Source: Archivesica marissinica (lineage: Eukaryota > Mollusca > Bivalvia > Venerida > Vesicomyidae). From it: a stretch of 64,000 bases of DNA. The stretch lies in the NCBI GenBank assembly GCA_014843695.1, contig CM026397.1, positions 40,386,651-40,450,650 on the forward strand, read 5' to 3'. The notes below the pieces were generated by a model. That model made no database searches. It saw only the letters and a program-made list of their open reading frames with translations, and was not told the DNA's origin. The stretch's first letter is position 1; each line of letters begins with the position of its first letter. Of this stretch, positions 1-64,000 are shown in pieces. Both the position numbers and the translations under genes were made by a program.

Positions 1-3000
1 TATCCACCTAGTATCCATCTAGTATCCACCTAGTATCCACCTAGTATCCATCTAGTATCCATCTAATATCCACCTAGTATCCACCTAGTATCTGCCTAGT
101 ATCCACCTAGTATCCATCTAGTATCTGCCTAGTATCCACCTAGTATCCACCTAGTATCTGCCTAGTATCCATCTAGTAACCACCTAGTATCCACCTAGTA
201 TCTGCCTAGTATCCATCTAGTAACCACCGAGTATCCATCTAGTATCCACCTAGTATCCATCTAGTATCTGCCTAGATCCATCAGTAACCACCTAGTATCC
301 ACCTAGTATCCACCTAGTTTCTGCCTAGTATCCATCTAGTAACCACCTAGTATCCACCTAGTATCCACCTAGTATCTGCCTAGTATCCATCTAGTAACCA
401 CCTAGTATCCACCTAGTATCCACCTAGTATCCACCTAGTATCCATCTAGTATCCATCTAGTATCTGCCTAGTATCCATCTAGTAACCACCTAGTATCCAC
501 CTAGTATCTGCCTAGTATCTGCCTAGTATCCATCTAGTATCCACCTAGTATCTGCCTAGTATCCATCTAGTATCCATCTAGTATCCACCTAGTATCTGCC
601 TAGTATCCATCTAGTATCCATCTAGTATCCACCTAGTATCCATCTAGTAACCACCTAGTATCCATCTAGTATCCATCTAGTATCTGCCTAGTATCCACCT
701 AGTATCTGCCTAGTATCCATCTAGTAACCACCTAGTATCCACCTAGTATCCACCTAGTATCTGCCTAGTAACCACCTAGTATCCATCTAGTATCCACCTA
801 GTATCTGCCTAGTATCCATCTAGTATCCACCTAGTATCCACCTAGTATCCATCTAGTAACCACCTAGTATCCACCTAGTATCCACCTAGTATCTGCCTAG
901 TATCCATCTAGTAACCACCTAGTATCCACCTAGTATCTGCCTAGTATCTGCCTAGTATCCATCTAGTAACCACCTAGTATCTGCCTAGTATCCATCTAGT
1001 AACCACCTAGTATCCATCTAGTATCTGCCTAGTATCCATCTAGTAACCACCTAGTATCCATCTAGTATCCACCTAGTATCTGCCTAGTATCCATCTAGTA
1101 ACCACCTAGTATCCACCTAGTATCCATCTAGTATCCACCTAGTAACCACCTAGCATCCACCTAGTATCCACCTAGTATCCATCTAGTATCCACCTAGTAT
1201 CCACCTAGTATCCATCTAGTATCTGCCTAGCATCCATCTAGTATCTGCCTAGTATCCATCTATTAACCACCTAGTATCCATCTAGTATCCACCTAGTATA
1301 CACCTAGTATCCACTAGTATCACCTAGTATCCATCTAGTATCTGCCTAGCATCCATCTAGTATATGTCTATTAACCACCTAGTATCTGCCTAGTATCTGC
1401 CTAGTATCCACCTAGTATCCACCTATTATCCACCTAGTATCTGCCTAGTATCCACCTAGTATCCACCTAGTATATGTCTATTAACCACCTAGTAATCACC
1501 TAGTATCCACCTAGTATCCATCTAGTATCCACCTAGTATCCATCTAGTATCCATCTAGTATCCACCTAGTATCCATCTAGTATCCACCTAGTATCTGCCT
1601 AGTATCCATCTAGTATCCATCTAGTATCCACCTAGTATCCACCTAGTATCCATCTAGTAACCACCTAGTATCCATCTAGTATCCATCTAGTATCTGCCTA
1701 GTATCCATCTAGTATATGCCTAGTATCCATCTAGTAACCACCTAGTATCCACCTAGTATCCACCTAGTATCCACCTAGTATCTGCCTAGTATCCACCTAG
1801 TATCCATCTAGTATCCACCTAGTATCTGCCTAGTATCCATCTAGTATCCACCTAGTATCCACCTAGTATCCATCTAGTATCCACCTAGTATCCACCTAGT
1901 ATCCACCTAGTATCTGCCTAGTATCCATCTAGTAACCACCTAGTATCCACCTAGTATCTGCCTAGTATCTGCCTAGTATCCATCTAGTAACCACCTAGTA
2001 TCTGCCTAGTATCCATCTAGTAACCACCTAGTATCCATCTAGTATCTGCCTAGTATCCATCTAGTAACCACCTAGTATCCATCTAGTATCCACCTAGTAT
2101 CTGCCTAGTATCCATCTAGTAACCACCTAGTATCCACCTAGTATCCACCTAGTATCCACCTAGTATCCATCTAGTATCCACCTAGTATCCATCTAGTATC
2201 TGCCTAGTATCCATCTAGTATCTGCCTAGTATCCATCTATTAACCACCTAGTATCCATCTAGTATCCACCTAGTATCCACCTAGTATCCATCTAGTATCT
2301 GCCTAGTATCCATCTAGTATATGTCTATAACCACCTAGTATCTGCCTAGTATCTGCCTAGTATCCACCTAGTATCCACCTAGTATCCACCTAGTATCTGC
2401 CTAGTATCCACCTAGTATCCACCTAGTATATGTCTATAACCACCTAGTATTCACCTAGTATCCACCTAGTATCCATCTAGTATCCACCTAGTATCCATCT
2501 AGTATCCATCTAGTATCCACCTAGTATCTGCCTAGTATCCATCTAGTAACCACCTAGTATCCATCTAGTATCCACCTAGTATCCATCTAGTATCTGCCTA
2601 GTATCCATCTAGTATCTGCCTAGTATCCATCTAGTAACCACCTAGTATCTGCCTAGTACCACTAGTATCCATAGTACCACCTAGTATCCACCTAGTATCC
2701 CTAGTATCCATCTAGTACCACCTAGTATCCACCTAGTATCCACTAGTACCCTAGTATCCATCTAGTATCTGCCTAGTATCCATCTAGTAACCACCTAGTA
2801 TCCACCTAGTATCCACTAGTATCCTAGTATCTGCTAGTATCTGCCTAGTATCCATCTAGTAACCACCTAGTATCTGCCTAGTATCTCTAGTACCACCTAG
2901 TATCCATCTAGTATCCACCTAGTATCTGCCTAGTATCCATCTAGTAACCACCTAGTATCCACCTAGTATCCACCTAGTATCCACCTAGTATCCACCTAGT

Positions 3001-4420
3001 ATCCATCTAGTATCCACCTAGTATCCACCTAGTATCCATCTAGTATCCACCTAGTAACCACCTAGTATCCACCTAGTATCCACCTAGTATCCATCTAGTA
3101 TCCACCTAGTATCCATCTAGTATCTGCCTAGCATCCATCTAGTATCTGCCTAGTATCCATCTAGTAACCACCTAGTATCCACCTAGTATCCACCTAGTAT
3201 CCACCTAGTACACCTAGTATCCACTAGTATTGCCTAGTATCCATCTAGTATATTCTAGTATCTGCCTAGTATCTGCCTAGTATCCATCTAGTAACCACCT
3301 AGTATCTGCCTAGTATCCATCTAGTAACCACCTAGTATCCATCTAGTATCCACCTAGTATCTGCCTAGTATCCATCTAGTAACCACCTAGTATCCATCTA
3401 GTATCCACCTAGTATCCACCTAGTATCTGCCTAGTATCCATCTAGTAACCACCTAGTATCCACCTAGTATCCATCTAGTATCCACCTAGTAACCACCTAG
3501 CATCCACCTAATATCCACCTAGTATCCATCTAGTATCCACCTAGTATCCATCTAGTATCTGCCTAGCATCCATCTAGTATCTGCCTAGTATCCATCTATT
3601 AACCACCTAGTATCCATCTAGTATCCACCTAGTATCCACCTAGTATACACCTAGTATCCATCTAGTATCTGCCTAGCATCCATCTAGTATATGTCTATTA
3701 ACCACCTAGTATCTGCCTAGTATCTGCCTAGTATCCACCTAGTATCCACCTAGTATCCACCTATTATCCACCTAGTATCTGCCTAGTATCCACCTAGTAT
3801 CCACCTAGTATATGTCTATTAACCACCTAGTAATCACCTAGTATCCACCTATTATCCACCTAGTATCCACCTAGTATATGCCTAGTATCCACATATATCC
3901 ACCTAGTATCTGCCTAGTATCCACCTAGTATCTGCCTAGTATCCATCTAGTATCCACCTAGCATCCACCTAGTATCTGCCTAGTATCCACCTAGTATCCA
4001 CCTAGTATCCATCTAGTATCCACCAAGTATCCACCTAGTATCCACCTAGTATCCACCTAGTATCCACCTAGTATCTGCCTAGTATCCACCTAGTATCCAC
4101 CTATTATCCTACTAGTATCCACCTAGTATCCACCTAGTATACTACTAGTATCCACCTAGTATCCATCTAGTATCCACCTAGTATACTACTAGTATCCACC
4201 TAGTATCCACCTAGTATCCACCTAGTATCCACCTAGTATCCACCTAGTATCCTACTAGTATCCACCTAGTATCCACCTAGTATCCATCTAGTATCCACCT
4301 AGTATCCACCTAGTATCCTACTAGTATCCACCTAGTATCCTACTAGTATCCACCTAGTATCCTACTAGTATCCACCTAGTATCCACCTAGTATCCACCTA
4401 GTATCCACCTAGTATCCTAC
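1..4420. repeat. 11-bp minisatellite array (about 400 units)
   Basis: The whole stretch is an 11-bp tandem repeat with consensus TATCCACCTAG. Common variants are TATCCATCTAG, TATCTGCCTAG and TAACCACCTAG, and TATCCTACTAG appears only near the right end (about 4,100-4,420). A CTAG tetramer recurs every 11 bp. Rarer marker units such as TATATGTCTAT recur near 1,360, 1,475, 2,318, 2,430, 3,685 and 3,810, which implies duplication of blocks of roughly 1 kb or more. The array begins before the window and ends sharply at 4,420. No open frame of note occurs because the unit contains TAG. Confidence 0.97.
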
Positions 4421-4597
4421 TTAAATCTTGATGAAGCTTGTAGACAAACTCCTAAACTATTCTGGTTTCACAATAATGTTATAAATGCTGATAATGTTAT
4501 CAACTGTGAAGTTTCATGTTGGTGAAGCTGGTTCCCTTATCTTACATAGTGTTCCTGTTTTATTGTAGTCATCATTTTATAACCTATTTGAACCAAC

Positions 4598-6690
4598 ACT
4601 TATAAAAACATATAATATAAGTTTTTCACACGCTTATAAAACCATATAAATACTTCATACTTCAGACGCTTATAAAATCATGCAATATAAATATTCCAGA
4701 CACTTATAATTAAAAACATATAATATTTCATATAATATAAATATCTCAGACACTAATAAAAACATATACAGTCTACATCCGTTATGTCGAATTCTCCAGT
4801 TATCTGAAAGTCGGATCAAAGTCTTGTTTCAGACACTATCATTTTACATATAACTGGCTACGTTTATATAGAATTTCGCTAAGTCAAACTTCAGTTATGT
4901 CGAAGTATTTAGTTCGGTCTGACGGAATTCGACATAACGGATGTAGACAGTAATATAAATATTCCAGACTCTGAAAGTCATATAATATAGATATTCCAGA
5001 CGCTTAGAAAGTCATATAACATAGATATTCCAGAAGCTTAGAAAGTCATATAACATAGATATTCCAGGCGCGTAGAAAGTCATATAACATAGATATTCCA
5101 GGCACTTAGAAAGTCATATAACATAGATATTCCAGAAGCTTAGAAAGTCATATAACATAGATATTCCAGAGGCTTAGAAAGTCATATAACATGGATATTC
5201 CAGAGGCTTAGAAAGTCATATAACATAGATATTCCAGAGGCTTAGAAAGTCATATAACATAGATATTCCAGAGGCTTAGAAAGTCATATAACATGGATAT
5301 TCCAGACCCTTAGAAAGTCATATAACATAGATATTCCAGGCCCTTAGAAAGTCATATAACATAGATAATCCAGGCCCTTAGAAAGTCATATAACATAGAT
5401 ATTCCAGGCCCTTAGAAAGTCATATAACATAGATATTCCAGACCCTTAGAAAGTCATATAACATGGATATTCCAGACCCTTAGAAAGTCATATAACATAG
5501 ATATTCCAGGCCCTTAGAAAGTCATATAACATAGATATTCCAGACCCTTAGAAAGTCATATAACATAGATATTCCAGATGCTTAGAAAGTCATATAACAT
5601 AGATATTCCAGGCCCTTAGAAAGTCATATAACATAGATATTACAGATGCTTAGAAAGTCATATAACATAGATATTCCAGGCCCTTAGAAAGTCATATAAC
5701 ATAGATATTCCAGACCCTTAGAAAGTCATATAACATAGATATTCCAGGCCCTTAGAAAGTCATATAACATAGATATTCCAGATGCTTAGAAAGTCATATA
5801 ACATAGATATTCCAGGCCCTTAGAAAGTCATATAACATAGATATTCCAGAAGCTTAGAAAGTCATATAACATAGATATTCCAGGCACTTAGAAAGTCATA
5901 TAACATAGATATTCCAGGCCCTTAGAAAGTCATATAACATAGATATTCCAGAAGCTTAGAAAGTCATATAACATAGATATTCCAGGCACTTAGAAAGTCA
6001 TATAACATAGATATTCCAGAAGCTTAGAAAGTCATATAACATAGATATTCCAGGCACTTAGAAAGTCATATAACATAGATATTCCAGGCACTTAGAAAGT
6101 CATATAACATAGATATTCCAGAAGCTTAGAAAGTCATATAACATAGATATTCCAGAAGCTTAGAAAGTCATATAACATAGATATTCCAGGCCCTTAGAAA
6201 GTCATATAACAGATTCCAGGCGCTTAGAAAGTCATATAACATAGATATTCCAGGCACTTAGAAAGTCATATAACATAGATATTCCTGCTGCTTAAAAAGT
6301 CATATAACATAGATATTCCAGGAGCGTAGAAATTCATATAACATAGATATTCCAGGCCCTTAGAAAGTCATATAACATAGATATTCCAGACCCTTAGAAA
6401 GTCATATAACATAGATATTCCAGGCCCTTAGAAAGTCATATAACATAGATATTCCAGATGCTTAGAAAGTCATATAACATAGATATTCCAGACCCTTAGA
6501 AAGTCATATAACATAGATATTCCAGGCACTTAGAAAGTCATATAACATAGATATTCCAGGCACTTAGAAAGTCATATAACATAGATATTCCAGATGTTTA
6601 ATAAACATGTAATATATAAATATTTCAGACGCTTATAAAAAACATATAATGGAAATATTTTAGAGGCTTATAAAATCATATAATACAATA
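4598..6690. repeat. 34-bp tandem array with degenerate edges
   Basis: The core (about 4,965-6,595, roughly 48 units) repeats every 34 bp: CTTAGAAAGTCATATAACAT followed by AGATATTCCAGGCC. The dinucleotide after CCAG varies (GGCC, ACCC, AAG, ATG, GGCA). Units at both edges (4,598-4,965 and 6,595-6,690) are recognisable but diverged, reading CTTATAAAAACATATAATAT. A sharp homogeneous core with decayed margins is the pattern expected of unequal exchange. A MITE is inserted in a left-edge unit (4,769-4,950). Confidence 0.95.
4769..4950. mobile_element. 182-bp MITE, pogo/Tigger-like TIRs
   Basis: The left end reads CAGTCTACATCCGTTATGTC and its near-exact inverse lies at the right end (24 bp perfect at 4,771-4,794 and 4,925-4,948, plus one mismatch in the outer two bases). 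The element is bounded by TA on both sides (4,767-4,768 and 4,951-4,952). CAGT-type ends with a downstream GTTATGTCGAA-like stretch resemble Tc1/mariner-superfamily Tigger/pogo termini. No transposase frame is present, so it is non-autonomous. It sits inside a diverged unit of the 34-bp array. Confidence 0.8.
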
Positions 6691-7144
6691 TTTAATTCTC
6701 CACTTACATCCCATGGTTATCCCAATTCAAATGTGACCTGAATCACCACATATACTTGTAAAACCAAAAAATGTGACGTCTTTGTTCTAAAAACTTTACA
6801 ATTAACTTAAAAGAATGAATGTAATAGGATTGAAAATCAATTCTTCAAATATTTACAAAGGTTAAACACCTTATTACAATACCAAAGGAGATTTGTATCC
6901 AAATTAATTGGATATAAAGATCAGGCCAGAGAGCTGATTATAAATTCATCCAAGCTGAATGACTTGTGTAACCTATATGACAGATTAAGCTTAGTTTGGC
7001 ACTGGTTCACTATACTGGAGAGCATGAAATTATGCTTAAGAATGTAACTGACAATAACGATGTCATGAATTGACCACTAACCAGCATGTATGGAGACAAC
7101 GCGACTTATTCATTTTAATCCCCACCCACATGCCTCAAACAATA
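6691..7144. other. AT-rich unique sequence, no feature seen
   Basis: About 450 bp between the 34-bp array and the first SINE. I see no repeat, coding signal or structured RNA in it. Confidence 0.6.
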
Positions 7145-7343
7145 TATGTATGTATGTTCCATTAATGTCAAACCCCTTGCGGGGACGTAGACATGTTTTC
7201 CTGGGCAAGCTTAGCCGACCAGTATTAAGCAATGTGTGTGAGGTGCTTTGCTCAATGACACTACATACGTAGCCTGACCGAGTATCAAACCCGGGACCGA
7301 TCGATTCCAAATCCGAAGCTCTACCACTGGACCACGGATGCCA
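7145..7343 (-). mobile_element. SINE-B copy (tRNA-like head on minus strand)
   Basis: On the minus strand it begins with a tRNA-like head: a box A-like GGTCCAGTGGTAGAGC, then a box B-like GGTCCCGGGTTTGATAC. It ends with a body containing CAAGGGGTTTGACATTAATG. A second copy lies at 15,775-15,982 in the same orientation with the same landmarks. The sharing of head and body between two loci supports a dispersed SINE rather than a tRNA gene. The short open frames overlapping it are chance frames. Confidence 0.65.
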
Positions 7344-7445
7344 CTATATGTGAGAGAAAGTAGCTGAATTTACTAGTGAAACACAAAATAATTGTCAGGT
7401 AAATACTGAATGTGTATTTATAAAATCAATGATCAAATTTTGTTT

Positions 7446-7585
7446 TTTAAGTTTATTTATCGTCACTACCGGTTACCCATATGAGCGACACCTCCTGAAG
7501 AGATTAGTCATTTTTGGAGGATAATGCAATGATACAGACATAGACCCATTCCAGAATCTCTTCTGGTTCTTTTACGTGCACAGTG
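7446..7585 (-). mobile_element. SINE-C fragment lacking the tRNA head
   Basis: The segment from TTTATTTATCGTC through GGAGGATAATGC to TTCTTTTACGTGCAC is the inverse of the body of the plus-strand SINE at 37,438-37,650. It shares CTCATATGGGCAACCGGT-like, ACTAATCTCTT-like and TATCCTCCAAAAA-like stretches. The tRNA-derived head is missing. Its place is taken by imperfect repeats of CAGTGTCAAGGCCAT between about 7,580 and 7,695. Confidence 0.65.
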
Positions 7586-7710
7586 TAAAGCACAGTGTCA
7601 AGGCCATTGTACAAAGTGAGGCAACAGTACATATTCAGTGAAAGGTCGTATTCTTGTCTCTGTCTATACAGTGCACAATGTCAAGGCCATGATAGTCAGA
7701 AGAATCATTT

Positions 7711-7935
7711 AAACTTTATTTATTTTACAATGATTGCTTGCGATTTTTTTAACAACTTATATTAATCACCCTCATTGGCACGGATGAAAGCGTATATGTG
7801 GTCATTCGTGTGGGTGGAAACCGGGGTACCCGGAGAAAACCCACCTGTCCGATCTGGCAACCACTGTACAATCTCACATACTTCCAGGTCCGAGGATCAA
7901 ACCCGGGTTGCATTGGTGAGAAGCGAGCATGCTAA
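7711..7935 (-). mobile_element. SINE-E copy, left arm of a head-to-head pair
   Basis: Read on the minus strand, the head contains a box B-like ACCCGGGTTTGATCC, followed by GGTTGCCAGATCGGACAGG, a body with CGAATGACCACATATACGC, and the tail TGTAAAATAAATAAAGTTT. The same order appears on the plus strand at 7,950-8,177, so the two copies are mirror images about position 7,944. The tail region shares TTATATTAATCAC with SINE-A, suggesting a related 3' module. Confidence 0.65.
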
Positions 7936-7949
7936 TCGGAAGAATCATC

Positions 7950-8177
7950 GTGAAATAAGTGGCCAGCACGCTCGCCTCTCACTAATGCATCCCGGGTTCG
8001 ATCCTTGAACCGGGAAGACCATACTATGTTAGACGGTATGGTGGTTGCCAAATCGGACATGATTGGATTATTCTCCTGGTACTCCCACATGAACGACCAC
8101 ATAATTATATGCTTTCATCCACTCCAACGATAGTTATTAAATCTTGTTTCGTAACCACTGTAAAATAAATAAAGTTT
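7950..8177 (+). mobile_element. SINE-E copy, right arm of a head-to-head pair
   Basis: Box A-like AGTGGCCAGCACGCTCGCC and box B-like CGGGTTCGATCCTTGAAC lie at about 7,955-8,010. They are followed by GTTGCCAAATCGGACATG, GAACGACCACATAATTATAT, GCTTTCATCC and the tail TGTAAAATAAATAAAGTTT. This is the inverse of 7,711-7,935. The two copies are diverged (roughly a quarter of positions differ by eye), so they are not a recent palindromic duplication. Confidence 0.7.
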
Positions 8178-8652
8178 ATATGCAGAACTTGAGAAGTAAT
8201 TGTTTTCTGTCCAATAAAGAAAATACTTTATTATAGTATCTCTGTATTTCTCAGAATCATAAGGAATTTACCATAAATGTGTTACACGCATATAATAAAA
8301 ACAATTTAAAATGTCATATATCAACTTGTGGGAAAAGTTGCGTGAAACTCTTGAGCATATATAAAACGTTTTTTTGATTGACAAGAAAGCAAATCTTATG
8401 ATGCAGAAAGTAACCACCAGACTCCTAAACTTATGTAAAATACAAACTTCTGTCATTTAAATAACCTAATAACCTATTCATAATATTTTGTCTACATTTA
8501 CATTGAATTGCTTGTGTCACTGGACGACAATATATACATATAAACGTACAGATAACATCTTAATGCATCAATTTGTCTGTAATTACACCAATTTTTGAAA
8601 ATATTATGAGATGTTAAAATATGTCCCACACAGTAATACCTGTCTCCTGTCT
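8178..8652. other. AT-rich unique sequence, no feature seen
   Basis: No repeat, RNA gene or convincing coding region is visible. A 62-codon minus-strand frame here is low complexity and unremarkable for AT-rich DNA. Confidence 0.55.
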
Positions 8653-8780
8653 CATAACCTCATAATCACTACTAAAGTTGCCTTTGCAAACAGCATAGAG
8701 CCAGATCAGACGGAACAGAATGTTTGCTGTTTCTTATATTCGGAACTAAAACATTTAGCTGATTGTGCATTCCTTACAAA
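8653..8780. mobile_element. MITE-2 fragment
   Basis: It starts with ATAACCTCATAATCACTAC and TTTGCAAACAGCATAGAGCC, then AGATCAGACGG. This matches in order the end of the MITE-2 copy that follows (TAACCTGCCAATCACAACTA then GCAAACGGCATAGAGC on the minus strand). The far terminus is lost. It stands directly beside the more complete copy at 8,798-9,024. Confidence 0.6.
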
Positions 8781-8797
8781 TTAATTCATCATTTTAA

Positions 8798-9024
8798 CCC
8801 TCCTTAACCTGCCGAATAAATTGGACGGAATGTGCAAACAACATAGATCCGGATCAGCCACGGCGTAACGCCGCATCTGATCAGGATCTATGTTGTTTGC
8901 TATTCACACAAGTGTTTTAGCTCCACTATTCGAATAGTAAACAGCATAGAGCCTGATCAGACGGCATATTCTAGCTCTATGCCGTTTGCAAAAGCGACTT
9001 TAGTTGTGATTGGCAGGTTACGGG
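8798..9024. mobile_element. MITE-2 copy: TTAA/CCC-ended foldback element
   Basis: Left boundary is TTAA (8,794-8,797) then CCC; right boundary is GGG (9,022-9,024) then TTAT. Imperfect inverted ends share TAACCTGCC and GGCAGGTTA. An internal 67-bp hairpin spans 8,834-8,900, from GCAAACAACATAGATCC to its inverse GGATCTATGTTGTTTGC. A second half-hairpin around AACAGCATAGAGCC follows. TTAA with CCC/GGG ends suggests piggyBac-type mobilisation; there is no transposase. Confidence 0.7.
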
Positions 9025-10107
9025 TTATATCATGAGATCAATACAATAAATACTAAACGTAAACATGCAACTTCTAAATAAATTAAAATTGCAAGTCATA
9101 TATATCTTTCAATTTTCCAATTACAAGTATAATTTTTCATGGCTGTCGCAATATCTAAGATGGTTGATAACATTTATACCTTTTACAAACCTGTATTACC
9201 CTGTTTTTGTAAACATATCCAACCTAAAACATTTGTAATGTACTTGAATAAAATTTTATTTTGATAACAAATATGTAATAATTTTCTTATTTTTTCTAGA
9301 AAGTAGGGCTTGTGACATTTCATTCAAATCGTCTCCGAATCGCCTACAGCATGCTAAACGTTACACTCCAAAGTTGCATTAACTTTTACATTTTATGATT
9401 ACTCTCCCCGACTTACACCGATTTTCACGGTGCCAGTCTATACAAGATGGTATATTGGGAAGTAGCAATTTTAATGCAATGGCTGCTCCACGTGATACGT
9501 TCCTCTCACATTAACGTGGGCTAACGATGATGTTTCTACACTTATAAAAGCAAACAAAGGAAGAATAATCATCCGTATAGCCGACATTCTTTGGTTTATC
9601 TCAACTTTTAACGGTTTATCTCGACTTAACGGTGGACATTTAATATGCATATATACAGGGTATTCTAACGTTACCTGTGTAAATGACATGCTCTCATTTA
9701 TCACAGTATCTCATGAATGTCTATTTATTTCTATTACCTAATTTTTTTAACATCAAATTTCTCAACTATTTACTTAATCGATTTCCATTTTACCTGATTT
9801 ATTTCTGAAAGCTATTTAGATTTTTCGATCTTCTTATTTTCTGGTGAGGCCATTACAAATAATTACTGCAATCTCATCCATATTTGCTCCAAATATTTTG
9901 ATATCTAATTTTTTTCTTACAAATATTAAAATGTGTATGAAATGGTCCAGTCTGTAAGATATGAAAATATTAGACATGAAATATTTGGTGATGTTTATAA
10001 TGAACAATATATTCGTATGACATGTGATAGCAAAATGGTATTCTTGATTACCAATTATCCAAGAAAAGTCTCTAAATATCTAGTGAAAGCGTATATTAGA
10101 GGAAGAA
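9025..10107. other. AT-rich unique sequence, no feature seen
   Basis: About 1.1 kb before array A. Two short open frames (77 and 63 codons) are present, but neither resembles a protein family I know and neither has a recognisable gene context. I see no splice-supported exon. Confidence 0.5.
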
Positions 10108-12437
10108 ACCGTATTTATAGATGATCTTGTGTATATATATACCGTATTTATAGATGATCTTGTGTATATATATACCGTATTTATAGATGACCTTGTGTAT
10201 ATATATACCGTATTTATAGATGATCTTGTGTATATATATACCGTATTTATAGATGATCTTGTGTATATATATACCGTATTTATAGATGACCTTGTGTATA
10301 TATATACCGTATTTATAGATGACCTTGTGTATATATATACCGTATTTATAGATGACCTTGTGTATATATATACCGTATTTATAGATGACCTTGTGTATAT
10401 ATATACCGTATTTATAGATGACCTTGTGTATATATATACCGTATTTATAGATGACCTTGTGTATATATATACCGTATTTATAGATGACCTTGTGTATATA
10501 TATACCGTATTTATAGATGACCTTGTGTATATATATACCGTATTTATAGATGACCTTGTGTATATATATACCGTATTTATAGATGACCTTGTGTATATAT
10601 ATACCGTATTTATAGATGACCTTGTGTATATATATACCGTATTTATAGATGACCTTGTGTATATATATACCGTATTTATAGATGATCTTGTGTATATATA
10701 TACCGTATTTATAGATGATCTTGTGTATATATATACCGTATTTATAGATGATCTTGTGTATATATATACCGTATTTATAGATGATCTTGTGTATATATAT
10801 ACCGTATTTATAGATGACCTTGTGTATATATATACCGTATTTATAGATGACCTTGTGTATATATATACCGTATTTATAGATGACCTTGTGTATATATATA
10901 CCGTATTTATAGATGACCTTGTGTATATATATACCGTATTTATAGATGACCTTGTGTATATATATACCGTATTTATAGATGATCTTGTGTATATATATAC
11001 CGTATTTATAGATGATCTTGTGTATATATATACCGTATTTATAGATGATCTTGTGTATATATATACCGTATTTATAGATGATCTTGTGTATATATATACC
11101 GTATTTATAGATGATCTTGTGTATATATATACCGTATTTATAGATGATCTTGTGTATATATATACCGTATTTATAGATGATCTTGTGTATATATATACCG
11201 TATTTATAGATGATCTTGTGTATATATATACCGTATTTATAGATGATCTTGTGTATATATATACCGTATTTATAGATGATCTTGTGTATATATATACCGT
11301 ATTTATAGATGATCTTGTGTATATATATACCGTATTTATAGATGATCTTGTGTATATATATACCGTATTTATAGATGATCTTGTGTATATATATACCGTA
11401 TTTATAGATGACCTTGTGTATATATATACCGTATTTATAGATGACCTTGTGTATATATATACCGTATTTATAGATGATCTTGTGTATATATATACCGTAT
11501 TTATAGATGACCTTGTGTATATATATACCGTATTTATAGATGACCTTGTGTATATATATACCGTATTTATAGATGACCTTGTGTATATATATACCGTATT
11601 TATAGATGACCTTGTGTATATATATACCGTATTTATAGATGACCTTGTGTATATATATACCGTATTTATAGATGACCTTGTGTATATATATACCGTATTT
11701 ATAGATGATCTTGTGTATATATATACCGTATTTATAGATGACCTTGTGTATATATATACCGTATTTATAGATGACCTTGTGTATATATATACCGTATTTA
11801 TAGATGATCTTGTGTATATATATACCGTATTTATAGATGATCTTGTGTATATATATACCGTATTTATAGATGATCTTGTGTATATATATACCGTATTTAT
11901 AGATGACCTTGTGTATATATACCGTATTTATAGATGACCTTGTGTATATATATACCGTATTTATAGATGATCTTGTGTATATATATACCGTATTTATAGA
12001 TGACCTTGTGTATATATATACCGTATTTATAGATGACCTTGTGTATATATATACCGTATTTATAGATGACCTTGTGTATATATATACCGTATTTATAGAT
12101 GATCTTGTGTATATATATACCGTATTTATAGATGACCTTGTGTATATATATACCGTATTTATAGATGACCTTGTGTATATATATACCGTATTTATAGATG
12201 ATCTTGTGTATATATATACCGTATTTATAGATGACCTTGTGTATATATATACCGTATTTATAGATGATCTTGTGTATATATATACCGTATTTATAGATGA
12301 TCTTGTGTATATATATACCGTATTTATAGATGATCTTGTGTATATATATACCGTATTTATAGATGACCTTGTGTATATATATACCGTATTTATAGATGAT
12401 CTTGTGTATATATATACCGTATTTATAGATGATCTTG
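10108..12437. repeat. Array A: 33-bp minisatellite (about 70 units)
   Basis: The unit is ACCGTATTTATAGATGAYCT plus TGTGTATATATAT, 33 bp. The only frequent variant is T/C in GATGATCTT versus GATGACCTT, with one two-base-short unit near 11,915. The variant alternates in runs (for example C-type at about 10,290-10,660 and T-type at about 10,975-11,395), which suggests segmental duplication inside the array. The unit lacks stops in several frames, so long frames cross it on both strands. The reverse complement occurs at 41,773-43,147. Confidence 0.97.
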
Positions 12438-12492
12438 TTGTTGATGATGTTGTTTTGTGTATTATGCTCAACCAAACTTTGCACAATGCAAC
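12438..12492. other. Unique A-B junction, also found inverted at 41,721-41,772
   Basis: A 55-bp non-repetitive linker (TTGTTGATGATGTTGTTTTG, then GCTCAACCAAACTTTGCAC) joins arrays A and B. The identical linker in reverse complement joins B and A in contig 2. A unique junction is a better anchor than the arrays themselves for showing that the two contig ends represent the same locus. Confidence 0.9.
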
Positions 12493-13213
12493 CTGGACTA
12501 GTTATGTCCCATGGTGTGTGTCCCACCTGGACTAGTTATGTCCCATGGTGTGTGTCCCACCTGGACTAGTTATGTCCCATGGTGTGTGTCCCACCTGGAC
12601 TAGTTATGTCCCATGGTGTGTGTCCCACCTGGACTAGTTATGTCCCATGGTGTGTGTCCCACCTGGACTAGTTATGTCCCATGGTGTGTGTCCCACCTGG
12701 ACTAGTTATGTCCCATGGTGTGTGTCCCACCTGGACTAGTTATGTCACATGGTGTGTGTCCCACCTGGACTAGTTATGTCCCATGGTGTGTGTCCCACCT
12801 GGACTAGTTATGTCCCATGGTGTGTGCCCCACCTGGACTAGTTATGTCCCATGGTGTGTGTCCCACCTGGACTAGTTATGTCCCATGGTGTGTGTCCCAC
12901 CTGGACTAGTTATGTCCCATGGTGTGTGCCCCACCTGGACTAGTTATGTCCCATGGTGTGTGCCCCACCTGGACTAGTTATGTCCCATGGTGTGTGCCCC
13001 ACCTGGACTAGTTATGTCCCATGGTGTGTGTCCCACCTGGATTAGTTATGTTCCATGTTGTGTGCCCCAGTTTGATGGTATGTACATTTGTGCAATACCT
13101 GGACTAGTTATGTCCCATGGTGTGTGCCCCCGTTTGATGTTACATGCTTTTGCACAATGCCTGGACTAGTTATGTCCCATGGTGTGTGCCCTAGTTTGAT
13201 GGTACATACATTT
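12493..13213. repeat. Array B: 34-bp minisatellite (about 21 units)
   Basis: The unit is CTGGACTAGTTATGTCCCAT plus GGTGTGTGTCCCAC, 34 bp. Near the gap some units carry a longer spacer with GTTTGATGGTACATACATTT, and the contig ends inside such a spacer. The same spacer in inverse orientation is at 40,776-40,860 in contig 2. Confidence 0.95.
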
Positions 13214-14213
13214 NNNNNNNNNNNNNNNNNNNNNNNNNNNNNNNNNNNNNNNNNNNNNNNNNNNNNNNNNNNNNNNNNNNNNNNNNNNNNNNNNNNNNNN
13301 NNNNNNNNNNNNNNNNNNNNNNNNNNNNNNNNNNNNNNNNNNNNNNNNNNNNNNNNNNNNNNNNNNNNNNNNNNNNNNNNNNNNNNNNNNNNNNNNNNNN
13401 NNNNNNNNNNNNNNNNNNNNNNNNNNNNNNNNNNNNNNNNNNNNNNNNNNNNNNNNNNNNNNNNNNNNNNNNNNNNNNNNNNNNNNNNNNNNNNNNNNNN
13501 NNNNNNNNNNNNNNNNNNNNNNNNNNNNNNNNNNNNNNNNNNNNNNNNNNNNNNNNNNNNNNNNNNNNNNNNNNNNNNNNNNNNNNNNNNNNNNNNNNNN
13601 NNNNNNNNNNNNNNNNNNNNNNNNNNNNNNNNNNNNNNNNNNNNNNNNNNNNNNNNNNNNNNNNNNNNNNNNNNNNNNNNNNNNNNNNNNNNNNNNNNNN
13701 NNNNNNNNNNNNNNNNNNNNNNNNNNNNNNNNNNNNNNNNNNNNNNNNNNNNNNNNNNNNNNNNNNNNNNNNNNNNNNNNNNNNNNNNNNNNNNNNNNNN
13801 NNNNNNNNNNNNNNNNNNNNNNNNNNNNNNNNNNNNNNNNNNNNNNNNNNNNNNNNNNNNNNNNNNNNNNNNNNNNNNNNNNNNNNNNNNNNNNNNNNNN
13901 NNNNNNNNNNNNNNNNNNNNNNNNNNNNNNNNNNNNNNNNNNNNNNNNNNNNNNNNNNNNNNNNNNNNNNNNNNNNNNNNNNNNNNNNNNNNNNNNNNNN
14001 NNNNNNNNNNNNNNNNNNNNNNNNNNNNNNNNNNNNNNNNNNNNNNNNNNNNNNNNNNNNNNNNNNNNNNNNNNNNNNNNNNNNNNNNNNNNNNNNNNNN
14101 NNNNNNNNNNNNNNNNNNNNNNNNNNNNNNNNNNNNNNNNNNNNNNNNNNNNNNNNNNNNNNNNNNNNNNNNNNNNNNNNNNNNNNNNNNNNNNNNNNNN
14201 NNNNNNNNNNNNN
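13214..14213. other. Assembly gap, exactly 1,000 N
   Basis: The run is exactly 1,000 N, the same length as the second gap, so it is a placeholder and not a measured distance. Open frames that run through it are meaningless. Left of it is array B; right of it is a LINE remnant unrelated to array B. Confidence 0.99.
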
Positions 14214-14231
14214 CATTCACCGACGCCTCAC

Positions 14232-14685
14232 CCTCGACCACTACACGCACGAATCTCTTGGTTAGAAAGTTTCGCGGTCAAAAATGTATCTGACCGAAAT
14301 CGAATATTGCAATGTCGGTTTGATAGCCTTCTTCATTATTTTATCAGTAGGTCCTACAAAGTTACTAGAAGCTGTGTTTCACATGAGAAACCAGATATAA
14401 ATCCATGGTTTAATTTTGTGAAAATGTCGTTTTTCTCAAAATGATTTACTAAGTTAACGTGTTCTAAAGTTTTGCACAACTCAATGTAAAAGGCACAGGC
14501 CTATTGTGTTCGACTAGATGGCCGTCTCCGTTGTTATATATAGGGGACACATTCACGTTTACCCAGTTGTCTGATAAAGTTCCATCTTCAATTGAGGTCT
14601 TGATGATATTAGTAATTCCAGGTACAAGTTGTTTTGCACTGTTTTTTAAGATGACATTGGACATAGTGTCAGGCCCTATTGATTC
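14232..14685 (-). pseudogene. Non-LTR retrotransposon reverse transcriptase remnant
   Basis: Minus-strand translation shows the ordered landmarks of a jockey/CR1/L2-type LINE reverse transcriptase, spread over several frames. SIGPDTMSN (family: GPDGI) is followed by NVSPIYNNGDG (family: VTPIFKKGD), a degenerate NRPV, CKTLEHV after a frameshift near 14,480, HGF and SCETQL. After further stops and a shift come QTDIAIFDFG, matching motif A (family: ILDFSKAFD), where the first Asp is retained and the second is lost. A stop directly precedes the fragment at 14,686-14,688. The endonuclease, the YADD region and the C-terminus are absent; the contig edge lies 20-30 bp beyond motif A. It is an old dead copy. 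The short frame called here is only one segment of it. Confidence 0.85.
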
Positions 14686-15299
14686 TTATTCGTTTATATA
14701 AAAAATATTATTTGAGTAACTTTTCAATTCACATTGATGTTGATTGTCATAATTTTATATAGAAATGGCCACATACATGTAAGTCAGTCTAGTTATACTA
14801 TATGAAACCATTTTCCCAGCTGGCACCATGAGGTGTGACAGGATGATGTACACTGTATAATGTATTAATTTGCGGAAGAAGACGTATATATTGCACATCA
14901 TTAAGCCAGCCAAAAATAGGTGGCTCTGCAAAGGGTTGTTCTCGTCATCTGTGTCGGTATCCTCTTCACTCCTGGTGAGCTTGTGCAACGTCAAATGTTA
15001 TAGTATGGTATAGAGATTTAATACTGACAGGTGTGCGTGATCATGTGACACATTGTTGTGGCGGTGATTCAAGTGTGTTTTATTGTTACATTTGAGCTTT
15101 TATCACATTGTTCATTGAATGTTGGTAAGTTAAGCTTAGAGGAAGATAGTATGTAAACTATCTTCGATTTTTATATATGTTCTGAGCCTCCAAACATTAT
15201 TCATAGTGTAGTTATTGTGAGAAACTTATTTATTCGCTCCCTAATTTGCCTAAATAGAAAATTCCATGAAATTGTATTTATAAACGAACTCTCCATAAA
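14686..15299. other. Unique sequence, no feature seen
   Basis: About 600 bp between two LINE remnants of opposite orientation. I see no repeat boundary or coding signal. The LINE family's 3' part could extend leftward from 15,300, but I cannot recognise residues there. Confidence 0.5.
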
Positions 15300-15698
15300 G
15301 GACCACTGTTACGTCAAAACTATTTCAGCATTAGAATCGTGAATTGCTGGATAGACCTGCCAGAGAGGGTAATTTCTGAAAGTCTGTTGACACATTCAAA
15401 TCCAGATTAGTTTATACAAATTTATTTTAGCTCGATTGCGAAACAAGTTTTTAAACTTATATTAATCACTCTCGAGACCTCATTCCTGTTGGAATCCATC
15501 GCTATGAGGGAGAGAGAAGAGGCAACGTGGAATTTAAATGCCTTGCCTAACGGCATAATCGTAACGGCTCCAACGGGGCTCGAACTCCGGACCTTTCGCA
15601 CCTGAAGCGAACGCGCATCCACTGGGCTATCACAACTTCCACACAAATCCAGATTAGACCTCAACTGGAATGTAACAAACAATTATGGGACACAATAG
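15300..15698 (+). pseudogene. LINE ORF2 C-terminal remnant interrupted by a SINE
   Basis: Plus-strand translation before the SINE gives LRQNYFSIRIVNCWIDLPE. This matches the conserved LINE C-terminal signature (xFFSxRVVxxWNxLPxxVV) typical of mollusc and cnidarian jockey/CR1-like elements. After a one-base frameshift comes SVDTFKSRL, interrupted by SINE-A (15,411-15,643), then DLNWNVTNN and a TAG stop at 15,696-15,698. The reading resumes exactly once one copy of the 14-bp target duplication is removed, so the SINE inserted into an already recognisable LINE end. Only about 55 codons survive. Confidence 0.85.
15411..15643 (-). mobile_element. SINE-A copy with perfect 14-bp target duplication
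   Basis: On the minus strand it starts with TGTGGAAGTTGTGATAGCCC, includes box A-like TAGCCCAGTGGATGCGCG and box B-like GGAGTTCGAGCCCC, then a body with GGCATTTAAATTCCACGTTG. It ends in CGCAATCGAGCTAAAATAAA and TTTGTATAAAC. CAAATCCAGATTAG flanks both sides (15,397-15,410 and 15,644-15,657), a perfect duplication. The 233-bp length and ordered modules define the family; other copies or pieces are at 16,859, 18,933, 24,755, 25,352, 26,352, 30,402 and 33,031. Confidence 0.9.
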
Positions 15699-15774
15699 GC
15701 TCAGTCTAAATCTTAAACTGTTAAATTCCCATAAAAATTGTACATGTAGATGTAAACATTTCGAGCCATATCCT

Positions 15775-15982
15775 ATGTATGTATGTTCCATTAATGTCAA
15801 ACCCCTTGTGGGGAACTAGATTTGTTTTCCTGGACAGGCTAAGCCAACCTAAATGGTTGATCAGTATGAAGCAATGTCTGTGAGGTACCTTGCTCAATGA
15901 CACTACATGTATACGTGGCCTGACCAAGTATCAAACCCAGGACCATGTCGATTCCAAAACCGACACTCTACGAAGGACTCCA
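15775..15982 (-). mobile_element. SINE-B copy
   Basis: Same order of landmarks as 7,145-7,343: ATGTATGTATGTTCCATTAA, CAAACCCCTTG, GGCTAAGCC, a GCAATG-to-TTGCTCAATGACACTACAT segment, and the inverse box B-like AGTATCAAACCCAGGACC near the right end. The right end (box A region) is eroded. It contains an extra AAATGGTTGATC segment relative to the first copy. Confidence 0.65.
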
Positions 15983-16121
15983 CACAACTTCAAGAATAAG
16001 GAGATATCATAATGATATGGTTCATACTATTGTTGTTTTGATATAAATTTGTGCAATGCCAACTCTGGAGCATTATCATACAAATGCAGTTTGTTGGTCA
16101 CCCACATTTCCATGGTAGAAA

Positions 16122-16665
16122 TCAAGAATCGCAGTTACCCTGAAAACGATTATCAGTCAGTAGAGCAGACTTGAATCCCTCAATGGTACTGGCTGCTGGA
16201 GATGGAAGCATGTTCCATAGACTTCACTTAGGGCACTTGGAAAAAAGGAGCGTATGTCATATGGTCATCTCTATGGTGTTATCCAGTATTTCAAAAAGCA
16301 TCTTTTCATTCCTTAAGATTTTCAGGTATGAAGTTTATCTGTTGTCTTGTGTTTTATTGTTTCTATTGTGTAGAAGAAGTCAAGAGTGCAGGACAAGGTA
16401 TCTCGGGTCATGACCTCTCAGGGTGATGTTGGTCATAATTCGTAATGACTCAGGTTGTGAACTATCGGGTACATCATGGTGACTTTAGCATAAAATTTCC
16501 TATGAATGATACATCTGTAGGTTGTTAATCATGGTTGTTACCCATTGTTTGTCTATTTCACCAGTCACATATATTACCGCTCTACTTGTCCGATCTATTT
16601 GATGTTACGCTGATTGAATGGATGCCAGACGGTGGAGGCATACTCAGTTATCGTTACGCGATGTT
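16122..16665 (-). pseudogene. LINE ORF2 C-terminal half, heavily frameshifted
   Basis: Minus-strand translation reads VTITEYASTVWHPFNQRNI, the EYASxVWDPxTQxxI signature that follows the reverse-transcriptase catalytic region in jockey/CR1/L2-type LINEs. It continues in changing frames with MTNITLRGHDPRYLVLHS (family: TRGHxxxL) and SFFPSAL (family: SFFPRTI). The end is WNMLPSPAASTIEGFKSALL and a stop at 16,122-16,124 (family: WNxLPxxVVxAxSxxxFKxxL). At least four frame changes and several stops make it non-functional. Its upstream side abuts the 38-bp array D, which removed or displaced the catalytic part. It differs from the 15,300 remnant in orientation and sequence, so it is a separate insertion. 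Confidence 0.82.
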
Positions 16666-16679
16666 AATGCCAAGGTATT

Positions 16680-18355
16680 GTGCTGTTAGCTCGGAGGCAT
16701 TCAGTCTATTAGGGGGTGCTATTAGCTCGGAGGCATTCAGTCTATTATGGGGTGCTGTTAGCTCTGAGGCATTCAGTCTATTATGGGGTGCTGTTAGCTC
16801 GGAGGCATTCAGTCTATTAGGGGGTGCTGTTAGCTCCGAGACATTCGGTCTATATTCTATACAAATTTATTTTAGCTCGATTGCGAAACAAGTTATTACA
16901 ATTTATATTAATCACTCTTGAGTCCTCATTCCTTATGGAATCCATCGCCACGAGGGAGAGAGAAGATGCAACATGGAATTTAAATGCCTTGCCTAAGGAC
17001 ACAATTGTAACAGCTCCAGCGGGCTCGAACTCCGAACATTTCGCACCTGAAGCGAACATGCATCCACTGCACTATCACAACTTCCACAGTCTATATTCTG
17101 GGTACTGTTGGCTCGGAGACAGTCAGTCTATATTCGAGGGTGCTGTTAGCTTGGAGACATTCAGTCTATATTCGAGGGTGCTGTTAGCTCGGAGACAGTC
17201 AGTCTATATTCGTAGGTGCTGTTAGCTCGGAGACAGTCAGTCTTTATTCGTTGGTGCTGTTAGCTATATTTGTGGGTACTGTTAGCTCGGAGACAGTCAG
17301 TCTATATTCTGGGTACTGTTAGCTCGGAGACAGTCAGTCTATATTCTGGGTACTGTTAGCTCGGAGACAGTCAGTCTATATTCTGGGTACTGTTAGCTCG
17401 GAGACTGTCGGTCTACATTCGAGGGTGCTGTTAGCTCGGAGACAGTCAGTCTATATTCGTAGGTGCTTTTAGCTCGGAGACAGTCAGTCTATATTCGTAG
17501 GTGCTGTTAGCTCGGAGACAGTCAGTCTTTATTCGTGGGTGCTGTTAGCTATATTTGTGGGTACTGTTAGCTCGGAGACAGTCAGTCTATATTCTGGGTA
17601 CTGTTAGCTCAGAGACAGTCAGTCTATATTCTGGGTACTGTTAGCTCGGAGACAGTCGGTCTACATTCGAGGGTGCTGTTAGCTCGGAGACATTCAGTGT
17701 ATATTCGAGGGTGCTGTTAGCTCGGAGACAGTCAGTATATATTCGTGGGTGCTGTTAGCTCGGAGACATTCAGTATATATTCGTGGATGCTGTTAGCTCG
17801 GAGATGGTCAGTATATATTCGTGGGTGCTGTTAGCTCGGAGACAGTCGGTCTACATTCGAGGGTGCTGTTAGCTCGGAGACATTCAGTGTATATTCGAGG
17901 GTGCTGTTAGCTCGGAGACAGTCAGTATATATTCGTGGGTGCTGTTAGCTCGGAGACATTCAGTATATATTCGTGGATGCTGTTAGCTCGGAGATGGTCA
18001 GTATATATTCGTGGGTGCTGTTAGCTCGGAGACAGTCGGTCTACATTCGAGGGTGCTGTTAGCTCGGAGACATTCAGTGTATATTCGAGGGTGCTGTTAG
18101 CTCGGAGACAGTCAGTATATATTCGTGGGTGCTGTTAGCTCGGAGACAGTCAGTATATATTCGTGGGTGCTGTTAGCTCGGAGACAGTCAGTATATATTC
18201 GTGGGTGCTGTTAGCTCGGAGACAGTCAGTATATATTCGTGGGTGCTGTTAGCTATATTCGTGGGTACTGTTAGCTCGGAAACAGTCAGTCTATATTCTG
18301 GGTGCGCTGTTAGCTCGGAGACATTTAGTCTATATTCAGGGGTGCCGTTAGTCAG
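16680..18355. repeat. Array D: 38-bp minisatellite with 190-bp higher-order period
   Basis: The unit is GTTAGCTCGGAGACAGTCAG plus TATATATTCGTGGGTGCT, 38 bp. Early units (16,680-16,850) are a 36-bp form with GGCATTCAGTCTATTAGGGG. Between about 17,650 and 18,040 five-unit blocks repeat exactly: GACAGTCGGTCTACATTCG occurs at 17,651, 17,841 and 18,031, each 190 bp apart. SINE-A interrupts the array at 16,859-17,088, and a MITE follows at its right end. Confidence 0.93.
16859..17088 (-). mobile_element. SINE-A copy inserted in array D
   Basis: A full-length family member (230 bp) with the same tail, body and head as 15,411-15,643. GTCTATATTCT flanks both sides (16,848-16,858 and 17,089-17,099). 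The flanks are themselves array units, so the apparent duplication could partly reflect neighbouring units. It abuts the SINE exactly on both sides, as a target duplication should. Confidence 0.88.
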
Positions 18356-18362
18356 TGACAGG

Positions 18363-18531
18363 CAGTCAAACCTGTGTTAGTGGTCACCTGCATTAATCAG
18401 CCAACCTGCATTAAGGAGCCAATTTCCAGATTTCCAATATGTTGTTTTATTGTACATTTGATGCAGCCACCTGTGCTAAGCAGCCACTTTCTGTGATGAC
18501 CTTGGCTAGCTGCTTAAGACATGTTTGACTG
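18363..18531. mobile_element. 169-bp MITE with CAGTCAAAC ends
   Basis: The left end is CAGTCAAACCTGTGT and the right end is the inverse, AGACATGTTTGACTG (one internal mismatch). The right flank is TA; the left flank is not. Internal inverted segments (GCAGCCACCTGTGCTAAGCA against TTGGCTAGCTGCTTAAG) suggest a foldback. The ends resemble Tc1/mariner (Tigger/pogo-like) termini. It lies within the last degraded units of array D, whose sequence resumes at TATATTCGG. Confidence 0.65.
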
Positions 18532-18596
18532 TATATTCGGGGGGTACTATTACTTGTACATTGCAAAATCCAAACCATACAATTATTTCATTTGAT

Positions 18597-18877
18597 AAAT
18601 TCATTTATCGTCGCCCACTAGTTAATCACAGCGACGTCTCCAGAAGTATAGTAATCATTTTATTATTTGGAGGATAGTGCAAGATGCAGAGGACGTTCCA
18701 ATTCCAGATGCATCCTTTGATCTTTTACATGCCAAGTGTATAGCACCGATACACGAGACCTTGTTTTATAGTCCCATCTGAAAGACTGTTAATATTATTA
18801 TTGTCAGACCAGGGATTGAACCTGCGATCACTGGATTCGCAGTCCAACGTGTTCACTACTGGACCACTGACTCATCG
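18597..18877 (-). mobile_element. SINE-C copy with tRNA-like head
   Basis: On the minus strand the head has box A-like TGGTCCAGTAGTGAACACG and box B-like GCAGGTTCAATCCCTGG at about 18,800-18,870. It is followed by ACTATCCTCCAAATAATA and TTAATCACTCGTTAAC-type body sequence, and ends in GACGATAAATGAATTTATC. Related copies are at 7,446, 30,180 (head region only), 37,438 and 37,867. Confidence 0.75.
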
Positions 18878-18932
18878 AATCCTACAATGTACAAGTGCAT
18901 CTTGCTGTTTAGTTTGGTTTGGATCGATACAA

Positions 18933-19060
18933 GTCTATTTTCCTCATTTGGGAAACATGTTCTTACAACATTAGTTTAATCGCTGTCGAGACCTTATTCC
19001 TGATGGAATCCATCGCCATGAGGGAGAAAGATGAGGCAATGTGGATTTAAGAGTCCTGTC
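18933..19060 (-). mobile_element. SINE-A fragment, degenerate
   Basis: Contains recognisable SINE-A modules in order (ATTTGGGAAACATGTTCTTAC, GTCGAGACCTTATTCCTGAT, GGAATCCATCGCCATGAGGG, GAGGCAATGTGGATTTAA) with more divergence than other copies. Where the tRNA-like head should continue, the 47-bp array begins. Confidence 0.7.
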
Positions 19061-19575
19061 TAATGTCATCACCATCGTGGTTCCGGCAGTGATCAAACCC
19101 ACAACCTCTCGGTTATATGGTGCACACCATATCCATCACCATCGTGGTTCCGGCAGTGATCAAACGGTGCACACCATATCCATCACCATCGTGGTTCCAG
19201 CAGTGATCAAACGGTGCACACCATATCCATCACCATCGTGGTTCCGGCAGTGATCAAACGGTGCACACCATATCCATCGTGGTTCCAGCAGTGATCAAAC
19301 GGTGCACACCATATCCATCACCATCGTGGTTCCGGCAGTGATCAAACGGTGCACACCATATCCATCACCATCGTGGTTCCGGCAGTGATCAAACGGTGCA
19401 CACTATATCCATCACCATCGTGGTTCCGGCAGTGATCAAACGGTGCACACCATATCCATCACCATCGTGGTTCCGGCAGTGATCAAACGGTGCACACTAT
19501 ATCCATCACCATCGTGGTTCCGGCAGTGATCAAACCCACAACCTCTCGGTTACACAGTGCACACCATATCCATTT
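19060..19575. repeat. 47-bp minisatellite grown from a SINE head region
   Basis: The unit is CATCACCATCGTGGTTCCGG, then CAGTGATCAAACGGTGCACA and CCATATC, 47 bp, about ten copies. The first and last units carry an extra ACCCACAACCTCTCGGTTA-like segment after GATCAA that inner units lack. In inverse orientation this reads like a box B (GGGTTTGATCACTGCC). The outer units therefore look ancestral and the inner ones an amplified deletion derivative. Confidence 0.88.
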
Positions 19576-19614
19576 CACCAAGGAGGTTCCATCTTTCTGT
19601 TTAGTTTTCTACAA

Positions 19615-19848
19615 AACCTTCAACACCACAGGCCTCTCAATAGGCTTACAAAAAGTGTAGATCCAGATGAGCCGGCTCGTGACGAGTCGTCACATCATGA
19701 TCTGAACTTTTTGCAAGTAATATTACTATTTTTAGACAAAAAGTACCCATTTTGATAAATGAACTGGTCCAAATGTAATTTTCTTATTAATGTATTGGTC
19801 TGAAAATATCATGCACCAGTCCATGTCAGTTACTTGGTGTTGAATGGG
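19615..19848 (-). mobile_element. MITE-P copy, one 33-bp segment
   Basis: Inverse-oriented MITE-P. The left end is degraded (ACCTTCAACACCACAGGCC); the right end is ATGCACCAGTCCATGTCAGT, TACTTGGTGTTGAATGGG and TTAA (19,849-19,852). The interior has the AGATCCAGATGAGCCGGCTC hairpin arm and the AT-rich AAATGAACTGGTCC to TTATTAATGTATTGGTCTGA block. Only one copy of the 33-bp subterminal segment is present. Its counterpart in contig 3 is 63,756-63,971. Confidence 0.85.
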
Positions 19849-19852
19849 TTAA

Positions 19853-20101
19853 AGTCAAGTGTATTGATTTGTTGATTTTATTGACACAAAGGAGTGCTAT
19901 TTATCATCAGATTTAAGCTGAACAAAGATAGGAACCTTGATAAGGATAGGTTTACATGTAAACAGTGTTTATACAGCATTACGGTTACAAAACCATATAA
20001 TGCCCCCTTGGCAAACAAAGGTGTAGGAATGTTTTCATTATAGACCATCTTGTAGCTTGTTGTATGATAAGAACTTGGCACATCGTTCCATTGTTGTTCA
20101 A
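19853..20101. other. Unique spacer, present inverted at 63,503-63,751
   Basis: A 249-bp non-repetitive segment (for example GGTTTACATGTAAACAGTG and TTGGCAAACAAAGGTGTAGG) between two MITE-P copies. The reverse complement is near-identical on inspection at the same relative position in contig 3. No gene signal is visible; the open frame that crosses it is a run-on from the array. Confidence 0.85.
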
Positions 20102-20105
20102 TTAA

Positions 20106-23100
20106 CCCATTCAACCCCAAGTAACTGACATGGACTGGTGAGTTCAACCCCAAGTAACTGACATGGACGGGTGCATTCAACCCCAAGTAACTGACATGGA
20201 CTGGTGCATTCAACCCCAAGTAACTGACATGGACTGGTGCATTCAACCCCAAGTAACTGACATGTACTGGTGCATTCAACCCCAAGTAACTGACATGGAC
20301 TGGTGCATTCAACCCCAAGTAACTGACATGGACTGGTGCATTCAACCCCAAGTAACTGACATGTACTGGTGCATTCAACCCCAAGTAACTGACATGGACT
20401 GGTGCATTCAACCCCAAGTAACTGACATGTACTGGTGCATTCAAGTCCAAGTAACTGACATGGACTGGTGCATTCAACCCCAAGTAACTGACATGGACGG
20501 GTGCATTCAACCCCAAGTAACTGACATGGACTGGTGCATTCAACCCCAAGTAACTGACATGGACTGGTGCATTCAATCCAAGTACTGACATGGACGGGTG
20601 CATTCAACCCCAAGTAACTGACATGTACTGGTGCATTCAACCCCAAGTAACTGACATGGACGGTGCATTCAACCCCAAGTAACTGACATGGATGGGTGCA
20701 TTCAACCCCAAGTAACTGACATGTACTGGTGCATTCAACCCCAAGTAACTGACATGTACTGGTGCATTCAACCCCAAGTAGCTGACATGGACTGGTGCAT
20801 TCAACCCCAAGTAACTGACATGGACTGGTGCATTCAATCCCAAGTAACTGACATGGACTGGTGCATTCAACCCCAAGTAACTGACATGGACTGGTGCATT
20901 CAACCCCAAGTAACTGACATGGACGGGTGCATTCAACCCCAAGTAACTGACATGGACGGGTGCATTCAACCCCAAGTAACTGACATGGACTGGTGCATTC
21001 AACCCCAAGTAACTGACATGGACTGGTGCATTCAATCCCAAGTAACTGACATAGACGGGTGCATTCAACCCCAAGTAACTGACATGTACTGGTGCATTCA
21101 ACCCCAAGTAGCTGACATGGACGGGTGCATTCAACCCCAAGTAACTGACATGGATAGGTGCATTCAACCCCAAGTAACTGACATGGACTGGTGCATTCAA
21201 CCCCAAGTAACTGACATGGACTGGTGCATTCAACCCCAAGTAACTGACATGGACTGGTGCATTCAACCCCAAGTAACTGACATGGACTGGTGCATTCAAT
21301 CCCAAGTAACTGACATGGACTGGTGCATTCAACCCCAAGTAACTGACATGGACTGGTGCATTCAACCCCAAGTAACTGACTGGCTGACATGGACGGGTGC
21401 ATTCAACCCCAAGTAACTGACATGGACGGGTGCATTCAACCCCAAGTAGCTGACATGGACGGGTGCATTCAACCCCAAGTAACTGACATGGACGGGTGCA
21501 TTCAACCCCAAGTAACTGACATGGACTGGTGCATTCAACCCCAAGTAGCTGACATGGACTGGTGCATTCAACCCCAAGTAGCTGACATGGACGGGTGCAT
21601 TCAACCCCAAGTAGCTGACATGGACGGGTGCATTCAACCCCAAGTAACTGACATGGACTGGTGCATTCAACCCCAAGTAACTGACATGGACTGGTGCATT
21701 CAATCCCAAGTAACTGACATAGACGGGTGCATTCAACCCCAAGTAACTGACATGGACTGGTGCATTCAACCCCAAGTAACTGACATGGACTGGTGCATTT
21801 AACACCAACTAACTGACATGGACGGGTGCATTCAACCCCAAGTAGCTGACATGGACTGGTGCATTCAACCCCAAGTAGCTGACATGGACGGGTGCATTCA
21901 ACCCCAAGTAACTGACATGGACGGGTGCATTCAACCCCAAGTAACTGACATGTACTGGTGCATTCAACCCCAAGTAACTGACATGTACTGGTGCATTCAA
22001 CCCCAAGTAGCTGACATGGATGGGTGCATTCAACCCAAAGTAACTGACATGGACTGGTGCATTCAACCCCAAGTAACTGACATGGACGGGTGAGTTCAAC
22101 CCCAAGTAACTGACATGGACTGGTGCATTCAACCCCAAGTAACTGACATGGACTGGTGCATTCAACCCCAAGTAACTGACATGTACTGGTGCATTCAAGT
22201 CCAAGTAACTGACATGGACTGGTGCATTCAACCCCAAGTAACTGACATGGACGGGTGCATTCAACCCCAAGTAACTGACATGTACTGGTGCATTCAAGTC
22301 CAAGTAACTGACATGTACTGGTGCATTCAACCCCAAGTAACTGACATGTACTGGTGCATTCAACCCCAAGTAACTGACATGTACTGGTGCATTCAACCCC
22401 AAGTAACTGACATGTACTGGTGCATTCAACCCCAAGTAACTGACATGTACTGGTGCATTCAAGTCCAAGTAACTGACATGGACTGGTGCATTCAACCCCA
22501 AGTAACTGACATGGACTGGTGCATTCAACCCCAAGTAACTGACATGTACTGGTGCATTCAACCCCAAGTAACTGACATGTACTGGTGCATTCAAGTCCAA
22601 GTAACTGACATGGACGGGTGCATTCAACCCCAAGTAACTGACATGGACGGGTGCATTCAACCCCAAGTAACTGACATGGACTGGTGCATTCAACCCCAAG
22701 TAACTGACATGGACTGGTGCATTCAACCCCAAGTAACTGACATGGACTGGTGCATTCAATCCCAAGTAACTGACATAGACGGGTGCATTCAACCCCAAGT
22801 AACTGACATGTACTGGTGCATTCAACCCCAAGTAGCTGACATGGACGGGTGCATTCAACCCCAAGTAACTGACATGGATGGGTGCATTCAACCCCAAGTA
22901 ACTGACATGTACTGGTGCATTCAACCCCAAGTAACTGACATGTACTGGTGCATTCAACCCCAAGTAGCTGACATGGACTGGTGCATTCAACCCCATGTAA
23001 CTGACATGGACTGGTGCATTCAATCCCAAGTAACTGACATGGACTGGTGCATTCAACCCCAAGTAACTGACATGGACTGGTGCATTCAACCCCAAGTAAC

Positions 23101-23548
23101 TGACATGGACGGGTGCATTCAACCCCAAGTAACTGACATGGACGGGTGCATTCAACCCCAAGTAGCTGACATGGACGGGTGCATTCAACCCCAAGTAACT
23201 GACATGGACGGGTGCATTCAACCCCAAGTAACTGACATGGACTGGTGCATTCAACCCCAAGTAGCTGACATGGACTGGTGCATTCAACCCCAAGTAACTG
23301 ACATGGACGGGTGCATTCAACCCCAAGTAGCTGACATGGACGGGTGCATTCAACCCCAAGTACCTGACATGGACTGGTGCATTCAACCCCAAGTACCTGA
23401 CATGGACTGGTGCATTCAACCCCAAGTAGCTGACATGGACGGGTGCATTCAACCCCAAGTAACTGACATGGACTGGTGCATTCAACCCCAAGTAACTGAC
23501 ATGGAATGGTGCATTCAACCCCAAGTAACTGACATGGACTGGTGCATG
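20106..23548. repeat. Satellite C, contig 2 array (33 bp, about 104 units)
   Basis: The unit is GTAACTGACATGGACTGGTG plus CATTCAACCCCAA, 33 bp. Variant positions are shared with contig 3: GGACT/GGACG/GTACT, AACCCC/AAGTCC/AATCCC, GTAACT/GTAGCT, and a rare CATGTAACT at about 22,993. A shortened unit occurs at 20,575-20,590 and an 8-bp stutter at 21,375-21,390. The unit has no stop in several frames, so long frames on both strands are spurious. Confidence 0.97.
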
Positions 23549-23730
23549 ACATTTTTAGACCAATAAATTAATAAGAAAATTACCGTTGGACCAGATCATT
23601 TATCAAAATGGGTAATTTTATCTAAAAATAGTAATAATTATTACTGGCAAACAGTGCAGATCCTGATGAGATGGCTCATCTTGATCTACACTTTTTTAAG
23701 TCTATTTAGAAGCCTGTAGTGTTGAAAGGG
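20106..23730 (+). mobile_element. MITE-P copy with about 104 tandem subterminal repeats
   Basis: TTAA (20,102-20,105) is followed by CCCATTCAACCCCAAGTAAC and then the 33-bp satellite to about 23,548. Next comes the ordinary MITE-P interior: ATTTTTAGACCAATAAATTA, ACCAGATCATTTATCAAAAT, and AGATCCTGATGAGATGGCTC with its inverse arm. It ends with GTAGTGTTGAAAGGG and TTAA (23,731-23,734). Both termini and both TTAA sites are present, so the 3.4-kb array is internal to a single MITE. A solo copy is about 234 bp. Confidence 0.87.
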
Positions 23731-23734
23731 TTAA

Positions 23735-24362
23735 TGTATGTAACACAGCATGAGAATAAAACATTTATTTATGTGGAAATGGTGGGAATTCAGAGTTCCT
23801 AGTGCGACTATTTCGTCCATCATGCCCCCTAGGATTAGCTCTGACAAATGCACACGTACATACTCGCCCGCATACATGGACAGTTGTCATTATAGCGCTA
23901 TTGTGTTGCCAAAATAGGGTTTTGTTTTTTCTTTGTAATTTGGTCATTGTTATTAAGTACGGTATATAAATTACAAAATTATAATTATAGTGTACGGTTT
24001 TGTTCTGCTCCTAAATTAATTATTACTTTGATCATTATCATATATATAGAATTGAATTAAAGGTTTTTTTTCTGCAACTCAATAGTGTTCGAATCTTGTT
24101 AAACAAAACTCTACGTGTTAAAAACAGAAAACAATGCTTACCTATGGTGTCAGATTTTCTTTCAAACCTGAAACGTAGTTAATATTTTTCTTATCAGATA
24201 TTATATATATTTCATAAAATGTCATGGATCAATGGCCGTCGTCAATATGAATATTACGATTGTCGACCATATCTATATCAATGTAAATCATAATGTAGAC
24301 ATAAGAGGGTAAATTTGAGACTGCCATAGAGTTCGCAGTGAATGACTTTGTGTTTTTTTTTA
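23735..24362. other. Unique AT-rich sequence, no feature seen
   Basis: About 630 bp between two MITEs. No convincing coding region or RNA gene is visible. Confidence 0.5.
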
Positions 24363-24545
24363 ACCTGTAACATGCCAATCACAACTATAGTCGCTTTTGC
24401 GAACAGCATAGAACCAGATCAGACGGCACAGAACGTGGCATGTGATCAGGCTCTATGCTGATTGCTATTCGGATTGTGGAGCTAAAGCACTTGTCTGAAT
24501 AGTAAACAATATAGATCCTGATCAGACACGGCATTGCGCATAGGG
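24363..24545. mobile_element. MITE-2 copy, truncated
   Basis: Starts with TTAACCTGTAACATGCCAAT, then CACAACTATAGTCGCTTTTG, AACAGCATAGAACCAGATCAG, GGCTCTATGCTGATTGC and AGATCCTGATCAGACACGG. This order matches the right-hand part of the copy at 8,798-9,024 read in inverse. The second terminus is missing. Confidence 0.65.
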
Positions 24546-24637
24546 TCCCCACTTCTCCTTAAAATTATTATGTTATATATGTGTATCTATCTTACTTGGA
24601 GACATATACGGGCTACATCCTGTCCCTTTTCCATTAA

Positions 24638-25072
24638 CCCTTCCACAGACCTCTAAATAGGCTTACAAAAAGTGTAGAGATACTAATAGTAATATATTTA
24701 GAGAAAATTACCCATTTTCATCAATGAACTGGTCCAAATGTAATTTTCTTATTAGTCGATTCCGAAACAAGTGCTTACAACTTAATATTAATCACTCTCG
24801 AGACCTCATTCCTGATGGAGAAGAGGCAATGTGGAATATAAATGCCTTGCCCAAGGTTCAAATGTAATTTTCTTATTAATTTATTGGTCTAAAAATATCA
24901 TGCACCAGTCCATATCAGTTACTTGGTGTTGAATGCACCAGTCCATGTCAGTTACTTGGTGTTGAATGCACCAGTCCATGTCAGTTACTTGGTGTTGAAT
25001 GCACCAGTCCATGTCAGTTACTTGGTGTTGAATGCACCAGTCCATGTCAGTTACTTGGTGTTGAATGTTCAA
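24638..25072 (-). mobile_element. MITE-P copy with five subterminal repeats and a SINE insertion
   Basis: TTAA (24,634-24,637) is followed by CCCTTCCACAGACCTCTAAA. The hairpin region is mostly deleted. After the AT-rich block come five 33-bp units (about 24,899-25,069) that contain GGTGTTGAATG rather than GGGGTTGAATG. The right terminus GGGTTAA is lost. A 104-bp SINE-A piece interrupts it at 24,755-24,858. This is the intermediate copy-number stage between solo and satellite forms. Confidence 0.83.
24755..24858 (-). mobile_element. Truncated SINE-A with 20-bp target duplication inside MITE-P
   Basis: Contains the SINE-A tail and body (ATTCCGAAACAAGTGCTTAC through ATGCCTTGCCCAAGG) but no tRNA-like head, so it is 5'-truncated. 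CAAATGTAATTTTCTTATTA occurs on both sides (24,735-24,754 and 24,859-24,878). Solo MITE-P copies have that segment once, which confirms it as a target duplication. Confidence 0.9.
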
Positions 25073-25351
25073 TGAATGTATAAAGATGAGGATGTGAAGG
25101 CTTTCATTTAAAATGAATCAATTAGGTAGAGATTTGCTTTCCCGACTACTCAATAGACCGGTTTGTTTGTACACAGCAACCATTTCTGGCCATTCACATT
25201 GATTTTGTATCCAGATTCTCCTAAGCTGTACATACAGTTTGCATGCAATTAAATATGAAATAAAGCTGTCCAATCAATGCATCATTGATCATCTCGGTAC
25301 CTTTCTGCTTCTTTTGCTAATACCATAGATATGGTACTTTTGCTTAATTTA

Positions 25352-25583
25352 TACAAATTTATTTTTAGCTCGATTGCGAAACAAGTTATTACAACTTATA
25401 TTAATCACTCTGGAGACCTCATTACCGATGGAATCCATCGCAACGATGGAGATAGGAGAGGCAACATGGAATTTAAATGTCTTGCCTAAGGGCACAATCG
25501 TAACGGCTCTAGCGGGGCTCAAACTCCAGACCTTTCGCACCTGAAGCAAACGCGCATCCACTGCGCTATCACGACTTCCACTT
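25352..25583 (-). mobile_element. SINE-A copy, full length
   Basis: All modules are present: the inverse tail TTTATACAAATTTATTTTTA, CGATTGCGAAACAAG, GGAATCCATCGCAACGATGG, GGAATTTAAATGTCTTGCC, inverse box B GGGGCTCAAACTCC and inverse box A CGCGCATCCACTGCGCTATC. No clear target duplication is visible. It is the best preserved copy outside arrays. Confidence 0.85.
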
Positions 25584-25626
25584 ATTCCGTACCGTTCTTT
25601 TGCTTCAAAAGATGTTTTTCGTTTAA

Positions 25627-25890
25627 AACTTTGCCTGCTGAGTAAATAAAATCATATTTGCAAACAACATAGATCCAGATCAGCCGTGGCGTTACGTCTG
25701 ATCAGGATCTATGCCGTTTGCTTCAGCCAAGTGTTTTAGCTCCACTATCTGAATAGTAAACAGCATAGAGCCTGATCAGACAGTACAGAATCTGATCTGG
25801 TTCTATGCTGTTTGCAAAAGAATGTACTGTCTGATCTGGCTCTATGCTGTTTGGTAAAGTTATTGTTATCTGCCGCTAGCGTGCAAAGGT
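25627..25890. mobile_element. MITE-2-like foldback element
   Basis: Flanked by TTAA at 25,623-25,626 and 25,891-25,894. The ends are imperfect inverses (AACTTTGCCTGC and GTGCAAAGGT). The interior contains the hairpin GCAAACAACATAGATCCAG with its inverse GGATCTATGCCGTTTGC, then three more arms around CATAGAGCC/GGCTCTATG. The ends differ from the 8,798 copy, so it is either a subfamily or a related family sharing the core. Confidence 0.65.
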
Positions 25891-26351
25891 TTAAATATGC
25901 ATCTATAATAAAATAACCAGATAAGAACTAATTCACCTGCTTTTCAAATATCTGTCTGATCTGACAACCTTTGTTAGATCACCAGACGGAAAGAATAAAA
26001 GTATGGCTGGGTAAGGATCAAGCTCCGTATTATGGAGGTGATCGGATGCCCATCAGTAATACAGATTTTCAGGAATGTTTGATTGTTTCCAAAAAATTTA
26101 CGATTTATATTATATAGACAAGTAGCAAATGTACCACTTTACAGAATTTAATGAAAGCACTGCCAATGGTAAATTTGCTGCCAGAGAGAGCGAGAGCATG
26201 AGAGTGAAAAGTGAAAAAAAATTCTATATTCATTTCTTATTGAAAATTAAATGTTTTATGTACATGCATATAGAATGGGAAAAAATAAAAATAATAAAAT
26301 AAAAAAAATTGCTGCCAGTTGGGTTGGTTGCAACAATCTCTAGTCTTGTTG
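25891..26351. other. AT-rich unique sequence, no feature seen
   Basis: Includes an A-rich stretch at 26,278-26,310. No repeat family or coding signal was recognised. Confidence 0.5.
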
Positions 26352-26550
26352 AATGTTGTTCCAAATTGTCCAGAGTTCGAACCCTGCTGGAGCCGTTACG
26401 ATTGTGTCCTTAGGCAAGGCATTTAAATTCCACATTGCCTCTTCTCTCTCCCTCGTGGCGATGGATTCCATCAGGAATGAGGTCTCGATAGTGATTAATA
26501 TAAGTTGTAAGAACTTGTTTCGCAATCGAGCTAAAATAAATTTGTATAAA
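26352..26550 (+). mobile_element. SINE-A copy, plus orientation, head truncated
   Basis: Begins at about box B (CCAGAGTTCGAACCCTGCTG), then GGAGCCGTTACGATTGTGTC, GGCATTTAAATTCCACATTG, GGAATGAGGTCTCGATAGTG, CGCAATCGAGCTAAAATAAA and TTTGTATAAAC. It is the only clear plus-strand SINE-A in the window. The box A part is missing. Confidence 0.85.
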
Positions 26551-26593
26551 CTAACCAGACGTTGTTGTACGATAGAAGTAAGTCGATCATAAT

Positions 26594-26722
26594 CAGGTCT
26601 GGAGGTTATAAAGCTTTTCTCAATCATCTGATTGGTTCACTCGAGCTGAAATATCAGAATAAACCAATCAAATCACTAGAGCTCGAGTTTGAGATCTGAG
26701 AAAAGTTTTATCATCTTGGAGC
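26594..26722. mobile_element. CAGGTCT-ended MITE, right end degraded
   Basis: The left end CAGGTCTGGAGGTTATAAAG matches the element at 27,095. The interior has inverted segments (ATCTGATTGGTTCACTCGAG against AATCAAATCACTAGAGCTCG). The right terminus is reduced to an AGTTTTATCATCTTGG-like sequence. CAGG ends are compatible with hAT-type mobilisation, but I cannot confirm an 8-bp target duplication. Confidence 0.5.
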
Positions 26723-27094
26723 CATGTTAGTTGATTGATAGCAAATCTTTACAGTAAAATACCTGTTAGATATAATGTAGGAATATCTTTTGAGATATAG
26801 TAAATTAGCAATAATAAGATGAGAAAGTGGATGAAAATTGAATCCATGTTGTGCCAAGGAAACAATGATGAAAACAGAGGAAACCAATTAAAGAGACATA
26901 TCCTCCTTAAAAGAGTATTCAGGGGCAGTAACTGACCAATGTTTCTCATTGATAGATGTAGGTCTAACAATGTTCCGTCTCTCTCATTTCAATAGTTTAC
27001 AAGCTAGGTTTAAGAGCTCAATGTTCTGATGAATGGCAACATAAAATAATCCACTTTCAATAGGAGAAATGACAATGTAGAAATGAGTAACGTT
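26723..27094. other. Unique sequence, no feature seen
   Basis: About 370 bp between two related MITEs, with no recognisable signal. Confidence 0.45.
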
Positions 27095-27239
27095 CAGGTC
27101 TCGAGGTTATAAAACTTGTCTCACTTCTCAAACTCGAGATCAAGATATTTGATTGGTTGAGTCTGATATTTACACTCAGCTCAACTAATCAGAAGTTTGA
27201 ATTTGAGATTGGAGAACACCTTTATAATCTCCAGACCTG
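27095..27239. mobile_element. 145-bp CAGGTCT MITE with clear TIRs
   Basis: The left end CAGGTCTCGAGGTTATAAAA and the right end TTTATAATCTCCAGACCTG are inverted repeats with two or three mismatches. Inside, AACTCGAGATCAAGATATTTG pairs loosely with the right half. The adjacent octamers GTAACGTT (27,087-27,094) and GTAGCATG (27,240-27,247) agree at 5 of 8 positions, which may be an old hAT-like duplication. Confidence 0.62.
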
Positions 27240-27307
27240 GTAGCATGCATTATTATGCAATGATCAAAAAAGGCCTTTTCCAGGAGACAGTTATTACAGG
27301 TTAAAGT

Positions 27308-28315
27308 GTTACAGGACAGCATGACTTGTCTACAGAACTTACACACTGTGGACAGTTTCACAGGAAGGACAAACACTCTCCGTTACAGGACAGCATGACT
27401 TGTCTACAGAACTTACACACTGTGGACTGTTTCACAGGAAGGACTAACCCTCTAACATCGTTACAGGACAGCATGACTTGTCTACAGAACTTACACACTG
27501 TGGACGGTTTCACAGGAAGGACTAACCCTCTAACATCGTTACAGGACAGCATGACTTGTCTACAGAACTTACACACTGTGTACTGTTTCACAGGAAGGAC
27601 TAACCCTCTAACATCGTTACAGGACAGCATGACTTGTCTACAGAACTTACACACTGTGTACTGTTTCACAGGAAGGACTAACCCTCTAACATCGTTACAG
27701 GACAGCATGACTTGTCTACAGAACTTACACACTGTGGACGGTTTCACAGGAAGGACTAACCCTCTAACATCGTTACAGGACAGCATGACTTGTCTACAGA
27801 ACTTACACACTGTGTACTGTTTCACAGGAAGGACTAACCCTCTAACATCGTTACAGGACAGCATGACTTGTCTACAGAACTTACACACTGTGGACTGTTT
27901 CACAGGAAGGACTAACCCTCTAACATCGTTACAGGACAGCATGACTTGTCTACAGAACTTACACACTGTGTACTGTTTCACAGGAAGGACTAACCCTCTA
28001 ACATCGTTACAGGACAGCATGACTTGTCTACAGAACTTACACACTGTGGACTGTTTCACAGGAAGGACAAACACTCCGTTACAGGACAGCATGACTTGTC
28101 TACAGAACTTACACACTGTGGACGGTTTCACAGGAAGGACTAACCCTCTAACATCGTTACAGGACAGCATGACTTGTCTACAGAACTTACACACTGTGGA
28201 CGGTTTCACAGGAAGGACTAACCCTCTAACACCGTTACAGGACAGCATGACTTGTCTACAGAACTTACACACTGTGGACGGTTTCACAGCAAGGACTAAC
28301 ACTCTCACACCGTGT
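27308..28315. repeat. Array E: 78-bp minisatellite (about 13 units)
   Basis: The unit is GTTACAGGACAGCATGACTT, GTCTACAGAACTTACACACT, GTGGACTGTTTCACAGGAAG and GACTAACCCTCTAACATC, 78 bp. Variants are TGTGTACTG, TGTGGACGG and a short form lacking CTAACC...ATC. The period is a multiple of three without stops in one frame per strand, which produces 330-350 codon frames. Synonymous and nonsynonymous variation look alike, and there is no flanking exon evidence, so I do not call a gene. Confidence 0.95.
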
Positions 28316-28674
28316 GTAACACAATGTTTAAGTGGGTTTGTGTTCACACTACTCCCCAGTGGGCAGCTGTAATGGTATCTAGACCAAAGTCATACAACCT
28401 TTAATGACATAATTATATCGATGCATAAATTAACAACATTGTGTGATTAATATGTTATTAGATATCTGTATTATCTGTTTGTTGATTTGTTTGTGTTTCA
28501 GTGTCTTAGCAGTACATGCAATGGTTGAAAGAGGACTGTCAGTGATGAGATGGTAGAGTCATACCACAAGCTTGAGGGATAGCAACAAGATAGTACCCTC
28601 ATCAAACATAGTAAGTACCACTGCTTGCTCATAATGTGTGTAATAGATCTCTCTGGCTGGCTTCCTGTCTGTCA
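28316..28674. other. Unique sequence containing one splice-bounded, non-open segment
   Basis: A good acceptor (TTTGTGTTTCAG ending at 28,501) and a good donor (GTAAGTA from 28,611) bound a 109-bp segment. All three frames of that segment contain stops. It could be a non-coding exon or chance. Confidence 0.3.
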
Positions 28675-28895
28675 GGTCTGGAGCTAGAGTATGTTGGGCT
28701 GGCTGGCTCTGGTCTGGACCATGAGTATGTTGGGCTGGCTGGCTGGCTCTGGTCTGGACCATGAGTATGTTGGGCTGGCTGGCTGGCTCTGGTCTGGACC
28801 ATGAGTATGTTGGGCTGGCTGGCTGGCTCGGGTCTGGACCTTGAGTATGTTGGGCTGGCTGGCGGGCGGGCTCGGGTCTGGACCTTGAGTATGTT
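28675..28895. repeat. 40-bp minisatellite with GGCT-rich core (about 5 units)
   Basis: The unit is ATGAGTATGTTGGGCTGGCT followed by GGCTGGCTCTGGTCTGGACC, 40 bp. The first unit is 4 bp shorter and later units change ATGAG to TTGAG. The GGCT tetranucleotide within the unit varies in number (two to three copies). Confidence 0.9.
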
Positions 28896-29604
28896 TCGTA
28901 TATCTTTAGCAATCATAGTATAAAAGTTATGCTACTAAATTGGGTTTCTAAATGTTATTACCAAGAGTATTAACAGGTTATACACTTGTCTGTGGTATGT
29001 ATCACCTGAACAAATTGAAAAATAAACAGATTATATGGTATAAGTGTTTCTTTTGACAGGTCGTAAATTAGTTTTAATGAAACTTAAATCGGCTGGTGAT
29101 GGTGTGACTGGATTTGCAGGTACCCTGGGGATTTTATGTGAATGTTTAGCCGTTAATGACCAGTTACTGGTGCCTGCTCTCTCACATTAAAGCAACATTC
29201 TGTCTCACCAATTCTATAATTATGACTTGGCGTAGAAAAAGCTACTATTTTGGCCAGGTTTTCAAATGTTCGTGCGGTTGTGTTACGCCATTTAAGGTAA
29301 TAATTAATGACCATGTAATGGGATTATTATGCCGGGGTAAATTTATAAATTTCTTGTATTCAACAAGGTGTAAATGTAAAACGACAAGAATTACTAAGGA
29401 GTGTTGGTAAGATTTCATGCCATGGAAATGTTTATTCGTTGGCAGATTTACATAAAAATAGGTTGATTAAATATAGATTGCTTGAATGTTTACAAACGCT
29501 ATGGGGGAATATAATACAGGTACATAATGTACCATGTAAGATTTGTGTCGGCAATGATTGGGAAAATCGGATTTGTATTGATAAATGTTGTACTATTACA
29601 TTTG
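28896..29604. other. Unique sequence with a weak exon-like open stretch
   Basis: A pyrimidine-rich acceptor (TTTCTTTTGACAG ending at 29,059) precedes a 42-codon open stretch to TAA at 29,188-29,190. An overlapping 84-codon frame at 29,156-29,410 is cysteine-containing (KCSCGC, TRCKCK) but matches no zinc-binding spacing I know. Both are short for AT-rich DNA and I do not call either as coding. Confidence 0.3.
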
Positions 29605-29606
29605 AA

Positions 29607-29735
29607 GTTCAAGGTCTCCGTGGCAGAGTGGTCAAGGTCGTTGACTTCAAATCATTTGCCCGTCACCGTTGTAGGTTTGAGGGTATCATATTATTTCATA
29701 AGGGCTCAAGCTAGACCCAAATTTTTGGGAGAATT
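29607..29735 (+). mobile_element. SINE-D head region
   Basis: Box A-like GTGGCAGAGTGGTCAAGGTC and box B-like GTTGTAGGTTTGAGG, spaced as in a tRNA, are followed by GGTATCATATTATTTCATAAGG. The same order appears in SINE-D at 33,325-33,595. It is not a functional tRNA: the box B core is degenerate and no acceptor-stem pairing is apparent. Confidence 0.55.
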
Positions 29736-29795
29736 GAGAAAGCACGTGCTTGTGTCATCTAATGGTATTATTTAATAAATTTCAACATAATGGGG

Positions 29796-29875
29796 TTAAA
29801 ATACACAATATGTCCATTAAATACACAATATGACCATTAAATACACAATATGACTGACCATTAAATACAACATTA
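29796..29875. repeat. 20-bp tandem repeat (about 4 units)
   Basis: ATTAAATACACAATATGACC is repeated about four times, with one unit containing a small insertion (GACTGACC). Confidence 0.85.
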
Positions 29876-29954
29876 GAATAGTGCTTTACAATGGCAAGTG
29901 TATCGTACTGGACGATATATTTTGTCTGAAAATTGTACAAATTCTAGTGCAAAT

Positions 29955-30265
29955 CATTGTCCCAAGGGCGACTACTTCGCCCATGTCACCCTCTAGAATG
30001 AACCCTGTTCATGTGAGGAAGCTACATGTATCTAGCTGGTTTGCGGGAATGTCCGACATATTGCTCGGAGAGGTGCCCATCCATCTGTGCCTGAAACAAA
30101 GTTTGAACTGGCACTTGGCGGGTCTTCCGCCACCAATAACAGCACGAAGAAAGAGATTTGCTTTCCAAGAATGTTATAATGGACACGAGACCTCGGTTTA
30201 ACGTCCCATCTGAAAGACTGTTAATTTTATTAGGGTCAGACGGGGGGATCGAACAAAGACTACAC
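29955..30265. mobile_element. SINE mosaic: SINE-D body joined to SINE-C head region
   Basis: 30,013-30,150 (CATGTGAGGAAGCTACATG, TTGCTCGGAGAGGTGCCCAT, GGGTCTTCCGCCACCAATAA) matches the body of SINE-D at 33,430-33,530 in plus orientation. 30,180-30,260 (GAGACCTCGGTTTAACGTCC, CATCTGAAAGACTGTTAATT, GGGGGGATCGAAC) matches the head side of SINE-C at 18,750-18,810 in minus orientation. Either two insertions abut or the element is a chimera. Confidence 0.6.
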
Positions 30266-30401
30266 ACATACTTGCATCCATGTCAACGATGGTGACTAAT
30301 ATTGTGTAACCATGGTGACTAATATTGTCTGTTACGGATGGTTCGTAATCCTTATAAAAGAAACAAATGTTATTTATGACTTAATTTTATTATTTTCAGA
30401 G

Positions 30402-30460
30402 TTTAGTTTATACAAATATATTTTAGCTTGATTGCGAAACAAGTTCTTACAACTTATATT
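30402..30460 (-). mobile_element. SINE-A tail fragment at the edge of array F
   Basis: Only the 3' tail remains: AGTTTATACAAATATATTTT, AGCTTGATTGCGAAACAAG, TTCTTACAACTTATATTTAA. Where the body should continue, the first unit of the 119-bp array begins, so the SINE is cut at the array boundary. Confidence 0.75.
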
Positions 30461-30469
30461 TAACCCTTT

Positions 30470-32937
30470 CCTTCATGGAGACTTAGGTTAATAACTTAAT
30501 ATACTATTTTATCTCCATACAAACTACAGCCATTTAGCTATCATGCAGTGGATAAGTAGTCGCCATATCTATCCCACCTCCATAGATATTACTGGGACTA
30601 CATAGAGATTTAGGTTAATATACTATTATATCTCCATACAAACGACAGCCATTTAGCTATCATGCAGTGGATAAGTAGTCGCCATATCTATCCCACCTCC
30701 ATAGATATTACTGGGACTACATAGAGATTTAGGTTAATATACTATTATATCTCCATACAAACGACAGCCATTTAGCTATCATGCAGTGGATAAGTAGTCG
30801 CCATCTATCCCACCTCCATAGATATTACTGGGACTACATAGAGATTTAGGTTAATATACTATTATATATCCATACAAACGACAGCCATTTAGCTATCATG
30901 CAGTGGATAAGTAGTCGCCATCTATCCCACCTCCATAGATATTACTGGGACTACATAGAGATTTAGGTTAATATACTATTATATCTCCATACAAACGACA
31001 GCCATTTAGCTATCATGCAGTGGATAAGTAGTCGCCATCTATCCCACCTCCATAGATATTACTGGGACTACATAGAGATTTAGGTTAATATACTATTATA
31101 TCTCCATACAAACGACAGCCATTTAGCTATCATGCAGTGGATAAGTAGTCGCCATCTATCCCACCTCCATAGATATTACTGGGACTACATAGAGATTTAG
31201 CTTAATATACTATTATATCTCCATACAAACAACAGCCATTTAGCTATCATGCAGTGGATAAGTAGTCGTCATATATATCCCACCTCCATAGATATTACTG
31301 GGACTACATAGAGATTTAGGTTAATATACTATTATATCTCCATACAAACAACAGCCATTTAGCTATCATACAAACGACAGCCATTTAGCTATCATGCAGT
31401 GGATAAGTAGTCGCCATATCTATCCTACCTCCATAGATATTACTGGGACTACATAGAGATTTAGCTTAATATACTATTATATCTCCATACAAACTACAGC
31501 CATTTAGCTATCATGCAGTGGATAAGTAGTCGTCATATCTATCCCACCTCCATAGATATTACTGGGACTACATAGAGATTTAGGTTAATATACTATTATA
31601 TCTCCATACAAACAACAGCCATTTAGCTATCATGCAGTGGATAAGTAGTCGTCATATCTATCCCACCTCCATAGATATTACTGGGACTACATAGAGATTT
31701 AGGTTAATATACTATTATATCTCCATACAAACAACAGCCATTTAGCTATCATACAAACGACAGCCATTTAGCTATCATGCAGTGGATAAGTAGTCGCCAT
31801 ATCTATCCTACCTCCATAGATATTACTGGGACTACATAGAGATTTAGCTTAATATACTATTATATCTCCATACAAACAACAGCCATTTAGCTATCATGCA
31901 GTGGATAAGTAGTCGCCATATCTATCCCACCTCCATAGATATTACTGGGACTACATAGAGATTTAGGTTAATATACTATTATATTTCCATACAAACGACA
32001 GCCATTTAGCTATCATGCAGTGGATAAGTAGTCGCCATATCTATCCCACCTCCATAGATATTACTGGGACTACATAGAGATTTAGGTTAATATACTATTA
32101 TATCTCCATACAAACGACAGCCATTTAGCTATCATGCAGTGGATAAGTAGTCGCCATATCTATCCCACCTCCATAGATATTACTGGGACTACATAGAGAT
32201 TTAGGTTAATATACTATTATATCTCCATACAAACGACAGCCATTTAGCTATCATGCAGTGGATAAGTAGTCGCCATATCTATCCCACCTCCATAGATATT
32301 ACTGGGACTACATAGAGATTTAGGTTAATATACTATTATATCTCCATACAAACGACAGCCATTTAGCTATCATGCAGTGGATAAGTAGTCGTCATATCTA
32401 TCCCACCTCCATAGATATTACTGGGACTACATAGAGATTTAGGTTAATATACTATTATATCTCCATACAAACAACAGCCATTTAGCTATCATACAAACGA
32501 CAGCCATTTAGCTATCATGCAGTGGATAAGTAGTCGCCATATCTATCCTACCTCCATAGATATTACTGGGACTACATAGAGATTTAGCTTAATATACTAT
32601 TATATCTCCATACAAACAACAGCCATTTAGCTATCATGCAGTGGATAAGTAGTCGCCATATCTATCCCACCTCCATAGATATTACTGGGACTACATAGAG
32701 ATTTAGGTTAATATACTATTATATTTCCATACAAACGACAGCCATTTAGCTATCATGCAGTGGATAAGTAGTCGCCATATCTATCCCACCTCCATAGATA
32801 TTACTGGGACTACATAGAGATTTAGGTTAATATACTATTATATCTCCATACAAACGACAGCCATTTAGCTATCATGCAGCGTATAAGTAGTCGCCATATC
32901 TATCCCACCTCCATAGATATTACTGGGACTACATGAG
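30470..32937. repeat. Array F: 119-bp tandem repeat (about 20 units)
   Basis: The unit runs from CATAGAGATTTAGGTTAATA through TACAAACGACAGCCATTTAG, CTATCATGCAGTGGATAAGT and AGTCGCCATATCTATCCCAC to GATATTACTGGGACTA. The period is 119 bp; several units at 30,720-31,190 are 117 bp after loss of AT from CCATATCT. Three units contain an extra 26-bp internal duplication near 31,365, 31,748 and 32,488. These are linked with GCTTAATATAC-type neighbours, which shows multi-unit blocks being copied. Confidence 0.95.
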
Positions 32938-33030
32938 ATTCTGCCTTTATTATGAACATTGGTTTCGCTACTACACTGTCAATGTATGTCGCATTGGTAA
33001 TGGCGCCAAGAGGTGCTTCTATGAGGAAAA

Positions 33031-33135
33031 GGGTTAATCACTCTCGAGACCTCATTCCTGATGGAATCCATCGCCATGAGTGAGAGAAGATGCGATGTGG
33101 AATTTAAATGCCTTGCCTACGGGCACAATCGTTTA
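33031..33135 (-). mobile_element. SINE-A body fragment
   Basis: TAATCACTCTCGAGACCTCA, TTCCTGATGGAATCCATCGC, GGAATTTAAATGCCTTGCC and GGGCACAATCGTTTA follow in family order. Both head and tail are missing. An 80-codon frame here is an accidental overlap. Confidence 0.8.
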
Positions 33136-33324
33136 CAGTAATCCATCTATGTGTCTCTATGTTGGCCAGTCATCTCGTAGAAATAGCAAAACAACATTTG
33201 TTTCCATGGCTCGATTGTGGCTCTCCAGTTTCGAAGGTAAATAAGCCGAAACACATCACCACTTGTCTTCCTTTATTGCGGAATGTTCTAGTCTGCAGGC
33301 TAGTTGTACATGTTTCTATATTAA

Positions 33325-33595
33325 GGGGACCCCTGTGGTCAAGTGGCTAACATTGTGGCTAACATCACTTGCCCCTTACTGCTGTAGGTTCAATTCCCTG
33401 GGTGACTGGGGGTGTCAAATTATTTCTATGTGAGGAAGCTATTTAGCCGACTTGCAGAAGGTTGGTGGTTCTACTGCCTGAAATGTTGCTCGGAGGGGCA
33501 CCCGGGGTCTTCCTCCACCAATCATATCTGGAGAGTCGCTATATGACCGATTGGTGTACCCCCCCCCGCCCAAAATAAATAAACAAACAAATCTA
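33325..33595 (+). mobile_element. SINE-D copy with A-rich tail
   Basis: Box A-like CTGTGGTCAAGTGGCTAACA and box B-like GTAGGTTCAATTCCCTGGG lie at 33,337-33,405. The body has ATGTGAGGAAGCTATTTAGC, TTGCTCGGAGGGGCACCCGG and GTCTTCCTCCACCAATCATA. The end is CCCGCCCAAAATAAATAAAC. The copy begins with an internal partial duplication of GTGGCTAACAT. Confidence 0.72.
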
Positions 33596-33663
33596 TATTC
33601 AACTGACGGTCAAGCTCGGATTTTCTGACCACGTTGATGTAAAAAATGTTCAACCTTATTTAA

Positions 33664-33897
33664 CCCATTCAACACCAAGTAACTGACCTGGACTGGTGCA
33701 TCATATTTTTAGACCAATAAATTAATAAGAAAATTACATTTAGACCGGTTCATTTATCAAAATGGGTAATTTTTCTCTAAAAATAGTAATATTACTGGCA
33801 AAAAGTGCAGATCCTGATGAGACGGCTCGTCACGAGCCGGCTCATCTGGATCTACGCTTTTTGTACGCCTATTTAGAGGTCTGTGGTGTTGAAAGGG
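33664..33897 (+). mobile_element. MITE-P, solo 234-bp reference copy
   Basis: TTAA (33,660-33,663), then CCCATTCAACACCAAGTAAC, a single TGACCTGGACTGGTGCAT segment, and ATTTTTAGACCAATAAATTA. A central palindrome follows (AGATCCTGATGAGACGGCTC and GAGCCGGCTCATCTGGATCT). The end is CTGTGGTGTTGAAAGGG and TTAA (33,898-33,901). The terminal inverted repeat is CCC(A/T)TTCAACACCA, 14 bp. TTAA target sites with CCC/GGG ends are the hallmark of piggyBac-type transposition; there is no coding capacity. Confidence 0.88.
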
Positions 33898-33901
33898 TTA
33901 A

Positions 33902-34465
33902 GACTTTATGACTTTGATTAAATGTATCACAGATTGCTGGGACACGCGAAAATTGACTTTTAAGCAATTTTCATTGAATTTAATTTCATGTTGTTTGTCA
34001 CAGTCCCATGTCAACTCTCTAGAGACTAGTACTGCTTTGATTTTTGTGACAAACTTGGATTAAATCTCAAATGTTTAATTTATGTGTACACAGTTTCTCA
34101 TTCCCCGCTGACTGATTGGATTGCCCTTTTAATCTCAAGTTTATCAACAACCTACAAAGAAACTGACCCTCATAAAATTTTACCAATTATTTAGAGCCAA
34201 GTTGATTTTGTTTGAGAGAAATTGTTCCTATTAAATCTAGCCAGTAAGAGCAATAGAGGTGTAGGTATTTGCTGTAAAAATTGGCATAATTAGGGGGAAT
34301 ATCAAATGTCTTGATAGATGACTTGGTGAAAATGGGAAAGTAAGTGTCATTTAGTGTCAGTCGAGATTGGGGTCCTTCTATGGTTAAATGTCATCTAATG
34401 CTGGGCACCAGTGCACTACGCTGTTTAATTCATATATAATAATAGGTGGTACCTACGTGGGCTAA
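33902..34465. other. Unique sequence, no feature seen
   Basis: About 560 bp between two MITE-P copies. No coding region or repeat family was recognised. Confidence 0.5.
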
Positions 34466-34469
34466 TTAA

Positions 34470-36021
34470 CCCTTTCAACCCCACAGGCCTCTAAATAGGC
34501 TTATGAAAAGTGTAGATCCAGATGAGCCGGCTCGTAACGAGCCGTCTCATCAGGATCTGCACTTTTTTGCCAGTAATAATTATTACTATTTTTAGATAAA
34601 ATTACCCATTTTGATAAATGAACTGGTCCAAAGGTAATTTTCTTATTAATTTATTGGTCTGAAAATATCACGCACCAGTCCATGTCAGTTACTTGGGTTG
34701 AATGGGTTAATATCATGCACCAGTCCTTGTCAGTTACTTGGGTTTATGCACCAGTCCATGTCAGTTACTTGGGGTTGAATGCACCAGTCCATGTCAGTTA
34801 CTTGGGTTGAATGCACCAGTCCATGTCAGTTACTTGGGGTTGAATGCACCAGTCCATGTCAGTTACTTGGGGTTGAATGCACCAGTCCATGTCAGTTACT
34901 TGGGGTTGAATGGGTTAATATCATGCACCAGTCCATGTCAGTTACTTGGGGTTGAATGGGTTACTATCATGCACCAGTCCATGTCAGTTACTTGGGGTTG
35001 AATACCAGTCCATGTCAGTTACTTGGGGTTGAATGGGTTAATATCATGCACCAGTCCATGTCAGTTACTTGGGGTTGAATGGGTTAATATCATGCACCAG
35101 TCCATGTCAGTTACTTGGGGTTGAATGCACCAGTCCATGTCAGTTACTTGGGGTTGAATGCACCAGTCCATGTCAGTTACTTGGGGTTGAATGGGTAATA
35201 TCATGCACCAGTCCATGTCAGTTACTTGGGGTTGAATGCACCAGTCCATGTCAGTTACTTGGGGTTGAATGAACCAGTCCATGTCAGTTACTTGGGGTTG
35301 AATGGGTAATATCATGCACCAGTCCATGTCAGTTACTTGGGGTTGAATGGGTTAATATCATGCACCAGTCCATGTCAGTTACTTGGGTTGAATGGGTTAA
35401 TATCATGCACCAGTCCGTGTCAGTTACTTGGGGTTGAATGGGTTAATATCATGCACCAGTCCATGTCAGTTACTTGGGGTTGAATGGGTTAATATCATGC
35501 ACCAGTCCATGTCAGTTACTTGGGGTTGAATGGGTTAATATCATGCACCAGTCCATGTCAGTTACTTGGGTTGAATGCACCAGTCCATGTCAGTTACTTG
35601 GGGTTGAATGGGTTAATATCATGCACCAGTCCATGTCAGTTACTTGGGGTTGAATGGGTTAATATGCACCAGTGTCAGTTACTTGGGTTGAATGCAGTCC
35701 ATGTCAGTTACTTGGGGTTGAATGGGTTAATATCATGCACCAGTCCATGTCAGTTACTTGGGGTTGAATGGGTTCATGGTTAATATCATGCACCAGTCCA
35801 TGTCAGTTACTTGGGGTTGAATGGGTTAATATCATGCACCAGTCCAGTCCTTGGGTTGAATGGGTTAATATCATCAGTTACTTGGGGTTGAATGGGTTAA
35901 TATCATGCACCAGTTCATGTCAGTTACTTGGGGTTGAATGGGTTAATATCATGCACCAGTCCATGTCAGTTACTTGGGGTTGAATGCACCAGTCCATGTC
36001 AGTTACTTGGGGTTGAATGGG
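34470..36021 (-). mobile_element. MITE-P copy expanded with mixed 33- and 46-bp repeats
   Basis: TTAA (34,466-34,469), then CCCTTTCAACCCCACAGGCC, the hairpin and the AT-rich block to about 34,665. Roughly 35 repeats run to GGTTGAATGGG and TTAA (36,022-36,025). Two unit types alternate: the 33-bp type, and a 46-bp type (TATCATGCACCAGTCCATGT, CAGTTACTTGGGGTTGAATG, GGTTAA) that includes the complete element terminus with its TTAA. Several shortened units occur near 35,660-35,870. Confidence 0.87.
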
Positions 36022-36025
36022 TTAA

Positions 36026-37437
36026 TGGCTGTACAAATCTTTTCTTCCTATGAAAAAATGAAGGATTTGTTAGATTGACCTGCCGCGGATCTGGTACCTT
36101 TGTGTACAGGCTAGCATTATAAGGACATGGTACGGTAATATCTACGGTGATCCATCAGTACTCATACGTCAAGTTTGTTCTTACATGACAGTACCACATG
36201 GTGTTGTGCTGATATGGGCATAGACATTCCAAGCAAACCACAAACAAACCTGTCCCGCAAGAGTTTCAGCTTAATGGTAGCAGATCATATTTATTCTAAT
36301 AAATGCCCCCCCCCCTCGACATTTTTGTGAGAAGCTGGAAAATGGCAGGAAAAAAGAACGAACGATAAATGATTTATGGTAACAAAGTGAATAGTAAACA
36401 GGAGTGTACATGTAATTACTATTGCATTATATTGACTTGATCTGAACGGCTCTCTGCTTACTTCAAGCAGTATTTAGTATGAGATCAGATATCATTTTGA
36501 TTTGTAAAATATACTATTAATATATCATAAACCATACTTTGAATATATTTTCTTATCTATAATCAAACTGGAACGAGGTTTTACATTGATATAAGACGGG
36601 CATGTCATGTAAATCTTTCCAGTCGTTTATGGTGTATCTAACCAGTTAACCACAGATTCTATAAATCCTCTAAAAGCTAAGTTTCATAGTAAAGGCCCGA
36701 AAAAAAAGGATCGTTAAATTAATCGTCCATGATATTTACAATAGCACATATATTGAGCGTTGTAAGGGGTAGAAATAGACCAGAACGCGCTCGGATGCAC
36801 GCTGCAACTCTAAAGCTGGCACGTCATAATTACTCTTCTCATCGGAGAGTGGAGATTACACCTTGAATCAGAACATGAAAACGTGTGCTTGTATTCTGAT
36901 AAGTATTGATCTCAAAATATAATATTAAATAATCTCTCGTTCATGGGACAAGACGGGGTTTGTGTCATATAGGGAAATAGAGGAATACAACACAGTCATA
37001 AATTTGAAATGCTAAGCTTTTATTGCGGATTGTGTGTTTGTTCTCAATGGAAATAAGCCTGTCGTGAGATTTAATCGTGGAAATTGTGTTTGTTATTAAA
37101 AAAGAGTGTGATTGGATTTTATTTGTAAAAATAATTTTGGAATATTGAATAATTGTGATTTATAATTGTTATAGTGTGTATACAAAGTGTTCTATGGATG
37201 TTAATTTCAAAGGATTTTGTCATAATATTATATGGATGTATACAAATAAAGGTAAGCTTTGGGATAATTGGTTTTATAGGGGGACAATTTTGACAATTAT
37301 GTAGTTACTTGACAGTTGACACACAGGAGTCCCATCTTCTGGTCGGTATTTTCATACGATTGCATTTTGATGTTAATTAAAACAGGTGTTCTTGTCAGCA
37401 TCAAACATCTACATAAATAAATCGGTTACATTCATGG
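36026..37437. other. Longest unique stretch; no gene recognised
   Basis: About 1.4 kb free of obvious repeats. It includes a C homopolymer near 36,307. A strong donor-like AAAGGTAAGC sits at about 37,250-37,259, but no open frame leads into it. A 5' untranslated exon is possible but not supported by anything else. Confidence 0.4.
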
Positions 37438-37650
37438 ACATGATCTGTAGTCCAGTGGTAACACGCTGGACTGGTAACCCAGGGATTGCAGGTTCGATCC
37501 CCCGTCCCACCGTGCACGTAAAAGAATCAGAGGAGACTCTGGAATGGGTCTCTATCTGTATCATTACACTATCCTCCAAAAATCTAAAATGACTAATCTC
37601 TTAAGGAGGCGTCGCTCATATGGGCAACCGGTATACTAATTATAGTCATT
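37438..37650 (+). mobile_element. SINE-C copy, plus orientation with tRNA-like head
   Basis: Box A-like TAGTCCAGTGGTAACACGC and box B-like GCAGGTTCGATCCCCCG lie at 37,448-37,506. They are followed by CGTGCACGTAAAAGAATC, GAATGGGTCTCTATCTGTAT, CACTATCCTCCAAAAATCTA and CTCATATGGGCAACCGGTAT. It is the cleanest promoter head of the family in the window. Confidence 0.78.
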
Positions 37651-37866
37651 AAATACATAGCCCAAAACACACTGTTTTTATTTCCATTTGTAGCTAAAAA
37701 ATAATAACTTGTAATGCCTTTGGATGAGTAGACCTTTTCTAAACTCGAGTGCACACTCGTGGGCATGAAGTTTCATGCAATGTGAGGAATTTGAAGAAAC
37801 AGGTTATCAATGTTACCTGTAAGGGCTATGATATATCACATACTATTAGGGGCACCATTTATTTGT

Positions 37867-38515
37867 GATAAATTTATTTATCGTCGCCTCCAGGTTAATA
37901 AGGGCCTCCTGGTTAATAAGGGCCTTCTGGTTAATAAGGGCATCCTGGTTAATAAGGGCCTTCTGGTTAATAAGGGCCTTCTGGTTAATAAGGGCCTTCT
38001 GGTTAATAAGGGCATCCTGGTTAATAAGGGCCTCCTGGTTAATAAGGGCCTTCTGGTTAATAAGGGCATCCTGGTTAATAAGGGCCTTCTGGTTAATAAG
38101 GGCCTTCTGGTTAATAAGGGCTAATAAGGGCCTTCTGGTTAATAAGGGCTAATAAGGGCCTTCTGGTTAATAAGGGCCTCCTGGTTAATAAGGGCCTCCT
38201 GGTTAATAAGGGCCTCCTGGTTCCTCCTGGTTAATAAGGGCCTCCTGGTTCCTCCTGGTTAATAAGGGCCTCCTGGTTAATAAGGGCCTCCTGGTTCCTC
38301 CTGGTTAATAAGGGCTTCCTGGTTAATAAGGGCCTCCTGATTCCTCCTGGTTAATAAGGGCCTCCTGGTTAATCAGGGCGAGTCGTGTTTGCAGAAGTAT
38401 ACATGTAATATTATTTTTTGGAGGATAGTGATACTGAAGATGCTCCATTTTGCAGAAGCTTCCCTGGTTCCCGGCGTGTAGCATCGTACAGGAAACCTTG
38501 GAGGAGTAACGTTTC
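37867..38515 (-). mobile_element. SINE-C copy enlarged by an internal 18-bp array
   Basis: The left side (GATAAATTTATTTATCGTCG) and the right side (GCGAGTCGTGTTTGCAGAAG, TATACATGTAATATTATTTT, TTGGAGGATAGTG) match 18,597-18,680 on both sides of that copy's CCACTAGTTAATCACAGCG segment. Here that segment is replaced by about 27 tandem copies of GGTTAATAAGGGCCTCCT. The head side is traceable as CGGCGTGTAGCATCGTACAG, AAACCTTGG but is diverged. Confidence 0.72.
37890..38385. repeat. Array H: 18-bp minisatellite inside a SINE (about 27 units)
   Basis: The unit is GGTTAATAAGGGCCTYCT, 18 bp, with variants GGGCATCCT and GGGCCTTCT. Some units are shortened to TTCCTCCTGG. The multiple-of-three period makes open frames on both strands; these are not genes. 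Confidence 0.93.
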
Positions 38516-38569
38516 CAATGACTATTATTTACATAGTAAGGGCCACAACTCCTTTGGTTGTTGGATTAA

Positions 38570-38787
38570 CCCATTCAACACCAAGTCACTAACATGGACT
38601 GGTGCATGATATTTTTAGACCAACAAATTAATACGGAAATTACATTTGTACCAGTTCATTTATCAAAAATGTGTATTTTTGTCTAAAATTAGTAATATTA
38701 CATGCAAAAAGTGCAGATCCTGATGAGACCCGGATCTGGATCTACATTTTTTGTAAGCCTACTTAGAGGTCTGTGGTGTTGAAAGGG
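38570..38787 (+). mobile_element. MITE-P, solo copy
   Basis: TTAA (38,566-38,569), then CCCATTCAACACCAAGTCAC, one ATGGACTGGTGCATGATATT segment, a shortened hairpin (AGATCCTGATGAGACCCGGA, TCTGGATCTACA), and CTGTGGTGTTGAAAGGG with TTAA (38,788-38,791). At 218 bp it is slightly shorter than the reference because the hairpin loop is deleted. Confidence 0.87.
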
Positions 38788-38958
38788 TTAATAACAAAGT
38801 GATTTTTGGGAGTGACTGTTTAATGTTAAATATTTACATAAATGGAAATCGATATTTTATGGGCATCAAAAAATCCCAGATTGGTAGATACTCATCTCTC
38901 TCCCTGGTTTCTGAGTTAAAAGAACACCAACATGTTGAAATAACAACAAAAAATTAAT

Positions 38959-40398
38959 TATTTGTAATAAAAATAGATATCAATATATCTTACAGACTGG
39001 ACCATTTCACCGGAAGGAACCACACCCCTCACCATAACACAATTTTCATGATAAATTTTAATATTTGTAAGAAAAATAGATATCAATATATCTTACAGAC
39101 TGGACCATTTCACCGGAAGGAACCACACCCCTCACCATAACACAATTTTCATGATAAATTTTAATATTTGTAAGAAAAATAGATATCAATATATCTTACA
39201 GACGACCATTTCACCGGAAGGAACCACACCCCTCACCATAACACAATTTTCATGATAAATTTTAATATTTGTAAGAAAAATAGATATCAATATATCTTAC
39301 AGACTGGACCATTTCACCGGAAGGAACCACACCCCTCACCATAACACAATTTTCATGATAAATTTTAATATTTGTAAGAAAAATAGATATCAATATATCT
39401 TACAGACTGGACCATTTCACCGGAAGGAACCACACCCCTCACCATAACACAATTTTCATGATAAATTTTAATATTTGTAAGAAAAATAGATATCAATATA
39501 TCTTACAGACTGGACCATTTCACCGGAAGGAACCACACCCCTCACCATAACACAATTTTCACGATAAATTTTAATATTTGTAAGAAAAATAGATATCAAT
39601 ATATCTTACAGACTGGACCATTTCACCGGAAGGAACCACACCCCTCACCATAACACAATTTTCATGATAAATTTTAATATTTGTAAGAAAAATAGATATC
39701 AATATATCTTACAGACTGGACCATTTCACCGGAAGGAACCACACCCCTCACCATAACACAATTTTCATGATAAATTTTAATATTTGTAAGAAAAATAGAT
39801 ATCAATATATCTTACAGACTGGACCATTTCACCGGAAGGAACCACACCCCTCACCATAGCACAATTTTCATGATAAATTTTAATATTTGTAAGAAAAATA
39901 GATATCAATATATCTTACAGACTGGACCATTTCACCGGAAGGAACCACACCCCTCACCATAACACAATTTTCATGATAAATTTTAATATTTGTAAGAAAA
40001 ATAGATATCAATATATCTTACAGACTGGACCATTTCACCGGAAGGAACCACACCCCTCACCATAACACAATTTTCACGATAAATTTTAATATTTGTAAGA
40101 AAAATAGATATCAATATATCTTACAGACTGGACCATTTCACCGGAAGGAACCACACCCCTCACCATAACACAATTTTCATGATAAATTTTAATATTTGTA
40201 AGAAAAATAGATATCAATATATCTTACAGACTGGACCATTTCACCGGAAGGAACCACACCCCTCACCATAACACAATTTTCATGATAAATTTTAATATTT
40301 GTAAGAAAAATAGATATCAATATATCTTACAGACTGGACCATTTCACCGGAAGGAACCACACCCCTCACCATAACACAATTAGATATCAATATAAGTA
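38959..40398. repeat. Array G: 103-bp tandem repeat (14 units)
   Basis: The unit contains AGACTGGACCATTTCACCGG, AAGGAACCACACCCCTCACC, ATAACACAATTTTCATGATA, AATTTTAATATTTGTAAG and AAATAGATATCAATATATCT, 103 bp. Units are nearly identical; single changes (TTTCACGATA in two units, CATAGCACAA in one, loss of TG near 39,203) suggest recent amplification. It ends in a partial unit. Confidence 0.95.
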
Positions 40399-40775
40399 AG
40401 TAATTTGTATATTATAGTGACATATGTACATATCAGACAATATTTACATATAAATTATACAATTAAATACACCCGGCCCAATGGGCCTATAAGTCACTTA
40501 CAAATATAATACTAGAAACATATCACATGATAGAACACATACAACATTATTTCTCTGACAAACAAAATAGTGGATTATAGTAGTTATATCAAAACTAGAA
40601 ATGTGGCCAAGGGACATAGATGTTCCACTTCGTCTCTTCTCTGCAGAGTCTAGGACCATACATCAGTCTTGTATAAAATATCACAGTGAGGTTTAAATAG
40701 AACTAAAGGGTTGAGTTACCTGTAACACAGAATACGGACGGATGCACCGACGGACGGATGGACAAGATCAAATGT
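40399..40775. other. Unique sequence beside inverted array B
   Basis: About 380 bp with no gene signal. Its right part (GACGGACGGATGGACAAGATC) directly continues the array B spacer in inverse orientation, so it is the sequence expected immediately past the end of contig 1. Confidence 0.55.
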
Positions 40776-41720
40776 ATGTACCATCAAACTGGGGCACACA
40801 CCATGGGACATAACTAGTCCAGGTTTCATTGTGCAAATGTATGTACCATCAAACTGGGGCACACACCATGGGATATAACTAGTCCAGGTGGGACACACAC
40901 CATGGGACATAACTGGTCCAGGTGGGACACACACCATCAACAAACCCACACCACCAGGGACATAACTAGTCCAGGTGGGGCACACACCATGGGACATAAC
41001 TAGTCCAGGTGGGGCACACACCATGGGACATAACTAGTCCAGGTGGGGCACACACCATGGGACATAACTAGTCCAGGTGGGGCACACCATGGGACATAAC
41101 TAGTCCAGGTGGGGCACACATGGGACATAACTAGTCCAGGTGGGACACACACCATGGGACATAACTAGTCCAGGTGGGACACACACCATGGGACATAACT
41201 AGTCCAGGTGGGGCACACACCATGGGACATAACTAGTCCAGGTGGGGCACACACCATGGGACATAACTAGTCCAGGTGGGGCACACACCATGGGACATAA
41301 CTAGTCCAGGTGGGGCACACACCATGGGACATAACTAGTCCAGGTGGGGCACACACCATGGGACATAACTAGTCCAGGTGGGGCACACACCATGGGACAT
41401 AACTAGTCCAGGTGGGACACACACCATGGGACATAACTAGTCCAGGTGGGACACACACCATGGGACATAACTAGTCCAGGTGGGACACACACCATGGGAC
41501 ATAACTAGTCCAGGTGGGACACACACCATGGGACATAACTAGTCCAGGTGGGACACACACCATGGGACATAACTAGTCCAGGTGGGACACACACCATGGG
41601 ACATAACTAGTCCAGGTGGGACACACACCATGGGACATAACTAGTCCAGGTGGGACACACACCATGGGACATAACTAGTCCAGGTGGGACACACACCATG
41701 GGACATAACTAGTCCAGGTT
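40776..41720. repeat. Array B, inverted (34 bp, about 27 units)
   Basis: Reverse complement of the array at 12,493-13,213 (CCAGGTGGGACACACACCAT plus GGGACATAACTAGT), including the ATGTATGTACCATCAAACTG spacer at its outer end. GGGGCAC and GGGACAC variants are arranged in runs as in contig 1. The copy number differs from contig 1. Confidence 0.95.
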
Positions 41721-41772
41721 GCATTGTGCAAAGTTTGGTTGAGCATAATACACAAAACAACATCATCAACAA
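41721..41772. other. Unique A-B junction, inverted copy
   Basis: Reverse complement of 12,438-12,492 without visible differences (GTGCAAAGTTTGGTTGAGC, CAAAACAACATCATCAACAA). It anchors the claim that contigs 1 and 2 end in the same locus. Confidence 0.9.
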
Positions 41773-43147
41773 CAAGATCATCTATAAATACGGTATATAT
41801 ATACACAAGATCATCTATAAATACGGTATATATATACACAAGGTCATCTATAAATACGGTATATATATACACAAGATCATCTATAAATACGGTATATATA
41901 TACACAAGATCATCTATAAATACGGTATATATATACACAAGATCATCTATAAATACGGTATATATATACACAAGATCATCTATAAATACGGTATATATAT
42001 ACACAAGGTCATCTATAAATACGGTATATATATACACAAGGTCATCTATAAATACGGTATATATATACACAAGATCATCTATAATATACACAAGTCATCT
42101 ATAAATACGGTATATATATACACAAGGTCATCTATAAATACGGTATATATATACACAAGATCATCTATAAATACGGTATATATATACACAAGGTCATCTA
42201 TAAATACGGTATATATATACACAAGGTCATCTATAAATACGGTATATATATACACAAGGACATCTATAAATACGGTATATATATACACAAGATCATCTAT
42301 AAATACGGTTTATATATACACAAGGTCATCTATAAATACGGTATATATATACACAAGGTCATCTATAAATACGGTATATATATACACAAGGTCATCTATA
42401 AATACGGTATATATATACACTAGGTCATCTATAAATACGGTATATATATACACAAGGTCATCTATAAATACGGTATATATATACACAAGGTCATCTATAA
42501 ATACGGTATATATATACACAAGGTCATCTATAAATACGGTATATATATACACAAGGTCATCTATAAATACGATATATATATACACAAGGTCATCTATAAA
42601 TACGGTATATATATACACAAGATCATCTATAAATACGGTATATATATACACAAGATCATCTATAAATACGGTATATATATACACAAGATCATCTATAAAT
42701 ACGGTATATATATACACAAGGTCATCTATAAATACGGTATATATATACACAAGATCATCTATAAATACGGTATATATATACACAAGATCATCTATAAATA
42801 CTGTATATATATACACAAGATCATCTATAAATACGGTATATATAAATACACAAGATCATCTATCAATACGGTATATATATACACAAGATCATCTATAAAT
42901 ACGGTATATATATACACAAGGTCATCTATAAATACGGTATATATATACACAAGATCATCTATAAATACTGTATATATATACACAAGATCATCTATAAATA
43001 CTGTATATATACACAAGGTCATCTATAAATCGGTATATATATACACAAGGTCATCTATAAATACGGTATATATATACACAAGATCATCTATAAATACGGT
43101 ATATATATATTCAAAGTCATCTATAAATACGGTACATATATACACAA
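41773..43147. repeat. Array A, inverted, cut by the gap (33 bp, about 41 units)
   Basis: Reverse complement of array A. Some units are damaged that are not damaged in contig 1: a truncated unit at 42,080-42,095, TATATAAATACACAAG near 42,845, ATTCAAAGTC near 43,113. Divergence increases toward the gap, compatible with another allele or with lower consensus quality at the contig end. Confidence 0.95.
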
Positions 43148-44147
43148 NNNNNNNNNNNNNNNNNNNNNNNNNNNNNNNNNNNNNNNNNNNNNNNNNNNNN
43201 NNNNNNNNNNNNNNNNNNNNNNNNNNNNNNNNNNNNNNNNNNNNNNNNNNNNNNNNNNNNNNNNNNNNNNNNNNNNNNNNNNNNNNNNNNNNNNNNNNNN
43301 NNNNNNNNNNNNNNNNNNNNNNNNNNNNNNNNNNNNNNNNNNNNNNNNNNNNNNNNNNNNNNNNNNNNNNNNNNNNNNNNNNNNNNNNNNNNNNNNNNNN
43401 NNNNNNNNNNNNNNNNNNNNNNNNNNNNNNNNNNNNNNNNNNNNNNNNNNNNNNNNNNNNNNNNNNNNNNNNNNNNNNNNNNNNNNNNNNNNNNNNNNNN
43501 NNNNNNNNNNNNNNNNNNNNNNNNNNNNNNNNNNNNNNNNNNNNNNNNNNNNNNNNNNNNNNNNNNNNNNNNNNNNNNNNNNNNNNNNNNNNNNNNNNNN
43601 NNNNNNNNNNNNNNNNNNNNNNNNNNNNNNNNNNNNNNNNNNNNNNNNNNNNNNNNNNNNNNNNNNNNNNNNNNNNNNNNNNNNNNNNNNNNNNNNNNNN
43701 NNNNNNNNNNNNNNNNNNNNNNNNNNNNNNNNNNNNNNNNNNNNNNNNNNNNNNNNNNNNNNNNNNNNNNNNNNNNNNNNNNNNNNNNNNNNNNNNNNNN
43801 NNNNNNNNNNNNNNNNNNNNNNNNNNNNNNNNNNNNNNNNNNNNNNNNNNNNNNNNNNNNNNNNNNNNNNNNNNNNNNNNNNNNNNNNNNNNNNNNNNNN
43901 NNNNNNNNNNNNNNNNNNNNNNNNNNNNNNNNNNNNNNNNNNNNNNNNNNNNNNNNNNNNNNNNNNNNNNNNNNNNNNNNNNNNNNNNNNNNNNNNNNNN
44001 NNNNNNNNNNNNNNNNNNNNNNNNNNNNNNNNNNNNNNNNNNNNNNNNNNNNNNNNNNNNNNNNNNNNNNNNNNNNNNNNNNNNNNNNNNNNNNNNNNNN
44101 NNNNNNNNNNNNNNNNNNNNNNNNNNNNNNNNNNNNNNNNNNNNNNN
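43148..44147. other. Assembly gap, exactly 1,000 N
   Basis: Same placeholder length as the first gap. Left is array A, right is satellite C in mid-array, so both contigs end inside arrays that long reads failed to cross. Confidence 0.99.
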
Positions 44148-47100
44148 TGGGGTTGAATGCACCAGTCCATGTCAGTTACTTGGGGTTGAATGCACCCGTC
44201 CATGTCAGTTACTTGGGGTTGAATGCACCCGTCCATGTCAGATACTTGGGGTTGAATGCACCCGTCCATGTCAGTTACTTGGGGTTGAATGCACCCGTCC
44301 ATGTCAGCTACTGGGGTGAATGCACCCGTCCATGTCAGTTACTTGGGGTTGAATGCACCAGTCCATGTCAGTTACTTGGGGTTGAATGCACCAGTCCATG
44401 TCAGTTACTTGGGGTTGAATGCACCAGTCCATGTCAGTTACTTGGGGTTGAATGCACCAGTCCATGTCAGCTACTTGGGGTTGAATGCACCAGTCCATGT
44501 CAGTTACTTGGGGTTGAATGCAGCAGTCCATGTCAGCTACTTGGGGTTGAATGCAGCAGTCCATGTCAGCTACTTGGGGTTGAATGCACCAGTCCATGTC
44601 AGTTACTTGGGGTTGAATGCACCAGTCCATGTCAGTTACTTGGGGTTGAATGCACCAGTACATGTCAGTTACTTGGGGTTGAATGCACCAGTCCATATCA
44701 GTTACTTGGGGTTGAATGTACCAGTCCATGTCAGTTACTTGGTGTTGAATGCACCAGTCCATTTCAGTTACTTGGGGTTGAATGCACCAGTCCATTTCAG
44801 TTACTTGGGTTTGAATGCACCAGTCCATGTCAGTTACTTGGGGTTGAATGCACCAGTCCATGTCAGTTACTTGGGGTTGAATGCACCAGTCCATGTCAGT
44901 TACTTGGGGTTGAATGCACCAGTCCATGTCAGTTACTTGGGTTTGAATGTACCAGTCCATGTCAGTTACTTGGGTTTGAATGTACCAGTCCATGTCAGTT
45001 ACTTGGGGTTGAATGCATCAGTCCATGTCAGTTACTTGGTGTTGAATGCACCAGTCCATGTCAGTTACTTGGGGTTGAATGCACCAGTCCATGTCAGTTA
45101 CTTGGGGTTGAATGCACCAGTCCATGTCAGTTACTTGGGGTTGAATGCACAGTCCATGTCAGTTACTTGGTGTTGAATGCACCAGTCCATGTCAGTTACT
45201 TGGGGTTGAATGCACCAGTCCATGTCAGTTACTTGGTGTTGAATGCACCAGTCCATGTCAGTTACTTGGTGTTGAATGCACCAGTCCATGTCAGTTACTT
45301 GGGGTTGAATGCACCAGTCCATGTCAGTTACTTGGGGTTGAATGCACCAGTACATGTCAGTTACTTGGGGTTGAATGCACCAGTCCATGTCAGTTACTTG
45401 GGGTTGAATGCACCAGTCCATGTCAGTTACTTGGGGTTGAATGCACCAGTCCATGTCAGTTACTTGGTGTTGAATGCACCAGTACATGTCAGTTACTTGG
45501 GGTTGAATGCACCAGTCCATGTCAGTTACTTGGGGTTGAATGCACCAGTACATGTCAGTTACTTGGGGTTGAATGCACCAGTCCATGTCAGTTACTTGGG
45601 GTTGAATGCACCAGTACATGTCAGTTACTTGGGGTTGAATGCACCAGTCCATGTCAGTTACTTGGGGTTGAATGCACCAGTCCATGTCAGTTACTTGGGG
45701 TTGAATGCACCAGTACATGTCAGTTACTTGGGGTTGAATGCACCAGTCCATGTCAGTTACTTGGGGTTGAATGCACCAGTCCATGTCAGTTACTTGGGGT
45801 TGAATTCACCAGTCCATGTCAGTTACTTGGGGTTGAATGCACCAGTCCATGTCAGTTACTTTGGGTTGAATGCACCCATCCATGTCAGCTACTTGGGGTT
45901 GAATGCACCAGTACATGTCAGTTACTTGGGGTTGAATGCACCAGTACATGTCAGTTACTTGGGGTTGAATGCACCAGTCCATGTCAGTTACTTGGGGTTG
46001 AATGCACCCGTCCATGTCAGCTACTTGGGGTTGAATGCACCAGTCCATGTCAGCTACTTGGGGTTGAATGCACCCGTCCATGTCAGTTAGTTGGTGTTGA
46101 ATGCACCAGTCCATGTCAGTTACTTGGGGTTGAATGCACCAGTCCATGTCAGTTACTTGGGGTTGAATGCACCAGTCTATGTCAGTTACTTGGGGTTGAA
46201 TGCACCAGTCCATGTCAGTTACTTGGGGTTGAATGCACCAGTCCATGTCAGTTACTTGGGGTTGAATGCACCCGTCCATGTCAGTTACTTGGGGTTGAAT
46301 GCACCCGTCCATGTCAGTTACTTGGACTTGAATGCACCAGTACATGTCAGTTACTTGGGGTTGAATGCACCAGTCCATGTCAGTTACTTGGACTTGAATG
46401 CACCAGTACATGTCAGTTACTTGGGGTTGAATGCACCCGTCCATGTCAGTCACTTGGGGTTGAATGCACCAGTCCATGTCAGTTACTTGGACTTGAATGC
46501 ACCAGTACATGTCAGTTACTTGGGGTTGAATGCACCAGTCCATGTCAGTTACTTGGGGTTGAATGCACCAGTCCATGTCAGTTACTTGGGGTTGAATGCA
46601 CCCGTCCATGTCAGTTACTTGGGGTTGAACTCACCGTCCATGTCAGTTACTTGGGTTGAATGCACCAGTCCATGTCAGTTACTTGGGGTTGAATGCACCA
46701 TCCATGTCAGTTACTTGGGTTGAATGCACCAGTACATGTCAGTTACTTGGGGGAATGCACCAGTCCATGTCAGTTACTTGGGTGAATGCACCGTCCATGT
46801 CAGTTACTTGGGGTTGAATGCACCAGTCCATGTCAGCTACTTGGGGTTGAATGCACCAGTCCATGTCAGTTACTTGGGGTTGAATGCACCATCCATGTCA
46901 GTTACTTGGTGTTGAATGCACCAGTCCATGTCAGTTACTTGGGGTTGAATGCACCAGTCCATGTCAGTTACTTGGGTTGAATGCACCGTCTATGTCAGTT
47001 ACTTGGGGTTGAATGCACCCGTCCATGTCAGTTACTTGGGGTTGAATGCACCAGTCCATGTCAGTTACTTGGGGTTGAATGCACCAGTCCATGTCAGTTA

Positions 47101-50100
47101 CTTGGGGTTGAATGCACCAGTCCATGTCAGTTACTTGGGGTTGAATGCACCAGTCCATGTCAGTTACTTGGGGTTGAATGCACCAGTCCATGTCAGCTAC
47201 TTGGGGTTGAATGCACCAGTACATGTCAGTTACTTGGGGTTGAATGCACCAGTACATGTCAGTTACTTGGGGTTGAATGCACCTATCCATGTCAGTTACT
47301 TGGGGTTGAATGCACCCGTCCATGTCAGCTACTTGGGGTTGAATGCACCAGTACATGTCAGTTACTTGGGGTTGAATGCACCCGTCTATGTCAGTTACTT
47401 GGGATTGAATGCACCAGTCCATGTCAGTTACTTGGGGTTGAATGCACCAGTCCATGTCAGCTACTTGGGGTTGAATGCACCCGTCCATGTCAGTTACTTG
47501 GGGTTGAATGCACCAGTCCATGTCAGTTACTTGGGGTTGAATGCACCAGTCCATGTCAGTTACTTGGGGTTGAATGCACCAGTCCATGTCAGTTACTTGG
47601 GATTGAATGCACCAGTCCATGTCAGTTACATGGGGTTGAATGCACCAGTCCATGTCAGCTACTTGGGGTTGAATGCACCAGTACATGTCAGTTACTTGGG
47701 GTTGAATGCACCAGTACATGTCAGTTACTTGGGGTTGAATGCACCCATCCATGTCAGTTACTTGGGGTTGAATGCACCCGTCCATGTCAGCTACTTGGGG
47801 TTGAATGCACCAGTACATGTCAGTTACTTGGGGTTGAATGCACCCGTCTATGTCAGTTACTTGGGATTGAATGCACCAGTCCATGTCAGTTACTTGGGGT
47901 TGAATGCACCAGTCCATGTCAGTTACTTGGGGTTGAATGCACCAGTCCATGTCAGTTACTTGGGGTTGAATGCACCAGTCCATGTCAGTTACTTGGGGTT
48001 GAATGCACCAGTCCATGTCAGTTACTTGGGGTTGAATGCACCAGTCCATGTCAGTTACTTGGGGTTGAATGCACCAGTCCATGTCAGTTACTTGGGGTTG
48101 AATGCACCAGTCCATGTCAGTTACTTGGGGTTGAATGCACCAGTCCATGTCAGTTACTTGGACTTGAATGCACCAGTACATGTCAGTTACTTGGGGTTGA
48201 ATGCACCAGTACATGTCAGTTACTTGGGGTTGAATGCACCAGTCCATGTCAGTTACTTGGGGTTGAATGCACCAGTCCATGTCAGTTACTTGGACTTGAA
48301 TGCACCAGTACATGTCAGTTACTTGGGGTTGAATGCACCCGTCCATGTCAGTTACTTGGGGTTGAATGCACCAGTCCATGTCAGTTACTTGGACTTGAAT
48401 GCACCAGTACATGTCAGTTACTTGGGGTTGAATGCACCAGTCCATGTCAGTTACTTGGGGTTGAATGCACCAGTCCATGTCAGTTACTTGGGGTTGAACT
48501 CACCCGTCCATGTCAGTTACTTGGGGTTGAATGCACCAGTCCATGTCAGTTACTTTGGGTTGAATGCACCCGTCCATGTCAGTTAGTTGGTGTTGAATGC
48601 ACCAGTCCATGTCAGTTACTTGGGGTTGAATGCACCAGTCCATGTCAGTTACTTGGGGTTGAATGCACCCGTCTATGTCAGTTACTTGGGATTGAATGCA
48701 CCAGTCCATGTCAGTTACTTGGGGTTGAATGCACCAGTCCATGTCAGTTACTTGGGGTTGAATGCACCCGTCCATGTCAGCTACTTGGGGTTGAATGCAC
48801 CCGTCCATGTCAGTTACTTGGGGTTGAATGCACCAGTCCATGTCAGCTACTTGGGGTTGAATGCACCAGTCCATGTCAGTTACTTGGGGTTGAATGCACC
48901 CGTCCATGTCAGTTACTTGGGGTTGAATGCACCCGTCCATGTCAGCTACTTGGGGTTGAATGCACCCGTCCATGTCAGTTACTTGGGGTTGAATGCACCC
49001 GTCCATGTCAGTTACTTGGGGTTGAATGCACCAGTCCATGTCAGTTACTTGGGGTTGAATGCACCAGTCCATGTCAGTTACTTGGGATTGAATGCACCAG
49101 TCCATGTCAGTTACTTGGGGTTGAATGCACCAGTCCATGTCAGCTACTTGGGGTTGAATGCACCAGTACATGTCAGTTACTTGGGGTTGAATGCACCAGT
49201 ACATGTCAGTTACTTGGGGTTGAATGCACCCATCCATGTCAGTTACTTGGGGTTGAATGCACCCGTCCATGTCAGCTACTTGGGGTTGAATGCACCAGTA
49301 CATGTCAGTTACTTGGGGTTGAATGCACCCGTCTATGTCAGTTACTTGGGATTGAATGCACCAGTCCATGTCAGTTACTTGGGGTTGAATGCACCAGTCC
49401 ATGTCAGCTACTTGGGGTTGAATGCACCCGTCCATGTCAGTTACTTGGGGTTGAATGCACCCGTCCATGTCAGTTACTTGGGGTTGAATGCACCAGTCCA
49501 TGTCAGTTACTTGGGGTTGAATGCACCAGTCCATGTCAGTTACTTGGGATTGAATGCACCAGTCCATGTCAGTTACATGGGGTTGAATGCACCAGTCCAT
49601 GTCAGCTACTTGGGGTTGAATGCACCAGTACATGTCAGTTACTTGGGGTTGAATGCACCAGTACATGTCAGTTACTTGGGGTTGAATGCACCCATCCATG
49701 TCAGTTACTTGGGGTTGAATGCACCCGTCCATGTCAGCTACTTGGGGTTGAATGCACCAGTACATGTCAGTTACTTGGGGTTGAATGCACCCGTCTATGT
49801 CAGTTACTTGGGATTGAATGCACCAGTCCATGTCAGTTACTTGGGGTTGAATGCACCAGTCCATGTCAGTTACTTGGGGTTGAATGCACCAGTCCATGTC
49901 AGTTACTTGGGGTTGAATGCACCCGTCCATGTCAGTTACTTGGGGTTGAATGCACCCGTCCATGTCAGTTACTTGGACTTGAATGCACCAGTACATGTCA
50001 GTTACTTGGGGTTGAATGCACCAGTACATGTCAGTTACTTGGGGTTGAATGCACCAGTCCATGTCAGTTACTTGGGGTTGAATGCACCAGTCCATGTCAG

Positions 50101-53100
50101 TTACTTGGAGTTGAATGCACCAGTACATGTCAGTTACTTGGGGTTGAATGCACCAGTCCATGTCAGTTACTTGGGGTTGAATGCACCAGTACATGTCAGT
50201 TACTTGGGGTTGAATGCACCAGTACATGTCAGTTACTTGGGGTTGAATGCACCAGTACATGTCAGTTACTTGGACTTGAATGCACCAGTACATGTCAGTT
50301 ACTTGGGGTTGAATGCACCCGTCCATGTCAGTTACTTGGGGTTGAATGCACCAGTCCATGTCAGTTACTTGGACTTGAATGCACCAGTACATGTCAGTTA
50401 CTTGGGGTTGAATGCACCAGTCCATGTCAGTTACTTGGGGTTGAATGCACCAGTCCATGTCAGTTACTTGGGGTTGAACTCACCCGTCCATGTCAGTTAC
50501 TTGGGGTTGAATGCACCAGTCCATGTCAGTTACTTTGGGTTGAATGCACCCATCCATGTCAGCTACTTGGGGTTGAATGCACCAGTACATGTCAGTTACT
50601 TGGGGTTGAATGCACCAGTACATGTCAGTTACTTGGGGTTGAATGCACCCGTCCATGTCAGTTACTTGGGGTTGAATGCACCCGTCCATGTCAGCTACTT
50701 GGGGTTGAATGCACCAGTCCATGTCAGCTACTTGGGGTTGAATGCACCCGTCCATGTCAGTTACTTGGTGTTGAATGCACCAGTCCATGTCAGTTACTTG
50801 GGGTTGAATGCACCAGTCCATGTCAGTTACTTGGGGTTGAATGCACCCGTCTATGTCAGTTACTTGGGGTTGAATGCACCAGTCCATGTCAGTTACTTGG
50901 GGTTGAATGCACCAGTCCATGTCAGTTACTTGGGGTTGAATGCACCCGTCCATGTCAGTTACTTGGGGTTGAATGCACCCGTCCATGTCAGTTACTTGGA
51001 GTTGAATGCACCAGTCCATGTCAGTTACTTGGGGTTGAATGCACCAGTCCATGTCAGTTACTTGGACTTGAATGCACCAGTACATGTCAGTTACTTGGGG
51101 TTGAATGCACCCGTCCATGTCAGTCACTTGGGGTTGAATGCACCAGTCCATGTCAGTTACTTGGACTTGAATGCACCAGTACATGTCAGTTACTTGGGGT
51201 TGAATGCACCAGTCCATGTCAGTTACTTGGGGTTGAATGCACCAGTCCATGTCAGTTACTTGGGGTTGAATGCACCCGTCCATGTCAGTTACTTGGGGTT
51301 GAACTCACCCGTCCATGTCAGTTACTTGGGGTTGAATGCACCAGTCCATGTCAGTTACTTTGGGTTGAATGCACCCATCCATGTCAGCTACTTGGTGTTG
51401 AATGCACCAGTACATGTCAGTTACTTGGGGTTGAATGCACCAGTCCATGTCAGTTACTTGGGGTTGAATGCACCCGTCCATGTCAGTTACTTGGGGTTGA
51501 ATGCACCAGTCCATGTCAGTTACTTGGGGTTGAATGCACCAGTCCATGTCAGCTACTTGGGGTTGAATGCACCAGTCCATGTCAGTTACTTGGTGTTGAA
51601 TGCACCAGTCCATGTCAGTTACTTGGGGTTGAATGCACCAGTCCATGTCAGTTACTTGGGTTGAATGCACCGTCCATGTCAGTTACTTGGGGTTGAATGC
51701 ACCAGTCCATGTCAGTTACTTGGGGTTGAATGCACCAGTCCATGTCAGTTACTTGGGGTTGAATGCACCAGTCCATGTCAGTTACTTGGGGTTGAATGCA
51801 CCAGTCCATGTCAGTTACTTGGGGTTGAATGCACCAGTCCATGTCAGTTACTTGGGGTTGAATGCACCAGTCCATGTCAGTTACTTGGGGTTGAATGCAC
51901 CAGTCCATGTCAGTTACTTGGGGTTGAATGCACCAGTCCATGTCAGTTACTTGGGGTTGAATGCACCAGTCCATGTCAGTTACTTGGGGTTGAATGCACC
52001 AGTCCATGTCAGTTACTTGGGGTTGAATGCACCAGTACATGTCAGTTACTTGGGGTTGAATGCACCCGTCTATGTCAGTTACTTGGGATTGAATGCACCA
52101 GTCCATGTCAGTTACTTGGGGTTGAATGCACCAGTCCATGTCAGCTACTTGGGGTTGAATGCACCCGTCCATGTCAGTTACTTGGGGTTGAATGCACCCG
52201 TCCATGTCAGTTACTTGGGGTTGAATGCACCAGTCCATGTCAGTTACTTGGGGTTGAATGCACCAGTCCATGTCAGTTACTTGGGATTGAATGCACCAGT
52301 CCATGTCAGTTACATGGGGTTGAATGCACCAGTCCATGTCAGCTACTTGGGGTTGAATGCACCAGTACATGTCAGTTACTTGGGGTTGAATGCACCAGTA
52401 CATGTCAGTTACTTGGGGTTGAATGCACCCATCCATGTCAGTTACTTGGGGTTGAATGCACCCGTCCATGTCAGCTACTTGGGGTTGAATGCACCAGTAC
52501 ATGTCAGTTACTTGGGGTTGAATGCACCCGTCTATGTCAGTTACTTGGGATTGAATGCACCAGTCCATGTCAGTTACTTGGGGTTGAATGCACCAGTCCA
52601 TGTCAGTTACTTGGGGTTGAATGCACCAGTCCATGTCAGTTACTTGGGGTTGAATGCACCCGTCCATGTCAGTTACTTGGGGTTGAATGCACCAGTCCAT
52701 GTCAGTTACTTGGAGTTGAATGCACCAGTACATGTCAGTTACTTGGGGTTGAATGCACCAGTACATGTCAGTTACTTGGGGTTGAATGCACCAGTCCATG
52801 TCAGTTACTTGGGGTTGAATGCACCAGTCCATGTCAGTTACTTGGGGTTGAATGCACCAGTACATGTCAGTTACTTGGGGTTGAATGCACCAGTACATGT
52901 CAGTTACTTGGGGTTGAATGCACCAGTACATGTCAGTTACTTGGGGTTGAATGCACCAGTACATGTCAGTTACTTGGACTTGAATGCACCAGTACATGTC
53001 AGTTACTTGGGGTTGAATGCACCCGTCCATGTCAGTTACTTGGGGTTGAATGCACCAGTCCATGTCAGTTACTTGGACTTGAATGCACCAGTACATGTCA

Positions 53101-56100
53101 GTTACTTGGGGTTGAATGCACCAGTCCATGTCAGTTACTTGGGGTTGAATGCACCAGTCCATGTCAGTTACTTGGGGTTGAACTCACCCGTCCATGTCAG
53201 TTACTTGGGGTTGAATGCACCAGTCCATGTCAGTTACTTTGGGTTGAATGCACCCGTCCATGTCAGTTAGTTGGTGTTGAATGCACCAGTCCATGTCAGT
53301 TACTTGGGGTTGAATGCACCAGTCCATGTCAGTTACTTGGGGTTGAATGCACCCGTCTATGTCAGTTACTTGGGATTGAATGCACCAGTCCATGTCAGTT
53401 ACTTGGGGTTGAATGCACCAGTCCATGTCAGTTACTTGGGGTTGAATGCACCCGTCCATGTCAGCTACTTGGGGTTGAATGCACCCGTCCATGTCAGTTA
53501 CTTGGGGTTGAATGCACCAGTCCATGTCAGCTACTTGGGGTTGAATGCACCAGTCCATGTCAGTTACTTGGGGTTGAATGCACCCGTCCATGTCAGTTAC
53601 TTGGGGTTGAATGCACCCGTCCATGTCAGCTACTTGGGGTTGAATGCACCCGTCCATGTCAGTTACTTGGGGTTGAATGCACCCGTCCATGTCAGTTACT
53701 TGGGGTTGAATGCACCAGTCCATGTCAGTTACTTGGGGTTGAATGCACCAGTCCATGTCAGTTACTTGGGATTGAATGCACCAGTCCATGTCAGTTACAT
53801 GGGGTTGAATGCACCAGTCCATGTCAGCTACTTGGGGTTGAATGCACCAGTACATGTCAGTTACTTGGGGTTGAATGCACCAGTACATGTCAGTTACTTG
53901 GGGTTGAATGCACCCATCCATGTCAGTTACTTGGGGTTGAATGCACCCGTCCATGTCAGCTACTTGGGGTTGAATGCACCAGTACATGTCAGTTACTTGG
54001 GGTTGAATGCACCCGTCTATGTCAGTTACTTGGGATTGAATGCACCAGTCCATGTCAGTTACTTGGGGTTGAATGCACCAGTCCATGTCAGCTACTTGGG
54101 GTTGAATGCACCCGTCCATGTCAGTTACTTGGGGTTGAATGCACCCGTCCATGTCAGTTACTTGGGGTTGAATGCACCAGTCCATGTCAGTTACTTGGGG
54201 TTGAATGCACCAGTCCATGTCAGTTACTTGGGATTGAATGCACCAGTCCATGTCAGTTACATGGGGTTGAATGCACCAGTCCATGTCAGCTACTTGGGGT
54301 TGAATGCACCAGTACATGTCAGTTACTTGGGGTTGAATGCACCAGTACATGTCAGTTACTTGGGGTTGAATGCACCCATCCATGTCAGTTACTTGGGGTT
54401 GAATGCACCCGTCCATGTCAGCTACTTGGGGTTGAATGCACCAGTACATGTCAGTTACTTGGGGTTGAATGCACCCGTCTATGTCAGTTACTTGGGATTG
54501 AATGCACCAGTCCATGTCAGTTACTTGGGGTTGAATGCACCAGTCCATGTCAGTTACTTGGGGTTGAATGCACCAGTCCATGTCAGTTACTTGGGGTTGA
54601 ATGCACCCGTCCATGTCAGTTACTTGGGGTTGAATGCACCCGTCCATGTCAGTTACTTGGACTTGAATGCACCAGTACATGTCAGTTACTTGGGGTTGAA
54701 TGCACCAGTACATGTCAGTTACTTGGGGTTGAATGCACCAGTCCATGTCAGTTACTTGGGGTTGAATGCACCAGTCCATGTCAGTTACTTGGACTTGAAT
54801 GCACCAGTACATGTCAGTTACTTGGGGTTGAATGCACCAGTACATGTCAGTTACTTGGGGTTGAATGCACCAGTACATGTCAGTTACTTGGGGTTGAATG
54901 CACCAGTACATGTCAGTTACTTGGACTTGAATGCACCAGTACATGTCAGTTACTTGGGGTTGAATGCACCCGTCCATGTCAGTTACTTGGGGTTGAATGC
55001 ACCAGTCCATGTCAGTTACTTGGACTTGAATGCACCAGTACATGTCAGTTACTTGGGGTTGAATGCACCAGTCCATGTCAGTTACTTGGGGTTGAATGCA
55101 CCAGTCCATGTCAGTTACTTGGGGTTGAACTCACCCGTCCATGTCAGTTACTTGGGGTTGAATGCACCAGTCCATGTCAGTTACTTTGGGTTGAATGCAC
55201 CCGTCCATGTCAGTTAGTTGGTGTTGAATGCACCAGTCCATGTCAGTTACTTGGGGTTGAATGCACCAGTCCATGTCAGTTACTTGGGGTTGAATGCACC
55301 CGTCCATGTCAGTTACTTGGGGTTGAATGCACCAGTCCATGTCAGTTACTTGGGGTTGAATGCACCAGTCCATGTCAGTTACTTGGGGTTGAATGCACCC
55401 GTCCATGTCAGTTACTTGGGGTTGAATGCACCAGTCCATGTCAGTTACTTGGGGTTGAATGCACCAGTCCATGTCAGTTACTTGGGGTTGAATGCACCAG
55501 TCCATGTCAGTTACTTGGGGTTGAATGCACCAGTCCATGTCAGTTACTTGGGGTTGAATGCACCAGTCCATGTCAGTTACTTGGGGTTGAATGCACCAGT
55601 CCATGTCAGTTACTTGGGGTTGAATGCACCAGTCCATGTCAGTTACTTGGGGTTGAATGCACCAGTCCATGTCAGTTACTTGGGGTTGAATGCACCAGTC
55701 CATGTCAGTTACTTGGGGTTGAATGCACCAGTCCATGTCAGTTACTTGGGGTTGAATGCACCAGTCCATGTCAGTTACTTGGGGTTGAATGCACCAGTCC
55801 ATGTCAGTTACTTGGGGTTGAATGCACCAGTCCATGTCAGTTACTTGGGGTTGAATGCACCAGTCCATGTCAGTTACTTGGGGTTGAATGCACCAGTCCA
55901 TGTCAGTTACTTGGGGTTGAATGCACCAGTCCATGTCAGTTACTTGGGGTTGAATGCACCAGTCCATGTCAGTTACTTGGGGTTGAATGCACCAGTCCAT
56001 GTCAGTTACTTGGGGTTGAATGCACCAGTCCATGTCAGTTACTTGGGGTTGAATGCACCAGTCCATGTCAGTTACTTGGGGTTGAATGCACCAGTCCATG

Positions 56101-59100
56101 TCAGTTACTTGGGGTTGAATGCACCAGTCCATGTCAGTTACTTGGGGTTGAATGCACCAGTCCATGTCAGTTACTTGGGGTTGAATGCACCAGTCCATGT
56201 CAGTTACTTGGGGTTGAATGCACCAGTCCATGTCAGTTACTTGGGGTTGAATGCACCAGTACATGTCAGTTACTTGGGGTTGAATGCACCAGTCCATGTC
56301 AGTTACTTGGGGTTGAATGCACCAGTCCATGTCAGTTACTTGGGGTTGAATGCATCAGTCCATGTCAGTTACTTGGGGTTGAATGCACCAGTACATGTCA
56401 GTTACTTGGGGTTGAATGCATCAGTCCATGTCAGTTACTTGGGGTTGAATGCACCAGTCCATGTCAGTTACTTGGGGTTGAATGCACCAGTCCATGTCAG
56501 TTACTTGGGGTTGAATGCACCAGTCCATGTCAGTTACTTGGGGTTGAATGCACCAGTCCATGTCAGTTACTTGGGGTTGAATGCACCAGTCCATGTCAGT
56601 TACTTGGGGTTGAATGCACCAGTCCATGTCAGTTACTTGGGGTTGAATGCACCAGTCCATATCTGTTACTTGGGTTTGAATGCACCAGTCCATATCTGTT
56701 ACTTGGGGTTGAATGCACCAGTCCATATCTGTTACTTGGGGTTGAATGCACCAGTCCATATCTGTTACTTGGGGTTGAATGCACCAGTCCATATCAGTTA
56801 CTTGGGGTTGAATGTACCAGTCCATGTCAGTTACTTGGTGTTGAATGCACCAGTCCATTTCAGTTACTTGGGGTTGAATGCACTAGTCCATTTCAGTTAC
56901 TTGGGTTTGAATGCACCAGTCCATGTCAGTTACTTGGGGTTGAATGCACCAGTCCATGTCAGTTACTTGGGTTTGAATGTACCAGTCCATTTCAGTTACT
57001 TGGGTTTGAATGTACCAGTCCATATCAGTTACTTGGGGTTGAATGCATCAGTCCATGTCAGTTACTTGGGGTTGAATGCACCAGTCCATGTCAGTTACTT
57101 GGGTTTGAATGTACCAGTCCATGTCAGTTACTTGGGTTTGAATGCACCAGTCCATATCAGTTACCTGGGGTTGAATGTACCAGTCCATGTCAGTTACTCG
57201 GGGTTGAATGCATCAGTCCATGTCAGTTACTCGGGGTTGAATGCATCAGTCCATGTCAGTTACTTGGGGTTGAATGCACCATTCCATGTCAGTTACTTGG
57301 TGTTGAATGCACCAGTCCATGTCAGTTACTTGGGGTTGAATGCACCAGTCCATGTCAGTTACTTGGTGTTGAATGCACCAGTCCATGTCAGTTACTTGGG
57401 GTTGAATGCACCAGTCCATGTCAGTTACTTGGGGTTGAATGCACCAGTCCATGTCAGTTACTTGGGGTTGAATGCACCAGTCCATGTCAGTTACTTGGGG
57501 TTGAATGCACCAGTCCATGTCAGTTACTTGGGGTTGAATGCACCAGTCCATGTCAGTTACTTGGGGTTGAATGCACCAGTCCATGTCAGTTACTTGGGGT
57601 TGAATGCACCAGTCCATGTCAGTTACTTGGGGTTGAATGCACCAGTCCATGTCAGTTACTTGGGGTTGAATGCACCAGTCCATGTCAGTTACTTGGGGTT
57701 GAATGCACCAGTCCATGTCAGTTACTTGGACTTGAATGCACCAGTCCATGTCAGTTACTTGGGGTTGAATGCACCAGTCCATGTCAGTTACTTGGGGTTG
57801 AATGCACCAGTCCATGTCAGTTACTTGGGGTTGAATGCACCAGTCCATGTCAGTTACTTGGGGTTGAATGCACCAGTCCATGTCAGTTACTTGGGGTTGA
57901 ATGCACCAGTCCATGTCAGTTACTTGGGGTTGAATGCACCAGTCCATGTCAGTTACTTGGGGTTGAATGCACCAGTCCATGTCAGTTACTTGGGGTTGAA
58001 TGCACCAGTCCATGTCAGTTACTTGGGGTTGAATGCACCAGTCCATGTCAGTTACTTGGGGTTGAATGCACCCGTCCATGTCAGCTACTTGGGGTTGAAT
58101 GCACCAGTCCATGTCAGTACTTGGGGTTGATGTGTGTTTGGTTGATGCACCAGTCCATGTCAGTTACTTGGGGTTGAATGCACCAGTCCTGTCAGTTACT
58201 TGGGGTTGAATGCACCGTCCATGTCAGTTACTTGGGGTTGAATGCACCAGTCCATGTCAGTTACTTGGGGTTGAATGCACCAGTCCATGTCAGTTACTTG
58301 GGGTTGAATGCACCAGTCCATGTCAGTTACTTGGGGTTGAATGCACCAGTCCATGTCAGTTACTTGGGGTTGAATGCACCAGTCCATGTCAGTTACTTGG
58401 GGTTGAATGCACCAGTCATGTCAGTTACTTGGGGTTGAATGCACCAGTCCATGTCAGTTACTTGGGGTTGAATGCACCAGTCCATGTCAGTTACTTGGGG
58501 TTGAATGCACCAGTCCATGTCAGTTACTTGGGGTTGAATGCACCGTCCATGTCAGCTACTTGGGGTGAATGCACCAGTACATGTCAGTTACTTGGGGTTG
58601 AATGCACCAGTCTATGTCAGTTACTTGGGGTTGAATGCACCAGTCCATGTCAGTTACTTGGGGTTGAATGCACCAGTCCATGTCAGTTACTTGGGGTTGA
58701 ATGCACCAGTCCATGTCAGTTACTTGGGGTTGAATGCACCAGTCCATGTCAGTTACTTGGTGTTGAATGCACCAGTCCATGTCAGTTACTTGGTGTTGAA
58801 TGCACCAGTCCATGTCAGTTACTTGGGGTTGAATGCACCAGTCCATGTCAGTTACTTGGTGTTGAATGCACAAGTCCATGTCAGTTACTTGGTGTTGAAT
58901 GCACCAGTCCATGTCAGTTACTTGGTGTTGAATGCACCAGTCCATGTCAGTTACTTGGTGATGCACCAGTCCATGTCAGTTACTTGGGGTTGAATGCACC
59001 AGTCCATGTCAGTTACTTGGTGTTGAATGCACCAGTACATGTCAGTTACTTGGGGTTGAATGCACCAGTCCATGTCAGTTACTTGGTGTTGAATGCACCA

Positions 59101-62100
59101 GTCCATGTCAGTTACTTGGTGTTGAATGCACCAGTCCATGTCAGTTACTTGGTGTTGAATGCACCAGTCCATGTCAGTTACTTGGGTTGAATGCACCAGT
59201 CCATGTCAGTTACTTGGGGTTGAATGCACCAGTCCATGTCAGTTACTTGGTGTTGAATGCACCAGTACATGTCAGTTACTTGGGGTTGAATGCACCAGTC
59301 CATGTCAGTTACTTGGGGTTGAATGCACCAGTACATGTCAGTTACTTGGGGTTGAATGCACCAGTCCATGTCAGTTACTTGGGGTTGAATGCACCAGTAC
59401 ATGTCAGTTACTTGGGGTTGAATGCACCAGTCCATGTCAGTTACTTGGGGTTGAATGCACCAGTACATGTCAGTTACTTGGGGTTGAATGCACCAGTACA
59501 TGTCAGTTACTTGGGGTTGAATGCACCAGTACATGTCAGTTACTTGGGGTTGAATGCACCGTCCATGTCAGTTACTTGGGGTGAATGCACCAGTCCATGT
59601 CAGTTTGAATGCACCAGTCATGTCAGTACTTGGGGTTGAATGCACCGTCCATGTCATTACTTGGGGTTGAATGCACCGTCCATGTCAGTTACTTGGGTTG
59701 AATCACCGTCCATGTCAGTTACTTGGGTGAATGCACCAGTCCATGTCAGTTACTTTGGGGTTGAATGCACCCGTCCATGTCAGTTAGTTGGTGTTGAATG
59801 CACCAGTCCATGTCAGTTACTTGGGGTTGAATGCACCAGTCCATGTCAGTTACTTGGGGTTGAATGCACCCGTCTATGTCAGTTACTTGGGATTGAATGC
59901 ACCAGTCCATGTCAGTTACTTGGGGTTGAATGCACCAGTCCATGTCAGTTACTTGGGGTTGAATGCACCCGTCCATGTCAGCTACTTGGGGTTGAATGCA
60001 CCCGTCCATGTCAGTTACTTGGGGTTGAATGCACCAGTCCATGTCAGCTACTTGGGGTTGAATGCACCAGTCCATGTCAGTTACTTGGGGTTGAATGCAC
60101 CCGTCCATGTCAGTTACTTGGGGTTGAATGCACCCGTCCATGTCAGCTACTTGGGGTTGAATGCACCCGTCCATGTCAGTTACTTGGGGTTGAATGCACC
60201 CGTCCATGTCAGTTACTTGGGGTTGAATGCACCAGTCCATGTCAGTTACTTGGGGTTGAATGCACCAGTCCATGTCAGTTACTTGGGATTGAATGCACCA
60301 GTCCATGTCAGTTACATGGGGTTGAATGCACCAGTCCATGTCAGCTACTTGGGGTTGAATGCACCAGTACATGTCAGTTACTTGGGGTTGAATGCACCAG
60401 TACATGTCAGTTACTTGGGGTTGAATGCACCCATCCATGTCAGTTACTTGGGGTTGAATGCACCCGTCCATGTCAGCTACTTGGGGTTGAATGCACCAGT
60501 ACATGTCAGTTACTTGGGGTTGAATGCACCCGTCTATGTCAGTTACTTGGGATTGAATGCACCAGTCCATGTCAGTTACTTGGGGTTGAATGCACCAGTC
60601 CATGTCAGCTACTTGGGGTTGAATGCACCAGTCCATGTCAGTTACTTGGGGTTGAATGCACCAGTCCATGTCAGTTACTTGGGGTTGAATGCACCAGTCC
60701 ATGTCAGTTACTTGGGGTTGAATGCACCAGTCCATGTCAGTTACTTGGGGTTGAATGCAACAGTCCATGTCAGTTACTTGGGGTTGAATGCACCAGTCCA
60801 TGTCAGTTACTTGGGGTTGAATGCACCAGTCCATGTCAGTTACTTGGGGTTGAATGCACCAGTCCATGTCAGTTACTTGGGGTTGAATGCACCAGTCCAT
60901 GTCAGTTACTTGGGGTTGAATGCACCAGTCCATGTCAGTTACTTGGGGTTGAATGCACCAGTCCATGTCAGTTACTTGGGGTTGAATGCACCAGTCCATG
61001 TCAGTTACTTGGGGTTGAATGCACCAGTCCATGTCAGTTACTTGGGGTTGAATGCACCAGTCCATGTCAGTTACTTGGGGTTGAATGCACCAGTCCATGT
61101 CAGTTACTTGGGGTTGAATGCACCAGTCCATGTCAGTTACTTGGGGTTGAATGCACCAGTCCATGTCAGTTACTTGGGGTTGAATGCACCAGTCCATGTC
61201 AGTTACTTGGGGTTGAATGCACCAGTCCATGTCAGTTACTTGGGGTTGAATGCACCAGTCCATGTCAGTTACTTGGGGTTGAATGCACCAGTCCATGTCA
61301 GTTACTTGGGGTTGAATGCACCAGTCCATGTCAGTTACTTGGGGTTGAATGCACCAGTCCATGTCAGTTACTTGGGGTTGAATGCACCAGTCCATGTCAG
61401 TTACTTGGGGTTGAATGCACCAGTCCATGTCAGTTACTTGGGGTTGAATGCACCAGTCCATGTCAGTTACTTGGGGTTGAATGCACCAGTCCATGTCAGT
61501 TACTTGGGGTTGAATGCACCAGTCCATGTCAGTTACTTGGGGTTGAATGCACCAGTCCATGTCAGTTACTTGGGGTTGAATGCACCAGTCCATGTCAGTT
61601 ACTTGGGGTTGAATGCACCAGTCCATGTCAGTTACTTGGGGTTGAATGCACCAGTCCATGTCAGTTACTTGGGGTTGAATGCACCAGTCCATGTCAGTTA
61701 CTTTGGGTTGAATGCAACCATCCATGTCAGCTACTTGGGGTTGAATGCACCAGTACATGTCAGTTACTTGGGGTTGAATGCACCAGTACATGTCAGTTAC
61801 TTGGGGTTGAATGCACCCGTCCATGTCAGTTACTTGGGGTTGAATGCACCCGTCCATGTCAGCTACTTGGGGTTGAATGCACCAGTCCATGTCAGCTACT
61901 TGGGGTTGAATGCACCCGTCCATGTCAGTTACTTGGTGTTGAATGCACCAGTCCATGTCAGTTACTTGGGGTTGAATGCACCAGTCCATGTCAGTTACTT
62001 GGGGTTGAATGCACCAGTCCATGTCAGTTACTTGGGGTTGAATGCACCAGTCCATGTCAGTTACTTGGGGTTGAATGCCCCCGTCCATGTCAGTTACTTG

Positions 62101-63498
62101 GGGTTGAATGCACCCGTCCATGTCAGTTACTTGGACTTGAATGCACCAGTACATGTCAGTTACTTGGGGTTGAATGCACCAGTCCATGTCAGTTACTTGG
62201 ACTTGAATGCACCAGTACATGTCAGTTACTTGGGGTTGAATGCACCCGTCCATGTCAGTCACTTGGGGTTGAATGCACCAGTCCATGTCAGTTACTTGGA
62301 CTTGAATGCACCAGTACATGTCAGTTACTTGGGGTTGAATGCACCAGTCCATGTCAGTTACTTGGGGTTGAATGCACCAGTCCATGTCAGTTACTTGGGG
62401 TTGAATGCACCAGTCCATGTCAGTTACTTGGGGTTGAACTCACCCGTCCATGTCAGTTACTTGGGGTTGAATGCACCAGTCCATGTCAGTTACTTTGGGT
62501 TGAATGCACCCATCCATGTCAGCTACTTGGTGTTGAATGCACCAGTACATGTCAGTTACTTGGGGTTGAATGCACCAGTACATGTCAGTTACTTGGGGTT
62601 GAATGCACCCGTCCATGTCAGTTACTTGGGGTTGAATGCACCCGTCCATGTCAGCTACTTGGGGTTGAATGCACCAGTCCATGTCAGCTACTTGGGGTTG
62701 AATGCACCCATCCATGTCAGTTAGTTGGTGTTGAATGCACCAGTCCATGTCAGTTACTTGGGGTTGAATGCACCAGTCCATGTCAGTTACTTGGGGTTGA
62801 ATGCACCCGTCTATGTCAGTTACTTGGGATTGAATGCACCAGTCCATGTCAGTTACTTGGGGTTGAATGCACCAGTCCATGTCAGTTACTTGGGGTTGAA
62901 TGCACCAGTCCATGTCAGTTACTTGGGGTTGAATGCCCCCGTCCATGTCAGTTACTTGGGGTTGAATGCACCCGTCCATGTCAGTTACTTGGACTTGAAT
63001 GCACCAGTACATGTCAGTTACTTGGGGTTGAATGCACCAGTCCATGTCAGTTACTTGGACTTGAATGCACCAGTACATGTCAGTTACTTGGGGTTGAATG
63101 CACCCGTCCATGTCAGTCACTTGGGGTTGAATGCACCAGTCCATGTCAGTTACTTGGACTTGAATGCACCAGTACATGTCAGTTACTTGGGGTTGAATGC
63201 ACCAGTCCATGTCAGTTACTTGGGGTTGAATGCACCAGTCCATGTCAGTTACTTGGGGTTGAATGCACCCGTCCATGTCAGTTACTTGGGGTTGAACTCA
63301 CCCGTCCATGTCAGCTACTTGGGGTTGAATGCACCAGTACATGTCAGTTACTTGGGGTTGAATGCACCAGTCCATGTCAGTTACTTGGGGTTGAATGCAC
63401 CAGTCCATGTCAGTTACTTGGGGTTGAATGCACCCATCCATGTCAGTTACTTGGGGTTGAACTCACCCGTCCATGTCAGCTACTTGGGGTTGAATGGG
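44148..63498 (-). mobile_element. MITE-P terminus expanded into 19.3 kb of satellite C
   Basis: About 586 units of 33 bp (TTGGGGTTGAATGCACCAGT plus CCATGTCAGTTAC) end at GGGGTTGAATGGG and TTAA (63,499-63,502), the intact MITE-P terminus. The opposite end of the element lies beyond the gap. Mixed-variant domains carry higher-order structure. Three blocks (about 55,290-56,330, 57,300-58,060 and 60,620-61,700) are almost pure single-variant repeats. Indel-rich units cluster at 46,620-47,000, 58,110-58,570 and 59,560-59,760. Long frames on both strands (up to about 2,170 codons) reflect the 33-bp period and are not genes. Confidence 0.93.
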
Positions 63499-63502
63499 TT
63501 AA

Positions 63503-63751
63503 TTGAACAACAATGGAACGATGTGCCAAGTTCTTATCATACAACAAGCTACAAGATGGTCTATAATGAAAACATTCCTACACCTTTGTTTGCCAAGGGG
63601 GCATTATATGGTTTTGTAACCGTAATGCTGTATAAACACTGTTTACATGTAAACCTATCCTTATCAAGGTTCCTATCTTTGTTCAGCTTAAATCTGATGA
63701 TAAATAGCACTCCTTTGTGTCAATAAAATCAACAAATCAATACACTTGACT
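63503..63751. other. Unique spacer, inverse of 19,853-20,101
   Basis: Contains the inverse of the contig 2 spacer (CACTGTTTACATGTAAACC, CCTACACCTTTGTTTGCCAA) and sits between the same two MITE-P copies in the same relative order. No gene signal is present. Confidence 0.85.
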
Positions 63752-63755
63752 TTAA

Positions 63756-63971
63756 CCCATTCAACACCAAGTAACTGACATGGACTGGTGCATCATATTT
63801 TCAGACCAATACATTAATAAGAAAATTACATTTGGACCAGTTCATTTATCAAAATGGGTACTTTTGGTCTAAAAATAGTAATATTACTGACAAAAAGTGC
63901 AGATCCTGATGAGATCCCTCTGGGTCTACACTTTTTGTAAGCCTACTGAGAGGCCTGTGGTGTTGAAGGTT
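63756..63971 (+). mobile_element. MITE-P copy, counterpart of 19,615-19,848
   Basis: TTAA (63,752-63,755), CCCATTCAACACCAAGTAAC, one 33-bp segment, AGATCCTGATGAGATCCCTC and GGGTCTACAC. It has the same degraded far end (GTGGTGTTGAAGGTTTTGTAG) as the contig 2 copy. The hairpin differs: contig 2 has GCCGGCTCGTGACGAGTCGT where this copy has a short AGAGGGATCTC loop on the matching strand. The two are therefore homologous but not identical. Confidence 0.85.
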
Positions 63972-64000
63972 TTGTAGAAAACTAAACAGAAAGATGGAAC
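63972..64000. other. Start of unique flank, inverse of 19,586-19,614
   Basis: AAACTAAACAGAAAGATGGA matches the inverse of contig 2 just left of its MITE-P. The homology has not ended at the window edge. Confidence 0.85.

Follow-up and report, generated by a model that had tools for sequence, protein, structure and literature searches.

Our study identifies, in the bivalve Archivesica marissinica, a short TTAA-flanked element, MITE-P, that has very probably served as a seed of satellite DNA: a segment at its near end was duplicated and the duplication grew into an array; arrays would then have moved with the element, whose ends stayed intact, and some would have turned into plain satellite. 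The start of satellite DNA is seldom seen, and in this genome the number of units is graded (one, two, three, four, five, 11 and more), in insertions that mostly keep their ends. Solo copies carry one terminal segment, and others carry tandem duplications of 33, 46 or 47 bp between body and terminus; the outer terminus and its TTAA often survive in the array copies. Otherwise intact elements with long arrays of one of their own ends capture a possible route by which some satellite DNA comes into being. The window, i.e., the whole 64,000-nucleotide stretch that was analysed, lies on C12 of an assembly of 1.54 Gb in 2,808 contigs.

A solo MITE-P is about 240 bp long and non-coding. Its parts are, in order, TTAA, the far end CCCTTTCAACACCA, a long imperfect hairpin, an AT-rich block, the 33-bp segment (commonest form, ATGCACCAGTCCATGTCAGTTACTTGGTGTTGA) and the near end ATGGGTTAA. 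The termini of the original prediction, TTAA plus CCC(A/T)TTCAACACCA, were seen in the window copies; the proposed hairpin is supported by the fold of the 242-nt strand of copy D (z −11.6 against shuffles), and the 33-bp segment indeed lies inside solo copies bounded by TTAA. Since most of the near inverted repeat sits in the 33-bp unit, the amplified part is the transposon end itself. As a piggyBac-type MITE should, MITE-P has TTAA at both ends in most copies (four of the six window insertions and 36 of the 39 best-scoring genomic copies). The definition of such MITEs also asks for inverted termini of 12-19 bp with a CC(C/T)T motif (PMC2872659, available text). The far end CCCTTTCAACACCA shows this motif and the near end CCCATTCAACACCA reads CCCA, so that the motif is strictly present at one end of MITE-P; in the same text, the piggyBac-like element AmiPB4 is listed with CCCATT ends. 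The terminal AGGRR/RR that accompanies the TTAA target in Kolobok/T2 MITEs (PMC6004289, available text) was not found, the termini of MITE-P being CCC. The long open reading frames of the window lie in its tandem arrays or in gaps, and a Pfam domain scan of four of the window's frames gave nothing above its cut-off. Elsewhere in the assembly, 125 matches to the piggyBac-type transposase family PF13843 were found, many with open frames. As a candidate transposase site within the unit, an inverted repeat search returned 5-bp arms only, and a 24-bp core had 0 matches in IMG/VR.

The window holds six MITE-P insertions and not the predicted eight, as the arrays of 104 and 586 units are one locus and copy A had been counted twice. 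Copies D (33660..33901) and F (38566..38791), both on the minus strand, are solo elements with TTAA on both sides. Copy A (19615..19852, plus strand), also with one unit, has lost its left TTAA and keeps its right terminus, GGGTTAA, intact; the same insertion returns in the next contig as an inverted match (63752..63971, minus strand). Hence the copies listed at 19,615, 33,664, 38,570 and 63,756 do have one unit each, but the first and the last are the same insertion. Copy B (20102..23734, minus strand) carries TTAA at both ends and, as had been reported, 104 full 33-bp units at its near terminus (20106-23549). Its locus recurs in the next contig at 44148..63502 (plus strand), with the near terminus and TTAA at 63496-63502 and the body side cut by an N gap. 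The count of 586 full units in 44148-63498 held, but these units belong to the same locus as the 104-unit array, and the gap (43148-44147) hides their far end. Copy C (24634..25067, plus strand) has five units, the number given for the copy at 24,638; its near (right) terminus is lost, and it contains a nested SINE-like insert at about 24742-24854. Copy E (34466..36025, plus strand), with TTAA on both sides, holds 34 mixed units of about 33 and about 46 bp, counted by hand from the unit listing. The earlier figure of about 35 at 34,470 was therefore close, but the 46-bp unit had been missed: 20 of the 34 carry the linker ATGGGTTAATATC or a variant containing the element end, and 14 have no linker. 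GGGTTAA occurs 17 times in this copy, 16 times within the array and once at its end. Altogether, B, D, E and F are the four insertions with TTAA at both ends.

Beyond the window, a genome search with 33664-33897 of copy D gave 2,902 first-look candidates, of which the best 40 were scored, or 39 after leaving out the window's own copy. Being best matches to a solo query, this sample favours solo copies. Among these best 39 of 2,902, 35 have one unit, one has two, two have three and one has 11; TTAA is present on the left in 37, on the right in 38 and on both sides in 36. The base after the right TTAA, read in 38 of these 39, gave no clear signal (A 16, T 12, G 6, C 4). A further 19 copies were met by chance in the stretches read, with matches short of body position 185 dropped and with L029 being window copy A again; 16 have one unit, two have none recognisable and one has four.

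The arrays themselves were approached through 20 loci on C1 (L047-L051 and L053-L067), taken in list order among the matches listed by two pattern searches; L052 is a shorter cut of L067, and L056 and L057, which have a flank in common, are possibly a single locus. At 18 of the 20 the array follows immediately on a correctly oriented MITE body, which at some loci lacks its far part; of the other two, L059 meets an N gap and the L061 array is longer than the stretch read. Spaces of 31-167 bp between body and array amount to one to five units' worth, and at the four loci where they were read (L047, L048, L063 and L064) they consist of divergent units or a linker. The near terminus is lost at L048 and L049, and TTAA is changed at L051. 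Both marks of a MITE-derived satellite, a unit that comes from the MITE and arrays that lie inside MITE copies, are thus present at 18 of the 20 loci, which extends the proposed passage from MITE to satellite beyond the window. Neither of the outcomes that speak against it was seen: the C1 array loci mostly have the MITE-P body, and the 33-bp segment falls inside the TTAA-bounded solo copies and not outside them.

The unit comes in two kinds. The 46/47-bp unit consists of the element terminus, TTAA and TATC or ATATC of the body, and it is at least as common as the 33-bp unit. Genome-wide, exact junctions numbered 14,982 for the former and 9,087 for the 33-bp pattern, a rough ratio given that the stringency of the patterns differs and that the 33-bp pattern misses the CCCGTCC variants common at B; both patterns read backwards, as a chance control, gave 0 and 0 matches. 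Tandem patterns of matched form returned 34,861 junctions at the near end (backward control 134) and 93 at the far end (control 7), a bias of about 375:1, where junctions are not births and long arrays are counted many times. At about 40 bp each, the near-end junctions would make up about 1.4 Mb, or about 0.1% of the genome, by arithmetic estimate. The far end can expand too, far more rarely: hand grouping gave 14 far-end loci, among which a pair on C14 and a pair on C19, each about 70 kb apart with a common unit, may be duplicates. The largest far-end array, on C19, has dozens of 23-bp units including TTAACCC. The assertion that expansion is always at the same end is therefore false in the strict sense, though the bias is strong.

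How could the end of an element enter such a course? In the scenario that we favour, a piggyBac-type transposase would move MITE-P, and the first near-end duplication may occur at very short homologies. For the 33-bp unit these would be the two ATG triplets that flank it; for the 46/47-bp unit they would be the two sequences at its boundaries, the AA of TTAA and an A-run in the body. Arrays would then lengthen via unequal exchange or block duplication, array-bearing elements could transpose because their ends remain intact, and the subsequent loss of a terminus may leave some arrays as plain satellite. Loss of the 13 bp between ATG repeats could turn a 46-bp array into 33-bp units, which would unite both kinds. 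At a spacing of 25-60 bp, copy D has 101 microhomologies of at least 3 bp, with a maximum of 8 bp. The ATG pair takes 26th place among these, and 23rd place among the 93 of copy F. At one junction, a microhomology of at least 3 bp has a P of about 0.05 under equal base frequencies. Short homologies are thus common and by themselves do not explain the choice of end, and microhomology as its sole cause is unsupported.

A possible, albeit somewhat unlikely, origin of the duplications is transposition itself. Cutting at TTAA or abortive gap repair there would copy the near end inward and rejoin it, which would let the unit start in the body and finish right at TTAA; asymmetric transposase binding at the two ends would give the bias. 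The 46/47-bp unit stops at TTAA, which suggests a role of the element boundary through transposase cutting and faulty repair. Among the 100 matches listed (six C1 loci, gap of at most 10 bases), the linker starts with TTAA and goes on with letters of the body (TATC, ATATC or minor variants of these), and TTAACCC lies within the repeated unit at 11 of the 14 far-end loci, by hand reading. Furthermore, the ends of the piggyBac family are asymmetric and may have one-ended repeated motifs, at about 44-bp spacing in piggyBat (PMC11707139, available text). In contrast, host flank is seemingly included in several far-end units, the 33-bp unit excludes TTAA, and one or a few founding events spread by transposition would leave the boundary just as fixed. 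The unit boundaries are precise enough for testing slippage against transposase-driven repair, and the strong one-end bias makes the question experimentally tractable.

The large arrays of the window call for a separate consideration, as their lengths may be products of assembly. Two 1000-N gaps (13214-14213 and 43148-44147) split the window into three contigs, and the middle one (14214..43147), both ends of which overlap the neighbouring contigs, appears to have been placed inverted. Inverted matches join 19586-20167 to 63437-64000 and 13132-13213 to 40770-40854, and a flipped middle contig overlapping both neighbours accounts for both at once. As 19586-20167 is the reverse complement of 63437-64000, the copy at 19615 equals that at 63752 and the copy at 20102 equals the array at 44148-63502, leaving six insertions. 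A real palindrome was rejected, since the centres of the two inverted matches do not coincide, both matches end where contigs end, and a single flip accounts for the pair. On the right, the match with the next contig extends beyond the window end, over 5,640 bp in reverse complement; it breaks off precisely at the first base of the middle contig (window base 14214), while the other contig continues past this point. Apart from array length, the differences all lie inside MITE A (8 mismatches plus 18 gap bases by megablast, 10 mismatches by blastn, 12 by MAFFT), and the remaining 5.4 kb or so are identical. That MITE A differs between otherwise identical contigs suggests a polishing error, or else conversion in repeats. 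On the left the overlap is less regular: around an anchor at 12437, 201 bp to one side and 310 bp to the other are identical, beyond which there are differences in array length and near the contig end (57 mismatches in the 34-bp side). An allelic length difference at B is made less likely by an overlap that, MITE A aside, is identical; two overlapping contigs left unmerged would be the simpler explanation, with near-identical alleles as a less likely alternative.

With the contigs overlapping and one flipped, the arrays of 104 and 586 units are one locus. One may then go further and take the large window arrays for assembly artefacts, with 104 and 586 as biologically meaningless numbers, a reading that we consider unlikely. 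B does occur twice in overlapping contigs that differ only inside MITE A over 5,640 bp, yet with 104 against 586 units, and the left overlap differs in array length too. However, arrays of two to about 75 units with body and terminus occur at other loci, and both versions of B contain ordered blocks of monomer variants. Identical monomers recur in the same order in the two versions, in runs as long as 24 (shuffle maximum 9, n = 200), and 61 of the 104 monomers of the short array fall in such runs at run length 6, against a maximum of 7 in shuffles. Of the 587 monomers of at least 20 bp that make up the long array, 272 belong to repeated runs of eight (shuffles: mean 0.57, maximum 18, n = 200), most often shifted by 142, 59, 198 or 83 monomers; no repeated run of eight was found in the 104-unit array. 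Unless they were made by the assembler, the repeated blocks indicate that part of the growth came from copying blocks over distances of about 2-6.5 kb, which is what unequal exchange would produce.

Less probable still is a single ancestral duplication from which nearly all arrays descend by transposition, the solos never having had it or having contracted; the one-sidedness would then reflect the success of a lineage and no property of the end. The bodies of B and E are sister copies (94.0% identity, support 95) with a common G-type unit, L009 and L013 share a unit pattern, and few kinds of linker occur among the matches listed. Against this, arrays are specific to subfamilies, the 33-bp and 46/47-bp boundaries both exist, and so do far-end arrays. 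Copy C has T-type units, as in solo copies, and 31 units of the long B array end in T-type TTGGTGTTGA. L039 has two 46-bp units with the TATG linker of its own subfamily, and L009 (C12, three units) and L013 (C6, 11 units) have a common CCAGG pattern at different TTAA sites. These young subfamily-specific arrays of L039, L009 and L013, the CCAGG ones on different chromosomes, argue for repeated births and for arrays moving with the element, in line with our preferred reading. The T-type units of C, as opposed to the G-type units of the sisters B and E, and the TATG linker of L039 point to separate births; since B and E share ancestry, the window shows two births, or possibly one with losses. 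After its terminus, L039 continues with TTAATATGA, whose AATATGA is shared with the body, either as flank microhomology or as a truncated third unit.

Since a 46/47-bp unit comprises a complete right end together with TTAA, an array would have many usable ends on offer. On this basis, one-end transposition chemistry might make the satellite, and transposition picking different ends might reset its length, giving a mobile, self-trimming satellite; we regard this as very unlikely.

A second TTAA-flanked element with an array, element Q (30460..33037, plus strand), lies in the middle contig, is unrelated to MITE-P and has the ends CCCTTTCCTTCAT and CCCTTTTCCTCAT. Its array of 117-, 119- and 145-bp units starts about 36 bp inside the left terminus. 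It is inserted at the TTAA of a SINE-like repeat with an unfilled relative at 15404-15562; in the relatives of this repeat at 15404, 25344, 26554 and 18927, the TTAA at the site of Q is single and uninterrupted. A shorter copy of Q lies at about C12:40464763.

To our knowledge, the Helentron class is without TTAA duplication. Helentron elements are the carriers in Crassostrea gigas, where satellite-like arrays are, as in MITE-P, carried and dispersed by mobile elements (PMC7492417). For this and the following systems, the comparison extends to the portions of the sources that were available. In Daphnia, mPok of the piggyBac family resembles MITE-P in being a TTAA MITE, about 23% of copies lying in TTAA beside Pokey or mPok and being called tandem; in contrast to our finding, these are adjoining whole insertions, with no one-end array described (PMC3849761). 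CMITE elements of Acropora, piggyBac-like TTAA MITEs, share TTAA sites, CCC-type ends and tandem arrays, but whole elements are in tandem there, whereas one end is in MITE-P; the same paper states that arrays of a piggyBac-MITE part had been seen before, citing the Xenopus work (PMC2872659). The left end of piggyBat, a piggyBac relative, likewise has one-ended repeated subterminal motifs at about 44-bp spacing, but these are three motif pairs bound by transposase, and array growth is absent from the description compared (PMC11707139).

The closest parallels come from Xenopus. miDNA4 (Tc1/mariner) also has one monomer or a variable array inside one MITE, for which a microhomology model has been put forward; it differs in superfamily, and its repeat is thought to have been captured and not to come from its own end (PMC12628747). 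Xmix with its Xstir repeats (T2 MITE, Kolobok) is likewise a TTAA MITE, one of whose internal segments has been amplified (PMC6004289, PMC12628747), and a table in PMC9659126 lists the TIR as the Xstir source. Like MITE-P, Xmix has a TTAA target, a large tandem family and MITE, array and composite forms. Unlike MITE-P, it has Kolobok AGGRR ends instead of CCC, and the descriptions compared contain no unit made of terminus plus TTAA (PMC6004289, PMC12628747). As Xmix/Xstir already does so (PMC6004289), a TTAA-type MITE making a satellite is no novelty in itself; MITE-born satellites, TTAA elements included, are already known from Xstir/Xmix and miDNA4. A text search for the letters of the unit found nothing, and a terminus-containing unit of the MITE-P kind was not found in the literature searched, which covered few subscription papers. 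Relative to the literature covered, what looks new in MITE-P is its bias to one end, a unit that contains the terminus, and the scale.

The middle contig (14214-43147), bounded by two 1000-N gaps, is apparently inverted in the assembly and overlaps both of its neighbours, and the false duplicates in the window are due to this scaffolding error. A 33-bp AT-rich array adjoining a 34-bp array is found at 10108-13213 and at 40770-43147; these appear to be a single locus present in two contigs, with unequal array lengths. MITE A, a solo copy of the TTAA-bounded, piggyBac-like MITE-P at 19615-19852, shows 8-12 base differences plus 18 gap bases when aligned with its counterpart in the next contig (63752-63971), and the contigs holding the two versions are identical elsewhere across about 5.4 kb. 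This mismatch suggests a polishing error in the repeat or gene conversion.

Members of a SINE-like family lie at 15404-15642, 18927-19098, 25344-25581, and 26368-26554, and ARAGORN predicted a tRNA-Leu(CAG) in the SINE-like region at 15566-15636 (minus strand). The member at 18927-19098 adjoins a 47-bp tandem array (19119-19535), the source of which is perhaps the tRNA-like part of the repeat. A SINE-like repeat also hosts Q (30460-33037), a TTAA element unrelated to MITE-P. Q carries a subterminal 117/119/145-bp array, and a Q copy with a shorter array is located ~14 kb past the window end (L030, about 4363-5369).

Elsewhere in the assembly, at C19:3496980-3498535 (L073/L074), a MITE-P far-terminus array comprises dozens of 23-bp units containing TTAACCC. 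It mirrors the near-end arrays, the far terminus being amplified instead.
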